Shown here piece after piece: positions 1-64,000 of a stretch of 64,000 nucleotides of DNA. The DNA comes from Rhodoferax mekongensis (GTDB taxonomy: Bacteria; Pseudomonadota; Gammaproteobacteria; Burkholderiales; Burkholderiaceae_C). A program made the position numbers and the translations under genes. Position 1 is the stretch's first letter; the number at the start of each line of letters is the position of its first letter. The notes beneath the pieces are model-generated. The model did not search any database and had not been told where the DNA came from. It worked only from the letters and a program-made list of their open reading frames with translations. The DNA lies in assembly GCF_032191775.1 (NCBI RefSeq), contig NZ_CP132507.1, positions 707,001-771,000 on the forward strand, given 5' to 3'.

Positions 1-2
1 TG

Positions 3-62
3 CGCGATGAAATCCGCCGTCGTCTGGGCGACGTATCCGCTTCTGGCGGCGTGACGGCATGA
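3..62 (+). CDS. C-terminal end of an unidentified protein (partial)
   Basis: The frame from position 3 stays open and ends in a TGA at 60-62 that overlaps the ATG of the next gene as ATGA, a common sign of translational coupling. Only about 19 residues are visible (ending GGVTA), so no family can be assigned. A second frame from position 1 also stays open to a TGA at 52-54, so the choice of frame rests mainly on the overlap. Confidence 0.4.
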   Translation, partial: RDEIRRRLGDVSASGGVTA

Positions 63-928
63 GCTTTACCGCTGCGCTGCCTACCTTGCTGTTGCTGGCG
101 CTTGCGCTGGTCATGTTCGGCTTGGGCCTGTCATTGACTGTGCAGGACTTTGCCCGCCTGCGTGAGCATCCCCGTGCAGTACTGCTGGCGCTCGCGTTGC
201 AGATGCTGGTGCTGCCGGCCGTCGCTGTGCTTTTGATTGTGCTTTGGCATGTGCCGCCCATTTATGCCGTGGGCCTGATGCTCTTGGCAGCTTCGCCCGG
301 CGGCGTCTCTGCCAACCTGTTCAGTCACTTGTTCGGTGGCAACGTGGCCATGAACATTTCGCTCACTGCGATCAATACGGTGCTCTCCATCGTTAGCCTG
401 CCGCTCATTGCCAACTGGGCCATCGCCACTTATTTGCAGAGCGGGCAGGTTGTGCCCCTGCAGTTCGGCAAGGTGCTGGAGGTGGTCGGTGTGGTGATGG
501 TTCCGGTACTCATCGGCATGGTGGTACGCCAGCGCAAGCCCGAGTTCAGTGAGCGCATGGGCTCGCCCATGAAGGCGTTCAGCGCGGTAGTGCTGTCGGC
601 TTTCTCCTTGATTGCCATCGTCAAAGAATGGAGCGCACTGACGGCTTCCATCGACAGCCTGGGTCCGGTAGTCCTCGTCTTCAACCTTGCCAGTCTGCTG
701 GTGGGCTACTACCTCTCGCGCGCTGCGGGTCTTGCCAAACCGCTGGCCACGGCCGTGAGTTTCGAGATTGGCATCCACAACTCCACTCTGGCCATCTTCG
801 TGGCGTTATCGGTCTTGGGCAACATGCAGCTGGGCTTGCCTGCGGCCGTGTACTCGGTGAGCATGTACCTGACGGCTACGCTGTTCGGTTTTCTGGTGTT
901 GCGTCGCTCGGCGCGGGAAAGCGTGTGA
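59..928 (+). CDS. Bile acid:sodium symporter (BASS) family transporter
   Basis: The 289-residue protein is almost entirely hydrophobic, with roughly nine or ten membrane segments, and should sit in the inner membrane. The signature LAASPGGVSANLFSHL near residue 76 and the later EIGIHNSTLAI segment are typical of the BASS family, whose members carry organic anions with sodium. The substrate cannot be told from sequence. The start codon overlaps the stop of the preceding partial gene, and the stop overlaps the ATG of the next gene (ATGTGATG arrangement at 926-930), so the three probably form one transcript. Confidence 0.88.
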   Translation: MSFTAALPTLLLLALALVMFGLGLSLTVQDFARLREHPRAVLLALALQMLVLPAVAVLLIVLWHVPPIYAVGLMLLAASPGGVSANLFSHLFGGNVAMNISLTAINTVLSIVSLPLIANWAIATYLQSGQVVPLQFGKVLEVVGVVMVPVLIGMVVRQRKPEFSERMGSPMKAFSAVVLSAFSLIAIVKEWSALTASIDSLGPVVLVFNLASLLVGYYLSRAAGLAKPLATAVSFEIGIHNSTLAIFVALSVLGNMQLGLPAAVYSVSMYLTATLFGFLVLRRSARESV

Positions 929-1533
929 TGTGGTCCTTTGCTTTCCATAGGCTGGTACCCGGTCTGCTGTCCTTGTCTCTGGCGTCTGGCGCTTTTGCAC
1001 AAGCTACCGCGGCGCACGGGGGGGTAACCGTAGACGGAGTGGTCTTCGACAAAGAGGTCCAGGTGGCGGGCTCGACGCTGCGGCTCAATGGTGCAGGCTT
1101 GCGTACCAAGTTTGTTTTCAAGGTCTATGCCGCTGGTTTGTATTTGGCTACCCCCGCCAGAACCCCCGCAGACATTTATGCGGCCAAGGGGCCCAAGCGC
1201 CTGAAAGTAAGCTTTGTCCGCGAGACCGATGCCACCACTTTGGGCAAAACCATGTCTCAGGTCATGAGTGACAACCTCCCGCGGGAGCAGTTCGGCAAAT
1301 GCATACCCGGCCTCGTCAAGCTCGGTGAGCTTTTCTCCGAGAAGAAGAAAATGGGTGTGGGAGAAATGTTCACCGTGGACGAGATACCGGCCAAAGCGAC
1401 GGTCATCAGCATCAACAACAAAGTGGTGGCCGAGATTTCCGAGCCGGAGTTTTTTGCTTGTCTCATGTACAACTATTTCGGTGAGCGCCCGGCGGATGCC
1501 AATCTCAAGGCGGCCTTGTTGGGCGGTACCTGA
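928..1533 (+). CDS. Chalcone isomerase-like periplasmic protein
   Basis: A 201-residue protein with a cleavable signal peptide (SLASGAFAQA near residue 25). The mature part contains the FVFKVYAAGLYL and VSFVRETDATTLGKTMSQ segments that mark the bacterial chalcone-isomerase-like family (Pfam Chalcone_3). Bacterial members are probably not flavonoid enzymes; ligand binding in the periplasm is the usual guess. The ATG at 928 was chosen because it overlaps the stop of the BASS gene and starts directly with the signal sequence. Function beyond the fold is unknown. Confidence 0.82.
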   Translation: MWSFAFHRLVPGLLSLSLASGAFAQATAAHGGVTVDGVVFDKEVQVAGSTLRLNGAGLRTKFVFKVYAAGLYLATPARTPADIYAAKGPKRLKVSFVRETDATTLGKTMSQVMSDNLPREQFGKCIPGLVKLGELFSEKKKMGVGEMFTVDEIPAKATVISINNKVVAEISEPEFFACLMYNYFGERPADANLKAALLGGT

Positions 1534-1560
1534 CTCTTGGGAGGCGGTTAAGCTCCCCGC

Positions 1561-2445
1561 ATGCAAACCGGCGTCATCTATGCGGCCCTGGCCTACCTGG
1601 CTTGGGGCCTTTTCCCCATTTATTTCAAACAGCTCTCGGCCATCCCCGCCTTGGAGGTAGTGATGCACCGCACCGTCTGGTGCATGGTCTTGCTGCTGGC
1701 CGTGTTGGCCGTGCGCAGTCAGTGGGCCTGGCTGGGCGCGGTGTGGCGCACGCCCAAGGTCATGGGCGCATTTGCCCTCTCGGCGGTGCTCCTGGGGATC
1801 AATTGGCTGGTGTACGTGTGGGCTGTACAAAACGGCCATGTGTTGGACGCCAGCCTCGGCTATTTCATTCTCCCGCTGGTCAACGTGGGGCTGGGTTTTG
1901 TGTTCCTGCACGAACGCCCTCGCCCCGGGCAATGGCTGGCCGTCGCGGTAGCCGCTGCCGGTGTGCTTTGGTTGGCCTTGCTCTCGGGCCATGTGCCATG
2001 GGTGGCATTGGTGCTGGCCGTCACCTTCGGGTTCTACGGCCTGCTACGCAAAGTGGGCGCACTGGGCGCGCTGGAAGGGTTGACGCTGGAGACCCTGGTG
2101 CTCGCGCCATTTGCTGGGGGCTTGTTGCTGTGGTGGGGTCTGCACGGGCAGGGTGCATTGGTGCAGGGTAGCGCGACAGACATCGGCTGGCTGCTGTTGG
2201 CCGGGCCCTTTACGGCGGTGCCATTGCTGCTGTTTGCCGCCGGCGCGCGCCGCGTGTCCATGGCGACCTTGGGGCTCTTGCAATACATCTCGCCCAGCTT
2301 GCAACTGCTGATCGGTGTGTGGCTGTATGGTGAGCCGTTTGCTTCGGCACGGGCCATCGGTTTTTGCCTGATATGGGCAGCGCTGGTGGTGTACACCGTA
2401 GAGGGCTGGTGGTTCAGCCGTCGCAGCGCACGGAGCGCTCAGTAG
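1561..2445 (+). CDS. rarD: RarD-type EamA family permease
   Basis: This 294-residue protein has ten predicted membrane helices in two EamA halves. The start AALAYLAWGLFPIYFKQL and the internal INWLVYVWAVQNGHV stretch are diagnostic of RarD proteins within the drug/metabolite transporter superfamily. The E. coli name comes from a chloramphenicol phenotype, but the physiological substrate is not established. The 3' end converges on the neighbouring O-antigen-ligase-like gene and overlaps it by 7 bp. Family assignment is firm, substrate is not. Confidence 0.9.
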   Translation: MQTGVIYAALAYLAWGLFPIYFKQLSAIPALEVVMHRTVWCMVLLLAVLAVRSQWAWLGAVWRTPKVMGAFALSAVLLGINWLVYVWAVQNGHVLDASLGYFILPLVNVGLGFVFLHERPRPGQWLAVAVAAAGVLWLALLSGHVPWVALVLAVTFGFYGLLRKVGALGALEGLTLETLVLAPFAGGLLLWWGLHGQGALVQGSATDIGWLLLAGPFTAVPLLLFAAGARRVSMATLGLLQYISPSLQLLIGVWLYGEPFASARAIGFCLIWAALVVYTVEGWWFSRRSARSAQ

Positions 2446-3929
2446 CCTTCGCGGTACGCCGCGCGCCACTGCCTGCGAATGTGCTCGGTGAGCGGGCTTT
2501 CCATATTCAAGAGAGCGGCACTTTCCAGCAGCACTGCAATCACTTTGGGCTCTGGCGAAAAGTGCAGGGTTTGCAGGGACGCTGCGTACAGCGCCTCTGC
2601 CGTTTCAGACGTCACCGGCGTGGTGGTCACATAAGCAAACTGCACCTCCCCACGGAAGATGACCGAGTCGCGCACCTTGTTCAGCGTGTCCTCACGCCAC
2701 ATGTCTGCGCGGAGTGCGGGTGGCATATAGAGCTGGCTCACGCGCCAATAGTCCCAACCGGTGTAGGCGGTCGCGGTGATCAACAAGCCGGCCATCCCGC
2801 TGGCCAGTACCGGCAGCACGGACCATCGCAAAAGTCGGCGCCCGCACAACATGCCTACCGCCAGGACCGCAGCCACCTGAAACGGGGCGTACCACAGCGG
2901 GTACTCCAGCAGGCTGTGCACCGCCAGCACCAGCAGCACACCCCAGGCCAGCTGGCGGGTGGCAGAGGCCTCCCGCCAGGGACGAGCCCGCAATGTCAAG
3001 ACCAGAGCCGTACCGCACAGCATGACGGCGGCCGGTACGCCAAGCGTGACGGCAAGATGCAAGGGCAGGTTGTGTGCGTTGTCCAGAATGTCGTTGAAGC
3101 GTTCACCCGCATAAGGTTGCATGAAGTGGGCAAATTTCAGTTCACCCCACCCCCAGCCCAGCCAAGGTTTCTCGCGTATCAGCTCCAGCACATTGGCCCA
3201 CAGAACGGTGCGGCTTTGGGACCCGGCATCCTCGCCAAAGCGGTCCAGGGCATTTACGGGCACCACGCCGGTTTGCATATGCAACAGCAATGGCAGCACG
3301 ATATTGGCCGCCAGAATCAGGCCCAGTGCCAGCACGCTCCATCGCAGCAGGGGGCGCTGGCCGTGCGTCTCCCACACCAGCGCCAGTCCGGCAATCAGCA
3401 GCCATTGCACGGCCCCAGTGCGCGAGCTGCTGGCGGCATTGCCTGCAGCAAGCAGCAGCACTCCAACAGCAATCAGCCACTGCCGCAGTCTGTGTGCCGG
3501 GTGCAGGTCGCGTTTTGTCGGCCACTGCGCCATGAACAACAGGCTCAGCAGCCCGATGGAGGTGAGTGACGCAAACTGGTTCCGCTGCCTCAGGTTGGCA
3601 AACGCATTGCCAGCAGTGGTGCGGGTGATCCATTCGGTGAGCCCGCCTTCTACGGCCCCAAAGTACTGCAGCAGAGCCATGATCGAGCTCAGTAGCGCGG
3701 CCACCAGCCATGCGACGGCGACGGTGCGCACCAGTTGGTGCAGCGAGAGCCAAGGTCCACCTATCGCCCAAAGGAGCAAAAAGCCCGATGCACATGCCCC
3801 CGCAATCAGCCGCTGCATCATGTCCGGGTTGGGTCCCCAGCTGAAAGGATGCACCCACGGAAAGGCCACGCACAGCGCCAGCAGGGTCGCCAGACACCAT
3901 CGCGGATAGGCCTTGTCCCGGACGTGCAT
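2439..3929 (-). CDS. O-antigen ligase / Wzy / PglL-like membrane glycosyltransferase
   Basis: A 496-residue polytopic membrane protein with about ten to twelve helices, a large loop in the middle (GWGWGELKFAH, DNAHNLPLHLAVTLG) and a hydrophilic C-terminal tail. The QRNQFA motif, the SSSRTGA motif and the DNAHNLPL loop are shared by O-antigen ligase WaaL, Wzy polymerase and the PglL/PilO pilin O-oligosaccharyltransferases. Burkholderiales members are most often PglL-like, transferring lipid-linked glycans to pilin or other proteins, but no pilin gene lies next to it here, so the acceptor is uncertain. It lies 1 bp from the downstream-reading tautomerase gene, suggesting one transcript. Confidence 0.82.
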   Translation of the reverse strand: MHVRDKAYPRWCLATLLALCVAFPWVHPFSWGPNPDMMQRLIAGACASGFLLLWAIGGPWLSLHQLVRTVAVAWLVAALLSSIMALLQYFGAVEGGLTEWITRTTAGNAFANLRQRNQFASLTSIGLLSLLFMAQWPTKRDLHPAHRLRQWLIAVGVLLLAAGNAASSSRTGAVQWLLIAGLALVWETHGQRPLLRWSVLALGLILAANIVLPLLLHMQTGVVPVNALDRFGEDAGSQSRTVLWANVLELIREKPWLGWGWGELKFAHFMQPYAGERFNDILDNAHNLPLHLAVTLGVPAAVMLCGTALVLTLRARPWREASATRQLAWGVLLVLAVHSLLEYPLWYAPFQVAAVLAVGMLCGRRLLRWSVLPVLASGMAGLLITATAYTGWDYWRVSQLYMPPALRADMWREDTLNKVRDSVIFRGEVQFAYVTTTPVTSETAEALYAASLQTLHFSPEPKVIAVLLESAALLNMESPLTEHIRRQWRAAYREGY

Positions 3930-3930
3930 C

Positions 3931-4335
3931 TCAGGCTTTGTTGAACAGCGGGTGCAGCGTGCTGTGCTTGCCGTCGAACACTTCGTGCCCTTCGTCGATC
4001 TGCACCGTAATGCCCAGCGGCTTGTTTGCGAGTACGTCAGCCAGGTAGCTGCCGACCGTGGCTTTGAGGGCCTCCCCCATCTGCTGGTGCACCACCGGGC
4101 TGCGGCCTTTGGCCATGCGCAGGTTCATGTACAAAAAGCCGTAGTCGCCCTTGCTGTCTGCCACGGCGCTGTGGGCAGCAGGGTAGGCCAGCACGCGCGT
4201 GCCGCCGGTGGGGAAGACCTGTTTGCCGCTCTCGTCGCGTTGGGCGAGCATGGTGTCGCACAGGCTGCGGCACAGGCCGGACATGTCGGCTTCGCGGTCC
4301 AGGTTGGCGGTGTACAAAATGACCAAATGGGGCAT
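3931..4335 (-). CDS. 5-carboxymethyl-2-hydroxymuconate isomerase-like tautomerase
   Basis: A 134-residue protein starting MPHLVILYTANL. Proline after the initiator Met is the catalytic base in the tautomerase superfamily and fits the start chosen at 4335. The GDYGFLYMNLRMAKGRS segment matches CHMI (HpaF-type) proteins, which interconvert muconate tautomers in homoprotocatechuate breakdown. No other hpa genes are present, so the true substrate may differ. A longer open frame extends upstream but lacks family similarity and enters a dispersed repeat. Confidence 0.8.
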   Translation of the reverse strand: MPHLVILYTANLDREADMSGLCRSLCDTMLAQRDESGKQVFPTGGTRVLAYPAAHSAVADSKGDYGFLYMNLRMAKGRSPVVHQQMGEALKATVGSYLADVLANKPLGITVQIDEGHEVFDGKHSTLHPLFNKA

Positions 4336-4363
4336 GGCGTCTCCCTGTGTTATGAAAGAAATT

Positions 4364-4413
4364 AGACTCTGGCGCCCGTGAAACTTGCGCTGGCAGCTAT
4401 CAAAATCATAGTG
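4364..4413 (+). repeat. Dispersed palindromic repeat, copy R1
   Basis: This is a copy of the 50-bp family described for R2: left part CTGGCGCCCGTG, right part GCGCTGGCAGC, tail TATCAAAATCATAG. It lies between the divergent starts and ends of the tautomerase and DTW genes. On the minus strand its TCA (4406-4408) is the stop codon of the DTW protein. Confidence 0.85.
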
Positions 4414-5182
4414 CAAGAGCGGTCTGTGCGTCGTGGCTCTCCAGTAGCGCCCGCAATGCCAGATGGGCTGGTGTATCCAGGTGCGGAGGTAGCTGGTGCT
4501 TGGCCTGCAGGTAATGGTGGGTGTAAACGTCCAGCCAGGCTTCAAGCGCCTGCGCAGCGCGGGTCTCGCCGGCCAGTTCCAGGCAGAGTGCGCCCACTTC
4601 ACTGGTGCAGAAATGGTCTTCACGGCGCGAGCGGCGCAGGCGGTAGCGTGAGATCTGCTCAGGCTGCAGGCTGAGCACCGGAAAGCGGTCCAGGTAAGGG
4701 CTCTTGCGGAACATCTTGCGGGCTTCGGGCCAGGTGGCATCCAGCAGCACAAACAAAGGTCTTTTGCCGGTGGGCAAGTCCTGCGCAGCAGGCAGCGAGT
4801 TCACCACCCGGCCCGGTGCCACAAACTCGCCGGGAAACACCACATACGGCTGCCATTGCGGGTCGGCCAGCAGGACCAGCAGCGCGGGATCTACCTCCGT
4901 ACGGGCCCAGCCGAAGGCCCAGGTGTCGGGCACCACATCGGCAATAAGCCAGCCCGTGTTGCTGGGCTTGAGGGCTTCAATATCCGCCATGATGAGACAC
5001 ACCCCTGCGTTTGCCGGCAGTTGCGGGCGCAGCTTGCAAATGCAGTGGGCGGGGTTGATGCGGCAGCCGGGGCAGCGCTCGCCCTTCATGCCCCCACGGG
5101 CCAGAAAGGGCTTGCTGCTGCGCGCCAGCCGCTCGGCCCGCAGGCGCGACACGGCGTGCGGCAGCGCCGGGCTGTGCGTCAC
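4406..5182 (-). CDS. DTW domain tRNA-uridine aminocarboxypropyltransferase
   Basis: A 258-residue soluble protein with the cysteine set CPGCRINPAHCIC near the N-terminus and the name-giving DATW motif (LLDATWPEARKM). DTW proteins related to E. coli TapT (YfiP) put a 3-amino-3-carboxypropyl group on uridine 47 of tRNA using S-adenosylmethionine. The GTG at 5182 was preferred over an earlier start at 5248 because it gives a 4-bp GTGA overlap with the stop of the upstream gene; the 5248 start would overlap that gene by 70 bp. The stop codon lies inside dispersed repeat R1. Confidence 0.87.
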   Translation of the reverse strand: MTHSPALPHAVSRLRAERLARSSKPFLARGGMKGERCPGCRINPAHCICKLRPQLPANAGVCLIMADIEALKPSNTGWLIADVVPDTWAFGWARTEVDPALLVLLADPQWQPYVVFPGEFVAPGRVVNSLPAAQDLPTGKRPLFVLLDATWPEARKMFRKSPYLDRFPVLSLQPEQISRYRLRRSRREDHFCTSEVGALCLELAGETRAAQALEAWLDVYTHHYLQAKHQLPPHLDTPAHLALRALLESHDAQTALAL

Positions 5183-5730
5183 AGGCCCACTTTCACCGCG
5201 TGTTCTCTCGCGTACTTTGCTGCTTGCGGGCTCACCGTGCCCAAGCACAGGTAGTGCGCATCGTCCGCACCCATGGCCTCCTTGTGGGCGACCAGCGCCT
5301 CCAGTGCCTCGACGCCATGGGTTGCCGCCTTGTAGCGCTTGGCGGCGACCAGCGTTACCCGCCCGGCTTTCTCCAGTCGGAAATCCGCTGCACCCGTGGA
5401 CGGGCCTTGGGCCGCCAGACGCGTCACCGCATAGCCCTGCCGTGCAAACCGGGTCTCCAACTCTTGTGAGAACTCGCGCCAGGACAAGGCTGCCAGTCGC
5501 GCCATTTCAGCTTCAACCGCGGCGGCTGAGGGCTTGTTCCATTGCCTTTTGAGCGCGATCCCTGCGGTCACCAGAAAGGGGAAGGACCCGATGGCGCCAA
5601 ACACCACCACATCCTTGGGCAGCAGTGCCGCGCTGACCGCGCAGATCACAACCACCAGCGCCACGCTATACCACCACGGATTGCGCAACAAAATCGCAAA
5701 CAGTGAGTTGGGAGCCATTTTGAGTTTCAT
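5179..5730 (-). CDS. Membrane-anchored Mrr-like restriction endonuclease domain protein
   Basis: A 183-residue protein with two hydrophobic helices in the first 65 residues (NPWWYSVALVVVICAV and VVVFGAIGSFPFLVTAG), followed by a soluble domain that begins LSWREFSQELETRFARQGYAV and contains GAADFRLEKAGRVTLVAAKRYK. That arrangement matches the Mrr_cat domain (D then xxK), which cleaves DNA in type IV systems. The usual QxK is replaced by AAK here, so nuclease activity is uncertain. The ATG at 5730 gives a sensible membrane N-terminus; a longer frame to 5976 runs over the neighbouring gene. Its stop overlaps the DTW gene by 4 bp. Confidence 0.75.
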   Translation of the reverse strand: MKLKMAPNSLFAILLRNPWWYSVALVVVICAVSAALLPKDVVVFGAIGSFPFLVTAGIALKRQWNKPSAAAVEAEMARLAALSWREFSQELETRFARQGYAVTRLAAQGPSTGAADFRLEKAGRVTLVAAKRYKAATHGVEALEALVAHKEAMGADDAHYLCLGTVSPQAAKYAREHAVKVGL

Positions 5731-5771
5731 TTTCTTAACTCGTGAGGAAGCGATGGATGAAGAGCACGACC

Positions 5772-6023
5772 TTAGCGTCGCGGCAGCGACCAGCCCGCCC
5801 GCTGGTTGAATTTGTTGTTCTCGTAATCCCAGATGGAGCCGCAGCGGTCGCAGCGGTAACGGGTCACCGTGACGGAACGGCCGTCCCGGTCTTCTTTGCG
5901 GTTGTCCCCTTGCACCAGTTCGGCGTGTCCTGGGGCGCGCCGCCAATCGCGCTGAATGCCGCGGCAGGGTTCGCACAATGCGGCTTCACGGGCTTTCGCG
6001 GCGATTTCGTAGTTATCGGACAT
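5772..6023 (-). CDS. Small zinc-ribbon hypothetical protein
   Basis: An 83-residue protein with two CxxC pairs, CEPC near residue 17 and CDRC near residue 58, spaced like a zinc ribbon, and charged residues between them. The end of the frame reads DYENNKFNQRAGWSLPRR. It is transcribed toward the Mrr-like gene, 41 bp away, and may share its transcript. I do not recognise a named family; it could be a nucleic-acid-binding ribbon. Confidence 0.6.
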   Translation of the reverse strand: MSDNYEIAAKAREAALCEPCRGIQRDWRRAPGHAELVQGDNRKEDRDGRSVTVTRYRCDRCGSIWDYENNKFNQRAGWSLPRR

Positions 6024-6135
6024 GTTGGGGTTTCTCTGGCAGCGCCGTCGGTGGGAAAGGGCGTGATTGTCGCAGCCCCGTTGGAGTATCCGGTTTTGCG
6101 GGCCGACAAGCGCAGTGATCGCAGGGTTTTCATTT

Positions 6136-6149
6136 GCTCCGCGCGGAGC
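6136..6149. promoter_or_regulatory. Perfect 14-bp palindrome upstream of the hom leader
   Basis: GCTCCGCGCGGAGC reads the same on both strands. It lies just upstream of a TATGCT hexamer at 6163-6168 and the putative leader peptide. It could be a regulator site or part of a hairpin; no regulator can be named. Confidence 0.3.
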
Positions 6150-6174
6150 AGTTTGATTGTGCTATGCTGCGCCC

Positions 6175-6270
6175 ATGTTGTGCCATTTCTGCTCCTCTTC
6201 ACCCCGCGCCCCGGCGCGCGAGGCAGACCTGCGCAACCCCATTACCACCATTAGCACCACGGCCACCTGA
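6175..6270 (+). CDS. Putative threonine/isoleucine leader peptide of hom
   Basis: A 31-codon open frame starting at ATG 6175 ends in a run reading NPITTISTTAT then TGA at 6268-6270. Five of its last nine codons specify Thr and two Ile, the two end products of the homoserine branch, exactly as in the E. coli thrL peptide. It stops 95 bp upstream of hom, and its last codons form one arm of a strong hairpin. The start is uncertain, because no clear ribosome site precedes the ATG; the ITTISTTAT run itself is directly visible. Confidence 0.65.
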   Translation: MLCHFCSSSPRAPAREADLRNPITTISTTAT

Positions 6271-6302
6271 GTCGTGCAGGTGGCCGTTCCGGCTGCCACC
6301 TG
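6259..6302 (+). promoter_or_regulatory. Candidate transcription/translation attenuator of hom
   Basis: Three segments can pair in mutually exclusive ways. Arm A, ACGGCCACCTG (6259-6269), overlaps the last Thr codons and stop of the leader. Arm B, CAGGTGGCCGT (6277-6287), pairs perfectly with A over 11 bp. Arm C, GCCACCTG (6295-6302), pairs with the first 8 bases of B. A ribosome stalled on the Thr/Ile codons would mask A and free B to pair with C. A further GGCAGC near 6332-6340 can pair with GCTGCC in C. No long T run follows, so the final read-out (termination or ribosome access to hom) is open. Confidence 0.6.
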
Positions 6303-6365
6303 GTGTTTCCTCCGCAGAAGAACCCGGCCCCGGCAGCAGGGTCTGCAACTGTTCCGGAGACACCC

Positions 6366-7763
6366 ATGTACCAAGACCACTTCAACCTTTCCGCTGGCAG
6401 CCCTGCCGGTCGCGCAGCCCCTGCAGCGCCTGCGCCCTTGCGCGTAGGCCTCTTGGGGCTGGGCACAGTAGGCGGCGGCACTCTGGCCGTCTTGCTGCGT
6501 AATGCGGAGTTGATTGCCGCGCGCGCCGGCCGCCGCATCGAGGTGCGCCTGGTGGCCGTGCGCAACCTGCCCCGCGCGGCCGCCACGCTTGCGCAACTGC
6601 TGGGCGAATCGAGCAGCGCGCGCGTGCAGCTCACCGACGACACCCAGGCCCTGATCCACAACCCCGAGGTGGATGTCGTAGTCGAGGTCATGGGCGGCAC
6701 CACGCTGGCCCGCACCCTGGTGCTGCAGGCCATTGCCAACGGCAAGCACGTGGTCACCGCGAACAAGGCGTTGCTGGCCGAGCACGGTAGTGAGATCTTT
6801 GCCGCAGCCCAGGCGCGCGGCGTGGTCGTGGCTTATGAAGGCGCGGTGGCGGTGAGCATCCCCATCATCAAAGCGTTGCGCGAAGGGCTCACCGCCAACC
6901 GCATCGAGTGGGTGGCGGGCATCATCAACGGCACCACCAACTTCATCCTCTCCGCCATGCGCGAGCGCGGCCTCAGCTTTGCCACGGCGCTGGCCGAGGC
7001 CCAAGCCCTGGGCTACGCAGAGGCCGATCCCGCCTTCGACGTGCAAGGCATCGACGCTGCCCACAAGCTCACCCTGCTGGCTGCTAACGCCTTTGGTGTG
7101 CCGCCGCAGTTGGCCGATGTGCAGGTGCACGGCATTACCGGTCTGGACGCGGCAGACGTGGCCTTTGCCGAGCGCTGGGGCTACCGTGTGAAGCTGCTGG
7201 GCATTGCCAAGCGGCGTGGCAACGCGCTGGAGCTGCGCGTGCACCCCACGCTCTTGCCCACAGACCACCTGCTGGCCCAGGTGCACGGCAGCATGAATGC
7301 GGTCATGGTCAAGAGCGATGCAGCGGGCATCACCCTGTACTACGGCGCTGGTGCGGGGGCTGAGCCAACCGGCTCAGCCGTCATTGCCGATCTGGTGGAC
7401 CTGACCCGCAGCGCCAGCTTGCCGCCGGCGCAACGTGTGCCCGCGCTCGGTTTTCAGAGCGGTGCACTGTCGGCCATGCCGGTGGTGGCGGCTGACGATG
7501 TGCAAAACGCCTTCTATGTGCGGCTGGACCTGAGCCGCCCGGATGCCACCCTGCCGCGCGTACTGCAAGCGCTGGCTCTGGCTGGTGTGCAGGTGCAGCG
7601 CATGGAGGTACTGCCCCACCCGGCTGATGCGGTGCAACCCTGCCTGGTGCTGCTCACCCAGCCACTGGCTTTGCGCGAGCTACGTCCCGCCTTGCAAGCG
7701 GTTGAGGCCTGGCCCGAAGTGCTGGGTTATGCGAATGTGCTGCGGGTGGAAAGCTTGGTTTAG
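6366..7763 (+). CDS. hom: Homoserine dehydrogenase
   Basis: A 465-residue enzyme reducing aspartate semialdehyde to homoserine with NAD(P)H, the branch point to threonine and methionine. The Rossmann motif GLLGLGTVGGG lies near residue 28, the VTANKALLAEHG active-site segment near residue 132, GIINGTTNFIL near residue 185 and the DPAFDVQGIDAAHKL loop near residue 222. The C-terminal part (from about LSRPDATLPRVL) is an ACT domain expected to bind threonine for feedback control. No thrC or aminotransferase gene follows, so this copy stands alone. The upstream leader suggests attenuation control. SD GGAG sits 8 bases before the ATG. Confidence 0.95.
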   Translation: MYQDHFNLSAGSPAGRAAPAAPAPLRVGLLGLGTVGGGTLAVLLRNAELIAARAGRRIEVRLVAVRNLPRAAATLAQLLGESSSARVQLTDDTQALIHNPEVDVVVEVMGGTTLARTLVLQAIANGKHVVTANKALLAEHGSEIFAAAQARGVVVAYEGAVAVSIPIIKALREGLTANRIEWVAGIINGTTNFILSAMRERGLSFATALAEAQALGYAEADPAFDVQGIDAAHKLTLLAANAFGVPPQLADVQVHGITGLDAADVAFAERWGYRVKLLGIAKRRGNALELRVHPTLLPTDHLLAQVHGSMNAVMVKSDAAGITLYYGAGAGAEPTGSAVIADLVDLTRSASLPPAQRVPALGFQSGALSAMPVVAADDVQNAFYVRLDLSRPDATLPRVLQALALAGVQVQRMEVLPHPADAVQPCLVLLTQPLALRELRPALQAVEAWPEVLGYANVLRVESLV

Positions 7764-7773
7764 GCATTAAACA

Positions 7774-7823
7774 GGCTGCTGGCGCCCGTTGAATATGCGC
7801 AGGCAGCTCCTGAAACCATAGCG
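7774..7823 (+). repeat. Dispersed palindromic repeat, copy R2 (near consensus)
   Basis: The family consensus, read from the copies in this window, is left arm GCTGCTGGCGC, loop CCGTGGAATAT, right arm GCGCAAGCAGC, then tail TATCAAAATCATAGC. The arms form an imperfect hairpin. This copy follows the hom stop by 10 bp and precedes the 3' end of the convergent marR gene. Confidence 0.88.
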
Positions 7824-7845
7824 GATAGCAGGCTCAGCAGGGGCT

Positions 7846-8325
7846 TCAAGCCTCGCTGCCCAGCCCATTCAGCTGCGCTTGCACGCTGTGAAGCATGCGG
7901 TTCAGTTGCGCGCTGTCTTCCGGGCTCAGGTGCCCCATCAGGTCTTGGGCCACTTGCGCTTCCAACGCGCTGAACCAGGCGCTGCGCGTTGCCCCCTCTG
8001 GTGTCAGGTACAGGCGCCAGACCCGGCGGTCGCGCTCGTCGGTGTTGCGGGTGAGCAGGCCGTGGTCTTCCAAGTCGCGGATCAGGCGCGCCATCTGGCC
8101 CTTGTCGCGGCCCAGCGCCTGCACCAGGGCTTGCTGTGGTGCACCGGGCTGCTGTTGACACAGGCACAGCGCGTGCATGTGCAAGGGCCCCAGGCCCGCC
8201 AAGGTGGTGTCCTGCATGCGCGCCTTGAGCAACTGCTGCGCCTGCCCGGAGATCGTCATCAGCGCCACAAAGCCGGAAACGGCGGGATCGTCCACAAGGC
8301 TGGAAGAGGAGTTGGAAGCGGCCAT
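7846..8325 (-). CDS. MarR family transcriptional regulator
   Basis: A 159-residue winged-helix repressor. The recognition part reads ALGRDKGQMARLIRDLEDHGLLTR and the wing DERDRRVWRLYLTPEG, both typical of MarR dimers that lose DNA when a small aromatic ligand binds. It is transcribed divergently from a DUF2798 membrane protein gene, and two identical-architecture palindromes lie in the shared promoter, so it very likely represses that gene and perhaps itself. Confidence 0.9.
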   Translation of the reverse strand: MAASNSSSSLVDDPAVSGFVALMTISGQAQQLLKARMQDTTLAGLGPLHMHALCLCQQQPGAPQQALVQALGRDKGQMARLIRDLEDHGLLTRNTDERDRRVWRLYLTPEGATRSAWFSALEAQVAQDLMGHLSPEDSAQLNRMLHSVQAQLNGLGSEA

Positions 8326-8336
8326 AGGATTGGATG

Positions 8337-8351
8337 GTTGACAAGTTCAAC
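8337..8351. promoter_or_regulatory. Candidate MarR operator 1 (GTTGA-N5-TCAAC)
   Basis: A 15-bp palindrome covering the -35 hexamer of the DUF2798 promoter and lying 12 bp upstream of the marR start. The same half-sites and spacing recur at 8368-8382. Confidence 0.65.
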
Positions 8352-8367
8352 CAATATTTTCTATAAT
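8338..8367 (+). promoter_or_regulatory. Consensus sigma-70 promoter for the DUF2798 gene
   Basis: Perfect TTGACA (8338-8343) and perfect TATAAT (8362-8367) are separated by 18 bp. This rules out the ATG at 8366, which lies inside the -10 box, and supports the ATG at 8396 as start. Confidence 0.8.
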
Positions 8368-8382
8368 GTTGATATTGTCAAC
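8368..8382. promoter_or_regulatory. Candidate MarR operator 2 (GTTGA-N5-TCAAC)
   Basis: A second 15-bp palindrome with the same half-sites begins right after the -10 box, covering the expected transcription start. Together with operator 1 it would block RNA polymerase on both sides; centre-to-centre distance is 31 bp, about three helical turns. Confidence 0.65.
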
Positions 8383-8395
8383 TATTAACAAATCC

Positions 8396-8851
8396 ATGCC
8401 AACACCCGTATTCAAAAAACTCTTCCCCGGCATCCTCATCCTGCCCGCCGTGGCCCTGTTGCTCAGCGCCTTCATGACTTGGGCCAACGCCCACGCCGGT
8501 ACGCCATTTCTGCCCACCTGGGCGCGCAACTTCGCCACCAGCATCGTCTTTCTGCCCGTGATCCTGATGGGCATGGTTCAGATCGAAATGTTGCTGGCCC
8601 GCATAGCTCCCCAGCTGCGGGGCAACATGCTCAAGCTGGTGGTGTCCCTGTTGGGCGCTATGTTCATTGAGAGCTTGTTGGCTGCAGTCATCGCCGTCAT
8701 CAGCAACCCGCTGGACGCCAGCTGGTTCGGCTTCTGGTGGCGCGCCTTCAGCCGCTCGCTGCCCGTCGGCCTGCTGGTGGGCCTGTTCATGGGCTTCTAC
8801 ATGAAGCCCAAAATCGAAGAGATGAAAGCCCGCGCTGCCGCAGCAGCCTGA
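8396..8851 (+). CDS. DUF2798 membrane protein
   Basis: A 151-residue protein with four membrane segments (GILILPAVALLLSAFM; NFATSIVFLPVILMGMVQI; MLKLVVSLLGAMFIESLLAAVIAVI; RSLPVGLLVGLFMGFYM) in two similar halves, as in the DUF2798 family of unknown function. The pairing with a divergent MarR gene suggests an inducible membrane protein responding to a small compound. The start at 8396 is fixed by the promoter that overlaps the earlier ATG. Confidence 0.83.
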   Translation: MPTPVFKKLFPGILILPAVALLLSAFMTWANAHAGTPFLPTWARNFATSIVFLPVILMGMVQIEMLLARIAPQLRGNMLKLVVSLLGAMFIESLLAAVIAVISNPLDASWFGFWWRAFSRSLPVGLLVGLFMGFYMKPKIEEMKARAAAAA

Positions 8852-8941
8852 CCGGCCGGGCTGCCGGCGCCAATACCCCCACGCTGCCCTCAGTCGTGTG
8901 AACTGCCCACAATACCGCGCAACACACACGAAGGAGCAAGC

Positions 8942-9643
8942 ATGGGAACCATGGTCACATTCACCCGCCCTGATGGCAAAACCGTACAGGGCTACCTGGC
9001 CGAACCAACAGCGTCACAGTCAACCAGCAACGCACCTGCCGTCGTTGTCATTCAGGAGTGGTGGGGCCTGAACGACCAGATCAAAGGCGTGGCCGACCGC
9101 CTGGCCACCGCCGGCTACCAAGCCCTGGTGCCTGACCTCTACCGCGGCAAAGCCACCGTCGAGGCAGAAGAAGCCCACCACCTCATGACCGGTCTGGACT
9201 TCGGCGACGCCGCCAGCCAGGACATACGCGGTGCGGTGCAGTTTCTCAAAGCCCGCGCATCCAAGGTCGGCCTCACCGGCTTTTGCATGGGCGGCGCGCT
9301 CACCCTGCTGGGTGCTACGCAAGCTCCTGAGCTGGATGCCGTAGCCGTCTGGTACGGCTGCCCGCCGCTGGACTACATCGACGCCAGCAAAATCAAAACG
9401 CCCCTGCTCGGCCACTGGGCCACGCAAGACGAGTTCTTCAAGATCGATGTGGTCGATGGCCTGGAAGCCAAGCTCACCGCCGCTGGCGTGGGCTACGAGT
9501 TCCATCGCTACCTGGCCCACCACGCCTTCGCCAACGAAACCGCCGTCGGCCCACACCGCACTCCTGCCACGCAGTACGACCCCGTGTGGGCCCAACAAGC
9601 GTGGGACCGTACCCTGCGCTTCTTCGGCAAGCACTTGGGCTGA
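8942..9643 (+). CDS. Dienelactone hydrolase family protein
   Basis: A 233-residue alpha/beta hydrolase. The nucleophile lies in GFCMGG (Cys, as in dienelactone hydrolase), the acid in WATQDEFF and the catalytic His in LAHHAFAN. VVVIQEWWGLNDQIKGVADRLA is the classic N-terminal segment. True dienelactone hydrolases open the lactone formed in chlorocatechol breakdown; isolated genes like this one often act on other lactones or esters. An upstream AAGGAGC before ATG 8942 is a good ribosome site. Confidence 0.9.
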   Translation: MGTMVTFTRPDGKTVQGYLAEPTASQSTSNAPAVVVIQEWWGLNDQIKGVADRLATAGYQALVPDLYRGKATVEAEEAHHLMTGLDFGDAASQDIRGAVQFLKARASKVGLTGFCMGGALTLLGATQAPELDAVAVWYGCPPLDYIDASKIKTPLLGHWATQDEFFKIDVVDGLEAKLTAAGVGYEFHRYLAHHAFANETAVGPHRTPATQYDPVWAQQAWDRTLRFFGKHLG

Positions 9644-9651
9644 ATCTCACG

Positions 9652-9671
9652 CAGGCCTCTGACAAGGCCTG
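9652..9671. terminator. Candidate bidirectional hairpin between convergent genes
   Basis: CAGGCCT (9652-9658) pairs perfectly with AGGCCTG (9665-9671) across a 6-base loop between the 3' ends of the hydrolase and MocR genes. There is no T run, so it may be a processing or roadblock hairpin rather than a strong terminator. Confidence 0.4.
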
Positions 9672-9694
9672 TGCGAGGCATGCCCTTAGTGGGC

Positions 9695-11146
9695 TTAGCT
9701 CTTCACCACCTTGGCCAGCTGCCCAACGAGCTCGGGCATCCGCTCCACCGGCACCTGCGCGTAGCCCAGCAAAAAGCCGCGCCAAGGCTGCACGCGTTGG
9801 CCCACAGCTTGGGGACTCAGGGCGGGGGCGACCACGCCCATTGAGAGGAGTTGCTTGCTCATGGCGGCGTCGTCCGCTTGGGGGTTGCGCAGGCGCAAGG
9901 CCAGGTGCATGCCGGCCGAGCCACCGTACACATCGGCCACGTCGCCCAGTTGCTGCTCCAGCGCGGCCACCAGCGCATCGCGCCGCTGGCGGTAGAGGCG
10001 GCGCATGCGCCGAAGGTGCAGGCTGAACTGCCCGCTCTGCATAAACTCGGCCAGCGCCAGTTGGTCCGCCGCGCGCCCGCGTGGCGCAGTGCGGGCCAAA
10101 AGGGCACTCAGTGGCTCCACCAGCGCAGCCGGCACCACCACAAAGCCCAGCCGCAACGCCGGGAACATGGTCTTGCTGAAGGTACCCAGGTAGAGCACCG
10201 GCGCATCCACCTCCAGGCCCTGCATGCACGAGAGCGGCGGCCCGTCATGGCGGAACTCGCTGTCGTAATCGTCTTCAATGATCAGCGCCTGCGCAGCCCG
10301 CGCGTTGGCTATCAGGTCCAACCGCCGCTGCAAGCTCAGTACGCTGCCCGTGGGGTACTGGTGCGAGGGCGTCACGTAAATCAGTTTGGGCGGGTGGCGC
10401 TGCCAGTCGGCGGCAGTGGGTGCCATGCCCTCGCCATCCACCACGATGCCTACCGGCCTGAGCTGCGCAGCCTTGAAGGCGGCCAACGCGCCCAGGTAGC
10501 CGGGGCTCTCTATCCACACCTTGTCGCCCGCATCGGCAAAGGCCTGGGCGCACAGGTCCAGGCTGTTTTGTGTGCCATCGGTAATGAACACCTGGCTCGC
10601 ATCCAGCCGCGCGCCACGGGCCACACGCAGGTGGTTGGCAATGGCCTCGCGCAGCGCAGGCTCGCCGGTGTGGGGCGCGTAGTTCAGTTGCTCGGTGCGC
10701 AGGCTCTTCCAGGCGCGGTCCAGCAGGCGCCGCCACAGAGTGGCCGGAAATTCCTTGAGTGCGGGCACGCCGGGTGCAAAGGCAGCCGGCGTCTCCGGTG
10801 CATCGCGCGTGGGCACAGCCAGAGCGCGGCGCGACAGGCCCACGCGCAGCGGCGTGGCCGCAGGCGCAGGCAGGGCAGTTCGGGCAGCGGCACCAGCCAC
10901 CACGGTGCCACGCCGGTCGGGCAGCACAAAGCCCTCAGTAGCCAGCTGGTCGTAGGCGTAGAGCACGGTGTTGCGCGACACTCCCAGGTCGTGGGCCAAC
11001 GTGCGCGTGGCCGGCAAGCGCGCGCCGCTACCCAACGTACCGCTGCGGATGGCACTGCGCAAACACTCGTGCAACTGCCGCTGGCGCGACCAGCGGGCAT
11101 GCGCCGGCACAGCGGTGTAGGTGGAGAACAGCAGTTGGTAGTCCAC
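9695..11146 (-). CDS. MocR/PdxR-type GntR regulator with aminotransferase domain
   Basis: About 483 residues: an N-terminal GntR winged helix (LRSAIRSGTLGSGARLPATRTLAHDLGVSRNTVLYAYDQLATEGF) and a C-terminal fold-type I aminotransferase-like domain with the PLP lysine in YLGTFSKTMFPALRLGF. Members bind pyridoxal phosphate as effector. It is divergent from a PPOX-type flavoprotein gene, its likely target. The GTG at 11146 (starting VDYQLLFSTY) was chosen because AGAAGGG lies 6 bases upstream and MocR proteins usually start this way; a TTG at 11173 is the alternative. Confidence 0.9.
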   Translation of the reverse strand: MDYQLLFSTYTAVPAHARWSRQRQLHECLRSAIRSGTLGSGARLPATRTLAHDLGVSRNTVLYAYDQLATEGFVLPDRRGTVVAGAAARTALPAPAATPLRVGLSRRALAVPTRDAPETPAAFAPGVPALKEFPATLWRRLLDRAWKSLRTEQLNYAPHTGEPALREAIANHLRVARGARLDASQVFITDGTQNSLDLCAQAFADAGDKVWIESPGYLGALAAFKAAQLRPVGIVVDGEGMAPTAADWQRHPPKLIYVTPSHQYPTGSVLSLQRRLDLIANARAAQALIIEDDYDSEFRHDGPPLSCMQGLEVDAPVLYLGTFSKTMFPALRLGFVVVPAALVEPLSALLARTAPRGRAADQLALAEFMQSGQFSLHLRRMRRLYRQRRDALVAALEQQLGDVADVYGGSAGMHLALRLRNPQADDAAMSKQLLSMGVVAPALSPQAVGQRVQPWRGFLLGYAQVPVERMPELVGQLAKVVKS

Positions 11147-11165
11147 AGCAGGCCCTTCTATTTGT

Positions 11166-11216
11166 GGCACCAAAAAATAGTGCGGTTGTGGATCTTAATT
11201 TGGAACCATAAAAAAT
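11166..11216. promoter_or_regulatory. Direct repeats, candidate MocR binding sites
   Basis: GGCACCAAAAAATA (11166-11179) and GGAACCATAAAAAAT (11202-11216) are near-identical and 36 bp apart in the MocR-PPOX intergenic region. MocR regulators commonly bind two direct repeats. The A-rich halves give the region its low GC. Confidence 0.45.
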
Positions 11217-11258
11217 CTACATTGCGTCCACCAATTGCTCACTATCAACCAACACAGC

Positions 11259-11909
11259 ATGACCGCACCCACCCACCTGCCCGCCCCACCCAGCGACCGC
11301 ACCCGCATCCGCCGCATTGCCGAAAACGCTGATTACCACCGAAGCACCCTGCACGCCGTGCTGGACGCAGCCTATGTGTGCCAAATCGCGTTTGTGGACG
11401 ACAAGGGCACCCACTGCATCCCCACCGCCTGCTGGCGCGAGGGCGAGCACCTCTACATCCACGGCTCCAACGGCGGGCGGCTCATCAAGCTGCTGGCCAA
11501 GGGCACGCAAGCCTGCGTGACGGTGACACATATCGACGGCCTGGTGCTCGCGCGCTCGGCGTTCAACCATTCGATGAACTACCGCTCGGCCATGGTGTAC
11601 GGCCAGTTTGAAAAGGTGAACGACAAGGCCTCCGCGCTGGACACCTTCATGCGCCACCTGGCCCCCGGCCGCGAGCAGCAAGCACGCCCCGGCAGCGCCA
11701 AAGAGCTGGCCGCCACCACGGTGATGCGTATCAGCCTAGAAGAGGCAGCCTGCAAAGTGCGCAGCGGTGGCCCGAATGACGACGCTGAAGATATGAACCT
11801 GCCGGTGTGGGCCGGCGTGCTGCCCATGCGCAGCCAACGCATGGCGCCGGTGCCCGACGCGCTGAGCAGCGCGCCCGCACCGGACTACGTGCAACACTGG
11901 GCAAACTAG
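11259..11909 (+). CDS. Pyridoxamine 5'-phosphate oxidase-like flavoprotein
   Basis: A 216-residue protein of the PPOX split-barrel class resembling the NimA/COG3467 group that binds FMN. The segments VLDAAYVCQIAFVDDKG, CIPTACWREGEHLYIHGS and FNHSMNYRSAMVYGQFEKV are conserved in that group. It is divergent from a MocR regulator, a pairing seen where PLP or a related vitamer is the signal, but whether it oxidises a B6 vitamer is not shown. The ATG at 11259 was preferred over a TTG at 11235. Confidence 0.83.
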   Translation: MTAPTHLPAPPSDRTRIRRIAENADYHRSTLHAVLDAAYVCQIAFVDDKGTHCIPTACWREGEHLYIHGSNGGRLIKLLAKGTQACVTVTHIDGLVLARSAFNHSMNYRSAMVYGQFEKVNDKASALDTFMRHLAPGREQQARPGSAKELAATTVMRISLEEAACKVRSGGPNDDAEDMNLPVWAGVLPMRSQRMAPVPDALSSAPAPDYVQHWAN

Positions 11910-11926
11910 ACTTTAGGAGCCAAATA

Positions 11927-11971
11927 GGCTGCTAGCGCACGTGGAATATGCGCCAGCAGCTACAAAAACAG
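11927..11971 (+). repeat. Dispersed palindromic repeat, copy R3
   Basis: GGCTGCTAGCGCACGTGG, then AATATGCGCCAGCAGC and tail TACAAAAACAG. It lies between the convergent PPOX and VOC genes, 18 bp after the PPOX stop, and fills most of the gap. Confidence 0.87.
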
Positions 11972-11977
11972 TCGCGT

Positions 11978-12373
11978 TTACACCTTGGGCGGGCGGTACA
12001 AGGCGCAGAGCTTGTGGCCGTCCGGGTCGCGCAGGTAGGCCAGGTAGAGCTTGCCGACCGAGCCCTCGCGCCAGCCGGGCGGGTCTTCGCAGGTGGTGCC
12101 GCCGTTGGCAATGCCTGCAGCGTGAAACGCATCGGCTTGCTCGGGGGACGCCATGGTGAAGCCAATGGTGCCACCGTTGGCGGCGGTGGCTGGTTGGCCA
12201 TTCAGTGGCTGGGTAATGCCGAAGCTGCCGGTGGGCGTGCGGTAGAAGTAGCGGTCCACCACGCCGTTGTTGTTGTGGATGCCGGGCTTGATGCCCAAGG
12301 TGCCCAAGACGGCGTCGTAAAAGCGCTTGGATGCATCGATGTCGTTCACACCGACCATGACATGACTGAACAT
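11978..12373 (-). CDS. VOC (glyoxalase-like) superfamily protein
   Basis: A 131-residue protein with the paired beta-alpha-beta-beta-beta fold of glyoxalase/bleomycin-resistance proteins: it starts MFSHVMVGVNDIDASKRFYDAVLG and ends LAYLRDPDGHKLCALYRP. The His in SHVMVG and the acidic and His positions near the end could bind a metal. Substrate unknown. The stop lies 6 bp from repeat R3. Confidence 0.87.
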   Translation of the reverse strand: MFSHVMVGVNDIDASKRFYDAVLGTLGIKPGIHNNNGVVDRYFYRTPTGSFGITQPLNGQPATAANGGTIGFTMASPEQADAFHAAGIANGGTTCEDPPGWREGSVGKLYLAYLRDPDGHKLCALYRPPKV

Positions 12374-12428
12374 GGGGACTCCTCGTTGTTAGAGCCGCCA
12401 TGGTAGATCGCCAGGGCAGGCGCGCTTG

Positions 12429-13328
12429 TCAATTCAGCGACGGATCGCTGCGCAGTCGCTCAACAGCCAAGTCGATAAAAGCCCGCACCCGCTGTGCGGC
12501 TTGTCGCCCCTCGCGGTGCACCACATGGATGGGGACCGGTTCGGGCTCATAGTCAGCCAGCACGGTTTTGAGCTTGCGCGCACGCAAGTCCTCCGCGACC
12601 TGGTACGACAGCCTGCGCGTCAGCCCGAATCCATCCACCACCGCAGCAATGGCGGAGTCGTTGGTGGTAGTGCTCATGCGCGGCTGAAGGCGAATGGAGA
12701 GCGGAGCCCCGTCTTGCAGAAAACGCCACTCCAGATGGGGCGCCAGACTGCTGGTGGAGACGATGGCGTGCCGGTGCAAATCATCCGGAGTGAGCGGAAT
12801 GCCGTGTTCCTTGAGGTATGCCGGTGACGCACACACCACCCGACGCACCTGGCCCACGCGAATGGCCTGCATGCTGGAGTCTGGCAACTCGCCGATGCGG
12901 ATGGCCACGTCCAGCCCTTCGTCCACCATGTTCACCACACGGTCCAGGAACATGCAGGACGCGTTCACCTCCGGATAGCGCTCCAAGTATTCACGCACGA
13001 TGGGCGTCACAAACTTGCATCCGAACAACACCGGTGCAGTGATGGTCAGCCGCCCCCGCGGCGCGCGGTGCTGGCCGGTGACGGAATCGTCCGCCTCCGC
13101 CATTTCCGCCAGGATGCGCCGGCAGTCCTGCACATAGCGTTCGCCCGCATCCGTCACCCGCACTGTTCGGGTAGTGCGCGTCAGCAGGCGCAAGCCCAGG
13201 TGGGCTTCCAGCTCGTTCACCGCCCGCGTGACGGCAGGCGGCGAAATGGCCAGTTTGCGCGCTGCCCCGGCAAAGCCTTGGGCGTCCACCACGGCCACCA
13301 GCACATTCATCAGGTGAAAGCGGTCCAT
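12429..13328 (-). CDS. LysR family transcriptional regulator
   Basis: A 299-residue LysR protein. The N-terminal helix-turn-helix reads GFAGAARKLAISPPAVTRAVNELEAHLGLRLL, followed by the effector domain from about residue 90. It is divergent from the decarboxylase-DUF1348-PPOX operon and is its probable regulator. A palindrome matching the LysR T-N11-A rule lies 5 bp upstream of its start. Confidence 0.92.
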   Translation of the reverse strand: MDRFHLMNVLVAVVDAQGFAGAARKLAISPPAVTRAVNELEAHLGLRLLTRTTRTVRVTDAGERYVQDCRRILAEMAEADDSVTGQHRAPRGRLTITAPVLFGCKFVTPIVREYLERYPEVNASCMFLDRVVNMVDEGLDVAIRIGELPDSSMQAIRVGQVRRVVCASPAYLKEHGIPLTPDDLHRHAIVSTSSLAPHLEWRFLQDGAPLSIRLQPRMSTTTNDSAIAAVVDGFGLTRRLSYQVAEDLRARKLKTVLADYEPEPVPIHVVHREGRQAAQRVRAFIDLAVERLRSDPSLN

Positions 13329-13332
13329 ATTG

Positions 13333-13347
13333 TTCCAGTTAGTGGAA
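13333..13347. promoter_or_regulatory. Candidate LysR operator TTCCA-N5-TGGAA
   Basis: A perfect 15-bp inverted repeat immediately upstream of the LysR start and about 130 bp from the divergent operon. It contains the T-N11-A core expected of LysR sites, so autoregulation is likely. Confidence 0.5.
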
Positions 13348-13478
13348 GAGTGAATTCAACATCAAGCGGATTCTATTTCTTTGGCAGTCTAAATACAGTT
13401 CATCCATTCGCTGACCACTGCGTGTTTGCAGCGCAGCGAAGCCGGGCGATCTGCCCTTAACCCTTGAAGGAAAACACC

Positions 13479-14027
13479 ATGTCCCGTATCAGCATCCCCA
13501 CCGTCGAACAATCTGTCGAAGCTTCCAAGCCCCTGCTGGCTGCTGTGCACAAGTCCCTCGGTGTCACGCCCAACCTGATGAAGCTCGTGGGCCACAGCCC
13601 CGCCGCGCTGGAGGGCTACTTGTCTCTCAATGGCGCGGTAGGCAAAGGCAAGCTGACAGCACAGCTGCGTGAACGCATTGCGCTCGCCGTGGCTGAATTC
13701 AACGGCTGTGACTACTGCCTCTCTGCGCACGACTACCTGGGTGCCAACGTCGCCAAACTCAGCCGTGCCGAGCTCAATGCCGCCCGCGACGGCCACTCCG
13801 AAGACGCCCAGGTGGAAGCCGCCCTGCGCTTCGCACTGCAAGTGGCCCAAGCCCGAGGCCGCGTGTCTGACGCCCAGTTGGCTGCCGTGCGTTTGGCTGG
13901 CTTTGACGAAGCCGCCATCATCGAGATCGTGGTCAATGTGTCACTCAACGTGCTGACCAACTACGTCAACAACGTGGCCGAGACGGACATCGACTTCCCG
14001 CAAGTCCATGCCAAGCTGGCTGCCTGA
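13479..14027 (+). CDS. Carboxymuconolactone decarboxylase / AhpD-like protein
   Basis: A 182-residue all-helical protein with the motif [12 protein letters not shown], the CxxC plus downstream His that gives AhpD-type proteins peroxidase activity. The surrounding sequence resembles the uncharacterised peroxidase-related branch rather than true PcaC. SD GAAGGA precedes ATG 13479. It is the first gene of a three-gene unit (with DUF1348 and PPOX proteins) divergent from LysR, suggesting an oxidative or electrophile response. Confidence 0.88.
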
Positions 14028-14050
14028 TAGCGCAAAGAACGGAGGTACCC

Positions 14051-14530
14051 ATGTCCACTCCCGAAACACCCCGGCCACCGCTGCCTCCGTTCGATGCCGA
14101 GTCCGCGGCTCTCAAAGTCCGGCTCGCTGAAGACGGCTGGAACAGCCAGGACCCCGCGCGCGTGGCGCTGGCCTACACGCCTGACAGCGTGTGGCGCAAC
14201 CGCAGCGAATTTCTACAGGGCCGCGAACAGATCACCGCTTTTCTGACCCTCAAATGGCGCCGCGAGTTGGACTACCGCCTAGTCAAAGAGTTGTGGGCTT
14301 TTGCGGGCAACCGCATCGCTGTGCGCTTTGCCTACGAATGGCACGACGCACAAGGTCAGTGGTTCCGCAGCTACGGCAACGAAAACTGGGAATTCAACCC
14401 GCAAGGCCTGATGCAACGCCGCATTGCCAGCATCAATGACCTGCCCATTGCCGAGGCTGACCGCAAGCTCCGCTGGAGCGGCGCGCGCCGGCCGGATGAC
14501 TACCCCTCGCTCAGCGAGCTTGGCCTGTAA
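14051..14530 (+). CDS. DUF1348 / SnoaL-like (NTF2 fold) protein
   Basis: A 159-residue protein of the DUF1348 family: [40 protein letters not shown] and the Trp-rich end. The fold is NTF2/SnoaL-like; the function is unknown. GGAGG lies 7 bases before the ATG, and the gene is 23 bp from the preceding decarboxylase gene, so the two are cotranscribed. Confidence 0.87.
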
Positions 14531-14539
14531 GGAGCCCCC

Positions 14540-15163
14540 ATGTCCGCCAACCGCACCTACATCAGTGACGTTGCCTTTACCCCCGCGGTCAAAGCCATCC
14601 AGGCCCGCAAAGGCTCCCGCCACGGCTATGCCCGCATGGAGCAAGCGGGTGGCTGGCAGGCCACCATCAGCGATGAACTGGCCGACTTTATTGCCGCGCA
14701 AACCAGCGTCTTTCTGGCAACCGTGAACGCCCAAGGCCAGCCCTACATCCAACACCGGGGTGGCCCGGCGGGTTTTCTCAAAGTGCTGGACGCGCACACC
14801 ATCGCGTTTGTGGACTTTGCCGGCAACAAGCAATACATCAGCAGTGGCAATCTGTCAGAGAACCCCAAGGCGCATCTGTTTTTGATGGACTACGCCCACC
14901 GCCAGCGCATCAAGATCTGGGGCGAGGCGCGGGTGGTGGAGGGTGACGACGCACTCATAGCCCGCCTCATGCCCGAAGGCTACGCGGCGCGGCCCGAGCA
15001 AGTCATCCTCTTTACCGTAGCCGCGTGGGATTCCAACTGCCCGCAGCACATTCCGGTGCGCTTTGAGGCAGCCGACGTTGCCGCCGCGCTGGACGCCCGC
15101 GATGCGCGCATCAAGGCATTGGAGCTGGAAGTGCAAACTTTGCGCGCGAGGGAAGCGGGGTAA
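14540..15163 (+). CDS. Pyridoxamine 5'-phosphate oxidase family protein
   Basis: A 207-residue split-barrel flavoprotein. SVFLATVNAQGQPYIQHRGGPAGFLKVLD and the LFLMDYAHRQRIKIWGEAR segment are typical of PPOX-class proteins that bind FMN. A C-terminal charged helix (DARDARIKALELEVQTLRA) looks like a short coiled coil. It begins 10 bp after the DUF1348 gene with AAGGAG before its ATG, closing the LysR-linked operon. Confidence 0.85.
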   Translation: MSANRTYISDVAFTPAVKAIQARKGSRHGYARMEQAGGWQATISDELADFIAAQTSVFLATVNAQGQPYIQHRGGPAGFLKVLDAHTIAFVDFAGNKQYISSGNLSENPKAHLFLMDYAHRQRIKIWGEARVVEGDDALIARLMPEGYAARPEQVILFTVAAWDSNCPQHIPVRFEAADVAAALDARDARIKALELEVQTLRAREAG

Positions 15164-15213
15164 AGGGCTAAGCGGGGGTAAGCGCGCGGTGTGCCTGCAT
15201 CTGCCGGATGAGC

Positions 15214-15507
15214 TCACTCCGCCACCCGCTTCTTGGCGGTAATGAAATACAGCAGTGGCCCAAACGAACCTACCGCCAGGCTGAACACCGCCCACGGCAC
15301 AAAGGGGCGGCCGTTGGCTTGTGCATCGCGCTTCATGAACACAAGCAGCAGGCACATGGTGATCACCAGGTCGGCAAATATCTGCCAGCTGGCCGGGTCG
15401 CGTGTGTAAAACGCCAGCCACGCGAACAGCCCGCCGTAGTGCATCAGCGTGTAGCCGGTCAGGGCAGCAAACACAACGAGTACGAAGATCAACAAAGCCT
15501 TGTTCAT
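15214..15507 (-). CDS. DUF2834 membrane protein
   Basis: A 97-residue protein with three membrane segments; the start ALLIFVLVVFAALTGYTLMHYGG and the central WQIFADLVITMCLLLVFMKRDA are typical of DUF2834, a family of unknown function. It is divergent from an XRE regulator with a palindrome between them. Confidence 0.8.
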   Translation of the reverse strand: MNKALLIFVLVVFAALTGYTLMHYGGLFAWLAFYTRDPASWQIFADLVITMCLLLVFMKRDAQANGRPFVPWAVFSLAVGSFGPLLYFITAKKRVAE

Positions 15508-15580
15508 GAGATTTCCTTGTGGGTCATGGTGTCAGCAACCATTGCAGACGGGGCCAAGTTTGCGCAGCGCCCTGCATGCG

Positions 15581-15605
15581 CGCAATTACGTCGCAGGTAA
15601 TTGCG
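15581..15605. promoter_or_regulatory. Candidate XRE operator (9-bp inverted repeat)
   Basis: CGCAATTAC (15581-15589) and GTAATTGCG (15597-15605) form a perfect inverted repeat with a 7-bp spacer, 29 bp before the XRE start and 74 bp before the divergent DUF2834 gene. Confidence 0.6.
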
Positions 15606-15634
15606 AAAGCGCAGCGCTGTGATTCAATGCCCGC

Positions 15635-16486
15635 ATGGAAACCAGCACCATCCACCCGTCTAACGTCCAGCCCGACAGCCTGCAAACCACCCTGCAAACC
15701 ACCCTGCAAACTGCGCGCAAGTCCAAGCGCCTGAGCCAGCTGGAACTGGCCCTGCGCATGGGCGTGAGCCAGCGGCATGTGAGCTTTGTGGAAAGCGGCC
15801 GCGCCCAGCCCAGCCGCGAGCTCCTGCTGAGTTGGCTGCACGAATTGCAAGCGCCGCTGGCCCTGCGCAACGTGGCGCTGCAACAGGCCGGCTTTGCCCC
15901 GGTTTACCGCGGCAGCGAGCTGGCCGACGCCGTGCTCGCTCCGGTGCGCGACGCGCTGGCCCGGCTGCTGCAAGCGCACGACCCCATGCCCGCCATGGTG
16001 ATGGACGCCGCCTGGAACGTGCTGCACATGAACCGCGGCGCCCAGTGGCTGGCCACCACCCTCATGCCCTGGGTGGCTGAATTGCCCTCCGGCACGCCCA
16101 TCAACATGATCGACGCCATGCTGCACCCCGAGGGCATGACGAAACACATCACCAACCTCGAAGAAGTGGCCCCCGCCCTGCTGGCCCACATGCGCGACGA
16201 CGCCAGCGTGGTGCCCGACATCCTGCCCCGCGTCGAGCAGCTGGCGCAGCAAATGCAGCAGCGCCTGGGCAAGCGGGTGCTGGCAGCCTGGCCGCGCCAG
16301 ATGGCGCCGGTGCTCACCACCCGCTTCGCCACGCGGCACGGCGAGCTGGCGTTCTTCAGCATGTTTTCCACCTTCGGCACCCCGCAAGACATCACGCTGG
16401 CATCCCTGCGGGTGGAGCATGTGTTCCCGGCGGACGAGGCCACGCGGGCAGTGTTGACCGCGCAACTAAGCCAAATGGGCAGCTAG
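15635..16486 (+). CDS. XRE family regulator with MmyB-like ligand domain
   Basis: A 283-residue protein. Residues 25-80 form a lambda-repressor-like helix-turn-helix (SQLELALRMGVSQRHVSFVESGRAQPSRELL), and the rest matches the MmyB-type PAS-like domain (PAMVMDAAWNVLHMNRGAQWL, ALLAHMRDDASVVPD). Such proteins often regulate a neighbouring oxidoreductase or transporter. The N-terminal tail contains LQTT repeated, encoded by three 12-bp units at 15680-15715. The stop codon TAG falls inside dispersed repeat R4. Confidence 0.88.
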   Translation: METSTIHPSNVQPDSLQTTLQTTLQTARKSKRLSQLELALRMGVSQRHVSFVESGRAQPSRELLLSWLHELQAPLALRNVALQQAGFAPVYRGSELADAVLAPVRDALARLLQAHDPMPAMVMDAAWNVLHMNRGAQWLATTLMPWVAELPSGTPINMIDAMLHPEGMTKHITNLEEVAPALLAHMRDDASVVPDILPRVEQLAQQMQQRLGKRVLAAWPRQMAPVLTTRFATRHGELAFFSMFSTFGTPQDITLASLRVEHVFPADEATRAVLTAQLSQMGS

Positions 16487-16528
16487 CGCCCGTGGAATGT
16501 GCGCGGGCAGCTCCTAAACCGGTAGCAA
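16479..16528 (+). repeat. Dispersed palindromic repeat, copy R4
   Basis: GCAGCTAGCGCCCGTGGAA, then TGTGCGCGGGCAGC and tail TCCTAAACCGGTAGC. The TAG within its left arm is the stop codon of the XRE gene. Confidence 0.86.
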
Positions 16529-16582
16529 ACCCCGCGCCTCACTCGAATGTGAAAAACTCCTCCGCCTATTGGGCGGAGTGCA

Positions 16583-17044
16583 TCATTCACCACGGGCTTC
16601 GACAAGTCCGGCGCGTGGTAGCGGGGCAGCAAACAGCCCGCAGTGCAGCAGCAGGCCTGCGGGCCCGAATAAAAAGGTAAGAGGCAGGCAGGGCAGCAGC
16701 AGCCAACGACTTCGCTGCTTTGCCTCCAGGTCATCCACCATCCAACGGCCCAACCACAGGTCAAACGCCAAGAAGTGAACCCATCCGCCGACGAGCTTAC
16801 CGGGCGATGCAAAAAGCGTGGTTACACCTTCCAGGCTGCCAAAGTTGCCGCCGGGAGCACTCCCCCAATGTTGTACAAGTAAAGCCACATAGCAGGTGCA
16901 CAGCAGCAAGGGCACAAACCGTCCGCTCATTTGCAGAAGTCTGTCGCGCATGACGCCAGGTTTGCATGCGACCGCGGTGGCCAGCAGCGTCCACCCTACC
17001 AGTGCCAAGGTGCTGACGAATTCAAATGCGTTGTCAGGTGCCAT
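16583..17044 (-). CDS. ABA4-like / DUF4281 membrane protein
   Basis: A 153-residue protein with four membrane segments; the WVHFLAFDLWLGRWMVDDLE segment is the hallmark of the ABA4-like (DUF4281) family, named after a plant neoxanthin-related protein. Its role in bacteria is unknown. The start overlaps the 3' end of the upstream gene by 11 bp, indicating coupling. Confidence 0.8.
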   Translation of the reverse strand: MAPDNAFEFVSTLALVGWTLLATAVACKPGVMRDRLLQMSGRFVPLLLCTCYVALLVQHWGSAPGGNFGSLEGVTTLFASPGKLVGGWVHFLAFDLWLGRWMVDDLEAKQRSRWLLLPCLPLTFLFGPAGLLLHCGLFAAPLPRAGLVEARGE

Positions 17045-17558
17045 GTTGCACCTCTGCCTTCAACGCGCTGCTCTCAGCCCGCACAACCATTGCCTGATGC
17101 CCATGCCGAACAACCATGCCCCCGTGTTCGTTGGCAAAGGCAATGGCCTGTGCATAGGTTGAAAACCATGCGTTGGGGTAACCAAACTCCAGCCGCGTGG
17201 CGCACTGCTCAATCGCCCGGGCCGGCCGGCTGCGCAGCACGGGCAGGTAAGCGTCCCAACTGGCAAAGCCTGCTTCTACTGACAATGTGCGCAAAAAGTG
17301 CTTGCGCTGCAGCAGATGGCGCTGGCGGTACAAGGCACTGAGTGTCAGCCCTGCCAATACACCTGCTGTGTGGGCACGTCGCACGGCGGGCATGGCCACC
17401 AACAAGGTCGCGTCTTTGGACGCGCGGTGTAACGCGCGGGCCTCGCGTAACGCAAGCTCGACAGCGCTGATGGGTTTGGGTGAAGGTGAACATCCGGCCA
17501 CCGCAATAGCCGTTAACGCAGTGGACGAAATATGGGGGGTAATGCTTGAATTGCGCAT
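17034..17558 (-). CDS. Hypothetical protein with lipoprotein-like N-terminus
   Basis: A 174-residue protein of no family known to me. The start MRNSSITPHISSTALTAIA followed by VAGCSPSP resembles a lipobox, but the first part is short of hydrophobic residues and has no strong n-region. The later part contains TRLEFGYPNAWFSTYAQAIAFANEHGG. The 11-bp overlap with the ABA4-like gene suggests a two-gene operon. The start at 17558 is the first ATG giving a signal-like sequence; a longer frame runs to 17792 and overlaps the next gene. Confidence 0.55.
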   Translation of the reverse strand: MRNSSITPHISSTALTAIAVAGCSPSPKPISAVELALREARALHRASKDATLLVAMPAVRRAHTAGVLAGLTLSALYRQRHLLQRKHFLRTLSVEAGFASWDAYLPVLRSRPARAIEQCATRLEFGYPNAWFSTYAQAIAFANEHGGMVVRHGHQAMVVRAESSALKAEVQHGT

Positions 17559-17733
17559 ACCAGCTCCTTGAAAACAATGGCCGTTCTCGCAGTGGGCCAA
17601 GTGGGAGAGGTATGCAAGCGATAGTGGCTTGCGTGACAGGTGCATCGGCTTTTGCGAGCTGGGCGTCCTGCAAGCCCGAGCGGCATTGTAGCCACGCAGA
17701 TACGTGCGATCAGCGGCTCTGATTCCAAGAGGC

Positions 17734-18114
17734 TCAGCCCATGGGCGTGCACAGCTCCACCAAAAAGCCGTTGATATCAGCCACATAAGCAATCGTCTGG
17801 CCCCAGGGCATTACCTCCAGGGGGCGCATGGGCTTGGCCCCTGCAGCTATGGCGCGCTCCAGTGCGGCGGCTACATCGGGGGTGCACAGCGCAATCTCAA
17901 AGCAGGGCGCCGTGGGGCTGGCCGCCTGCGGGTTTTTGCCCAGCTGCTGCATCAGGCTGTGGGTTGAAAACGCCAGCGCGGTGCTGCCCGTCTCCAGCTC
18001 GCCGTAGTCGCCACTCTCATGCAGAAAGCGGGTGGTCAGCCCGAAGGCCGCTTCGTAGAACTTGAGCGTGGCGGGTACGTCGGGGACGTAGAGGATGGTG
18101 TAGCCGAGTTGCAT
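17734..18114 (-). CDS. VOC superfamily (glyoxalase-like) protein
   Basis: A 126-residue protein, MQLGYTILYVPDVPATLKFYEAAFGL at the start and GQTIAYVADINGFLVELCTPMG at the end, with the two-repeat VOC fold. The terminal Glu of LVELC is a usual metal ligand. No substrate can be assigned. The ATG at 18114 starts the fold directly. Confidence 0.87.
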   Translation of the reverse strand: MQLGYTILYVPDVPATLKFYEAAFGLTTRFLHESGDYGELETGSTALAFSTHSLMQQLGKNPQAASPTAPCFEIALCTPDVAAALERAIAAGAKPMRPLEVMPWGQTIAYVADINGFLVELCTPMG

Positions 18115-18253
18115 GGGGGCTCTTTCTTGGGGTTGCAAGGCTCGCAGAATACGCTGTCGAAATCCGATAAGACAGTCCAAGGCATTCCCACAACAGTGTC
18201 GTCGCGCTGCCCGTGACCGTATCAGGGCCCCATTCCATGAAAAATAGCTTTCA

Positions 18254-18320
18254 AAATCTATTCATGTAACTGGCTTAATATTTGATTTAAATAGGTTTTT
18301 GCAGAAATAAATCTATTCAT
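18254..18320. promoter_or_regulatory. Direct repeats AAATCTATTCAT upstream of yjjJ
   Basis: Two identical 12-bp copies, 18254-18265 and 18309-18320, flank an AT-rich segment just before the yjjJ start at 18331. They are candidate binding sites for the helix-turn-helix in YjjJ itself. The remaining gap 18115-18253 shows no gene. Confidence 0.45.
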
Positions 18321-18330
18321 ATAATCATTC

Positions 18331-19668
18331 ATGCCCACTGCACCAGACCTCTCCGCCAGCATCCTGCAAGCCCTGCGGCGCCAGGGTGGTGCGCTCAGCA
18401 GCGCCGAGCTGCAAAAAGCGCTGGGGGTGAGCCAGCCCACCGTCTCGCGCGCGCTGGCACCGCTCATCCAGGCGGGCGAGGTGCAAAAGGTGGGCGCCGC
18501 CCGCAAGCAGCGTTATGTGCTGCCGCGCACCGTGCGCGACGTGGGGCGCAGCGTGCCCATCATGCGCATCAACGCGCAAGGCCAACCGAGCCCGTTCGGG
18601 CGCATGGTGCCCCTGGCCAGCGGCGCGGTGTGGGTGGACGAAGAAGACGGCCTCTCCAAGCGCTTTGACGGCCTGCCCTGGTTTCTGGACGACATGCGCC
18701 CCCAGGGCTTCATGGGCCGCACCTTCGCGAGCGCCCACCCCGAGCTGCAACTGGGCAACGACCCCCGCTACTGGAGCGACGACGACGTGCTGCGCGCCCT
18801 GGCCCTGTGTGGTGACGACCTGCCCGGCAACCTGGTGGTGGGCGAGGTCGCGTTTGCGCGCTTTCACAGCCTGCCCCAGCGCGCCCGCCGCGCCGCATCG
18901 CCAGCCGACTATCCCGCCCTTGCCGATGCGGCCATGCAAGGCACCATGGGCGGCTCGTCAGCCGGGGGCGAGCAGCCCAAGTTCTGCGCCATCACAGGCG
19001 ACCGCCATGTGCTGGTCAAGTTCTCCCCCGCGGGCGACGCCCCCACCGACCAACGCACCCGCGACCTGCTGGTCTGCGAACACCTGGCCCTGCACACACT
19101 GGCCAGCGCGGGCATTGCTGCCGCCGCCAGCCGCATCCACACCGGCGCGGGCCGCGTGTTTCTGGAGGTGGAGCGGTTTGATCGCATGCCCATCAGCGCC
19201 GCCAATCCGCAGGGCTTGGGGCGCATCGGCATGGTCTCGCTCATGGTGTATGACGCCGAATACGTGGGCGCCATGGACAACTGGGGCGCCACCGCCAACC
19301 GCATGCAAGAGCGCGGCCTGCTGCGACCGGCCGATGCGCGCACCCTGCGCCTGCTGGAGGCCTTTGGCGAGCTGATTGCCAACACCGACCGGCACTACGG
19401 CAACATCTCGCTCTTGCTGGACGATGACGACTGGGCCCTGGCCCCCGCCTACGACATGCTGCCCATGCTCTACGCCCCCGTGGGCGGCGAGCTGGTGCCG
19501 CGCAACTTTGCCGATCGCCCCCTGCAGCGCACCGCCGCCACTCTCCCGGAGTGGCCGCAGGCCCTGGCCCTGGCCCGCAGCTTCTGGGCAGCCGCCAGTG
19601 CCGACGCGCGCATCTCCCCCGGCTTCAGGCAGGTAGCGGCGGAAAATTTAAGCCATATCAGCCGTTAG
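18331..19668 (+). CDS. yjjJ: HipA-like serine/threonine kinase YjjJ
   Basis: A 445-residue single-chain HipA homologue, the length of E. coli YjjJ. Residues 1-55 are a winged helix (SSAELQKALGVSQPTVSRALAPLI). The HipA kinase fold follows: GGSSAGGEQPKFC is the glycine-rich loop, HVLVKFSP carries the ATP-binding Lys, ELIANTDRHYGNISLL is the catalytic loop (Asp, His, Asn) and LAPAYDMLPM the metal-binding Asp. HipA kinases phosphorylate glutamyl-tRNA synthetase and cause growth arrest; the YjjJ target is less clear. No separate HipB gene is adjacent, so the fused HTH may act as its own repressor. The stop lies inside repeat R5. Confidence 0.87.
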   Translation: MPTAPDLSASILQALRRQGGALSSAELQKALGVSQPTVSRALAPLIQAGEVQKVGAARKQRYVLPRTVRDVGRSVPIMRINAQGQPSPFGRMVPLASGAVWVDEEDGLSKRFDGLPWFLDDMRPQGFMGRTFASAHPELQLGNDPRYWSDDDVLRALALCGDDLPGNLVVGEVAFARFHSLPQRARRAASPADYPALADAAMQGTMGGSSAGGEQPKFCAITGDRHVLVKFSPAGDAPTDQRTRDLLVCEHLALHTLASAGIAAAASRIHTGAGRVFLEVERFDRMPISAANPQGLGRIGMVSLMVYDAEYVGAMDNWGATANRMQERGLLRPADARTLRLLEAFGELIANTDRHYGNISLLLDDDDWALAPAYDMLPMLYAPVGGELVPRNFADRPLQRTAATLPEWPQALALARSFWAAASADARISPGFRQVAAENLSHISR

Positions 19669-19706
19669 CCCCCGTGGAATTTGCGCAAGCAGCTATCAAA
19701 TCATGA
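19661..19706 (+). repeat. Dispersed palindromic repeat, copy R5
   Basis: GCCGTTAGCCCCCGTGGAA, then TTTGCGCAAGCAGC and tail TATCAAATCATGAGC. The TAG in its left part is the yjjJ stop, and the ATG in its tail is the start codon of the YdeI-like gene, so the repeat forms the whole gene junction. Confidence 0.86.
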
Positions 19707-20269
19707 GCAAACCAACGCACCACAGCTTTGAAACCCCCGAGCAGCTGGACGCCTGGCTGCGCGCCCACCACGCCAGCGAGACCGAGCTGTGGGTGCGCAT
19801 CTTCAAAAAAGGTAGCGGCCAAGCCACCGTGACGTGGGACGACTGCGTCATCGCCGCCCTCACCTGGGGCTGGATCGACGGGCAGCGCAAATCCCTGGAC
19901 GACACCTCATTTCTGCAGCGCATGACGCCGCGCCGCGCGCGCTCCGGCTGGTCGCAAAAGAATGTGCAGCACGCCGAGCGGCTGATTGCCGAGGGGCTGA
20001 TGCAAGCCCCCGGCCTGGCGCAGGTAGAGGCCGCCCGCGCCGACGGCCGCTGGGACGCCGCCTACGCCGGCAGCGCCGACATGGTGATCCCCGAAGACTT
20101 TTTGGCAGCGCTGCAACAAGACCCCGCAGCGCTGGCTTTCTACGGCACGCTCAAGCGCCAGCAGCTGTTCACCATCTACTACCGGCTCACCAGCGCCAAG
20201 CGGGTGGAGACGCGCGAGAGGCGGATGGCGGAGTTGTTGGGGAAGTTGGGGCGGGGCGAGAGTCTGTGA
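19703..20269 (+). CDS. YdeI/OmpD-associated family protein
   Basis: A 188-residue protein: ELWVRIFKKGSGQATVTWDD, ALTWGWIDGQRKSLDD and FLQRMTPRRARSGWSQKNVQHAERLIAEGLM are hallmarks of the YdeI family (bacteriocin-protection YdeI/OmpD-associated). The biochemical role is unknown; some members affect resistance to peptides. The ATG lies in the tail of repeat R5 with no good ribosome site. A degraded copy of its first 20 codons occurs at 21566-21631. Confidence 0.85.
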   Translation: MSKPTHHSFETPEQLDAWLRAHHASETELWVRIFKKGSGQATVTWDDCVIAALTWGWIDGQRKSLDDTSFLQRMTPRRARSGWSQKNVQHAERLIAEGLMQAPGLAQVEAARADGRWDAAYAGSADMVIPEDFLAALQQDPAALAFYGTLKRQQLFTIYYRLTSAKRVETRERRMAELLGKLGRGESL

Positions 20270-20330
20270 CCGTGGGCGGGGCCATACAGCTCAAAAAGTG
20301 AGGCGTATTTTCAACAATGCGGTTCAGTTT

Positions 20331-20376
20331 TGCGGTGAATAGTCCTATTATTTACCGCACGTAATGCGGTGAATAG
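20331..20376. promoter_or_regulatory. Cluster of TGCGGTGAATAG sites upstream of fic
   Basis: TGCGGTGAATAG occurs at 20331-20342 and again at 20365-20376; between them, inverted, lies TATTATTTACCGCA (20346-20359), which matches with one difference. The first site and the inverted one form a hairpin-like palindrome. The array ends 16 bp before the fic start, so autoregulation by the winged helix of the Fic protein is plausible. Confidence 0.55.
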
Positions 20377-20392
20377 GGCGCATAATCGCCGC

Positions 20393-21523
20393 ATGCACCC
20401 CCACAAGTCTCAACTCCGCCGCACTTACATCTGGCAGCGCCCCGACTGGCCGCAGTGGCGGTTTGACGCGGCAGCACTGGCTGCGCCGATGGCACAGGTG
20501 CATCGGGCCCAGGGCAACCTGGCGGGGCGCATGGCCGAGCTGGGGTTGGCGCAGCGCGACCAGGCCACGCTGCAAGCCCTCACCCAAGAAGTCATCACCA
20601 CCAGCGCCATCGAAGGCGAAGCGCTCAACCTGGACGCCGTGCGCTCGTCGATTGCCCGCAGGCTGGGCGTGGACATCGGTGCGCTGGCTCCCGCCGACCG
20701 GCATGTAGATGGCGTGGTCGACATGGTGCTGGACGCCACCCAGCAGCACGCCCTGCCACTCACGGCCGAGCGCCTCTTTGGCTGGCACGCGGCGTTGTTT
20801 CCCACCGGCTACAGCGGCCGCGTGCGCATCCAGGTGGGTGCGTGGCGCAACGATGCCGCAGGCCCTATGCAAGTGGTGTCTGGCCCCGTGGGCCGCGAAA
20901 AGGTGCACTTTGAGGCACCGCCCGCCACCGCACTACCCGCAGAGACCGCTGCCTTTTTGCAATGGTTCAACGCCGCTCCGGCGGGAGACGCGCTCATTCA
21001 CGCGGGCCTAGCCCACCTGTGGCTCGTCACCTTGCACCCCTTTGACGACGGCAACGGCCGCATCAGCCGTGCTGTGGGCGACATGGCGCTGGCGCGCGCC
21101 GAAGGCACGGCACAACGCTTCTACAGCCTCAGTGCCCAAATACAGCGCGAGCGCAAACAGTATTACGACCAGCTGGAGGCCACTCAGCGCGGCACGCTGG
21201 ATGTCACGCCCTGGCTGAGCTGGTTCTTGGCCTGCCTGCTACGTGCCGTGCAGGGCGCCGATGGCTTGCTAGGTGGCGTTTTGATTAAGACCCAGTTCTG
21301 GCAACGCTGGGCGGGCATGCCCATGAACCAGCGGCAAACGCTGGTGTTGAACAAAGTGCTGGACGGCATGGAAGGCAAGCTCACCAACGCCAAGTGGGCA
21401 GCCATTGGCAAATGCTCTGCAGATACGGCGCTGCGCGACATCAACGACCTGCTGACGCGCGGTGTGCTGCGCAGGCTGGAGGGAGGTGGACGCAGTACGG
21501 GTTATGAGTTGAATGCCAAATAG
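20393..21523 (+). CDS. Fic family protein (adenylyltransferase-like)
   Basis: A 376-residue Fic protein. The core motif HPFDDGNGRISR starts at His 215; Fic enzymes use it to transfer AMP from ATP to a hydroxyl on a target protein. The N-terminal inhibitory motif T70-SAI-E74-G75 matches (S/T)xxxE(G/N), placing it in the class whose own helix blocks the active site. A C-terminal winged helix (KWAAIGKCSADTALRDINDLLTRGVL) suggests DNA binding. The ATG at 20393 was preferred over a GTG at 20369, which lies within the operator-like repeats. Target unknown. Confidence 0.9.
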   Translation: MHPHKSQLRRTYIWQRPDWPQWRFDAAALAAPMAQVHRAQGNLAGRMAELGLAQRDQATLQALTQEVITTSAIEGEALNLDAVRSSIARRLGVDIGALAPADRHVDGVVDMVLDATQQHALPLTAERLFGWHAALFPTGYSGRVRIQVGAWRNDAAGPMQVVSGPVGREKVHFEAPPATALPAETAAFLQWFNAAPAGDALIHAGLAHLWLVTLHPFDDGNGRISRAVGDMALARAEGTAQRFYSLSAQIQRERKQYYDQLEATQRGTLDVTPWLSWFLACLLRAVQGADGLLGGVLIKTQFWQRWAGMPMNQRQTLVLNKVLDGMEGKLTNAKWAAIGKCSADTALRDINDLLTRGVLRRLEGGGRSTGYELNAK

Positions 21524-21524
21524 A

Positions 21525-21571
21525 CCAATAGCCCACGTGAAATAGGCGCAAGCAGCTATCAAAACATGAGC
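21525..21571 (+). repeat. Dispersed palindromic repeat, copy R6
   Basis: AATAGCCCACGTGAAATAGG, then CGCAAGCAGC and tail TATCAAAACATGAGC. The copy begins just after the fic stop and leads into a remnant of the YdeI-like gene, as R5 leads into the intact gene. Confidence 0.84.
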
Positions 21572-21631
21572 AAACTGACGCACCACGCGTTTAAAGCCCC
21601 CACGCAGCTAGCGCGTGCCGAGCGCCCGTAA
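21566..21631 (+). pseudogene. Truncated remnant of a YdeI-like gene 5' end
   Basis: An open frame of 21 residues, MSKLTHHAFKAPTQLARAER plus one, matches the start of the YdeI-like protein (MSKPTHHSFETPEQLDA) at about 10 of 16 positions and then diverges to a stop. It follows repeat R6 exactly as the intact gene follows R5. This is a decayed duplicate or the footprint of a duplicated repeat-gene junction. From 21632 to 21691 nothing is recognised. Confidence 0.65.
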
Positions 21632-21691
21632 GGCAGGCCCGCCCACAAGCACCGGGGCGGTGCTGCGGTTGGAAACGGGGTGTTAACGCGC

Positions 21692-22714
21692 TCAGTTCCA
21701 CCCTTCCAGCACCACCTTGCCGCGTGCCTTGCCCGACTCGATCAAGGTGTGCGCCTTCTTCAGGTTGGCCGCGTTGATGGTGCCCAGGTGCTCTGCCAGC
21801 GTACTGCGCAGCAGCCCGGCGTCTACCAGCGCGGCCACCTCGTTCAGCAGCCGGTGCTGGCCTGGCATGTCGTCGGTGCCATACAGGGCGCGGGTGAACA
21901 TCAGCTCCCAGTGGATAGACACCGACTTGCGCTTGAACACCGTGGCGTCAAACTTCACCGGGTCGTCAATCAGCCCGAACTTTCCTTGCGGTGCAATCGC
22001 CTCTGCAATTTGCGGCAAGTGCTGGTCGGTCTGCGTCAGGCTCACGATGTAGTCCACCGTGTCAAAGCCTATGCGTTTCAGCTCCGCAGCAAGCGGCTGG
22101 CTGTGGTCAATCACGTGGTGCGCGCCCAGCTCCTTCACCCACGCCTGAGTCTCGGGCCGGGAGGCCGTGCCAATGACGGTCAGGCTGGTAAGCCGGGCTG
22201 CCAGCTGCGTCATGATGGAACCCACCCCGCCCGATGCGCCAATGATCAGCAGCGTCTTGTGGCTCGGCTGCTTGCCCGGCGCAATGCCCAGGCGGTCAAA
22301 CAGCATCTCCCACGCGGTGATGGCGGTCAGCGGCAGCGCGGCGGCTTGGGCATGGCTGAGCGACTGCGGTGCATGGCCCACGATGCGCTCGTCCACCAAA
22401 TGCAACTCGCTGTTGGTGCCCGGCCGTGCAATGGAGCCCGCGTACCACACGCGGTCGCCGGGCTTGAACCATGTCACATCGGGCCCCACCGCCTTGACGA
22501 TGCCCGTGGCATCCCAGCCCAGCACCTTGTAGTCGGGGCCGTCGCCGCTACGCGCGCTGCTTTTGCGCACTTTGGTATCCACGGGGTTCACCGAAACGGC
22601 CAGCACCTCCACCAACAGATCGCGGCCGGTGGCCGTCGGCTCGGGCAGGGTGATGTCGAGCAGCGACTCGCGGTGCTCAATGGGATGGGCGGTTTGGTAG
22701 CCAATGGCTTTCAT
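21692..22714 (-). CDS. Zinc-binding alcohol dehydrogenase family / quinone oxidoreductase-like protein
   Basis: A 340-residue medium-chain dehydrogenase/reductase: GROES-like N-terminal half (EVLAVSVNPVDTKVR, VLGWDATGIVKAVGPDV) and NAD(P) domain with LLIIGASGGVGSIMTQLA. It lacks the zinc-ligand pattern of true alcohol dehydrogenases and belongs with the zinc-binding-family quinone reductases (NADPH-dependent). It is divergent from a LysR gene that probably regulates it. Confidence 0.88.
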   Translation of the reverse strand: MKAIGYQTAHPIEHRESLLDITLPEPTATGRDLLVEVLAVSVNPVDTKVRKSSARSGDGPDYKVLGWDATGIVKAVGPDVTWFKPGDRVWYAGSIARPGTNSELHLVDERIVGHAPQSLSHAQAAALPLTAITAWEMLFDRLGIAPGKQPSHKTLLIIGASGGVGSIMTQLAARLTSLTVIGTASRPETQAWVKELGAHHVIDHSQPLAAELKRIGFDTVDYIVSLTQTDQHLPQIAEAIAPQGKFGLIDDPVKFDATVFKRKSVSIHWELMFTRALYGTDDMPGQHRLLNEVAALVDAGLLRSTLAEHLGTINAANLKKAHTLIESGKARGKVVLEGWN

Positions 22715-22842
22715 GGGTGTTCTTTCAAAGTGAGTAATGCTCGATCCGGAAGCGAATCTTCTGACTATTCATTCACTTGAAAAACAGGGCTCGGGTTGAA
22801 GCTTTCTTAAAATAAAATTTGAAAATCAAGCCGCAAAGTCTT

Positions 22843-23757
22843 ATGAAAGCCCTGCAAGACCTGGACATCTTCATTCGCACTGCGGAAAGCCACAACCTCT
22901 CGGCCACCGCCCGCGCCCTGGACCTGACGCCCGCCGCCGCCAGCGCCGCGCTCAAGCGCCTGGAGCAAGAGCTGGGCAGCCAGCTGTTTGTGCGCTCCAC
23001 CCGCAGCCTGCGCCTCACGCCGCAGGGCGAGCAGTTTCTGGAGCAATGCCGCCCCGCTGTGCAGGCGCTGCAGCAAGCCCGCCAGCAACTCGCCGTGGGC
23101 GAGCAAGCATTGCAAGGGGTGCTCAAGCTCTCCGCCCCGTCAGACCTGGGGCGCAATGTGCTGCTGCCCTGGCTGGACGCATTCCAGCAACTGCACCCCC
23201 GGGTGGAAATTAGGCTGCAGCTCTCCGACCGCGTGGCCAACATTTATAGCGAGCCGGTGGACGTAGCCCTGCGCTACGGCAAGCCGCCCGATTCCAACCT
23301 GGTGGCCCTGCCGCTGGCACCCTTGCACCGCCGGGTGCTGTGCGCCTCGCCCGCCTATGTGGCGCAGCACGGCGCCCCCGCCACACCGCATGCCCTTGCT
23401 GACCACGCCTGCCTGTGCTTCATGCTGGGCGAAGACGTGCACGACCGCTGGACCTTTGCCCTGGGCAACGCCCCCGAGGTCAGCGTGCGCGTCAAAGCCA
23501 CCAACGTGGCCAACGACGGCGATGCCGTGCGCCGGTGGGCCCTGCTGGGTCGTGGCATTGCCTACAAGGCGCAGCTTGATGTCGCCGACGACCTTGCCCA
23601 CGGCCGCCTCATCGCCCTGTGCCCGGGCTGGACCTGCGAGCCCACGCCCCTGTTCATGGTGGTACCCAGCCGCCGCCAGCTCACGCCCTTGGTGCGCAGC
23701 TTGCGCGACTTTTTGGCCCAGCGCACGGCGGAGCTGCTAGCCCGCTTCAGTCCGTAA
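22843..23757 (+). CDS. LysR family transcriptional regulator
   Basis: A 304-residue LysR protein of the AaeR/DsdC-like short-linker type: [20 protein letters not shown], then [26 protein letters not shown] as the helix-turn-helix. ATG 22843 is used rather than a TTG at 22819. Divergent from the dehydrogenase gene across 128 bp that includes the imperfect inverted pair TTTCAAAGTGA and TTCACTTGAAA. The 3' end overlaps the convergent DUF2130 gene by 11 bp. Confidence 0.9.
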
Positions 23758-25171
23758 CCGGCCCCTGCAACTCCGCAAACTTGGCCGCCATCGTGGGGTT
23801 GCCGCGTGTGAGCTTTTTGATCGTCAGGTCGTCGGCCTTGTCGTTGGCCAGGCGCAGGTTGTTGGCGGACTTGTGCAGCGCTTCCTTGGTTTTCTCCAGG
23901 TCCTTGATGGCTTCGTCGATGCGTTTGATGGCTTCTTCAAAGCCCTCAGAGGCCAGGCGCCAGTTGCGGCCAAACGCGGTTTTGAACTCATCCAGCTGGG
24001 TTTCGAACTTGGTGATGTCCACGTTCTGCGAGCGCACCATTGCCAACTCGGATTTGTATTTGAGCGAGTTGAGCGCCGCATTGCGCAAGAGCGTGATCAG
24101 CGGAATAAAGAACTGCGGCCGCACCACATACATCTTGGGGTAGCGGTGCGACACATCCACAATGCCGCTGTTGTACAGCTCGCTCTCCGGCTCCAGCAGG
24201 GTCACCAGCACCGCGTATTCGCACGCCTTCTCGGTGCGGTCTTTGTCCAGTTCTTTCAGAAAGTCTTCGTTCCGCTTTTTGGTGGCGGTTTCATCGCTCT
24301 CGTTCTTCATCTCGAACATGATGGACACGATCTCGTTGCCATGCTCGTCCGCCTCGCGGAAGATGTAGTCGCCCTTGCTGCCGGTGCGGGCGTCGTTGTC
24401 CTTGTCAAAGTGCGCCCGCTGAAACGCCGCCGCACGGATGCGGTTGAACTCAATCTCGCAGTGCTGCTCCAGCGTCTCGCCCACCATCTTGGTCGATAGC
24501 CGCGCCTTCATGTCGCGCAGGCGCTCAATCTCGCCTTCGCGGTCGCGCAACTGCAAGGCGAACTGCTCTTTGATGGCTTTCTCCTCCAGCTGGTTTTTGA
24601 CGGTGATGAGGTTGAGCTCGCTCTTCAAGGCATCGCGCTCTTGGGCCACCACGCCCACGGCCTGGTTGACGGCCTCTGTCACCGCCAACTGGCGCGCCAC
24701 GTCGCTGGCCGCCAGCTTGGCTTGCAGGGCCTGAATTTCGGCGTCCTTTTTGGCGGCTTCGGCCTGCAGCGCATGGGCCAGCTTGGCCTCGGCCAACTGG
24801 GCGGCGGCTTGTTGCGCGTTGCGCGCCTTTTCTAGTTCGTTCTTCAGCTCGTTGGCCAGCGCATCGCGCTCTTGGCTCACTTTGCTCAAGGCCTCGGTGA
24901 CCGCCAGCTTGCGCTCCACTTCGCCCGCGTCCAGCTGGGCCCTCAGTGCCTGAATCTCGGTGTCTTTGGCAGCCGCCGCCTTTTGCAGTGCGTTGGTTAC
25001 CTCGGCTTTGGCTAGGGCAATGGCGCCCTGCTTCTCCCGCTCGGCCAATTCAAGGCGCTCGTGCAATGCCTGCTCAAACTCGCCATCGCGCACCTGCTTG
25101 AGGATGTCGGCATACCCCGCCTCGTCGATCTTGAAGGCTTTGCTGCAGTGGGGGCAGATGATTTCGTGCAT
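23747..25171 (-). CDS. DUF2130 protein, PD-(D/E)XK nuclease-like with coiled coil
   Basis: A 474-residue protein. An N-terminal CPHC zinc-knuckle-like pair (residues 6-9) is followed by a coiled coil from about 30 to 220, then the DUF2130 domain. GDYI with Asp 268 and FEMKNE with Glu 287 and Lys 289 fit the GD...ExK core of PD-(D/E)XK nucleases. The coiled coil holds an internal duplication: residues 69-110 and 142-187 share KDxEIQALxAxL and QERDAL. Function is unproven; RmuC-like DNA metabolism is a guess. The ATG 25171 starts directly with the zinc pair. Confidence 0.85.
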
Positions 25172-25200
25172 GGGGAGGGGGCTTTACTTGTTTGTTGGAC

Positions 25201-25226
25201 TGGTGGCTCTCGTGGAATGCGCGCGA
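25201..25226 (+). repeat. Partial, diverged copy of the dispersed repeat (R7)
   Basis: TGGTGGCTCTCGTGGAATGC keeps the CGTGGAAT loop and following GCGC of the family, but the right arm and tail are lost. It sits in the 64-bp gap between the DUF2130 and HEPN-like genes. Confidence 0.4.
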
Positions 25227-25235
25227 TTATCTTCA

Positions 25236-26051
25236 TCATCTTTGCCCACTCAGATTGGCGATAGCCGCTTGAAGCACCTGCCAGCTGATCTTTGCAGTGT
25301 GGGCGTCTGGTCGAAAGTTTTGGACTGCTTGTTGACGAGGATGAATGTAATTTCGGAAGTCCCTAAGCGAGTGACTGTGTTTTTTGATATCCAGCGACAG
25401 CAAACCAACTTCGTGCGCCACATTGATCAGGTTATCAAGTGTCCATTCATGAAATTGCTTTGTGTTGCTGTTCTTGTCTTTCGGGGCTGAACTCGCTTGA
25501 TTAAACTGCTGCGAATTTTTGGTGGCCGCATCTAACAATAGGCCTTCTAAAGTGCTGCCGCAAAGGAAGATTACGGCCAAAGCGGCGTCAGATTTCAGGG
25601 ATTTGTGTATTTCGCTGATGCGTTGTTCGATGACTTGCTGAAACGGACCATCAATATTGAGCCGTCCCAAATTTGGCTTTGCGTATTCCATGGTGAGGAA
25701 GTCAGATTCGCTAGACACTGAAGCTGGCTTCGCGTGTGGCATTCCGACAAGGCGTTCAATGATCTCCTCGGCCCTCTTTTTATCGACAGCATCAACCTTC
25801 TCCGTTACCTCTGCGTATTGCAGTAGCGCTCCCAATACCCTCCCGACCACTGCATCAGATTCAACCTCCCAAAAGGCCCTCAGTCGCTTCATTTTTGAGG
25901 CGCCGTTAAATTTGTACTTCGGATCGTCAATGCCGATTTGGTGCTCTCGAAAGAAGGCGGAGAAAGTTGGGTCAGTGAAGTCGAGTACATAACCGCCACG
26001 ATCAAACAGCCTCTCGAAGATAACTTTTTCGTGAGTCTTTAACGTGGACAT
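25236..26051 (-). CDS. HEPN-like protein, possible abortive-infection factor
   Basis: A 271-residue protein. The N-terminal part (YVLDFTDPTFSAFFREHQIG, IDDPKY, GASKMKRLRAFWE) resembles an N-terminal domain I associate with AbiJ-like proteins. The C-terminal part (LAVIFLCGSTLEGLLLDAA) ends in R230-x6-H237 within LRDFRNYIHP, the pattern of HEPN ribonucleases. Codon use and GC (roughly 48 percent by eye against over 60 percent around it) point to recent transfer. Defence or RNase activity is inferred from domain resemblance only. Confidence 0.7.
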   Translation of the reverse strand: MSTLKTHEKVIFERLFDRGGYVLDFTDPTFSAFFREHQIGIDDPKYKFNGASKMKRLRAFWEVESDAVVGRVLGALLQYAEVTEKVDAVDKKRAEEIIERLVGMPHAKPASVSSESDFLTMEYAKPNLGRLNIDGPFQQVIEQRISEIHKSLKSDAALAVIFLCGSTLEGLLLDAATKNSQQFNQASSAPKDKNSNTKQFHEWTLDNLINVAHEVGLLSLDIKKHSHSLRDFRNYIHPRQQAVQNFRPDAHTAKISWQVLQAAIANLSGQR

Positions 26052-26094
26052 ATTTCAGAACTCCAAAATATCGAAGCGAGCGGGGCAAGTGGTG

Positions 26095-26562
26095 TTATCG
26101 CGCATGAGGCAATCGCTTCCCAAATTCACTTTCCCCACCCACCCCCATCACCAACCTCTGCGTAGCCCGCGTAGCCGCCACATAAAACACTCGCGCCGCT
26201 TCCTTCTCGTCCTCTCCCGCCGCAGGCATATGCCCCACGCCGGGTAGCGCCACCACGGGTAACTCCAAGCCCTTGCTGACCTTCATGGTCATGACCTCGA
26301 TCTTGTTGCTGTTAGGGTCAAAGTTGCCAGAGCCCAGCCGGTTCTCTAAAGGAAGCTTGCGTTGCGCCAAGGTGCGGGCGCACAGGTCGCGCGTCTTGAA
26401 GTCTGCGCAAAGCGCGGCCATGTCGCCCCACGCAAAGTCTTCTTTGTGAGCTTGGGCCAGGTAGTCGGCGTGGAGCTTTTGCTCCAGCCGCTCGGCCACT
26501 CTGCGTTCGCCACTGGTCATGCGCGAAACGCACGCGCTAATTGCCGGAATCAATGTCGCCAT
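26095..26562 (-). pseudogene. Internally deleted NERD/UvrD-type DNA helicase remnant
   Basis: A 155-residue frame. The first 35 residues (MATLIPAISACVSRMTSGE, RRVAERLEQKL) match the very start of NERD-UvrD helicases. The rest is the far C-terminal part of the same enzyme: MTMKVSKGLELPVVALPGVG (motif V region) and ARVFYVAATRATQRLVMGVG (motif VI). The Walker A and B motifs and several hundred residues between are missing, yet the frame is kept. It cannot be an active helicase. It adjoins the low-GC HEPN-like gene. Confidence 0.75.
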
Positions 26563-26760
26563 GAACTGCCTGCCACCCTGAATGCTTTTTTGTTGGTCGC
26601 CATCATGCCCGCTTAAAAGCACAAATTCCAGTATCTGCATTTGCGAATTTCACTATTCTGGTGCGGTTCCTGCCCCGGCAGGCCTAGGGTTTAAGACCGC
26701 ACCCGCCTTAAGTTGAATCCGCTACCATGCAGTAAACGCCACCAAAATACGAGCCAAAAA

Positions 26761-26813
26761 TGCCTCTGGCGCCCATCAAACATGCGCGAGCAGCTATCAA
26801 AATCATAGTAAAT
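26761..26813 (+). repeat. Dispersed palindromic repeat, copy R8
   Basis: CCTCTGGCGCCCATCAAACA, then TGCGCGAGCAGC and tail TATCAAAATCATAG. It ends at the ATG (26814) of the diguanylate cyclase, replacing the usual ribosome site region. The stretch 26563-26760 upstream holds no recognisable gene. Confidence 0.86.
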
Positions 26814-28622
26814 ATGGTTTTGCTCCTGCCGCTGTGGGTGGCCGCGCAGGCGGTGCAGGTGCAGGCGGTGGGTGCGGGCGCCCTGGACGTGAGCCCGGCG
26901 CTGGCTGTGCTGGAGGATGCCGATGGCAGCCTCACCCTGCCGGAGGTGCTGGCCGCAGACCGCGCGGGCCGCATGGTGCCGCGGCCCGGTGCGTCCCAAG
27001 GCTTGTCGCTGGGCTTTACCCGCTCGGCCTTCTGGCTGCGGCTGGAGGTGCGCAACCCCGGCTCCGCCGTGGCGCACCAGCTGCTGGAGGTGAGCAACGC
27101 GCGCATTTCCCATGTGTCTTTCTTTGTGCCTGATGACGCGGGCCGCTACACCGAGACGCGCACCGGGGGCGACCTGCCATTTGCCACCCGCGCGGTGGCG
27201 CACCGGCATCTGGTGTTCCCGCTGCAGGTGGCGCCGCAGGCTACGCAGGTGGTGTACCTGCGGGTGCAGTCCACCATCGGACTGATCGTGCCGGTGCAGC
27301 TGTGGGCGCGGCCGGACCTTGATGAGCACACCCACACCGACTACATGCTCCACGCCTGGTACTACGGCATGGCCACAGCCATGCTGGTGTTCAACCTGAT
27401 GCTGTGGGTGGCACTGCGCGACCGCATTTATGGCTACTACGTGGTGTTTGTGGGCGCCACCGCGCTGATGCTGGCCTCCAAGGCCGGGCTGGCTTCCCAG
27501 TACTTTTGGCCCGGGGCGCTGGTGTGGAGCAACTTTTCGTACTACACGGCTGCGTCGGTAGGCGCGGCGGCGTTTTGCCTGTTTACCCGCCGCATGCTGG
27601 ACACCGCCACCGTGTTGCCCCGTGTGCACCGCGCATTGCAGGTGCTGGCGGCGGTGCACCTGCTGGCACCGCTGGTGTATTGGTTTGCCATAACGCCGGT
27701 AGCGCGCTTCGCCACGCTGCTGTTTTTGTTGACGGTGCTGGCCGTGACTGCGGTGGGCGCGTGGTGTGCCTTTTTGCGCATGCGCAGCGGGTACTACTTT
27801 TTAGGGGCCTTTGGCATGTTGGCGGTGGGTAGCCTGGTGACCACCGCGCGCAGCTTCGGCTGGCTGCCGACCAACGCCTTCACCGTGAACGGCTTTCAGC
27901 TGGGCTCCAACCTCGAGATGCTGTTACTGGCCTTTGCGCTGGCCGACCGCTTCAACCAGATGCGCCGCGAAAAGCACTTGGCGCAGCGCGAGCTGGTGTC
28001 CGCCCAGCAGCAGCTGGTAGATACGCTGCGTGCCTCCGAGCTGGAGCTGGCCCAGCGGGTCGAAGAGCGCACCCGCCAGCTGCAAGTGGCCAACGAGCGG
28101 CTGGAGGCGCTGAGCATGGTGGACGGCTTGACCGGCATTGCCAACCGCCGCCACTTTGACCAGGTGCTGCACAAAGAGTGGACGCGGCTGGAGCGCGCCG
28201 CCCAGCCCTTGGCGCTGGTGATGCTGGATGTGGACTGGTTCAAGCGCTACAACGACCACTTCGGCCACCAGGCCGGCGACGAGTGCCTGCGCGCGGTGGC
28301 CCAGGCCATCAGCGGCGTGAGCCGCGCCAGCGACCTGGTAGCGCGCTACGGTGGCGAGGAGTTTGTGATCATCGCCCCGGGCACCGACGGCCCGCAGGCC
28401 CTGCAAATGGCCCAGCGTGCATGCGATGCGGTGCGCGCTTTGGGCATGCCGCACCCGTTGGCGTATGAATCGGTAGTCACCGTGAGCTGCGGTGTGGCAG
28501 TCACCGTGCCCGGCCCTGACGACAGTCTCGAAAACCTGCTGGGCCAAGCCGACGACGCGCTCTATGAAGCCAAGGCCCAGGGCCGCAACCGCGTGGTGCT
28601 GGCCGAGCCCTTGGGTGGGTAA
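26814..28622 (+). CDS. 7TMR-DISM diguanylate cyclase
   Basis: About 602 residues. A signal peptide (VLLLPLWVAAQAVQ) leads a periplasmic 7TMR-DISMED2 sensor domain, then seven membrane segments (from YMLHAWYYGMATAMLVFNL), a coiled-coil signalling helix (ELAQRVEERTRQLQVANERLEAL) and a GGDEF domain whose active motif is YGGEEF, with DGLTGIANRRHFDQVL at its start. It should make cyclic di-GMP on sensing a periplasmic ligand, probably a carbohydrate. The frame opens earlier at 26760, but that part is repeat R8; ATG 26814 begins the signal peptide. No RxxD inhibitory site was seen before the active site. Confidence 0.9.
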   Translation: MVLLLPLWVAAQAVQVQAVGAGALDVSPALAVLEDADGSLTLPEVLAADRAGRMVPRPGASQGLSLGFTRSAFWLRLEVRNPGSAVAHQLLEVSNARISHVSFFVPDDAGRYTETRTGGDLPFATRAVAHRHLVFPLQVAPQATQVVYLRVQSTIGLIVPVQLWARPDLDEHTHTDYMLHAWYYGMATAMLVFNLMLWVALRDRIYGYYVVFVGATALMLASKAGLASQYFWPGALVWSNFSYYTAASVGAAAFCLFTRRMLDTATVLPRVHRALQVLAAVHLLAPLVYWFAITPVARFATLLFLLTVLAVTAVGAWCAFLRMRSGYYFLGAFGMLAVGSLVTTARSFGWLPTNAFTVNGFQLGSNLEMLLLAFALADRFNQMRREKHLAQRELVSAQQQLVDTLRASELELAQRVEERTRQLQVANERLEALSMVDGLTGIANRRHFDQVLHKEWTRLERAAQPLALVMLDVDWFKRYNDHFGHQAGDECLRAVAQAISGVSRASDLVARYGGEEFVIIAPGTDGPQALQMAQRACDAVRALGMPHPLAYESVVTVSCGVAVTVPGPDDSLENLLGQADDALYEAKAQGRNRVVLAEPLGG

Positions 28623-28665
28623 CTGGTATTAAAGTGGTTATACAATCAAGACCACTTTCAACCAG
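28623..28665. promoter_or_regulatory. Nested inverted repeats, candidate GntR (NagR) operator
   Basis: AAAGTGGT (28631-28638) and ACCACTTT (28651-28658) form a perfect 8-bp inverted repeat with 12 bp between; outside it CTGGT (28623-28627) pairs with ACCAG (28661-28665). It ends 15 bp before the regulator start, as expected for autoregulation of a nagR-nagA operon. Confidence 0.65.
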
Positions 28666-28679
28666 CCACTCCCCGCAAC

Positions 28680-29408
28680 GTGCCTGCCGCCCCCAACAGT
28701 CCTGAAGACACCTCTCCGCTGTACCTGCAGCTGGCGCGCCAACTGGCGGCGGACATTCGCGCGGGCACCTTCCGGGTAGACCAGGCGCTGCCCTCGGAGC
28801 GGGTGCTGTGCGAGTCACTGGGTGTGTCGCGCATCACGGCGCGCAAGGCGATTGACGTGCTGGTCGAGCAGGGCCTGGTGGTGCGCAAACATGGCTCGGG
28901 CAACTTCATTGCGCCGCGCATTGAGCAGCCCACCAGCAAGCTCGCCAGTTTTTCTGAGGAGCTGCGCCAGCGCGGCTATGTGCCGGCCAGCCAGTGGATC
29001 ACCCGCGAAACCGGCGTGGCCACCGTGCCCGAGCGCGAGGCGCTGGGTCTGCCGCGCGGTGCCAAGGTGGCACGCCTGCTGCGCTTGCGCCTGGCCGATG
29101 GCGTGCCCATGGCCTACGAGCACAGCGCGCTACCCCTGAGCGTGCTGCCCCGCCCGCAGGAGCTGGACGGCTCGCTGTACCTGCACCTCGCCCGCAGTGG
29201 CGCCGCGCCCGTGCGCGCGGTGCAGCACCTGCGCGCTATCAACGCCACGGCCGACATGGCCAGCCATTTGCAGGTGCCCGAAGGCGCCGCGCTCTTGTGG
29301 GTGAGCCGCGTGGCCCACAGTGCAGATGGCAGCGCCATCGAATTCACCCAAACCTGGTGCCGCAGCGACTACTACGCCTTTGTGGCCGAACTCCGGAGCA
29401 CGCCATGA
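28680..29408 (+). CDS. GntR/HutC family regulator of N-acetylglucosamine use
   Basis: A 242-residue GntR regulator of the HutC class: winged helix in the first 75 residues (DQALPSERVLCESLGVSRITARKAIDVLVEQGLVVRKHGSG) and a UTRA effector domain (AYEHSALPLSVLPRP, LLWVSRVAHSADGSAIEFTQTWCRSDYYAF). The start is a GTG at 28680. The stop overlaps the ATG of nagA by ATGA, so the pair is one operon, and a NagR-like role sensing GlcNAc-6-P or GlcN-6-P follows. Equivalent to NagR/NagQ, though the symbol is not certain. Confidence 0.87.
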   Translation: MPAAPNSPEDTSPLYLQLARQLAADIRAGTFRVDQALPSERVLCESLGVSRITARKAIDVLVEQGLVVRKHGSGNFIAPRIEQPTSKLASFSEELRQRGYVPASQWITRETGVATVPEREALGLPRGAKVARLLRLRLADGVPMAYEHSALPLSVLPRPQELDGSLYLHLARSGAAPVRAVQHLRAINATADMASHLQVPEGAALLWVSRVAHSADGSAIEFTQTWCRSDYYAFVAELRSTP

Positions 29409-30535
29409 CGGCACTTACTTCTCTGCAAGGCCACATCCTCACCCCCACCGGCTTTGTGCACGGCAGCCTGCACTTGGGCACCGACGGCCGCATTGCCGGC
29501 ATCACCGGCGAGCCGGTCAGCGAGGCCCAAGTGCGCGAGGGCAGTGCGCCCATCGTGCTGCCCGGCTTCATCGACCTGCATGTGCACGGTGGCGCGGGGC
29601 ACGACATCATGGAAGGCGGCGACGCGGCCTGGCATGTGGCGCGCCTGCATGCGCAGCACGGCACCACATCGCTGCTTGCCACCACCATGACCGCGCCGCA
29701 AGCCGACCTGGATGCCGCCTTTGCCGCACTCGCACCCCTATGTACCGCGCCTGCGCCAAATGCAGCCCGTGTGTTGGGTGTACACCTCGAGGGGCCGTAC
29801 ATCAGTGAGGCGCGCCTGGGTGCGCAGCCGCCGTTTGCGCGGCCCGCGAGTTTTGACGAAATCCACCGCCTGCATGCGCTCGCGCCCATTCGCCTGATCA
29901 CGCTGGCGCCCGAGGTGGGTGGCAACGAGGCGCTGATTGCGCAGCTGGTGGCCGAGGGCTTCAAGGTGCAGCTGGGCCACACCACCGGCAGTTACGAGCA
30001 GGGCGTGGCTGCGCTGCGCTGCGGGGCTACGGGCTTTACCCATTTGTTCAACGCCATGTCGGCACTGCACCACCGCGAGCCCGGCATGGTGGGTGCGGCG
30101 CTGGCGCATGCCGAGTTTGCAGAAGTCATCCCTGACCTTCTGCATGTGCACCCCGGCGCCATTCACGCGGCGCTGCGCGCTATTCCCCGTCTGTACTGCG
30201 TGACCGACTCCACCTCAGCTGCCGGCATGCCCGATGGCGACTACAAGCTCGGCCGCCACACCGTGACCAAGTGCATGGGCGGTGTGCGCTTGGCCGATGG
30301 CACGCTGGCCGGCTCGGTGCTCAGCATGGACCAGGCGTTGCGCAACCTCGTCAACACACTGGGCCTGAGCCTGGCCGATGCCAGCAGCCGCGTGTCCACC
30401 TTCGCGGCCGACCACATGGGCCTGCAAGACCGCGGGCGTTTGCAGCCCGGCGCCTGGGCTGATGCGGTAGTGCTCGACCGCGACTTGCAGGTGCAAGCCG
30501 TGTGGGTCGAGGGCAACGAAGTGCTATTGAAATAG
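29405..30535 (+). CDS. nagA: N-acetylglucosamine-6-phosphate deacetylase
   Basis: A 376-residue amidohydrolase that removes acetate from GlcNAc-6-P. The metal and substrate motifs are present: GFIDLHVHGGAGHD near residue 56, GVHLEGPYIS near residue 123, VQLGHTTGSYEQG, THLFNAMSALHHREPG and the catalytic Asp in VTDSTSAAGMPDG. The start overlaps the stop of the GntR gene. Its stop TAG lies inside reversed repeat R9. It links with the transporter, kinase and deaminase genes at 37-43 kb to complete the pathway. Confidence 0.95.
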   Translation: MTALTSLQGHILTPTGFVHGSLHLGTDGRIAGITGEPVSEAQVREGSAPIVLPGFIDLHVHGGAGHDIMEGGDAAWHVARLHAQHGTTSLLATTMTAPQADLDAAFAALAPLCTAPAPNAARVLGVHLEGPYISEARLGAQPPFARPASFDEIHRLHALAPIRLITLAPEVGGNEALIAQLVAEGFKVQLGHTTGSYEQGVAALRCGATGFTHLFNAMSALHHREPGMVGAALAHAEFAEVIPDLLHVHPGAIHAALRAIPRLYCVTDSTSAAGMPDGDYKLGRHTVTKCMGGVRLADGTLAGSVLSMDQALRNLVNTLGLSLADASSRVSTFAADHMGLQDRGRLQPGAWADAVVLDRDLQVQAVWVEGNEVLLK

Positions 30536-30567
30536 GAGCTGCTCGCGCATATTCCACGGGCGCCAGG
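30522..30567 (-). repeat. Dispersed palindromic repeat, copy R9 (reverse orientation)
   Basis: On the plus strand it reads GAGCTGCTCGCGCATATTCC, then ACGGGCGCCAGGC; on the minus strand it follows the family consensus. Its tail region includes the TAG stop of nagA. Confidence 0.84.
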
Positions 30568-30635
30568 CAACTCCGCAAGAAATGTATGTTCCGTGTTTCT
30601 AGACTGTCGGCTATCGCATTTACCGGAGTCTGAAC

Positions 30636-31079
30636 ATGTACATGGAGCCTTTAACCCAAGCCATTCACGTAGTCGGGATTGAGCTGCGCACCAGCAATCT
30701 GGAGGCGATGCAGACCATTCCCCCGCACTGGCAGCGCTTTGCCAGCAAGGGTGTGTTGGGCCAAATCACCGGCAGGCTGAGCGACGAGGTGTATGCCGTC
30801 TACACCCACTTTGAAAACGCCGGCAGCAACAACCAGGGCCTGTATTCGCTGGTGATCGGTGCCGCCGTACCGGCCAGCGCCTGTGTACCGCCGGGCATGG
30901 TGCGGGTGGTGGTGCCCGCATCCAAGCGCGCGGTATTTGCGGTGGAGCCCGGCCGGCAGGTCCTGGTCGGCACGAAGTGGATGGAGATCTGGGCCCGCAC
31001 CGACCTGCCCAAAACCTATATTGCCGAGTTCGAGCGCTACAGTCCGGACGGCACCATCCAGATATCCATTGGCCTCTGA
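30636..31079 (+). CDS. GyrI-like effector-binding domain protein
   Basis: A 147-residue protein of the GyrI-like/Cass2 effector-binding family: IHVVGIELRTSN, IPPHWQRFASKGVLGQI, DEVYAVYTHFEN and the end FERYSPDGTIQISIGL. These domains bind small hydrophobic or cationic compounds. It precedes an AraC gene whose own C-terminus is also GyrI-like, so the two may share a ligand. No DNA-binding domain is present. Confidence 0.82.
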   Translation: MYMEPLTQAIHVVGIELRTSNLEAMQTIPPHWQRFASKGVLGQITGRLSDEVYAVYTHFENAGSNNQGLYSLVIGAAVPASACVPPGMVRVVVPASKRAVFAVEPGRQVLVGTKWMEIWARTDLPKTYIAEFERYSPDGTIQISIGL

Positions 31080-31106
31080 CGGCCTGCAAGACGCCGCCTC
31101 ACACCC

Positions 31107-31958
31107 ATGAACCGCAGCCACAGTTGGACGGATTACCAGGAGCGCCTGAGCCGGGTGATTGCCTATGTGCACGAGCATCTGGCCGACGACTTGAGCTTGG
31201 AGCAATTGGCAGAGGTGGCGCACCTCTCGCCGTTCCATTGGCACCGCACCTACCACGCGCTCTATGGCGAAACCATGGCAGCCACCATCCGTCGGCTGCG
31301 GCTGCACCGGGCCTCAGGCTACTTGGCCAATACGCAGCAACCGGTGGCGCGCATTGCCCAGCTGTGTGGCTATCCGAATGCGCAGTCGTTCACCCGCGCG
31401 TTTCGCAGCGCCTATGGCGTGGCGCCCATGGACTACCGTGCCCGGGGCGGCCATGTGGTGTTTCGCGCCGGGTTGGCACAGGTTAAGGACGCTGGCTATG
31501 CGGTGGAAATCCGCCATGTGCCGGCGGTGCAGCTTGCGGGCCTGCCGCACCGGGGGGCTTACATGCGCATCGGCCAGGCTTTTGAGACCAGTTTTGCCTG
31601 CATGGCCGCGCAGGGGCTGGTGCGTGGGGATACACGCTGGCTCGCCGTGTACCACGATGACCCGGCGGCCGTGCCTGAGAAGCAGCTGCGGGCGTGGGCG
31701 GGCCTTTCCTTGCCGGCCGGTTCGAGTGCAGTGCCGCCGCTGGAGCCCCGCACCCTGGGTGGGTGCATGTGCGCCGTGCTGCGCCACCGGGGGCCTTATG
31801 CCACCATGGGCGCGGCGTACCAGTGGCTGTATGGCCACTGGCTAGTGCAGTCCGGCCGTGATGCGCTGGACCAGCCGGTGTTTGAGGAGTACCTGAACAA
31901 CCCGCGCGACACGGCGCCCGCCGATTTGCTGACCGACATCTGCCTGCCTTTGCGCTGA
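31107..31958 (+). CDS. AraC family regulator with GyrI-like domain
   Basis: A 283-residue protein. Two helix-turn-helix motifs occupy residues 15-115 (LSLEQLAEVAHLSPFHWHRTYHALYGETMAATIRRLRL and IAQLCGYPNAQSFTRAFRSAYGVAPMDYR). The C-terminal half is a GyrI-like effector domain (EIRHVPAVQLAGLPHRGAY; AVLRHRGPYATMGAAYQWLYGHWL). This is the Rob/SoxS-related drug-sensing layout. It follows the GyrI-only gene by 27 bp. Confidence 0.9.
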   Translation: MNRSHSWTDYQERLSRVIAYVHEHLADDLSLEQLAEVAHLSPFHWHRTYHALYGETMAATIRRLRLHRASGYLANTQQPVARIAQLCGYPNAQSFTRAFRSAYGVAPMDYRARGGHVVFRAGLAQVKDAGYAVEIRHVPAVQLAGLPHRGAYMRIGQAFETSFACMAAQGLVRGDTRWLAVYHDDPAAVPEKQLRAWAGLSLPAGSSAVPPLEPRTLGGCMCAVLRHRGPYATMGAAYQWLYGHWLVQSGRDALDQPVFEEYLNNPRDTAPADLLTDICLPLR

Positions 31959-31996
31959 CGCCGCAGCTGGTCATGGGCGAGCTTCATAACGAATAT

Positions 31997-32036
31997 GAAA
32001 TATAAATGTTGACTTATATTTCAATATCCATATAAT
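31997..32036 (+). promoter_or_regulatory. Promoter with overlapping inverted repeat
   Basis: TTGACT (32009-32014) and TATAAT (32031-32036) are 16 bp apart. GAAATATAA (31997-32005) and TTATATTTC (32014-32022) form a perfect 9-bp inverted repeat centred on the -35 box, so a repressor site is likely. It would drive the 32221 gene and the RRM gene, leaving a leader of about 180 bases that shows no recognised riboswitch. Confidence 0.6.
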
Positions 32037-32220
32037 TCGGAGCAGGAACACGGTGAAACCCAACACACCCAGTTCCACGGAGCCGCCAAGAGAAGTCTTT
32101 TGCCGTCGGCATCCGGCCTATTCGACACCTGTCGACCGCGTTGATCTGCAGAGCAGCAGCCAACCGAATCTCTTTTTGCTCAAGCCGGCCTGATAACGTG
32201 GCCCGCACCTCTCCCTTTTC

Positions 32221-32460
32221 ATGAATCAGAATTTCGAATCCGCTATCCCCATGGGCAACTACATGGTTTCGCCCGCAACGCAAGAAACCAGCAAAGGTCT
32301 GTACCGTGCCTCCATCGCCGTTCAGCGCAGCCAGAGCAAGGGCGCTTACTGCCGGGTCTTCAACTTCGACTGCGAGTTTGTCTCCCGCGAAGCTGCCCGC
32401 GTGTACGCCATTACCCAAGGCTGGTTAGAAACCGGCAGCGCCAATGCGCAAACCTGCTGA
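32221..32460 (+). CDS. Small hypothetical protein upstream of an RRM gene
   Basis: A 79-residue protein beginning MNQNFESAIPMGNYMVSP with the central RASIAVQRSQSKGAYCRVFNF and FVSREAARVYAITQGWL. No named domain is recognised. Codon use is normal for the genome, and it lies 114 bp before the RRM protein gene under a shared promoter. There is no good ribosome site. Confidence 0.6.
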   Translation: MNQNFESAIPMGNYMVSPATQETSKGLYRASIAVQRSQSKGAYCRVFNFDCEFVSREAARVYAITQGWLETGSANAQTC

Positions 32461-32574
32461 AGCAGGCCGGACGCACCAAGCAACCGACATCACCCCATTC
32501 CGCCGCCCGCAAAGGCTGCAAACCCGCGCACCCCAGCCACCCGGGCTGACAGCGCACTCACTGAAAGGCTCACC

Positions 32575-32871
32575 ATGAGCAGCAAAATTTACGTGGGCAA
32601 CCTGCCCTATTCCGTCACTGACGACAGCCTGCAGAGCAACTTCTCCGAATTCGGCGAAGTCACCTCCGCCAAGGTCATGATGGACCGCGACACCGGCCGT
32701 TCCAAGGGCTTTGCCTTTGTAGAAATGAGCACTCCCGCATTTGCCCAAGCCGCCATTGACGGTTTGAACGGTCAATCCGTGGATGGTCGCTCCATCGTGG
32801 TCAACCTGGCCCGTCCGCGTGAAGACCGCGGCAGCTCAGACGGCTACCGCGGCGGCCGTAGCAGCTACTAA
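32575..32871 (+). CDS. RNA-binding protein with one RRM domain
   Basis: A 98-residue protein that is essentially one RNA recognition motif. RNP2 is KIYVGNLPY (residues 4-12) and RNP1 is KGFAFVEM (residues 44-51), followed by a short Gly/Arg/Ser tail (RGSSDGYRGGRSSY). Bacterial RRM proteins of this type are often cold- or stress-induced RNA chaperones. A strong terminator follows 15 bp after the stop. Confidence 0.93.
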   Translation: MSSKIYVGNLPYSVTDDSLQSNFSEFGEVTSAKVMMDRDTGRSKGFAFVEMSTPAFAQAAIDGLNGQSVDGRSIVVNLARPREDRGSSDGYRGGRSSY

Positions 32872-32886
32872 GCGCTCATCGCCCAC

Positions 32887-32917
32887 AAAAAAGCCGGCTC
32901 TGGTAGCCGGCTTTTTT
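32887..32917. terminator. Strong rho-independent terminator (bidirectional)
   Basis: AAAAAAGCCGGCT (32887-32899) pairs perfectly with AGCCGGCTTTTTT (32905-32917) around a 5-base loop. The A and T runs let it work on both strands, ending both the RRM gene and the convergent periplasmic protein gene. Confidence 0.93.
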
Positions 32918-32932
32918 GCGTCTGGCGACGAA

Positions 32933-33517
32933 TTACATCTTGCCGAACTTGGCCTTGGCCGCTGCCATGCAGGTGTCCTTGGCGGTAGAGGCCAGGGCAT
33001 CGCACTTCTCTTCTGCGACCTTGAGTTCAGCGGCGCGCTTGTCGGCGGCCGCGTCGGTGCGGACTTCCTTGTTGTCGGTTTTGGCGTCCGAGTTGGTTTG
33101 GCCGGTCTTCATTTGTACGGTGGCATCAGCCTTGGCAGTTGTACGCGCGGCCTTGGCCTCTTTCACACATACATCCTTGGGGTTGCCCGACAGGTCATCG
33201 CACTTTTGCTTGGCTACGTCATAGGTGGCCTCTGCCTGTTCGTTGCGCACTTTGTATTGCGTTTTGAGCGTGGGCTTGTAGGTGTTGTCCAGCTCGGCCA
33301 GGGCTACAGACTCTTTGCCTTTGGCTTCGGCAACACAGATGTCACGCGCATTGCCGGACTGGGAGTTGCAGGCCTTTTTGGCGGTGCTGTATTCGTTCTT
33401 GATGCGCGTCTTGCTCGCGTTGAATTCGGTGGGGGCCATCTGCGCCATCGCAGTGCCGGCAAACAGCAAGCAGCTCGCCATGGCGACGCGGGTCAACAAG
33501 GTGTGGGGGGTTTTCAT
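32933..33517 (-). CDS. Periplasmic protein with three C-x10-C repeats
   Basis: A 194-residue secreted protein; the signal peptide ends TAMAQMAP near residue 26. The mature part is rich in Lys, Ala and Asp and contains three similar units, each a C-x10-C pair followed by an acidic/Lys helix: C50/C61 (CNSQSGNARDIC), C106/C117 (CDDLSGNPKDVC) and C172/C183 (CDALASTAKDTC). Each pair could form a local disulfide. I do not recognise the family. The downstream neighbour is a sensor kinase gene 109 bp away in the same direction. Confidence 0.75.
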   Translation of the reverse strand: MKTPHTLLTRVAMASCLLFAGTAMAQMAPTEFNASKTRIKNEYSTAKKACNSQSGNARDICVAEAKGKESVALAELDNTYKPTLKTQYKVRNEQAEATYDVAKQKCDDLSGNPKDVCVKEAKAARTTAKADATVQMKTGQTNSDAKTDNKEVRTDAAADKRAAELKVAEEKCDALASTAKDTCMAAAKAKFGKM

Positions 33518-33626
33518 GGGGAGTCCTTAAAGTGAAAACAGTGGCAGGCCATGCAGGCCTGAGAGTCGTCACAGTAAGGGGGAAGGGGCGGCCGGTCTGT
33601 TCGTTGGTGGACATACCGGCGCGAGG

Positions 33627-35102
33627 CTAGTCGGCCGGCAGTGCTGCCAGCAGCACCGTCACCACCAGTCCGCCCTCGGCATGGTTGTGCAGCCTGATCT
33701 CACCACCGTGGGCCTGGATGATGTTGCGCGCAATGCCCAGGCCCAAACCGGTACCGGTGCGGTTTTGTTGCTGGCCGTGGCTCAGTCGCACATGCGGCTC
33801 AAACGCGGCTGACATGCTGGCCTGCGCGATGCCGGGCCCGAAGTCGCGCACCTCCACCAGCGCGCGGCTGCCCTGCAGGCTCAGGCGCACTTGCACCCGC
33901 TCGCCATAGAGCACTGCGTTGTCCAGCAAGTTGCTCAGGGCGCGCTCCAGCGCCAGCGGTTTACCCAGCACGCTCACCGGCTCTGCCGTGCATTCGATGG
34001 TGGCGTCGGGGTGAATGGGGCGCTGCGCCAGGCGGGCGAGCAGGGTGTCCAGCCGCACGGGGGTGAGGTTCTCGTGGATGTCGGTGTCTTTCACGCTTTG
34101 CAGCGCGGCTTTGACCATGACATCGAGGTCATCCAGGTCTTCGTGGAACTCGGCGCGCAGGGTGTCGTCGTCCAGCAGCTCGGTACGCAACTTGAGCCGC
34201 ATGATGGGCGTTTTGAGCCCGTGCGAGATGCCCAGAAACAGCCGTTCCCGGTCCACCAGGTAGCCCTGAATGCGGGCCTGCATTTCATTGAAGGCGCGTG
34301 CGGTACGGCGCAGCTCGGCGGTGCCGGTTTCTGGCACGCTCTCAGGCGCGGTGTCGCTACCAAAGGCATTGGCGGCCGAGGCAATCTTGTTCAGCGGGCG
34401 TATGAGCCCGCGCACCAGCAGCACGCTGATGACCAGTGCGGTCAGCAGCGTCACCAGTTGCAAGGCCACGCGGTCCCAGGTGAGGGGGTTGGCGTTCTCC
34501 AGAAAGTACGGGTCGGGCATGGTGGTGGCCAGGTACAACCAACGCCCGGGCTCGAACTCGGCCTGGATGACCAGCACCGGTGCGGGGCGCGGGCGCAGCA
34601 GCAGGGTGGCTTCCACCCAAGAGTCCGGCAGGTCGCGCACCATGCGCCCGTCGTCAGATACCTGCAGCGTCTCGGGCCAGGCAAAGGCCACGCTGGGGGC
34701 TTGGGTGTTGCCCGCCAGGTTGCGGGTGAGATCGCCCTGCATGGCTTCCACCACGGCGTCTACCAGGCCGTTGCCTTCCACCGGCTGCACCGGCACACGC
34801 GCCTTGTTCACGTTGATGAAAAAGCGGGTGCCGCCCATGGTGCGCAGCTGTTCAATCAGGATGGGGCGGAACTGCGGCGGCAGGTCGCGGAAGAAACGGA
34901 TGGAGCCGGCTGCATTCAGCGCAATCGCGTGGCCGGCACTCAGGGCCTCGGCCCGCGCGCTCTCGCGCAGCTGCCGCGCCCACAGCAGTGTGCCCACCAG
35001 CTGCGCGCTGATGACGCCCAGCGCCATGACCACCACGATGCGGCCCAGCAGGCTGTCGGGCAGGTAGCGCCGCGTCCAGCGGCGGCGCTCAGGGTTCGGC
35101 AT
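33627..35102 (-). CDS. Sensor histidine kinase
   Basis: A 491-residue kinase: membrane segment near residue 22-45 (IVVVMALGVISAQLVGTLLW), periplasmic domain to about residue 200, second membrane segment (LVTLLTALVISVLLVRGL), HAMP, then the phosphoacceptor helix GISHGLKTPIMRLKLR and ATPase boxes NLLDNAVLYG, DFGPGI and GTGLGLGIARNII. The H-box reads SHGLKTP where SHDLRTP or SHELKTP is usual. The gene overlaps its response regulator by 14 bp, and a solute-binding protein lies upstream in the same operon, suggesting sugar sensing. Confidence 0.92.
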   Translation of the reverse strand: MPNPERRRWTRRYLPDSLLGRIVVVMALGVISAQLVGTLLWARQLRESARAEALSAGHAIALNAAGSIRFFRDLPPQFRPILIEQLRTMGGTRFFINVNKARVPVQPVEGNGLVDAVVEAMQGDLTRNLAGNTQAPSVAFAWPETLQVSDDGRMVRDLPDSWVEATLLLRPRPAPVLVIQAEFEPGRWLYLATTMPDPYFLENANPLTWDRVALQLVTLLTALVISVLLVRGLIRPLNKIASAANAFGSDTAPESVPETGTAELRRTARAFNEMQARIQGYLVDRERLFLGISHGLKTPIMRLKLRTELLDDDTLRAEFHEDLDDLDVMVKAALQSVKDTDIHENLTPVRLDTLLARLAQRPIHPDATIECTAEPVSVLGKPLALERALSNLLDNAVLYGERVQVRLSLQGSRALVEVRDFGPGIAQASMSAAFEPHVRLSHGQQQNRTGTGLGLGIARNIIQAHGGEIRLHNHAEGGLVVTVLLAALPAD

Positions 35103-35808
35103 GGGCGCTCACGTCCGCCGAGAACACATAGCCGCTACCGCGTACGGTTTTAATCAACACCGGCTGCTTGCCATCGTCATGCAGGCGTTGGCGCAGGCGG
35201 CTCACCTGCACATCGAGTGAGCGGTCCAATGGCCCGAGGTCGCGGCCGCGGGTTTGCTCCATCAGGCGGGCGCGGTCCAGAGTCTCGCCCGCATGTTCGG
35301 CAAAAAAGCGCAGCAGGTTGAAGTCCATGCTGGTGAGCACCACCGGCTGGCCTTGCGGGTCGGTAAGCACGCGCTCCACCACGTCCATGCTGAAACCGGC
35401 GAACTTCAAAAACCGCACCGGCGCACCGGGTGCACCCAGTTGCATGCGGCGGTGGATGGCCTTGATGCGGGCCAGCAGCTCGCGCGGGTTGTAGGGTTTG
35501 GCGATGTAGTCGTCCGCCCCCAGCTCCAGCCCGACGATACGGTCCGTGTCGTCCGCGCTGGCAGTCAACATGATGATGGGCACCGGCGACTGGCTGCGCA
35601 CGCTGCGGCACAGCGTGAATCCATCGGTGTCGGGCAGCATCACATCCAGGATGACCAGGCTCAGTTCGTCCTTGAAGCGCTCGAACTCTGCGTTGAAGCT
35701 GGCGCCGTCGTGGGCCACGCGCACTTCGTACTGGTGCTTCTCCAGGTACGTCTTGAGCAGGTTGCGGGTTTTTTGGTCGTCGTCAACGACAAGCAGGGTG
35801 CGGGTCAT
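35089..35808 (-). CDS. OmpR family response regulator
   Basis: A 239-residue regulator with a receiver domain (VDDDQKTRNLLKTYL, phosphoacceptor Asp 55 in VILDVMLPDTDG, KPYNPRELLARI) and a C-terminal OmpR/PhoB winged helix (LTSMDFNLLRFFAEHAGETLDRARLMEQTRGR, VSRLRQRLHDDGKQPVLIKTVRGSGYVF). It overlaps the kinase gene and follows the solute-binding protein gene by 16 bp. A likely target is the divergent sugar transporter operon. Confidence 0.93.
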   Translation of the reverse strand: MTRTLLVVDDDQKTRNLLKTYLEKHQYEVRVAHDGASFNAEFERFKDELSLVILDVMLPDTDGFTLCRSVRSQSPVPIIMLTASADDTDRIVGLELGADDYIAKPYNPRELLARIKAIHRRMQLGAPGAPVRFLKFAGFSMDVVERVLTDPQGQPVVLTSMDFNLLRFFAEHAGETLDRARLMEQTRGRDLGPLDRSLDVQVSRLRQRLHDDGKQPVLIKTVRGSGYVFSADVSAHAEP

Positions 35809-35824
35809 GGGCTGGTCGTGCGGG

Positions 35825-37087
35825 TTAGCGTTCAGCGCTGGGTGCGCGGATCACGGAGGCTAGGCGGCGCTGGGCTTCCTGGGTTTCCATGCGGGGGTCG
35901 GTCAGGTAGCGCCAAAGGGTCTGGGCCACGGCGTCCTTGATGGCTTCGTCGGCCGCCATGCGGTGGGCCAGGCTGGGCACGCGCGCATTGCGCGGGCTGG
36001 CAAAGGTTTCCCAGGAGTCGCGGGCGCAGCCGTCGAGTGCCGCGGGGTCCATGTCGCGGCGCACCGGCACCGCGCCTTTGAAGCGGTTGTAGGCCAGCTG
36101 CGCAGGAATGCCGGTGACCACCTCGGCCATCTTTTCCTGGGCGGCTTCGCGCGGACGGGCGCTGACCAGCATGGCCAGCGTGTCGATGCTGTAGAGGTGC
36201 ATGTTCTCGGTGCCGGGCACCACGGCACAGCCGAAGTCGCGCACCGGGCTGGCGCCCCAGGCCATGAGCTCGCCCTTGGCCCAGTCGCCCATGATCATCA
36301 TGCCGGCGTTGTCAGCCATGAGCTCGCGAGTGCTCTCGGTCCAGGGGCGTTCCACAGGGGCGTCGGTGGCCAGGGCGCGTAGCCAGCGCACGCGTTGCAG
36401 GGCGCGCTCCACGCGGGCGTCCATCCATGCGCTGCTCTTGCGCTGCACGATGAGCTCGCGGTAGAGCGCAGGGCCTGCGTCGCCGAGCAGCATCGTCTCG
36501 AACACCGTGGCAATCTGCCACGGCTCGTCGCTCCAGGCCAGTGGCCGTATGCCTTTGGCCTGCAGCTTGCGGGCCGTCATTTCAAACTCGGCCCAGGTGC
36601 GGGGTGGTGTCAGGCCCAGCCTGCCGAACACCTTGCGGTTGTAGAGCAAGGTGTTGATGCGGTGTACGCCCAGCGGTGCGGCAATCACATCGCCCTTGTA
36701 GGTGACGAGTTCAAGCACGGTAGGGAACAAAACCTGCGACCAGCGCTGGCGCTGCGCCACCGCATTGAGCGGCATGACCAGCCCGATGTCGGCCCAGTCG
36801 GTGAGGGTGGTGCCAATCAGCTGCGCTACATCCGGCGGGTCGCCCATGAGCACCCGGCTCTTGAGCACTTTGACTGCGGCCATACCGCCGCCACCGGGGA
36901 TGGCAGCGTCTTTCCACTGCACGCCGGCCTGCGCCAGTTGCAGGGCGAGCTGGTCAGCGGCTTTGCGTTCGCTGGCCGAGGTCCACCAGTGCAGCACGTC
37001 CATGGGCACGCCCATCTGTTGGGCCTGCGCGCTGTGCAGACATACACAACACAGCAGCAGGGCAGCGAGGCGGGCGAAACCTTTCAT
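35825..37087 (-). CDS. Sugar ABC transporter solute-binding protein, probable sensor partner
   Basis: A 420-residue extracellular solute-binding protein of family 1 with a signal peptide (LAALLLCCVCLHSAQAQQ). Features include VLHWWTSASERKAADQLA, GDPPDVAQLIGTTL, APLGVHRINTLLYNRKVFGRLGL and GMMIMGDWAKGELMAWG. It is first in the operon with the response regulator and kinase, while a second, complete transporter with its own binding protein is divergent. That layout suggests this one feeds the kinase instead of the permease. The ATG 37087 starts the signal peptide. Confidence 0.88.
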   Translation of the reverse strand: MKGFARLAALLLCCVCLHSAQAQQMGVPMDVLHWWTSASERKAADQLALQLAQAGVQWKDAAIPGGGGMAAVKVLKSRVLMGDPPDVAQLIGTTLTDWADIGLVMPLNAVAQRQRWSQVLFPTVLELVTYKGDVIAAPLGVHRINTLLYNRKVFGRLGLTPPRTWAEFEMTARKLQAKGIRPLAWSDEPWQIATVFETMLLGDAGPALYRELIVQRKSSAWMDARVERALQRVRWLRALATDAPVERPWTESTRELMADNAGMMIMGDWAKGELMAWGASPVRDFGCAVVPGTENMHLYSIDTLAMLVSARPREAAQEKMAEVVTGIPAQLAYNRFKGAVPVRRDMDPAALDGCARDSWETFASPRNARVPSLAHRMAADEAIKDAVAQTLWRYLTDPRMETQEAQRRLASVIRAPSAER

Positions 37088-37233
37088 TTCCTGTCGATTT
37101 GTAATGTTGTGTATGACTGCCCGTCCGCACCCCCTCCAGCGGCCTCTGCAGAGGCCGCGCGGCAGGTAATAAAGCGTAATGCGCAAGTGCGGTACATGGC
37201 GAAAAAACTGAATGAAATCAACGACTTATGTTT

Positions 37234-37267
37234 GTAATCGGGACCGCCTGATGCGGTTTGATATTAC
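37234..37267. promoter_or_regulatory. Imperfect palindrome in the divergent sugar-gene promoter
   Basis: GTAAT (37234-37238) and ATTAC (37263-37267) enclose ACCGC-CTGAT-GCGGT (37243-37257). It lies within the 269-bp gap 37088-37356 between the sensing operon and the transporter operon and is a candidate site for the OmpR-type or GntR-type regulator. Nothing else is recognised in the gap. Confidence 0.4.
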
Positions 37268-37356
37268 TGGGGTCAAAGCATAACCTCCGCCCCACTGAAC
37301 GGCTACCGCGATGCACGGAGCTGGCAGTTTCATTCAACCGATGATCAGGAGATTCC

Positions 37357-38604
37357 ATGTCCCATTCCCTTCGCATGGCCGCCGCTGCGGCAGCGCTGGT
37401 TTGCAGTAGCTTTGCAGGTGCCGGTACGCTCACCATTGAGAGCTGGCGTGTTGACGACAAAGGTTTGTGGGAAGACGTGCTGCTGCCCGCCTTCTACAAA
37501 GCCCACCCCGGCATTACCGTCAAGTTCGCGCCCACTGCACCCCCTGAGTACAACTCTGCACTGAACGCCCGCCTGACCGCCGGCACCGCTGGTGACCTGG
37601 TGACCTGCCGCCCGTTTGACGTGTCCTTGGACTTGTACAAAAAGGGCCATCTGGACAAACTCAATGGCAACCCCGCCCTGAAGAACTTCCCCGAGTCCGC
37701 CCAGGTGGCGTGGCAGACCGATGACGGACGGGACACCTACTGCGTGCCCATGGCGTCTGTGATCCACGGTTTCTTCTACAACAAGAAGGTGTTTGCCGAG
37801 CTGGGCCTGAACCCGCCCGTGACCGAAGCAGACTTCTTCAATGTGCTGGACAAGGTCAAGGCCGCCGGCAAGGTCGCTCCGATTGCCATGGGCACCGCCG
37901 ACCAGTGGGAAACCCACCAGATCGTGTACACCGGCATCGGCCCGAACTACTGGAAGGGTGAAGAAGGTCGCAAGGCACTGATCGCCGGCAAGAAGAAATT
38001 CACCGATCCCGAATTCGTGAAAACCTGGGACGTGATGGGCAAATGGGCCAACTACCTGCCCAAGGGCTACCAGGCCCAGACCTATGGCGACTCGCAAAAC
38101 CTGTTCGGCAGCGGCCGTGCGGCCATCTACCCCGCGGGCTCATGGGACATCTCTTACTTTGAAGGCAACAGCAAAGTGGAATTCGGCGCCTTCAAGCCGC
38201 CCGTGGCCAAGGCCGGTGACCCTTGCTACATCTCGGACCACACCGACATCGCCATGGGTGTGAACAGCAAGAGCAAAAACAAGTCAGACGCCCAGGTGTT
38301 CCTGAACTGGCTGGCGAGCAAAGAGTTTGCCGACCTGTACACCAACAAGGTGACCGGCTTCTTCTCGCTCTCCAACCACGCGATTGATGTGAAGAACCCT
38401 GTGGCCAAAGAAATGATCGGCTGGCGCAACCAGTGCAAGAGCACCATCCGCCTGAACGCCCAGATCATGAGCCGCGGCACCCCGAGCATGGAAAACGAGT
38501 TCTGGAACGTGAACTCCCAGGTCATGAACGGAAAGATGGCGCCCAAGGACGCTGCTGCGCAAATCCAGAACGGCTTTGCCAAGTGGTACGCACCTGCCAA
38601 GTAA
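37357..38604 (+). CDS. Carbohydrate ABC transporter solute-binding protein
   Basis: A 415-residue family 1 binding protein with a signal peptide (MAAAAAALVCSSFAGAGTL). TLTIESWRVDDKGLWEDVL, PEYNSALNARLTAGTAGDLVTC, HGFFYNKKVFAELGLNPP and GRAAIYPAGSWDISYF are typical sugar-binding features. GGAG precedes ATG 37357. It heads an operon with two permeases, an ATPase, an N-acetylglucosamine kinase and a sugar-phosphate deaminase, so GlcNAc, chitobiose or glucosamine is the probable ligand. Confidence 0.92.
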   Translation: MSHSLRMAAAAAALVCSSFAGAGTLTIESWRVDDKGLWEDVLLPAFYKAHPGITVKFAPTAPPEYNSALNARLTAGTAGDLVTCRPFDVSLDLYKKGHLDKLNGNPALKNFPESAQVAWQTDDGRDTYCVPMASVIHGFFYNKKVFAELGLNPPVTEADFFNVLDKVKAAGKVAPIAMGTADQWETHQIVYTGIGPNYWKGEEGRKALIAGKKKFTDPEFVKTWDVMGKWANYLPKGYQAQTYGDSQNLFGSGRAAIYPAGSWDISYFEGNSKVEFGAFKPPVAKAGDPCYISDHTDIAMGVNSKSKNKSDAQVFLNWLASKEFADLYTNKVTGFFSLSNHAIDVKNPVAKEMIGWRNQCKSTIRLNAQIMSRGTPSMENEFWNVNSQVMNGKMAPKDAAAQIQNGFAKWYAPAK

Positions 38605-38621
38605 ACCGCAGCGTGTGAGTC

Positions 38622-38650
38622 AGGAGTGCGAGCCGGTGGCTTGCACTCCT
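38622..38650 (+). promoter_or_regulatory. Intergenic mRNA hairpin after the binding-protein gene
   Basis: AGGAGTGCGAGCC (38622-38634) pairs with GGCTTGCACTCCT (38638-38650) over 13 bp with one G-U pair and a 3-base loop. There is no T run. Such hairpins protect the 3' end of binding-protein messages and lower expression of the downstream permeases. Confidence 0.7.
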
Positions 38651-38713
38651 TGCGGCGCCCCTCCAGTCGCCTCCCTTAGTTCTCCTTTGTCTCTTTGACC
38701 AACAAGGTCTCTC

Positions 38714-39628
38714 ATGAAACTCGGCTTTTCCTGGCGGGTGCTGGTGTTTATCGCCCCGGCATTGCTGATCTACGCCACCTTCAGTGCCCTGCCGCTACTG
38801 GACACCCTGCGCTTGGGGCTCTACAGCGCGGACGACACCGGCCTGCGCACCTTCACCGGTCTGGCGAACTACAACACCATCCTGAATGACCCGCAGTGGT
38901 CCGCCAGCTTCTGGAATGCGATGGGCAACAACCTGAAGTTCTTTGCCATCCACATGCTGGTGCAAAACCCGGTGGGCTTGCTGCTGGCAGCGCTGCTGTC
39001 CCTGCGCAATGTGCGCTTTGCAGCCACCTACCGCACCATCTTTTTCCTGCCCACGCTGTTGTCGGTGGTGATCATCGGCTTTGTGTGGCAACTCATCCTC
39101 TCGCCGCTGTGGGGCGTGTCTGAGCGGCTCTTGACCCTGGTGGGCCTGGGCGACTGGTTCGCGCCCTGGCTGGGGCTGGAGAGCTCGGCGCTGATCACCG
39201 TGTCGCTGATGTCGGTGTGGCAATACATCGGCGTGCCCATGATGCTGATCTACGCCGCGCTGATTGCGATTCCGGAGGACATCATCGAGGCCGCGGTCGT
39301 CGAGGGCGCATCGCCCTGGCGCATTTTCTGGCAGATCCGCCTGCCGCTCATCCTGCCCACGCTGGGGCTGGTGACCATCCTGACCTTCGTGGCCAACTTC
39401 AATGCGTTTGACCTGATCTACACGGTCAAGGGCGCGGTGGCGGGCCCCAACTACAGCACCGACATTCTGGGCACGCTGTTCTACCGCACCTTCTTCGGCT
39501 ACCAGTCGCAAGTGGCCAGCCCGACCATGGGTGCTGCCGTGGCCACCATCATGTTCCTGGTGATTCTGGTGGGCGTGGCGGTGTACTTCCTCGCGGTGCA
39601 GCGCAAGCTGCAACGCTTTGCAATGTGA
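38714..39628 (+). CDS. Carbohydrate ABC transporter permease 1
   Basis: A 304-residue inner-membrane permease of the MalF/UgpA type with six membrane segments. The coupling EAA loop reads EAAVVEGASPWRIFWQIRLPLILPT. The start FSWRVLVFIAPALLIYATFSALPLL is the usual first helix. It forms the channel with the next gene product. Confidence 0.93.
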   Translation: MKLGFSWRVLVFIAPALLIYATFSALPLLDTLRLGLYSADDTGLRTFTGLANYNTILNDPQWSASFWNAMGNNLKFFAIHMLVQNPVGLLLAALLSLRNVRFAATYRTIFFLPTLLSVVIIGFVWQLILSPLWGVSERLLTLVGLGDWFAPWLGLESSALITVSLMSVWQYIGVPMMLIYAALIAIPEDIIEAAVVEGASPWRIFWQIRLPLILPTLGLVTILTFVANFNAFDLIYTVKGAVAGPNYSTDILGTLFYRTFFGYQSQVASPTMGAAVATIMFLVILVGVAVYFLAVQRKLQRFAM

Positions 39629-39636
39629 GGCCGCAC

Positions 39637-40491
39637 ATGGCAAACGCATCCCATTCCAAATCTCTGCCCTTCGCGCCCAGCCGGGTGTTTGTGCATCTGA
39701 CCCTCATCAGCTATTTGCTGCTGGCGCTGCTGCCCATCCTGTTGGTGTTCATGAACTCGTTCAAGAGCCGGGACGCCATCTTCAACGACCCGCTGGCCTG
39801 GCCCACGCCCGAGACGTTTTCGCTCATCGGTTACACCAAGGTGCTGGGCCGCTCCGACGTGCTCATGTATTTCGGCAACAGCTTCATCGTCACGATTGCG
39901 TCGCTGTTTTTCATCCTGTTGTTCGGGGCCATGGCGGCCTGGGGCTTGTCGGAATACCGCTTCAAGGGCAACCGCTGGCTGAAGTTCTTTTTTGCCTTCG
40001 GCATCATGGTGCCTATCCGCCTGGGTACGGTGTCCATCCTCCAGCTGATGGTGGATCTGAATCTGGTGAACACCCTCACCGCACTGGTGCTGGTGTACGT
40101 GGCGCAGGGCTTGCCGCTGGCCATCATGATCCTGTCGGAGTTCATGGGGCAGGTGCCCGGTGAGCTCAAAGACGCCGCGCGCTGCGACGGCATCGATGAG
40201 TTCCGCATCTTCTTCCAGGTGGTGGTGCCGCTGATCCGTCCGGCCATTGCCACCGTGGCGGTGTTCACCATGGTGCCGATCTGGAACGACCTGTGGTTCC
40301 CGCTCATTCTTGCGCCGTCTGACAAGACGCAGACCATCACCCTGGGTATCCAGCAGTTCGTGGGGCAGTACGCCACCGACTGGAACGCCGTGTTGGCTTC
40401 GCTCACGCTGGCCATCGTGCCGGTGGTCACCCTCTACGCCCTCTTCTCCCGTCAACTGATCCGCGGCATCACCGCGGGCGCCGTCAAGTAA
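39637..40491 (+). CDS. Carbohydrate ABC transporter permease 2
   Basis: A 284-residue MalG/UgpE-type permease with six membrane segments and the EAA-like loop ELKDAARCDGIDEFRIFFQVVVPLIRP. ATG 39637 was chosen because GAGG lies 6 bases upstream; a GTG at 39625 overlapping the preceding stop is possible but places no ribosome site well. Confidence 0.92.
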   Translation: MANASHSKSLPFAPSRVFVHLTLISYLLLALLPILLVFMNSFKSRDAIFNDPLAWPTPETFSLIGYTKVLGRSDVLMYFGNSFIVTIASLFFILLFGAMAAWGLSEYRFKGNRWLKFFFAFGIMVPIRLGTVSILQLMVDLNLVNTLTALVLVYVAQGLPLAIMILSEFMGQVPGELKDAARCDGIDEFRIFFQVVVPLIRPAIATVAVFTMVPIWNDLWFPLILAPSDKTQTITLGIQQFVGQYATDWNAVLASLTLAIVPVVTLYALFSRQLIRGITAGAVK

Positions 40492-40503
40492 AGCAGAACC
40501 ACC

Positions 40504-41635
<1,132 letters not shown>

Positions 41636-41646
<11 letters not shown>

Positions 41647-42526
41647 ACTGCTGCCGGCACACATTCACTACGCCATTGGCATTGATGGTGGCGGCACCAG
41701 TACCCGCGCGCGGGTGGTGCACCGCAGTGGTGTGGTGGTGGGCGAAGGCAAGGCCGGCGCCTCGGGCCTGACCCAGGGCATTGGACAGGCGTGGCGCCAC
41801 ATCGAAGAAGCCATTTCGCAAGCTACCGGGGGCAGGTTGCAAGCCGGCTGGCCCGAGCCGGTGCCGGCCAACTGTGCCTTGGGCTTGGGCTTGGCCGGTG
41901 CCAACAATGCGGCGTGGCACGCCGAATGCCTGGCCGCCGATCCGGGCTATGCCACCTTGAAGCTGGAGTCTGATGCTGTCACGGCGCTGTTGGGTGCGCA
42001 CGGCGGACACCCGGGTGCGCTGGTCATCGTAGGTACCGGCGCGGTGGGCCTGGCCTTGCTGCCGGACGGGCAGCGCCGCACCAGCGGTGGTTGGGGCTTC
42101 CCGAGTGGTGATGAGGGCAGTGGCGCGGACTTGGGTCTGCAGGCCGTCAACCTCACCCAGCGTGCGCTGGACGGCCGCGCGTTGCCAGGGCCGCTAACCC
42201 TGGCAGTGCTGCAAGCCACTGGTGGCACACCCGAGGCCTTGCTGGCCTGGTGTGGTGCCGCAGGGCAAGGGGAGTACGCCAGCCTCACGCCCCTGATTTT
42301 TTTGCACGAGGCTTCCGACCCCGACGCTGCAAGGCTGCTGGAGCGGGCCCTGCACCAGCTCGAAGCCTTGGCCCGTGCCTTAGACCCTACCCACACGCTG
42401 CCCTTGGTAGTAGCCGGCAGCGTAGGCCAACGACTGGCGCCCCGGCTCTGTGCTTTGGTGGGCGCGAGTGTGGTGCCACCGCAGGGTGACGCCATGGACG
42501 GTGCCCTGACCCTGTGTTTGCAATGA
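41636..42526 (+). CDS. BadF/BadG family N-acetylglucosamine kinase
   Basis: A 296-residue actin-fold sugar kinase. The phosphate-1 loop is IGIDGGGTSTRARVV, phosphate-2 is VIVGTGAVGLAL and the GWGFPSGDEGSGADLGLQAV segment is typical of the BadF/BcrA-type GlcNAc kinases (human NAGK relatives). It would phosphorylate imported GlcNAc to GlcNAc-6-P, the substrate of NagA. It overlaps the ATPase gene and precedes the deaminase gene by 19 bp. Confidence 0.88.
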
Positions 42527-42545
42527 CATGAAAAGAGATTCCGTA

Positions 42546-43568
42546 ATGACAACATTGATGTTGCAAGAGGCCCTGTCCTCGGCGCGCCAGGTGGCGCAAC
42601 AACTGGCGGGCGATGAAGGTCGCTACGCCGCCCTTGGCCTGGCGTTGCGGGCTTTGCCGCCCCAGGGTGCCGTCACCATTGCCCGTGGCAGCTCGGACCA
42701 CGCGGCTGCCTACTTCGCCTATTTGGTGATGTCGCGCACCGGGCAGCTGGTGACCTCGCTGCCCATGTCATTGCTGACCCTTTACAAGGCGCCCATGGCG
42801 CGGCAGCGGGTGCTGGCTGTGTCCATTTCGCAGTCGGGCCGCAGCCCGGACTTGTTTGAACCCATGCAGGTGTTTGAGAAAGCCGGGGCGACCACGGTGG
42901 CCCTGGTGAATGACATCAGCTCGCCCCTGGCGCAAGCGGTGGACTGGGCCATGCCCTTGCACGCCGGCCCCGAGAAGAGTGTGGCGGCCACCAAGAGCTT
43001 TATCTGCGGCCTGGTAGCCGGTGCACGGCTGGCCGCGCACTGGGGTGCCCATGCAGACTTGCTGGAGGCCTTGAAGACGCTGCCTGCATCGCTGGAAGAG
43101 GCCTGCCAGCAGGACTGGAGCGCTGCGGTGGAGCCCTTGCGCACCGCCAGCCAGCTCATGGTGATAGGCCGGGGGCCGGGCCTGGCGATTGCGCAGGAGG
43201 CGGCCCTCAAGTTCAAGGAAACCTGTGGCATTCAGGCCGAGGCCTTCAGCGGGGCTGAGGTCAAACACGGCCCCATGGCGCTGGTGAACGACAACTACCC
43301 CATGCTGATCTTTGCCCTGCGCGGCCCGGCCCAGCAAAGCCTGATTGCGTTGGCCGCCGAGATGCGCGGCCGAGGTGCGCGGGTGCTGCTGGCCGCACCG
43401 GCCGATGTACCTGAGCGGGACCTCACCCTGAGCACCGCGCCGCAGGAGGACCTGGATCCGATTACGGCGATCCAGAGTTTCTATCTGCTGGTGGAGGCGG
43501 TTGCCCGTGCGCGCGGGCTGGACCCCGACCAGCCACCCCATCTCTCGAAAGTCACAAGCACCCGATAA
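42546..43568 (+). CDS. SIS-domain glucosamine-6-phosphate deaminase (NagB-II type)
   Basis: A 340-residue protein with two SIS domains like the isomerase half of GlmS but without the glutaminase half: RGSSDHAAAYFAYLV, SISQSGRSPDLFEPM, EKSVAATKSFICGLVAG and ALKFKETCGIQAEAFSGAEVKHGP. Such proteins replace NagB and turn GlcN-6-P into fructose-6-P plus ammonia. ATG 42546 is preferred over 42528 because a GAGA purine stretch precedes it. It completes the kinase-deacetylase-deaminase route. Confidence 0.9.
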   Translation: MTTLMLQEALSSARQVAQQLAGDEGRYAALGLALRALPPQGAVTIARGSSDHAAAYFAYLVMSRTGQLVTSLPMSLLTLYKAPMARQRVLAVSISQSGRSPDLFEPMQVFEKAGATTVALVNDISSPLAQAVDWAMPLHAGPEKSVAATKSFICGLVAGARLAAHWGAHADLLEALKTLPASLEEACQQDWSAAVEPLRTASQLMVIGRGPGLAIAQEAALKFKETCGIQAEAFSGAEVKHGPMALVNDNYPMLIFALRGPAQQSLIALAAEMRGRGARVLLAAPADVPERDLTLSTAPQEDLDPITAIQSFYLLVEAVARARGLDPDQPPHLSKVTSTR

Positions 43569-43577
43569 ACTGGGTGC

Positions 43578-44372
43578 ATGCATGTTCAAACTTTGATGAT
43601 GGAAGGGGCACCCGCAGTTCAGCTGCAGGGCCCCACCGGCGATACGGTCACCGTGCTCTTGCGTGGTGCCCAGGTGATTTCGTGGGTGGATGCCACGGGT
43701 GTGGAGCGTTTGTACCGCAGCCCGCTCTCGCCGCTGGACGGGCCGCAGCCTGTGCGGGGCGGCGTGCCGGTGATTTTTCCGCAGTTCTCCGGACGTGGCC
43801 CCATGGTGCGCCACGGATTTGCACGCACCAGCCTGTGGGAGTGGCTGCCAGCGGATGCGGCTGGGGCCGAGCCTCAGCTGGTCTTCCGCATGCAGCACGC
43901 CGCGCACGAGACGCCGCTGTGGCCGCATGACTGTGCATGTACCTTGACTGTGGCCTTGGTGCCGGCCGGTCTGCGCATGACGCTGGCCGTGCACAACACG
44001 GGCAACAGCCCCTTGAGCTTTCATGCTGCACTCCACACCTACCTGGAGGTGGGCGACGTTGCCCGGAGCACGCTGACCGGTGTCTTGCCGCAAGGCGAGG
44101 TCTTGTCGCTGGCCGAGCCGATTGACCACTTGTTTGAATCCGTGCCTGGCCCGTTTGCCCTGCGCAGCCCTGCCACTGCGCTGGACCTGGTCCACGAAGG
44201 CTTTACCGACGCTGTGGTCTGGAACCCCGGGCCGCAGGCCGTGATTGCCGATCTGCCTGCCGGGGGTTATGCCCGTTTCTTGTGTGTGGAGGCTGCTTCT
44301 GTGGGCGTGCCGGTGCAGTTGGCGCCGGGCGCGCATTGGCAAGGTAGCCAGTGCCTTTTTATCGCTACCTAG
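43578..44372 (+). CDS. D-hexose-6-phosphate mutarotase (YeaD family)
   Basis: A 264-residue galactose-mutarotase-fold protein. GVPVIFPQFSGRGPMVRHGFART near residue 62 and the HTYLEVGDV and VWNPGP segments carry the catalytic His and Glu. YeaD-type enzymes interconvert anomers of glucose-6-P and related hexose phosphates. It is 9 bp from the deaminase gene and is likely the last gene of the operon. Confidence 0.9.
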   Translation: MHVQTLMMEGAPAVQLQGPTGDTVTVLLRGAQVISWVDATGVERLYRSPLSPLDGPQPVRGGVPVIFPQFSGRGPMVRHGFARTSLWEWLPADAAGAEPQLVFRMQHAAHETPLWPHDCACTLTVALVPAGLRMTLAVHNTGNSPLSFHAALHTYLEVGDVARSTLTGVLPQGEVLSLAEPIDHLFESVPGPFALRSPATALDLVHEGFTDAVVWNPGPQAVIADLPAGGYARFLCVEAASVGVPVQLAPGAHWQGSQCLFIAT

Positions 44373-44451
44373 CACCGCCGCGTAGGGGTAAGCCCTGCTT
44401 TTTTACAATGCCGGCGCACACGGTGCCCGGCACCATCCAACGGAAAACTCC

Positions 44452-45060
44452 ATGACATCTCCTGAATCCACTCCCAAGAGCCCCAAATTGCGCCCTATTC
44501 CCAACTTCATTTTTGCCAGCCGCTGGTTGCAGCTGCCCCTGTACCTGGGCTTGATTGCCGCGCAGGGCGTGTACGTGTTTCACTTCTGGGTGGAGCTGGT
44601 GCACCTGCTGGAAGCCGCCTTCGGCAGCCAGACCGCGCTGCAGGCGCTCGTAAGCAGCATCGGCTACAAGTCGGATGTGCCGGTCCCTGCGCTGAACGAG
44701 ACCATCATCATGTTGGTGGTGCTGGCGCTGATTGACGTGGTGATGATCTCCAACCTGCTGATCATGGTGATCGTGGGTGGCTACGAAACTTTTGTGAGCC
44801 GCATGGACCTGGACGGCCACCCCGACCAACCCGAGTGGCTCAGCCATGTGAATGCCTCGGTGCTCAAAGTGAAGCTGGCCACCGCCATCATCGGTATCAG
44901 CTCCATCCACCTGCTCAAGACCTTTATCAACGCTGCCAATTACGACGAGAAGGTGCTGATTGCCCAGACGGCCATCCACATCACCTTCTTGTTGTCAGCC
45001 ATTGCCATTGCCTACACCGACAAGCTGCTCAATAGCAGCCACCAGAACTCTGGTCATTGA
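44452..45060 (+). CDS. TIGR00645 / YqhA family membrane protein
   Basis: A 202-residue inner-membrane protein with four membrane segments. [52 protein letters not shown] and [19 protein letters not shown] are conserved in the YqhA/TIGR00645 family. Its role is unknown. The gap upstream (44373-44451) has a short weak hairpin followed by six Ts but no clear terminator. Confidence 0.92.
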
Positions 45061-45066
45061 AAAATG

Positions 45067-45120
45067 TGCTGCTGGCGCCCGTGGATAATGCGCAAGCAGC
45101 TACTAAAAATATAGCAAATA
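45067..45120 (+). repeat. Dispersed palindromic repeat, copy R10 (near consensus)
   Basis: TGCTGCTGGCGCCCGTGG, then ATAATGCGCAAGCAGC and tail TACTAAAAATATAGC. It lies 7 bp after the YqhA stop and ends 26 bp before the ABC ATPase gene. Confidence 0.88.
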
Positions 45121-45145
45121 TCCACTGCTGAAGGGACGGCTTTCC

Positions 45146-46093
45146 ATGATTCACGTGAGTGGTTTGGTCTTTGACTACCTGGGGCACCGCGCCCTGCATG
45201 GGGTCTCGGTGGATATCCCGCAGGGCACGGTCACCGCCCTGGTGGGCCCCAATGGTGCCGGCAAGTCCACGCTGATGCGCTGCATGGCCGGGCTGGACAC
45301 GCCGCTGGCCGGCACCATCACGGTGGGTGGTGTGGATGTGCAGGAGCACCCGCGCGAGGTGCACACCAAGCTGGGTTACCTCTCCGACTTCTTTGGCCTC
45401 TACCAGGACCTCACGGTGGAGCAGTGCCTGCACTATGCCGCCGCGTCGCAGGGCATTGCTGAAAGCCGCGTGCCCAAGCGCGTCAAGGAAGTGGCCCGCT
45501 TCCTGAATCTGGAAAACAAGCTGCAAAGCTTGGCCAGCAACCTCTCGCGCGGGCAGCGCCAGCGGGTAGCGATCGGCCAGGCCATCGTGCACATGCCGCA
45601 GGTGCTGCTGCTCGACGAGCCCGCCAGTGGTCTGGACCCGGAAGCGCGCGCCGACCTGTCGGCCTTGTTCCGCAACCTGCAGTCCCATGGCATGACGCTG
45701 GTGGTGTCCAGCCACATCCTGAGCGAGCTGGATGAGTACTGCACCCACATTCTCTCCATCCGCGACGGGCGGGTCAGCCGCTTTGCCAGCCTGGCGACGA
45801 CTGCCACCGGCAGCGAAGGCGTGGTCAAGGCGCTGGTGCAGGTGCAGCTGGCTGCGCCCGCGCCGCAACTGGCCCAAGCGCTGGCCGCTTATGAAGTGGC
45901 GCACCTGGATGCGAGTGGCGCTACGCCCACGACGGTGTACCTGCCTGCCGGCGACCTGGCCGCACGCGCGGCCTTGCTGGCCAAGCTCACTGCAGAGGGT
46001 GTGCCCGTATGTGCCTTTCAGGAAGTACGCACCAGCCTGCAGATGAGCTACGGCCAAGCCGATTCCCACCACTCCTCGGGAGCTGCACCATGA
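45146..46093 (+). CDS. ABC transporter ATP-binding protein
   Basis: A 315-residue ATPase with Walker A GPNGAGKST, signature LSRGQRQRVAIGQAI, Walker B VLLLDEPASGLDPEAR and H-loop VVSSHILSELDEY. This CcmA/NatA-like type belongs to export or membrane-remodelling systems. The stop overlaps the ATG of the permease gene (ATGA), so the two work together. Confidence 0.92.
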   Translation: MIHVSGLVFDYLGHRALHGVSVDIPQGTVTALVGPNGAGKSTLMRCMAGLDTPLAGTITVGGVDVQEHPREVHTKLGYLSDFFGLYQDLTVEQCLHYAAASQGIAESRVPKRVKEVARFLNLENKLQSLASNLSRGQRQRVAIGQAIVHMPQVLLLDEPASGLDPEARADLSALFRNLQSHGMTLVVSSHILSELDEYCTHILSIRDGRVSRFASLATTATGSEGVVKALVQVQLAAPAPQLAQALAAYEVAHLDASGATPTTVYLPAGDLAARAALLAKLTAEGVPVCAFQEVRTSLQMSYGQADSHHSSGAAP

Positions 46094-47436
46094 ACCCGGA
46101 ATTCAAACGCAACCTCTGGTTGGAAATTTCGCCTGCCCGCCTCGCCCTGATGCCCGCGGTGCTGACCCTGATCGCCCTGCTGGCCGTCGCCATGAGCGAG
46201 CACAACCCGCGCGACAACCTGTTCATCGCCTGCACGGTGCTGTTCACCGGCCTCACGGTAGGCTGGGGCAGCCTGTTGGTGATGTCCAGTATCAACAACG
46301 AAGTGACCGAGCGCACCTGGGACCAGCAGCGCCTGAGCGCACTCACCCCTTGGCAGATGGCCTGGGGCAAGCTCTTCGGCAGCACGGCCTACGCCTGGTA
46401 CGGCGCTCTGCTGTGTGCGGTGGTGGCGGTGCTCGCAGCCTCGACCCTGCCGGGCTTCTTGAGCCGCTGCGTCTGGATGCTGGCAGGTGCCATTGGCGCG
46501 GTCGCCCTGCATGCCTGGCTGATGGCCAGCCGCTTGCATACCCTGGACCTGCGCACCGAAAAGTCCAGCAGCACGGCAGGCCGACTGTTCGGCTTGTTCA
46601 TGGCCTTGCAGACGCTGCCCATGGTGTTCATGGTGCTGCGCAGCCCGACTGACGAGCCTCAAGCTTCCGGCGGCTGGTGGAGTCTGGGGCTGCCTCTGCC
46701 TGTGCAGTCGCTGGTGCTGGCCGCCTTGATGCTGGCGCTGGGATTGCTGGCCTTGTGGCGCAGCATGGGCAAGCAGCTGATGGTGCGGTCAACCCCTTGG
46801 GCCTGGGCACTGGGCGTGTTGGCTGTGGGCTGGATGCTGGCCGGCTTCATGCCGGAAGACGCCCGCGACGCCAACCTGATGGTGCCACTGGCCGGTGTGG
46901 CGCTGTTGGCCACGTATGCGGCCTTGTTTACCGAGAGCAACAACCGCCTCGTTTGGCAGGCTGTGCTGTTTCACCACGCTCACAGCCCCCGTCGCCGCAT
47001 GCTGCAGGCCCTGCCTTTGTGGCCGGTGAGCTGGGCCATGGCGGCGCTGTTTGTGCTGCTCTATGGCGTGTTGGGCATCAACCCCGACCAGCACCTGGCG
47101 TCTTTGGGTAGTGTGATGTGGCTCGCCTTGCTGCACTGCCTGCGGGACTGCGGCATCTACCACTTCTTTGCGCTGCGCAACACCACGCGCAAGCCGGCCG
47201 GCATGACCCTGCTAACGCTCTTTGTGTTGGGGGTGGTGCTGCCCGGCTTGGTGGCAGGGAGCGCGCCGGAGTTGGCGACCTGGTTTGAACCCTTGTTCGG
47301 CCTGCAGCAACTGGTCAAGGGCGGCGCATCGCTGGGTCTGGCGCCCTGGCTGGCCATGGCGGTCCAGCTGGCGGTGGTAGCTGCGCTGGTGGCCTGGCGT
47401 TGGGCTGCGGGCGCCAAGCCCGCCCAAACCAGCTAA
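46090..47436 (+). CDS. ABC transporter membrane component
   Basis: A 448-residue polytopic protein with about ten membrane segments. VMSSINNEVTERTWDQQRLSALTPWQMAWGKLFG is a pattern seen in ABC-2-like exporters. It overlaps the ATPase gene by 4 bp. Substrate unknown. Confidence 0.85.
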   Translation: MNPEFKRNLWLEISPARLALMPAVLTLIALLAVAMSEHNPRDNLFIACTVLFTGLTVGWGSLLVMSSINNEVTERTWDQQRLSALTPWQMAWGKLFGSTAYAWYGALLCAVVAVLAASTLPGFLSRCVWMLAGAIGAVALHAWLMASRLHTLDLRTEKSSSTAGRLFGLFMALQTLPMVFMVLRSPTDEPQASGGWWSLGLPLPVQSLVLAALMLALGLLALWRSMGKQLMVRSTPWAWALGVLAVGWMLAGFMPEDARDANLMVPLAGVALLATYAALFTESNNRLVWQAVLFHHAHSPRRRMLQALPLWPVSWAMAALFVLLYGVLGINPDQHLASLGSVMWLALLHCLRDCGIYHFFALRNTTRKPAGMTLLTLFVLGVVLPGLVAGSAPELATWFEPLFGLQQLVKGGASLGLAPWLAMAVQLAVVAALVAWRWAAGAKPAQTS

Positions 47437-47455
47437 AGGGGTTTTTGCAGCTGGC

Positions 47456-48400
47456 TCAGACCACCGGCTGGTGGTCGGCGTCCGGCCGGTGGGCCGGGTC
47501 CACATGGGTCATCAGGTTGAGGACCCGGTGGCGCTTGAGCACGGCGTTGCGCGCGGCCACGGCGATGTTGTGCCCCTCTTCGACGGTGAGTTTGGCGTCC
47601 ACTTCAATGTGGGCGTCGGCCACCACCATGTCGCCCATCTTGCGGGTTCGCACATCGTGCACACCGGCCACACCGGGGGTGGCCATCAAGGTGCTGCGAA
47701 TGGCTTGCACTTCTTCTTCATCCACCGCGCGGTCCATCAGGTCGTGCAGCGCATCCCAGCCGAAGCTCCAGCCCATCTTGCCCACCATGAAGCCCACAAT
47801 CAGCGCCGCAATCGGATCCAGCAGCGGATAGCCGGCCATGCTGCCCAGAATGCCCAGGCTGACCACCAACGAAGACGCAGCGTCCGAGCGCGCATGCCAC
47901 GCGTTGGCGACCAGCAGGCTGGACTTCACGGCTTTGGCCGTGCGTAGCATGTAGCGGAACAACAGCTCCTTGGTGGCAATGCCCCCCAGCGCGACCCAGA
48001 GAGAGACGTAGTGGGGCGCGGCGATCGTCTCTGGCGATTCGAGCTTTTGCAGGGCCGACCAGACCATGCCGCCACCCACCGCCAGCAGAATGGCGCCCAG
48101 CGCCAGGGAAGCCGCCGTCTCGAAGCGCTGGTGACCGTAGGGGTGGTCTTCGTCCGCGTCTTTTTTGGCATGGTGCCCTGCAAACAGCACCACAAAGTCC
48201 GACACCAGATCGGACAGCGAATGGATGCCGTCCGCAATCAACGCCTGCGACTTGGTGAGCGTGCCCACGATGACCTGGGCACTTGCCAACACCACGTTCA
48301 CCACCACGCTCACCCAAGTGCTGCGGGAGGCCGCGGCAGCGCGCTCTGCGGCGCTGTGGGGCGCGTGTTCGGAGTCGTCGTCTTGTTCGGTGAATTGCAT
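47456..48400 (-). CDS. Cation diffusion facilitator (CDF) family metal exporter
   Basis: A 314-residue inner-membrane antiporter with six membrane helices and a cytoplasmic ferredoxin-like C-terminal domain. Metal-site motifs DGIHSLSDLVSDF (helix II) and HARSDAASSL (helix V) fit the HD-DD/DD-DD pattern. The second membrane loop contains DADEDHPYGHQR. Zn, Fe or Mn is the probable substrate. It is 35 bp from the topB stop, same strand. Confidence 0.93.
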   Translation of the reverse strand: MQFTEQDDDSEHAPHSAAERAAAASRSTWVSVVVNVVLASAQVIVGTLTKSQALIADGIHSLSDLVSDFVVLFAGHHAKKDADEDHPYGHQRFETAASLALGAILLAVGGGMVWSALQKLESPETIAAPHYVSLWVALGGIATKELLFRYMLRTAKAVKSSLLVANAWHARSDAASSLVVSLGILGSMAGYPLLDPIAALIVGFMVGKMGWSFGWDALHDLMDRAVDEEEVQAIRSTLMATPGVAGVHDVRTRKMGDMVVADAHIEVDAKLTVEEGHNIAVAARNAVLKRHRVLNLMTHVDPAHRPDADHQPVV

Positions 48401-48736
48401 GGTGCGCAGTGTGCCTTTAGTTCCTGAAGGCGTCCTTAACTGAGGTGTTTGCCGGCAATGCCGGCCAGCTCAAACATGGTGACCTGGGGCTTGCCGAACA
48501 CCGCGAGCAGCTTGGCATCGGCGTTGATGCTGCGCTTGTCTTTGGCGTCTTGCAGGCCGTTGGCCTTGATGTAGTCCCACAGCTTCTTCATGACCTGCGG
48601 GCGCGCAATCGGCTCGGCACCGATCACCGCGGCCAACTCTGCGCTCGGTTGTTTGCCGCTGGCGGCTGTGGTTTTGCGCGGGGCTTTGGGCTTGGCCTCT
48701 TTGACGGCAGCAGCTTTCTTTGCAGGGGCTTTTTTG

Positions 48737-48788
48737 GCTGCAGCGCCCGCAGAACCTGCGCGGGCAGCTCCTGTTTTTGTAGCGGCTG
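48737..48788 (+). repeat. Dispersed repeat copy R13 inside the topB coding region
   Basis: Compared with R4 it keeps AGCGCCCG, an AA pair, then TGCGCGGGCAGCTCCT and TAGC. On the minus strand it is translated in frame as the Ala/Gly/Thr-rich linker segment [16 protein letters not shown] of the topoisomerase. The 16-base identity to R4 makes chance resemblance unlikely, although Ala-rich coding sequence is GC-rich. Confidence 0.7.
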
Positions 48789-50495
48789 TGGTTTTGATGA
48801 CAGCCTTGAAGGCCGTTTTGCGGGGTGGGAACTTGGAGGGAGCGAACTCGAAGTTCACTTTGCCCTCGGTCGCATCCCAAGCCAGCATGGCCTTGAAGTT
48901 GCGGCGGGTGCGCATGGAGACAAATTTCTCCAGCATGTCGGTCTTGCCAGTGGCCAACAGCTTTTGCATCTGCTCGCGTTCGATAGGCTGCTGCAAGATG
49001 ATCTGGCCGCTCTTGAAGTCGCAGCTCGGGGTGGGCTGGCCATCGGTGGGCACCGATTTTTCGCAGACGTAGTTCTTGCCGTGCTCGAAGACATTGCCGC
49101 CGCACTTGGGGCAGGCGCCCAGCGCGGTTTGTGCGCTGAAGTCGATGATCTCGCCGTCTTCTTCGCCGGCCTTGTCGTCGCCGAAGTCGAACTCCAGTTT
49201 GTAGTTCTTGGCTTCTTCATCAAACTTGATGACCATCTCGGCCACAAAAGGCCAGCCGGCTTTGGAGCGGAAACCGTCCAAGGGGCCAATGTGCTTGTCG
49301 CGCAGGAACTGCTCCACCTCGGCCAGCTCAAACGTGCGACCTGCGGGGGACTTGCCGAAGGAGAAGCCGCAGCCCTCGCTGTGACCGTCTGCACCGGTAC
49401 AGGTGTAGCGGCGGTAGTTCTCTTTCACAATGCCGCCGCAGTTGGGGCAAGGGGCAGCCAGGGTGGCGTAGTCACCGGGGATGGTGTCGCGGTCGTATTC
49501 CTTGGCTTTGCGGACCATGTGCTCGGTCATGGCGGCGATCTCGGCCATGAACTTTTCGCGGCTGAGTTTGCCCTGCTCCATCTGGGAGAGCTTGTATTCC
49601 CATTCACCAGTGAGCTCAGCCTTGGTCAGTTCCTGTACGTCCAAGCCGCGCAAGAGCGTCATGAGCTGGAAGGACTTGGCAGTGGGAATCAGCTCGCGGC
49701 CTTCGCGCAGCATGTACTTTTCTGCGATCAGACCTTCGATGATGCTGGAGCGGGTGGCTGGTGTGCCCAGGCCCTTCTCCTGCATGGCTTCCCGCAGCTC
49801 GTCGTCTTCCACGGTTTTGCCGGCACCTTCCATGGCGCCGAGCAGCGTGGCTTCGGAGTAGCGGGCTGGGGGTTTGGTTTTGAGGCCCTTGGCTTCCACG
49901 GTCTCGCCGCGCACCTTTTCATTCGGGGCCACGGGCACCAAATTCTGGCCCTTGTCGCCGTCCTTGGCATCTTCCACTTCGGCGGCGGCTTCCTTGCCGT
50001 AGATGGCCAGCCAGCCGGGCTTGACCAGTACCTTGCCTTCGGTTTTGAAAGCGTGCTGGGCCGCCGTGGTGATGCGGGTGGTCACCTGGTATTCCGCACT
50101 GGGGAAGAACACCGCCATGAAGCGGCGCACCACCAGGTCGTACAGCTTCTGTTCCGCCTCGCTCAAGCCACTGGGCGCTTGCAGGGTGGGGATGATGGCA
50201 AAGTGATCCGACACCTTGGCGTTGTCGAACACGCGTTTGGTGGGCTTGATGTAGTTGCCATTCAGTGCGACCAGGGCGTGAGGCGCGAGGTGGCGCATGT
50301 CGCTGTCGGCCAGCATCTCGAAGGTCTTTTTCACCACCGGCACATAGTCTTCCGGCAGGGCGCGGGAATCGGTACGCGGGTAGGTCAGGGCCTTGTGGCG
50401 CTCGTAGAGGCTCTGGGCAATTTGCAAGGTGGTCTTGGCGGAGAAGCCGAACTTGCCGTTGGCTTCGCGTTGCAGGCTGGTCAGGTCAAACAGCA

Positions 50496-50500
50496 GGGGG
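50496..50500. other. Homopolymer frameshift site in topB
   Basis: Five Gs on the plus strand where six would keep one continuous topB frame. The frame before reads [10 protein letters not shown]-stop; after one inserted base it reads TTQASPLLFDL. Confidence 0.85.
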
Positions 50501-51418
50501 AAGCTTGCGTGGTGGGCTTGCTCTCTTCTGTGACCGTGGCCTGCTGGCCGCGCACGGCGTCGGCTATTGTCCTGGCTTCTGCCAGGGACCAGACGCGGTC
50601 GGCCTTCTTTTCAGCGTCGTCCGCATCCTTCTTGTGGGCGGGGTTGAACCACTTGGCAGGGTACTCACCGGCCTGGGCGGCAAAGGTGGCGTGTATTTCC
50701 CAATAGTCGCGGCTCACAAACTTGCGGATCAGCTCTTCGCGCTCGACCACCACGGACAATGTGGGCGTCTGCACCCGGCCCACGGTGGTCAGGAAGAAGC
50801 CGCCATCGCGGCTGTTGAAGGCCGTCATGGCGCGGGTGCCGTTGATGCCCACCAGCCAGTCGGCCTCCGACCGGCAGCGGGCGGCGTCGGCCAGGGGTTG
50901 CATCTGGGCGTTGGTGCGCAGATTCTCAAAGCCATCGCGGATGGCCTGGGGCGTCATGGACTGCAGCCACAGGCGGCTCACCGGCTTGCCCAAGGGTTTG
51001 GCGCCACCGGCGTACTGCTCAATCAGGCGGAAGATCAGCTCCCCTTCGCGTCCCGCGTCACAGGCGTTGACGATTTTGTCCACGTCCTTGCGCTTGGCCA
51101 GTTTGACCACGGCGTTCAGGCGCGTCTTGGTCTTGTCTACGGGCTTGAGGTCGAAGTGCGGCGGGATCACCGGCAGGTGCGCAAAGCTCCACTTGCCGCG
51201 CTTGACGTCATATTGTTCAGGAGCCTGGATCTCGACCAGGTGGCCTACGGCGCTGGAGACCACATAGGTGTCGCTTTCGAAGTACTCATCATGTTTCTCA
51301 AACTTGCCGGCCACCGGTGTGAGTGCACGCACGATGTCTTGGGCGACCGACGGCTTTTCCGCAATAACTAATGTTTTGTTGAAAACGCTGTTTTTCATCT
51401 GACTACAATCCAGTTCTC

Positions 51419-51475
51419 GCGTGCGCGCAGGCGCGCGCTTGCACACGCAGGCACGCACACATGCGCGCCCATACG
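51419..51475. other. Alternating purine-pyrimidine tract between topB and the SET gene
   Basis: A run dominated by GC, CA and TG steps (for example GTGCGCGCAGGCGCGCGC and CACACGCAGGCACGCACACA) in the shared upstream region. It is a candidate Z-DNA-prone or supercoiling-sensitive element; no promoter boxes stand out. Confidence 0.4.
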
Positions 51476-51500
51476 ATTCACCATACCAAATTTTCCATCC

Positions 51501-51992
51501 GTGGCAAAAACCCCAGTGAAATCCTCCGCCGGTGCATCCACTTCAAACCAGCGCCGCATCCAGACCCGGCGCTCCGGGGTGCATGGCAAAGGGGTGTTCG
51601 CACTGCAGGACATTGCGGAGGGGGAAACCATCATCGAGTATGTGGGCGAAGTGATCAGCTGGCAGGAGGCCCAGGACCGCCACCCCCACGATCCCAAAGA
51701 CCCGAACCACACCTTTTACTTCTCGCTGGAAAACGGCAATGTGATTGATGCCCTGTATGGCGGCAATTCCTCCCGCTGGATCAACCATTCCTGCGACGGC
51801 AACTGCATCGCCGATGAGGAGGATGGGCGCGTGTTTATCAAGGCCTTGCGCAATATCAGCGCGGGTGAAGAGCTGAACTATGACTACGGCCTGATTCTTG
51901 AAGAGCGCTACACCGCCAAACTCAAGGCCGAGTACCCCTGCTGGTGCGGCAGTGCCAATTGCCGCGGCACCCTTCTTGCCCCGAAGAAATGA
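51501..51992 (+). CDS. SET domain protein-lysine methyltransferase
   Basis: A 163-residue protein that is a compact SET domain: GVHGKGVFALQDIAEGETIIEYVGE, the pseudoknot WINHSCDGNC and ELNYDYG, followed by the post-SET cysteines CWCGSANCRGTLL. SET enzymes methylate lysine side chains with S-adenosylmethionine. The start is a GTG at 51501, and no clear ribosome site is visible. It is divergent from topB. The protein target in this organism is unknown. Confidence 0.9.
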   Translation: MAKTPVKSSAGASTSNQRRIQTRRSGVHGKGVFALQDIAEGETIIEYVGEVISWQEAQDRHPHDPKDPNHTFYFSLENGNVIDALYGGNSSRWINHSCDGNCIADEEDGRVFIKALRNISAGEELNYDYGLILEERYTAKLKAEYPCWCGSANCRGTLLAPKK

Positions 51993-52003
51993 CTCCCCCC
52001 CGT

Positions 52004-52060
52004 GCCGGCTTTCGCCGTCTCCCCCTCAAGGGGGCAACGCCCATGGCCCGGCGAAGCCGG
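52004..52060. terminator. Nested inverted repeats after the SET gene
   Basis: GCCGGCTTTCGCCG (52004-52017) pairs, with one bulge, with CGGCGAAGCCGG (52049-52060); inside it CCCCCT (52021-52026) pairs with AGGGGG (52029-52034). There is no T run. It could be a terminator-like hairpin or a small repeat; similar C-rich hairpins are common between genes in this family of bacteria. Confidence 0.5.
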
Positions 52061-52110
52061 TTCCAAGGCGTTTCTGAATGGATGCATTGCCCGCCGGAGG
52101 GATGGTTGCC

Positions 52111-52890
52111 ATGACCGTGAAATGGCCCGCTGAAGCGATCTGGGAGGAGGTGTTTGCCGTGCTCCCGAGCTTCAGTGTGGAGATCCTGCCGGAGGTGGAT
52201 TCCACTAATACCGAACTGATGCGCCGTGCCCGTGCCGGACTCACCGATCCCGTACTTCTGGTCGGCGAGCGTCAGACCGCAGGCCGTGGCCGTTTGGGCC
52301 GCGACTGGAAGAGTGACACCCAGGGTGATGGCGGCACGCTGACTTTTTCCCTCGGTATTGCGTTGCAGCCGCAAGACTGGTCGGGCTTGTCCTTGGCGGT
52401 CGGTTTGTCGGTGGTGCAAAGCCTGCACCCGGACCTGCAACTGAAGTGGCCCAACGACGTGTGGTGGCAAGGCCGCAAGCTGGCCGGCATCCTGATAGAG
52501 ACTGCCAGTGCCGGGGACCAGCGCTACGCGGTGATCGGTATCGGCATCAACATCACTCCCCGCGAGGGCGACGGTTTGCGTACGCCACCTGCCGCTTTGC
52601 AGGAGCTGATGCCCGGCATCGAAGCTCCGGTGGTGCTGCAAAAGGTAGCGGCGCCTTTGGTGCACGCGGTGCAGGTGTTTGCTTCCCAGGGCTTTGCGCC
52701 ATTGCGTCAGGCTTTCCATGGACGTGACTTGTTGTACGGCCAGCCGGTCGTCTGCACGGACGGCACGCAGGGCATCGCCAAGGGCGTGGATGCCGGCGGC
52801 GTGCTGCTGGTGCATACTGACAACGGCCTCGTCAAAATCAATAGCGCGGAGGTGAGTGTGCGCCCCGCGTCCCCTTCCTCTCTGTCCTGA
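52111..52890 (+). CDS. birA: Biotin-[acetyl-CoA-carboxylase] ligase
   Basis: A 259-residue biotin protein ligase that joins biotin to BCCP through biotinyl-AMP. The biotin/ATP loop is GRGRLGRDWKSD, followed by LKWPNDVWW and AGILIETAS with the catalytic Lys in the first of these. It lacks an N-terminal helix-turn-helix, so it is a class I ligase and does not regulate transcription. The ATG at 52111 is favoured by GGAGG 10 bases upstream; starts at 52078 and 52102 are alternatives. It is followed 5 bp later by the SPOR-like gene. Confidence 0.92.
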   Translation: MTVKWPAEAIWEEVFAVLPSFSVEILPEVDSTNTELMRRARAGLTDPVLLVGERQTAGRGRLGRDWKSDTQGDGGTLTFSLGIALQPQDWSGLSLAVGLSVVQSLHPDLQLKWPNDVWWQGRKLAGILIETASAGDQRYAVIGIGINITPREGDGLRTPPAALQELMPGIEAPVVLQKVAAPLVHAVQVFASQGFAPLRQAFHGRDLLYGQPVVCTDGTQGIAKGVDAGGVLLVHTDNGLVKINSAEVSVRPASPSSLS

Positions 52891-52895
52891 TCCGT

Positions 52896-53555
52896 ATGTT
52901 GCGACTGATTGTTCTGGTGCTGCTGCTGGCCAATGGCGTGTACTTTGCGTGGAGCCACGACTACCTGAAGATGTATGGCTTTGGCCCGGTCGCTCCGAAT
53001 GAGCCGCACCGCATGGAGCAGCAGATCAAGCCCGAGATGATTCAGCTGCTGAGCGCCGGTGACCTGAAGAAAGCCGAAGCCCAGGTACAAGCCGATCTGG
53101 CCCCCAAGGAATGCCTGCAAGCCGGTCCGTTCGATGATGAACAAGCCGCAAGCCTGCGCAAAGCGCTGGACGCGGCCCTGCCCAGCGGCAGCTGGCAGAT
53201 CGAGTCTGTGAAAGAGCCGGCGCGCTGGATTGTGTACATGGGCAAGTACGCCTCCGCGGACCTCCAGGCCAAGAAGCGCGCCGAGCTGGCCGGCATGGGC
53301 ATCAAGGCGGAGGCGGTTGGCACCTCTGAGCTTCAACCGGGGCTGGTGCTGGCGGCATTTGAATCCGAAGCTGCGGCCAAGGCTGAATTGGCCAAGATGG
53401 CACCTAAAGGCATTCGCACGGCCAAAGTGGTGCAGGAGCGCGAAGCAGGCACTGCCCATCAGCTCAAGCTGCCCTCAGTGTCTGAGGCCTTGAAAGCCAA
53501 GTTGCAAGACATCAAGCCCTCGATGGCAGGCCACAGCTTCAAGGCCTGTAGCTAA
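52896..53555 (+). CDS. SPOR-domain-like membrane-anchored protein
   Basis: A 219-residue protein with an N-terminal membrane anchor (RLIVLVLLLANGVYFAW) and a C-terminal part with repeated Lys/Glu/Ala helices (KYASADLQAKKRAELAGMGIKAEAV, AFESEAAAKAELAKMAPKGI) resembling a SPOR fold, which binds denuded peptidoglycan at septa. It is cotranscribed with birA. The SPOR match is approximate. Confidence 0.75.
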   Translation: MLRLIVLVLLLANGVYFAWSHDYLKMYGFGPVAPNEPHRMEQQIKPEMIQLLSAGDLKKAEAQVQADLAPKECLQAGPFDDEQAASLRKALDAALPSGSWQIESVKEPARWIVYMGKYASADLQAKKRAELAGMGIKAEAVGTSELQPGLVLAAFESEAAAKAELAKMAPKGIRTAKVVQEREAGTAHQLKLPSVSEALKAKLQDIKPSMAGHSFKACS

Positions 53556-53558
53556 GCC

Positions 53559-55010
53559 TCAAGCGCTTTCTACTTCAATCAGTCGCGAAAAGCGCAGGGT
53601 GAAAGTGGTACCTGGCGGCGTGTGGCCGGGGCGGCTGTCGTCCACCGCGATTTCTGCGTGGTGCTGGCGGGCGATTTCCAGCACGATGGGAAGGCCCAGA
53701 CCGGAGCCGTCTGCTTCATTGCCCAACGCGCGGTAAAACGGCTGGAACACCAGCTCCCGCTCGGCCAACGGGATACCCGGGCCGTTGTCCTCCACCTGCA
53801 GCACGAGCGCCCCGCTGAACGGGTCGAGCAACACGCGCGCGGTGATGACGCCTGCGCGCTCTGCGGTGGACGGCGTGTAGTTGATGGCGTTGTCCACCAG
53901 GTTGCGCACCATTTCTTTGAGCAAAGTCATGTTGCCCTGGATGGATACGCCGGGCGTGCCGGCCTCCACGCCTTCATAGCCCAGGTCGATGGACTTTTCC
54001 AGTGCACGGGGTACGCAGTCGCGCACTACGTCCATGGTGAGCTTGGCCAGGTCGCAGGGCTGGTGGGCCAGCACGGTGCCACTGCTCTCGGCACGGGCCA
54101 GCGCCAGCAGTTGGTTCACCGTGTGGGTGGCGCGGATGCTGGAGCGGCCGATCTGCCGCAGGGACTGTTTGAGATCGTCTGCGCTCGCACCCTGGCGCTG
54201 CGCCAGGTCGGCTTGCATGCGAAGGCCGGCCAGTGGGGTCTTGAGTTGGTGCGCCGCATCGGCCAGAAAGCGCTTCTGCGTGGCGATCGAGTCTTTGAGC
54301 CGCATCAGCAGGTCGTTCACCGACGACACCAGCGGCACGACTTCCAAAGGGACGGCCTCTACGTCCAGCGGGCTCAGGTCGTCGGGGCTGCGGGCGCGAA
54401 TGCGTTCTTCCAGTCTGTTGAGCGGCTTGATGGCTTGCACCAGCGCCAGCCAGACGAGCAGCACGGCCAGCGGCAGGATCACGAATTGCGGCAGCATCAC
54501 GCCTTTGACAATTTCGGTGGCCAGCACCGAGCGCTTGTCCATGGTTTCGGCCACTTGCACCAAGGCGGGCCGGCCGTCGGGCACGTCCACACGCACCCAC
54601 ATATACGCCACGCGCAGGTCGGTGCCCTTGAAATCCACCTCACGCATGCGGACCTCGCCGGGCGGCAGGCGTTCGTCCTCCGGAGGCAGAGGCAGGTCTT
54701 TCTCGCCGCTGAGGTATTCGCCCTTGGTGCCCAGCACCTGGTAATACACGGTGTCGGAGTCGTCGGTGCGCAGCAGCTCGCGCGCCGGCAGCGGCAGCAC
54801 GAACTGGGCCTTGTTCTTGTTGACCGTGATGAGCTGCGCCAGGGCGCCCGCGTTGTATTCGAGCGCGCGGTCAAAGGGCTTGCCGGCAATGCCCTGTGCA
54901 ACCAGCCAGGTGAGCACCAGGCTGACAGGCCACAGCAGCAGCAGCGGGGTCAGCATCCAGTCGAGGATTTCCCCGAACAGGCTGCGTTGCTCCCGCTGAA
55001 AAATCTTCAC
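53559..55010 (-). CDS. Sensor histidine kinase (TctE-like)
   Basis: A 483-residue kinase with two membrane segments (TPLLLLWPVSLVLTWLVAQ; VMLPQFVILPLAVLLVWLALVQAI), a periplasmic domain, HAMP, H-box ADAAHQLKTPLAGLRMQ, N-box NLVDNAINYTP and G-boxes DNGPGIPL and SGLGLPIVLEI. The periplasmic part resembles the TctE tricarboxylate sensor class. Start GTG 55010 overlaps the regulator gene stop by 4 bp. No tctCBA genes are adjacent. Confidence 0.92.
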   Translation of the reverse strand: MKIFQREQRSLFGEILDWMLTPLLLLWPVSLVLTWLVAQGIAGKPFDRALEYNAGALAQLITVNKNKAQFVLPLPARELLRTDDSDTVYYQVLGTKGEYLSGEKDLPLPPEDERLPPGEVRMREVDFKGTDLRVAYMWVRVDVPDGRPALVQVAETMDKRSVLATEIVKGVMLPQFVILPLAVLLVWLALVQAIKPLNRLEERIRARSPDDLSPLDVEAVPLEVVPLVSSVNDLLMRLKDSIATQKRFLADAAHQLKTPLAGLRMQADLAQRQGASADDLKQSLRQIGRSSIRATHTVNQLLALARAESSGTVLAHQPCDLAKLTMDVVRDCVPRALEKSIDLGYEGVEAGTPGVSIQGNMTLLKEMVRNLVDNAINYTPSTAERAGVITARVLLDPFSGALVLQVEDNGPGIPLAERELVFQPFYRALGNEADGSGLGLPIVLEIARQHHAEIAVDDSRPGHTPPGTTFTLRFSRLIEVESA

Positions 55011-55681
55011 GAGGGAATCTTCTCCAGGCAGTAGCCGAGGCCCCGCACGGTGGCGATGCGGATCGGGCCTTTCTCGATCTTCTTGCGCAGACGGTGGATG
55101 TAGACCTCAATGGCGTTGTTGCTGACCTCTTCACCCCATTCGCAGAGACGCTCCACCAGCTGGTCTTTGCTGACTAGGCGGCCGGCGCGCTGCAGCAGCA
55201 CTTCCAGAAGGCCGAGTTCGCGGGCGGAGAGTTCGACCATCTTGCCGTCGATGGTGGCCACGCGCCCGGCCTGGTCATAGGTCAGCGGGCCGTGTTTGAT
55301 GCTGCTGCTGGTGGCGCCCATGCCGCGGCGGATCAGGGCGCGCACGCGGGCTTCGAGCTCCTGCAGGCTGAAGGGTTTGGCCATGTAGTCGTCGGCACCG
55401 TAGTCGAGGCCTTTGACACGTTCATCCACGCTGTCCGCCGCCGTCAGGATCAGCACCGGCAGCGAAGAACCCCGTGCACGCAGCTTCTTGAGGACCTCCA
55501 GGCCGTGCATTTTCGGCAGGCCCAGGTCCAGGATCAGCAGGTCGAACTCGGTGTTGGTCATGAGTGCGGCATCGGCTTCGGTGCCACTGGCCACATGGTC
55601 TACCGCAGCACCTGCGCTGCGCAGTGCGCGCAGCAGGCCATCGGCCAGAACTTGATCGTCTTCAGCAATGAGAATGCGCAT
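55007..55681 (-). CDS. Response regulator (TctD-like)
   Basis: A 224-residue OmpR-class regulator: receiver with AEDDQVLADGLLRAL, phosphoacceptor Asp 52 in LLILDLGLPKMHG and KPFSLQELEARVRALI; DNA-binding domain with LSARELGLLEVLLQRAGRLVSKDQLVERL and VYIHRLRKKIEKGPIRIATVRGLGY. The partner kinase follows with a 4-bp overlap. Confidence 0.94.
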   Translation of the reverse strand: MRILIAEDDQVLADGLLRALRSAGAAVDHVASGTEADAALMTNTEFDLLILDLGLPKMHGLEVLKKLRARGSSLPVLILTAADSVDERVKGLDYGADDYMAKPFSLQELEARVRALIRRGMGATSSSIKHGPLTYDQAGRVATIDGKMVELSARELGLLEVLLQRAGRLVSKDQLVERLCEWGEEVSNNAIEVYIHRLRKKIEKGPIRIATVRGLGYCLEKIPS

Positions 55682-55774
55682 GTGTGTCTCCGTGCGGGGT
55701 GCGGCGCTGCGGCCGCTTGAGTGCCATTCTAGGCGCCTCGTGCGGGCGCCCTTTTGCGGTGACGCAGCATCCGG

Positions 55775-56251
55775 TCAATGGCTGGCATAGGCTTCCAGTC
55801 CCAGCGTGATGACCGTGGCCACCTCGGGTCCGACCGATTGTTCCAGCTCCGCCTGTGCCTGCTGCACGGCGTCCTGGTAAGCCTGCACCCATGCCAATCC
55901 GGCGGCAGTGAAGCAGATGCGTTTGGCCCGGGCGTCGGATGCATCGCTCTCCCGCTGCACCATGCCCCAGGCTTCGCACTGGGTGACCAGCGTGGCCATG
56001 GCTTGTTTGGTCATGCCGGCGCGTGCAGCCAGATCGGTCAGGCGCGTGCCTTGCAGCTCAAGGTGCCGCGTGATGTGGATGTGTGCTGCACCGACCTGCG
56101 CGCGCGCGGCCAGGTTGGCCAGACCCAATGGAACCGTGGGGTGACTGCCCATGAGCTGGAGCACCCGCGCATCGAACCGCTCCAGCGCCAGGCGCAGCCA
56201 GTGGCCGACATGATTGCTTCGCCAGGTGTCTGCATGGGGAGAAGATTGCAT
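55775..56251 (-). CDS. MarR family transcriptional regulator
   Basis: A 158-residue winged-helix protein: LTDLAARAGMTKQAMATLVTQCEAWGMVQRESDASDARAKRICFT is the recognition helix and wing. It lies divergent from recA with 142 bp between, but there is no sign it controls recA. Ligand unknown. Confidence 0.88.
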   Translation of the reverse strand: MQSSPHADTWRSNHVGHWLRLALERFDARVLQLMGSHPTVPLGLANLAARAQVGAAHIHITRHLELQGTRLTDLAARAGMTKQAMATLVTQCEAWGMVQRESDASDARAKRICFTAAGLAWVQAYQDAVQQAQAELEQSVGPEVATVITLGLEAYASH

Positions 56252-56315
56252 GGTCTAAATGGTAATGCAAACTGACTAAAAAATAGCTTGTAGCTGTTTG
56301 ACCGCCCCCATAAAC

Positions 56316-56333
56316 TACTGTTCAAGCATCCAG
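56316..56333 (+). promoter_or_regulatory. SOS (LexA) box candidate upstream of recA
   Basis: TACTGTTCAAGCATCCAG contains CTG-N10-CAG, the LexA-box pattern, and lies 60 bp before the recA start. recA is a near-universal LexA target, so this position is expected. Confidence 0.65.
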
Positions 56334-56393
56334 CCTGTTGTTAAAACCAGATGCAAGAAGTTAGCCCACCAATTGATTTTTCAGGAGATTTCC

Positions 56394-57482
56394 ATGGACG
56401 TACCCGTCAAGAACCCCGCCGCCAACGCAGAGAAGGCCAAGGCCCTGCAGGTCGCTCTGGCCCAGATCGAAAAGCAATTCGGCAAGGGCACCATCATGCG
56501 TTTGGGCGAGGGCGAGGTGATTGAAGACATCCAGGTCGTGTCCACCGGCTCCTTGGGGCTGGACATTGCACTGGGCGTAGGCGGCCTGCCCCGCGGCCGT
56601 GTGGTGGAAATTTACGGCCCGGAGTCCTCCGGCAAAACCACCCTGACCCTGCAAGTGGTCGCCGAGATGCAAAAGCAAGGCGGCCAGTGCGCCTTTGTGG
56701 ATGCCGAGCACGCGCTGGACATCCAGTACGCCCAGAAGCTGGGCGTGAACCTGCAAGACCTGCTCATCAGCCAGCCCGACACCGGCGAACAGGCCCTGGA
56801 AATTGTGGACAGCCTGGTGCGTTCCGGCGCGGTGGACCTGATCATCGTGGACTCGGTAGCTGCGTTGACCCCCAAAGCCGAGCTCGAAGGCGAGATGGGC
56901 GACAGCCTGCCCGGTTTGCAAGCCCGCTTGATGAGCCAGGCGCTGCGCAAGCTCACCGCCCACATCAAGAAGACCAACTGCATGGTTATCTTCATCAACC
57001 AGATCCGCATGAAGATCGGTGTGATGTTCGGCTCGCCTGAAACCACCACCGGCGGTAACGCGCTGAAGTTCTACGCCTCTGTCCGTCTGGATATCCGCCG
57101 CACCGGCACCATCAAAAAGGGCGAGGACTCGATCGGCAACGAGACCAAAGTCAAAGTGGTCAAGAACAAAGTCAGCCCTCCGTTCAAGACGGCGGAGTTC
57201 GACATCCTGTTCGGTGAAGGTATCAGCCGCCACGGCGAGATCATCGACATGGGCGTGAACGCCGGTATCCTGGAAAAATCCGGCGCCTGGTACGCCTACC
57301 AAGGCGAGAAGATCGGCCAGGGCCGTGACAACGCCCGTGAATTCCTGCGTGAGAACCCAGAGTTGTCGGTCGAAATCGAGAACAAAGTGCGCGCCAACCT
57401 TGGCATCCCTTTGTTGCCGGTAGCAGAGCCTGAAGCGAAGGCCAAGGGCAAGAAAGCCGATAAGGCTGATAAAGCAGAATAA
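56394..57482 (+). CDS. recA: Recombinase RecA
   Basis: A 362-residue recombinase that forms filaments on single-stranded DNA and stimulates LexA self-cleavage. Walker [10 protein letters not shown] (residues 75-83), Walker [14 protein letters not shown] cap segment [15 protein letters not shown] and the L2 loop region [33 protein letters not shown] are intact; the C-terminus is Lys/Glu-rich as usual. AGGAG lies 6 bases before ATG 56394. It is followed by repeat R11 and recX. Confidence 0.98.
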
Positions 57483-57492
57483 TGGTCAAAGT

Positions 57493-57545
57493 GGCTGCCA
57501 GCGCTCATGAAATGTGCGCCAGCAGCTACTGAATTCATAGCAAAT
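57493..57545 (+). repeat. Dispersed palindromic repeat, copy R11
   Basis: GGCTGCCAGCGCTCATGAAA, then TGTGCGCCAGCAGC and tail TACTGAATTCATAGC. It fills most of the 83-bp recA-recX gap, 10 bp after the recA stop; it could affect recX expression. Confidence 0.86.
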
Positions 57546-57565
57546 CTTTGACTCCCGGATCTGCA

Positions 57566-58024
57566 ATGGCAACTCAGTCGCTATCGCTTACCGCCCGGGC
57601 GCTGCGCTTGCTCAGCACCCGCGAGCACTCTCGCGTGGAGCTGGAGCGAAAGCTGCAGCGCTATGAAGAGGAGCCCGGAACCTTGGCCAAGGCATTGGAC
57701 ACGTTGGCCGCCAAAGACTTCATCAACGAAGAGCGGGTGGTCGGTTCCGTGCTGTACCGACGTGCCGGGAAACTGGGCACTGCACGTATCAAGCAGGAAC
57801 TGCAAGCCAAGGGGCTGGCTCCTGAAGCTGTGTCCGAGGCGGTGGCCACATTGCGTGAGACCGAGCTGGAAAGGGCCCGCGAGGTGTGGCGCAAAAAGTT
57901 CGGAACCCAGCCGCAGGATGCAACAGAGCGCGCCAAGCAGATGCGCTTTATGGCTGGGCGCGGCTTCGGCGGAGACACCATCCACCGGGTAGTCTCCGGC
58001 GGAGGTAACGAAGGCGAATGCTGA
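57566..58024 (+). CDS. recX: Regulatory protein RecX
   Basis: A 152-residue RecX, which caps or disassembles RecA filaments. LTARALRLLSTREHSRVELERKLQRYEEEP is the first helical repeat, followed by DTLAAKDFINEERVVGSVLYRRAGKLGTARIKQELQAKGL. Placement directly after recA is the usual order. The 3' end faces argC with a 3-bp gap. Confidence 0.93.
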   Translation: MATQSLSLTARALRLLSTREHSRVELERKLQRYEEEPGTLAKALDTLAAKDFINEERVVGSVLYRRAGKLGTARIKQELQAKGLAPEAVSEAVATLRETELERAREVWRKKFGTQPQDATERAKQMRFMAGRGFGGDTIHRVVSGGGNEGEC

Positions 58025-58027
58025 GGC

Positions 58028-58963
58028 TTAAAGGCCCAGCATCAAATGCAGGTTCTGGACCGCAGCGCCGCTGGCGCCTTTGCCCAGGTTGTCCAAGCGG
58101 GCAACCAACACAGCGTGGGCAAAGCCATCCGCCTTCGCATCGTTGGCAAACACGCGCAACTCCAGTTTGTTGGTATCAGCCAAGGCAACGGCGTCGAGCT
58201 TGAGGTCGACTGTCACGGGTTCCACCGTCACCCATTCGCTGCCCGCGTAGTGTTTGGCCAATGCGTTGTGCAAGTCTTGCGCACTCGGTTGGCCGGGCAG
58301 TGTGTCCAGGTGCAGAGGCAGTTGAACCAGCATCCCCTGAATGAAATTGCCCACGGAGGGCACAAACAAGGGCCGGCGGGTCAGGCCGGTGTACTTCATG
58401 ATTTCAGGAATGTGTTTGTGTTTCAGCCCCAGTGCGTACAGCTCAAACGGAGCAGCGGTGCCTTGCTCATAGGCTTCGATCATGGCGCGACCGCCGCCGG
58501 AGTAGCCGCTCACCGAGGGCAGGCACACCGCAAAGTCTGCGGGTAGCAAGCCTGCATCGACCAAGGGGCGGATCAGTGCGATCGCACCCGTGGCGTAGCA
58601 GCCAGGGTTGCTCACTCTTTGCGCTTTGGCGACCGCATCGCGCTGGGTCGCAGCCAGCTCTGGGAATCCGTAGACCCAGGTCGGGTCCACCCGATGCGCG
58701 GTCGACGCGTCAATGATGCGGGGGCCGGGCTTGCCGGTTTCGCGCTCCAGCGCGTCAATCATCGCGACCGTGTCTTTGGCGGCATCGTCGTGCAGGCAAA
58801 GAATCACCAAGTCGGCTTGGGCAATCAGGGCGCGTTTGGCTTGAGGATCTTTGCGGAGCGCGGGGTCTATGCTGATCAGTTCGATCTGGGACATGGTCTG
58901 CAGACGTTCCCGGATTTGCAGGCCAGTGGTACCGGCTTCGCCGTCGATAAAGATTTTTTTCAT
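58028..58963 (-). CDS. argC: N-acetyl-gamma-glutamyl-phosphate reductase (type 2)
   Basis: A 311-residue dehydrogenase making N-acetylglutamate semialdehyde in arginine synthesis. It has the short type 2 form: [17 protein letters not shown] is the NADP loop, [13 protein letters not shown] holds the active-site Cys, and [18 protein letters not shown] and [12 protein letters not shown] follow. ATG 58963 begins at MKKIFIDGE. No other arg genes are adjacent. Confidence 0.94.
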
Positions 58964-59047
58964 GGTGTAAGCAAGGGGCAAATATCGTGCATCACACTGG
59001 CAATCGCGTGGGGCATGAACGACCCGGAGTGCACCAGCTGTAAGCCT

Positions 59048-59064
59048 CGCACAAGTCTTGTGCG
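59048..59064. promoter_or_regulatory. Perfect 17-bp palindrome between argC and sucC
   Basis: CGCACAAG-T-CTTGTGCG lies 85 bp upstream of the argC start and 103 bp upstream of sucC, in a 203-bp divergent intergenic region (58964-59166). The symmetry and location suggest a regulator site for one or both genes. No further features were recognised in the gap. Confidence 0.5.
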
Positions 59065-59166
59065 TCGCAGCATGATACATTCGCGGGTTGATGTGTCCAG
59101 TGCCGCGTGGTGATTACATCCTCGTTACCACACGGTGAACATAGTCCTGTCCCAGAGAGAGACGTC

Positions 59167-60330
<1,164 letters not shown>

Positions 60331-60339
60331 GGAAACATC

Positions 60340-61233
60340 ATGTCGATCTTTATCAATAAAGACACCAAGGTCATCACCCAAGGCATTACCGGCAAGACAG
60401 GCCAGTTCCACACTGAAAAGTGCCAGGAATACGCAAACGGCAAAAACTGCTTTGTGGCGGGCGTGAACCCCAAGAAGGCTGGCGAGTCCATCTTCAATAT
60501 CCCAATCTACGCATCCGTCAAAGACGCCGCTGCTGAAACCGGCGCTACCGTGTCCGTGATCTATGTGCCACCGGCCGGTGCTGCGGCAGCCATCTGGGAA
60601 GCTGTAGAGGCTGACCTGGATCTGGCGATCTGCATTACTGAAGGCATCCCCGTCAAGGACATGCTGGAAGTGCGCAACAGGATGAAGGCCAAGGAAGCCG
60701 CTGGCGGCAAGAAAACCCTGTTGTTGGGACCCAACTGCCCTGGCTTGATCACTCCCGATGAAATCAAGATCGGCATCATGCCCGGTCACATTCACCGCAA
60801 AGGCCGTATTGGCGTTGTATCCCGTTCCGGTACGCTGACTTACGAAGCAGTGGCTCAGTTGACCGAAATCGGTCTGGGCCAGTCTTCTGCAGTCGGTATC
60901 GGCGGCGACCCGATCAACGGTTTGAAGCACATCGACGTGATGAAAGCATTCAATGACGATCCGGATACCGATGCGGTCATCATGATCGGCGAAATCGGCG
61001 GACCCGATGAAGCTGAAGCTGCGCGCTGGTGCAAGCTGAACATGAAGAAGCCTGTGGTTGGCTTCATTGCCGGCGTGACCGCTCCTCCCGGAAAGCGCAT
61101 GGGCCATGCAGGCGCTTTGATTTCTGGCGGTGCTGACACCGCGGATGCCAAGTTGGCTGTGATGGAAGAGTGTGGTTTCAAAGTGACCCGCAACCCATCT
61201 GAAATGGCGAAGTTGTTGAAGGCTTTGCTCTAA
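60340..61233 (+). CDS. sucD: Succinyl-CoA synthetase, alpha subunit
   Basis: A 297-residue alpha subunit. The CoA-binding domain includes GITGKTGQFHTEKCQEYANG, the phospho-His lies in GFIAGVTAPPGKRMGHAGALI (conserved His), and GPNCPGLITPDEIKIGIMP is conserved. It follows sucC in the same operon and ends before a strong terminator. Confidence 0.97.
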   Translation: MSIFINKDTKVITQGITGKTGQFHTEKCQEYANGKNCFVAGVNPKKAGESIFNIPIYASVKDAAAETGATVSVIYVPPAGAAAAIWEAVEADLDLAICITEGIPVKDMLEVRNRMKAKEAAGGKKTLLLGPNCPGLITPDEIKIGIMPGHIHRKGRIGVVSRSGTLTYEAVAQLTEIGLGQSSAVGIGGDPINGLKHIDVMKAFNDDPDTDAVIMIGEIGGPDEAEAARWCKLNMKKPVVGFIAGVTAPPGKRMGHAGALISGGADTADAKLAVMEECGFKVTRNPSEMAKLLKALL

Positions 61234-61284
61234 CTGCCGGTAAGATGGCCCCTCTGTGCGAGGGGTGACTTGTTAAGGCAAGGA

Positions 61285-61315
61285 TGCCCAGTTCGCAAGA
61301 CTGGGCATTTTTTTT
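61285..61315 (+). terminator. Rho-independent terminator of sucCD
   Basis: TGCCCAGT (61285-61292) pairs with ACTGGGCA (61300-61307) around a 7-base loop and is followed by eight Ts. An additional CCCCTC/GAGGGG pair lies just upstream near 61248-61265. Confidence 0.9.
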
Positions 61316-61333
61316 GAATTTGACGGAAGCGCC

Positions 61334-62017
61334 ATGGAAATACTGCAACACGCTGACTTTTGGATCGGTCTGATCAAGATCGTTTGGATCAACATTATTT
61401 TGTCCGGGGACAACGCCGTTGTGATTGCTTTGGCAGCCAGGTCTCTACCCGCGGAACAACAAAAGAAAGCGGTGCTTTTTGGCTCCGGCGCAGCCGTCGT
61501 GTTGCGGATCGCTTTGACGGTGGTGGCTGCAAAATTGATGCAGATCTCTTTCCTGCAGATCGTTGGAGGCCTTTTGCTGCTGTGGATTGGCGTTCAGCTT
61601 TTAACTGAGGGCGACGATGAAGACCACGCTGATGGTGCAAAAGGCGGCCTGATGGCAGCAGTGCGGACCATTTTGATTGCCGATCTCGTGATGAGTCTGG
61701 ATAACGTAATCGCGGTCGCCGCCGCAGCGCAAGGCAGCATGGTCTTGCTGATCTTGGGCTTGGCCATCAGTATCCCCTTGGTAATCTTTGGTAGCACGTT
61801 GATGATCAAGCTGATGGAGCGTTTCCCGGTCATCGTCACCTTCGGTGCTGCATTGATCGGCTGGGTCGCCGGCGAGACCATCGTGAGCGACACGGCGCTG
61901 AAGGGTGCGCTGGAGTCTTATTCCTGGTTGCATTGGGGTGCTGCAATAGCTGGAGCCCTATTTGTGCTGGGTGCGGGTAAGGTTTTGAATCGTCCCAAGC
62001 TTGAAGTGACGCACTAA
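61334..62017 (+). CDS. TerC/YjbE family integral membrane protein
   Basis: A 227-residue membrane protein with about seven segments. WINIILSGDNAVVIALAARSLP and LIADLVMSLDNVIAVAAAAQGS carry the paired acidic motifs of the TerC/YjbE family, linked to metal (Mn) export or protein metalation. It starts 18 bp after the sucD terminator, so it has its own promoter or reads through. The gap after it (62018-62192) shows nothing recognisable. Confidence 0.9.
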   Translation: MEILQHADFWIGLIKIVWINIILSGDNAVVIALAARSLPAEQQKKAVLFGSGAAVVLRIALTVVAAKLMQISFLQIVGGLLLLWIGVQLLTEGDDEDHADGAKGGLMAAVRTILIADLVMSLDNVIAVAAAAQGSMVLLILGLAISIPLVIFGSTLMIKLMERFPVIVTFGAALIGWVAGETIVSDTALKGALESYSWLHWGAAIAGALFVLGAGKVLNRPKLEVTH

Positions 62018-62192
62018 ACCGCTCATCGAACGCTCACAAACAGGCCACTTGTCGTGATTTGTCTCCTTTTGTCAAAAAGGCTCCAATAGTGCGTACGAGT
62101 GCCTTGTTCAGCTCTCGAGCCTCTGCTAACGTGTTACACAAATGGCCGTTAGCACCTTCTTGCTGGGCTGAGATGGAATAACAGGGGGCACA

Positions 62193-64000
62193 GTGGCTGG
62201 GAAAAAGACAAAGAAATCGGAATTCTGGCGAACGGACTGGTTTGCAGGGCTTTTTCTCATTCTGATTGCCACTGTCGTTTACACGGCCACGGACTTTGCC
62301 GGTGGCTTGGAGCGCCGGTTTTATGACTTCGCCAGTACGGCCAGTAACCGACAGCCCTCGGACCGTATTGCCATCATTGCTATCGATGACCAGAGTGTGT
62401 CCAATCTGGGCCGGTGGCCGTGGCCCCGCTCCTACCAGGCAAATTTGATCGATTTGTTGGCACAAGCCAAAGCCAAGACGGTAGTTCAAACCATTTTTTT
62501 CTTTGAGCCCCAAAAAGACCCGGGCCTGGTTTACATCCAGAAACTCAAAGAATTGGTCGGTAATCCGGATCCCGTCCTAGGCAACAACGAAGCGATCGCA
62601 CGAACTTTTGCGGAAGCTGAGGCAGCGCTGGACACTGACACGGCACTGGCTAAAAGTCTGCATAACGCGGGCAATGTTTTGTTGCCATCGGTGTTTGTGT
62701 TGGGAGAGCCTCAGGGGAAAGCGGACAGTCCATTGCCTCCCTTCGTACTGGCTCAATCGTTGGATGAGGTTTCCGCTTTCTCTCTGCCAGCATTGCGCGG
62801 CCAATACCCCATCGATGCTCTCGGCAGCAATGCTGCTGCAGTCGGACATCTGAATCAGTACATTGACCAGGACGGAGCTGTGCGGAGAGAGCCATTGCTG
62901 GTGAATTATTTCGGCAAAGCCGTACCGTCGATGGCCCTGTTGGCAGCCATGAAGAGCTTGAACTTGACACTGGCTGACATTCGATTGAATGACGGTGACT
63001 CGGTGCAGCTTGGGCGCTTGAAAATCAAGACCGACAGCTCGGCCATGATGTCTCCCCAGTTCTACAGGGACAGAGAAGGGCGTCCGGCATTCCAGGTGGA
63101 TTCCTTCTACGATGTAGTCAGCGGGAAAATTCCACTTAGCAAGTACACCGACAAGATTGTGATCATTGGGGCGACTGCAGCGGGAGTCGGTGTCCAGTTT
63201 CCAGTTCCCGGTCATCCGGCTTTGTCACCTGCAGAAACCATTGCGCACATCACATCAAGTATTCTGAGTGAGCATTTCATTGTTGAGCCCGCATGGAGTG
63301 CTTGGGTTCTGCTTGTTGCAATGTTTCTGGTCGCTTTATACGTGGTTTTGGCCCTGCCCAGGCTTTCTGCAGGGCCAGCAGCGATGATGACGGCGAGCCT
63401 TTTTTTGACTCTGCTTCTTGCTGAGTACGGTTTGCTGGCTGGGGCATCCATTTCACTACCGCTTCTTTTGCCGGCGCTCGTGCTGATCACAGGGCACGTA
63501 GGCCTTACCACCAAGCGTTTTCTGGTGACGGAAGCCGGCAAGGTGAAGTCAGATGAGGAATCTGCGGAAACCAACCGCATGATGGGCCTGGCTCTCCAGG
63601 GGCAAGGTCAACTGGATATGGCCTTTGATCGTTTCCGGCGAGTGCCTGCCAGCGAGGCGGTTTTGGGCAATCTCTACAGCCTTGCGCTGGACTTTGAGCG
63701 AAAACGCCAATTCAACAAGGCGCAAGCGGTATACGAACACATTGCGGCTGCAGATGCGAACTTTAAAGAAGTACAGCAAAAATTGAATCGTGTAAAGCAC
63801 CTTTCTGAAACGGTCATCCTGGGTGGAGGCAGTCACCCCGGTGGAACCATGCTTCTGGATGGTGCGTCCATGGAAAAACCCATGTTGGGGCGGTACCAGG
63901 TAGAAAAAGAGCTGGGTAAAGGCGCGATGGGTGTCGTCTACCAGGGGAAAGATCCCAAAATCGGGCGGGTGGTCGCGATTAAGACGATGGCGCTTAGCGA
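62193..64000 (+). CDS. CHASE2 - Ser/Thr protein kinase (partial, runs off the window)
   Basis: The GTG-start frame (AGGGGG upstream) stays open to the window end for 602 codons. A membrane segment near residue 16-32 (FAGLFLILIATVVYTATDF) leads a CHASE2 sensor domain (FYDFASTASNRQPSDRIAIIAIDDQS; VIIGATAAGVGVQFPVPG), then further membrane segments, a helical TPR-like linker (LALQGQGQLDMAFDRFRRVP) and the start of a protein kinase (LGRYQVEKELGKGAMGVVYQG, then VAIKTMALS). The gene is lower in GC than its neighbours. The catalytic loop lies beyond the window. Confidence 0.85.
   Translation, partial: MAGKKTKKSEFWRTDWFAGLFLILIATVVYTATDFAGGLERRFYDFASTASNRQPSDRIAIIAIDDQSVSNLGRWPWPRSYQANLIDLLAQAKAKTVVQTIFFFEPQKDPGLVYIQKLKELVGNPDPVLGNNEAIARTFAEAEAALDTDTALAKSLHNAGNVLLPSVFVLGEPQGKADSPLPPFVLAQSLDEVSAFSLPALRGQYPIDALGSNAAAVGHLNQYIDQDGAVRREPLLVNYFGKAVPSMALLAAMKSLNLTLADIRLNDGDSVQLGRLKIKTDSSAMMSPQFYRDREGRPAFQVDSFYDVVSGKIPLSKYTDKIVIIGATAAGVGVQFPVPGHPALSPAETIAHITSSILSEHFIVEPAWSAWVLLVAMFLVALYVVLALPRLSAGPAAMMTASLFLTLLLAEYGLLAGASISLPLLLPALVLITGHVGLTTKRFLVTEAGKVKSDEESAETNRMMGLALQGQGQLDMAFDRFRRVPASEAVLGNLYSLALDFERKRQFNKAQAVYEHIAAADANFKEVQQKLNRVKHLSETVILGGGSHPGGTMLLDGASMEKPMLGRYQVEKELGKGAMGVVYQGKDPKIGRVVAIKTMALS

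What the first reader, a model, noticed from the sequence alone, without database searches (positions are those of the whole stretch)
4364..57545. A family of at least twelve 50-bp palindromic repeats scattered between genes
Copies at 4364, 7774, 11927, 16479, 19661, 21525, 26761, 30522 (reversed), 45067, 48737, 57493 and a partial one at 25201 share left arm GCTGCTGGCGC, loop CCGTGGAATAT, right arm GCGCAAGCAGC and tail TATCAAAATCATAGC. The arms can form an imperfect hairpin and the tail is unusually conserved for a mere terminator. I associate similar sequences with Comamonadaceae intergenic DNA but know no named function. A REP-like element moved by an unlinked transposase, or a conserved 3'-UTR RNA element, are both possible.
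Basis: partly seen in the sequence, partly recalled or inferred. Interest (0 to 1): 0.75.

Follow-up and report, generated by a model that had tools for sequence, protein, structure and literature searches.

The report
In-place genome-wide DNA motif, uptake-signal-like
A roughly 65-base DNA motif recurs hundreds of times in this Rhodoferax-like genome, in intergenic gaps and written over ordinary gene sequence; it behaves less like a jumping repeat than like a genome-wide address label, possibly one that lets cells recognise their own DNA for uptake.

Summary
The repeat is real: a ~65-bp motif with 441 sites by a one-mismatch pattern and roughly 530-640 by profile extrapolation in a 3.89-Mb genome of Rhodoferax affinity. 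Stems show no covariation, so an RNA hairpin is not supported. A REP moved by a RAYT is unlikely: 29 of 63 sampled copies lie inside ORFs (my own gene calls). At the mutL ATPase site twelve same-genus orthologues have no net length change, while the motif score runs from -12 to 51 and the protein stays nearly constant. There the motif was built by base substitution, at about 1.8 times the flanking divergence. Nine copies inside Pfam domains likewise show no 21-residue insertion. A RAYT-type gene occurs in motif-poor genomes and was not found in five motif-rich ones. Of 26 same-genus genomes checked, 11 hold 125-452 sites, 13 hold 18 or fewer. Best fit: a DNA-level signal kept by biased recombination, working like the uptake sequences of Haemophilus and Neisseria, but far longer; I found none reported for Burkholderiales. 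No uptake was shown; a chromosome-architecture site is the main rival. Only one site gave a fully clean in-place comparison with motif-poor genomes.

The parts
4356..4418 (+). motif copy, 59 bits
   Evidence: orthologous copy in G572
7766..7828 (+). motif copy, 64 bits; unit starts just after ORF 6303-7763
11919..11981 (+). motif copy, 65 bits
16470..16532 (+). motif copy, 63 bits; overlaps the end of ORF 15635-16486
19652..19714 (+). motif copy, 65 bits; spans the end of ORF 18331-19668 and the start (ATGAGC, 19703) of the next
21515..21577 (+). motif copy, 59 bits, 79% identical to 19652; followed by a 21-codon remnant like the gene at 19703, so probably a local duplication
25190..25252 (+). 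probable decayed copy (12.5 bits); full copies at the same junction in G572 and G540
26753..26815 (+). motif copy, 73 bits; the ORF start called inside it is probably wrong (inference)
30517..30579 (-). motif copy on the minus strand, 42 bits
45059..45121 (+). motif copy, 74 bits; starts at the end of ORF 44452-45060
48727..48789 (+). motif copy, 48 bits, inside the C-terminal part of topA (ORF 48436-50427, minus strand); ungapped orthologous copies in G572 and G558
57485..57547 (+). motif copy, 70 bits; unit starts just after ORF 56298-57482

Best explanation
A ~65-bp double-stranded DNA signal dispersed over the chromosome. Shown: it sits in ORFs and between them on both strands, and at the mutL ATPase site it differs between species by base substitutions in conserved coding sequence without net length change, so there it was not inserted as a unit. 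Suggested only: several AT-rich positions fall about one helical turn apart around a quasi-symmetric GCGC...GCGC core. Inferred: a DNA-binding receptor reads the motif in double-stranded DNA, and sequences that match it better are preferentially taken up and recombined in during natural transformation, a molecular drive like that proposed for the uptake signal sequences of Haemophilus and the DUS of Neisseria. Lineages would gain or lose the specificity, giving the on/off pattern within the genus. Copies near gene ends may secondarily act as hairpins.
For: 441 sites by one pattern, strands about equal (207+234; control 1+2). 29 of 63 sampled copies inside ORFs; 27 of these in just two frames, which are open in 49 and 47 of the 63 copies. 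In-gene and intergenic copies share one motif (49.6 and 56.0 bits). mutL ATPase site: 12 of 12 same-genus regions are 543 nt like own; scores -12 to 51; protein LAAIN[SA]IA[DE]CAI in all 13. Rich and poor genomes differ at 33.1% of site positions against 18.8 and 18.6% in the flanks; 556 of 747 differences favour the motif in the rich genome (0.744; 356 overlapping control offsets: mean 0.485, max 0.689; other strand max 0.680). Of 80 named loci, 73 are ungapped over the site, scores -48 to 51; L165 (score 6) and L156 (50) share TMGFRGEALAAINSIADCAILSRASG. Nine copies inside Pfam domains go with domain-length changes of -18 to +14 residues, none of the 21 an insertion would add; mutL and rarA align to solved structures with no insertion there, aroA with 5 extra residues. 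Few alike copies: mean pairwise identity 0.576, max 0.857. On/off in 26 same-genus genomes; hits above 35 bits: 1 in 95.5 kb of motif-poor and 58 in 374.6 kb of motif-rich genomes. DNA-maintenance genes hold 7 of 29 in-gene sites (mutL twice, mutY, rarA, error-prone polymerase twice, topA; baseline not measured). A ComEC-family gene is present.
Against: No uptake or binding was shown. ComEC is found in 70 of 73 genomes regardless of motif number, and the three without a hit (G558, G564, G568) are all motif-rich; two are incomplete (88%, 76%), G564 is 99% complete. At ~55 bits and 65 bp the motif far exceeds known uptake signals. In one search (67 rich-genome sites above 40 bits) only the mutL ATPase site gave ungapped comparisons with motif-poor genomes; there BLAST also placed balanced 1-2-base gaps for G547 and G488 with some queries. 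Other sites had no poor orthologue aligned or had gaps; at miaA some poor genomes are up to ~20 nt shorter. A G572 copy comes with ~97 nt absent from own and G540. The mutL site was picked because own carries the motif, orthologues share ancestry, and some genomes are the same. The profile was trained partly on in-gene copies. The RAYT flank result is above control and not explained by this reading except as one more inherited site.
Confidence: 0.5

Rival explanations
1. A chromosome-architecture site: a nucleoid, topoisomerase or segregation protein binds the ~65-bp site, and selection for this function builds sites in place.
For: Quasi-dyad symmetry and partly phased AT-rich positions; in-place origin at mutL; both strands, in and between genes.
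Against: About 55 bits per site far exceed the ~14 bits needed to find ~600 sites in this genome (my arithmetic), which suits a drive better than a plain binding site. The motif is near absent from 13 of 26 same-genus genomes, odd for a core function. Replication-strand bias was not tested.
Confidence: 0.27
2. A REP/REPIN-type mobile element moved by the single-copy RAYT-type (Y1_Tnp) gene.
For: A Y1_Tnp gene is present in own and hits REP_Tyr_transpos NF047646 below its cut-off (42.7 of 80 bits). Right after its stop lies a degenerate copy in own (L031:2106) and in L062, L078 and L079; many flanks read GCTAT...TTTGAT before RTGTCCC. At a fixed register 5 of 41 flanks score above 0 bits (3 above 15) against 0.02% of 4674 control registers. 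A G572 copy comes with ~97 extra nt. 18 of 63 copies have GTAG at columns 53-56, a tag recalled from REP work.
Against: In-place substitution at mutL; few alike copies; the gene is in 23 of 23 further same-genus genomes including motif-poor ones and was not found in G417, G524, G538, G378 and G468, which hold 68-274 sites; 36 of 41 RAYT flanks score below 0 at that register (many are offset by one base).
Confidence: 0.1
3. Short-tract ectopic gene conversion among copies, without a receptor: partly matching sites are overwritten by other copies.
For: In-place change with raised divergence at mutL; a site matched mainly in its right half in G547.
Against: It does not by itself explain why some genomes of the genus have hundreds of copies and others almost none, and copies stay only ~58% alike, whereas conversion should homogenise them.
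Confidence: 0.08
4. A structured RNA or transcription-terminator element at gene 3' ends.
For: Intergenic copies shun divergent gene pairs (2 of 33, while divergent spacers hold 36% of spacer length) and the gene on their 5' side ends toward them in 24 of 33. Arms can pair; 3 of 63 copies have GCTCC...GGAGC where the commonest full pair is GCTAT...ATAGC, 7 of 63.
Against: Over all copies no stem pairs more often than chance (best single stem pair 1-11, z 2.3, among 1770 column pairs); 0 of 6 predicted pairs with double changes; no Rfam match; no U-tract in the consensus after the stem; 29 of 63 copies in ORFs, 15 antisense.
Confidence: 0.05

Closest known systems
Uptake signal sequence (USS) of Haemophilus/Pasteurellaceae
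   Same: Over a thousand copies, in and between genes, a core with AT-rich flanks, frame/orientation preference in genes (PMC2346458, first of three parts read; PMC7811141, passages).
   Different: USS core is 9-11 bp; this motif is ~65 bp and ~55 bits. Another bacterial group. Uptake not shown here.
DNA uptake sequence (DUS) of Neisseriaceae
   Same: Genome-wide; many recently gained sites too diverged from orthologues for point mutation, read there as recombination (PMC2397512, abstract and passages); a bias of US to genome-maintenance genes is cited in PMC2346458.
   Different: 10-12 bp, unrelated sequence, with known dialects (PMC3630211, abstract and outline only). Another order.
REP/REPIN elements with RAYT (TnpAREP)
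   Same: Short, partly palindromic, hundreds of copies; a RAYT-type gene exists and its 3' flank resembles the motif.
   Different: At mutL not inserted as a unit, nearly half of sampled copies in ORFs, few alike copies, number unrelated to the RAYT-type gene.
Rickettsia palindromic elements (recalled, no call)
   Same: Palindromic repeats inside protein genes, read in open frames.
   Different: Recalled as insertions; here nine Pfam domains show no 21-residue gain.

Membership tests
DNA uptake sequences (USS/DUS) | Over-represented motif, hundreds of copies, both strands | tested here: met
   207+234 against 1+2 in the control
DNA uptake sequences (USS/DUS) | Copies inside genes at homologous sites, without insertion of a unit | tested here: met
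   mutL ATPase site, 12 of 12 regions of equal length; nine Pfam-internal sites. Only this one site was clean against motif-poor genomes
DNA uptake sequences (USS/DUS) | Bias to genome-maintenance genes | tested here: inconclusive
   7 of 29 in-gene sites; baseline not measured
DNA uptake sequences (USS/DUS) | Competence machinery present | tested here: inconclusive
   ComEC family in own, but in 70 of 73 genomes regardless of motif; no hit in three motif-rich ones
DNA uptake sequences (USS/DUS) | Short core of about 9-12 bp | tested here: not met
   motif about -5 to +61, ~55 bits; so not filed as a member
DNA uptake sequences (USS/DUS) | Promotes uptake of DNA that carries it | not testable with these tools
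   needs an assay
REP/REPIN with RAYT | Spread by insertion of the element | tested here: not met
   at mutL; one G572 copy with ~97 extra nt is ambiguous; most intergenic sites could not be tested
REP/REPIN with RAYT | Cognate RAYT present where the repeats are many | tested here: not met
   not found in five genomes with 68-274 sites; present in motif-poor genomes
REP/REPIN with RAYT | RAYT gene flanked by the repeat | tested here: inconclusive
   one-sided degenerate matches, above control in 5 of 41 flanks
REP/REPIN with RAYT | Extragenic location | tested here: not met
   29 of 63 sampled copies in called ORFs
Structured RNA / terminator | Compensatory base changes in stems | tested here: not met
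   a few double-changed pairs exist but not above chance
Structured RNA / terminator | Match to a described RNA family | tested here: not met
   0 Rfam matches in the window at the gathering threshold

The most novel reading that the evidence does not exclude
A third, independent family of self-recognition DNA signals, in Comamonadaceae: a ~65-bp uptake signal, far longer than those known, perhaps helically phased, read in double-stranded DNA by an unknown receptor and accumulating in place even over conserved coding sequence.
Probability: 0.45. Interest if true: 0.92.

Novelty: new variant of a known kind. Interest (0 to 1): 0.78.

Why it matters
If it is an uptake signal, it predicts sequence-specific natural transformation in a large group of environmental bacteria; my text searches (listings only, open-licence papers only) showed no report of that. 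It also offers a natural experiment: within one genus, genomes with about 450 sites and genomes with almost none. If it is instead an architecture site, it points to an unknown protein reading about six turns of DNA. Either way, a repeat that looks like a REP in the intergenic view seems not to be one.

Tried and rejected
RNA structure: RNAalifold gave 6 weak pairs, none with double changes; a test of 1770 column pairs found no stem with excess pairing. RAYT: it looked strong when the gene's 3' flank showed the motif (the script stopped with an error before the last two loci), but presence does not follow motif number. In one search I dropped three loci (L117 repeats L079; L080 and L118 are one genome without the landmark); 5 of the other 46 lacked the landmark. 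Insertion sites in same-genus genomes: too diverged for most intergenic sites. ComEC as a marker: nearly universal, so uninformative. A covariance-model search of the own genome scored only 150 of 2735 candidates, so totals come from patterns and from a profile over a 464-kb sample. Plasmid search with the consensus: 21 records, 12 listed; the five Comamonadaceae plasmids have one to three places each, but BLAST is weak for so variable a motif. Codon usage is poorer inside than outside at 27 of 27 sites in ORFs of about 150 codons or more, but any match to an AT-rich motif would show this, so I give it little weight.
Full report
Observation. The copies are there. A 63-column profile iterated on the window plus 20 evenly spaced 20-kb stretches (464 kb, about 12% of the genome; 5 kb of it masked) gave 77 hits above a shuffle-based threshold, about 2 of them expected by chance, and 63 above 35 bits. 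That scales to about 530 (63) or 645 (77) in 3.89 Mb. Patterns over the whole genome gave 83+91 sites (two mismatches; control 0+0) and 207+234 (one mismatch, looser; control 1+2). Later sample statistics use the 63 copies above 35 bits.

Shape. Information runs from about -5 to +61 and is near zero outside. The consensus is GTCAAATAGGCCTCTAGCGCCCGTGGAATATGCGCGAGCAGCTATTAAATTAATAGCAAAT. The GCGC boxes mirror each other about column 26. AT-rich positions near -4, 5, 15, 28, 37, 48 and 59 are about a helical turn apart, but AT-rich positions at 24, 31, 40, 43 and 54-55 are not in that series, and the periodicity scores peak near 7.5-8 and 21-22 bp as well as 11, so phasing is a suggestion only. 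No stem pairs more than chance over the 63 copies; a few copies carry double-changed 3' stems (3 GCTCC...GGAGC, 1 GCTAC...GTAGC, 7 GCTAT...ATAGC of 63).

Where the copies are. With a simple codon-usage gene caller of my own, 29 of 63 copies lie inside ORFs (15 antisense, 14 sense), 33 between genes and 1 at a stretch end. Of the 29, 14 read in one antisense frame and 13 in one sense frame; those frames are open in 47 and 49 of the 63 copies. Some calls at gene starts may be wrong starts (window 26753, L050:14214). Family searches name many of the ORFs: MutL, AroA-Cmk, RarA (MgsA_C), GDPD, ECH_2, FemAB-like, an AMIN/Amidase_3 protein, NAD synthase, error-prone DNA polymerase, a MutY fragment (below cut-off), NAD kinase, MurD-like, MurG-type, MiaA-type, TopA. 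The ORF L039:7271-8683, with two copies, hit no Pfam or NCBIfam family; I recall it as ImuB-like. Between genes, copies avoid divergent pairs (2 of 33; divergent spacers are 22.4 of 62.5 kb of spacers of 40 nt or more).

In place, not inserted, at mutL. The copy at L049:9551 lies in the ATPase domain. In 12 of 12 same-genus genomes the orthologous region has the same length as own, 543 nt. Motif scores are 51, 50, 43, 38, 38, 36, 31, 30, 19, -5, -12 and -12 against 49 in own. Of the 13, the nine with 125 or more sites score 30-51 and the four with 18 or fewer score -12 to 19 (Spearman 0.68, p 0.01, genomes not independent). The protein hardly changes. Mean site divergence between rich and poor is 0.331 against 0.188 and 0.186 in the flanks; 556 of 747 pairwise differences favour the motif in the rich genome, a larger share than at any of 356 overlapping control offsets. 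L158 is closer to own in MutL (92%) than L159 (84%), yet scores 0 against 38, so at least one extra gain or loss occurred. L157 and L159 are titled Rhodoferax and G558 and G404 are of the window's genus, so I place the genome in Rhodoferax in the GTDB sense; its own record was not shown.

Other sites. Nine copies lie inside Pfam domain matches (net length of match against profile): GDPD +5 residues, ECH_2 -1, FemAB_like +14, MutL HATPase_c_3 0, EPSP_synthase +10, NUDIX_4 -1, NAD_kinase_C 0, Glyco_tran_28_C 0 (site edge 2 residues beyond the match), MFS_2 -18. An inserted 63-bp unit would add 21. FemAB_like and EPSP synthase could hide partial insertions; against solved EPSP synthases the surplus at the site is 5 residues. 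The remaining in-gene copies lie at domain edges, in linkers or in unmatched parts and say nothing on this. A second mutL copy, in the linker, is seen in Rhodoferax, Polaromonas and other Comamonadaceae loci. Results against: of 67 rich-genome sites above 40 bits only the mutL ATPase site gave ungapped alignments to motif-poor genomes; miaA and topA-tail alignments have gaps, and at miaA some poor genomes are up to ~20 nt shorter. At one gene junction G572 has ~97 nt, with a 72-bit copy, that own and G540 lack; recombination or insertion could explain it.

Distribution. In one search (250 genomes of the family) I count 49 with 50 or more sites and clearly above control, up to 666 (G500); most others are at control level. 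None of the 290 genomes outside the family reaches 50 (highest seen 32, G109, control 13). Counts jump within genera: g5 115/319/12, g201 308/23/342, g241 252/5. In the own genus, of 26 genomes chosen from 43 seen (mainly the more complete), 11 have 125-452 sites, 2 have 57 and 90, and 13 have 1-18.

Mobile-element test. The 63 copies are 57.6% alike on average, maximum 85.7%; 2 of 1953 pairs reach 80%. A column-independent simulation gives maxima of 0.73-0.84 and a smaller spread (0.054 against 0.070), so there is some relatedness; the pair at 19652/21515 sits beside a duplicated gene fragment. There is no burst of near-identical copies. The RAYT-type gene is found in 61 of 70 chosen family genomes and 23 of 23 further same-genus genomes, motif-poor ones included; it was not found in G417, G524, G378, G468 and G538 (68-274 sites). 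In favour of a link: its 3' flank resembles the motif above control (5 of 41 flanks above 0 bits against 0.02% of control registers), also in some motif-poor genomes (for example L115). I read this as one more inherited site, but cannot exclude that the motif came from there.

What it works like. In Neisseria, many recently gained DUS are too diverged from orthologues to be point mutations and were read as recombination (PMC2397512, abstract and passages seen). USS and DUS sit in genes with an orientation bias, and a genome-maintenance bias is cited (PMC2346458, first of three parts read). USS has a core with AT-rich flanks, and accumulation may be molecular drive (PMC7811141, passages seen). 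The present motif shares these traits but is several times longer. ComEC is present but does not discriminate. Text searches for uptake sequences or competence in this group listed nothing relevant (listings only, the last capped at 10 of 157), and motif strings gave no relevant paper. REP sources were seen only as abstract and outline (PMC8266576, PMC12306157) or listing and term search (PMC3733652). That similar sequences are common in Comamonadaceae was also my recollection before the searches.

Verdict. In-place DNA-level motif rather than inserted unit: about 0.85-0.9. Uptake signal as its cause: about 0.5. Architecture site: about 0.27. Mobile REP: about 0.10.

Noticed in passing
L049:10521-10625 (inside mutL); also L051:4081-4152, L040:8032-8103, L039:18894-18965, L041:2018-2065: A second dispersed repeat of ~50-100 bp, core like GTAGGTCAAGGAGGAGCCCGC...GCGGGCGGGGGACACGGAGC. 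In four of these five copies the outer arms differ in sequence yet look complementary by eye. Many matches in same-genus genomes. Unlike the main motif, it looks like a true stem.
   Followed up: partly
L031:1378-2109: Single-copy RAYT-type (Y1_Tnp) gene upstream of an ORF I recall as gltB. In relatives its 3' flank often reads GCTAT...TTTGAT then RTGTCCC, and several have GGGGTCAGATTCC-like boxes inverted on the two sides.
   Followed up: partly
L049:18187-18858: The miaA-like ORF is one base shorter near its motif copy than G572, G540, G558 and others (543 against 544 nt) and ends early (IPPT match stops at the copy): a real frameshift or an assembly error.
   Followed up: no
window 19703-20269 and 21566-21631: The ORF after motif copy 19652 starts MSKPTHHSFETPEQL; after copy 21515 a similar start MSKLTHHAFKAPTQL runs only 21 codons to a stop: a duplicated gene fragment carrying its motif copy.
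   Followed up: partly
L033:11631-12179, L041:6946-7575, L050:13928-14170: Motif copies at gene starts encode hydrophobic, signal-peptide-like N-termini (my reading, no predictor run).
   Followed up: no
genome G564: 99% complete, 125 motif sites, yet no ComEC hit: a possible loss of competence or a gap in the assembly.
   Followed up: no
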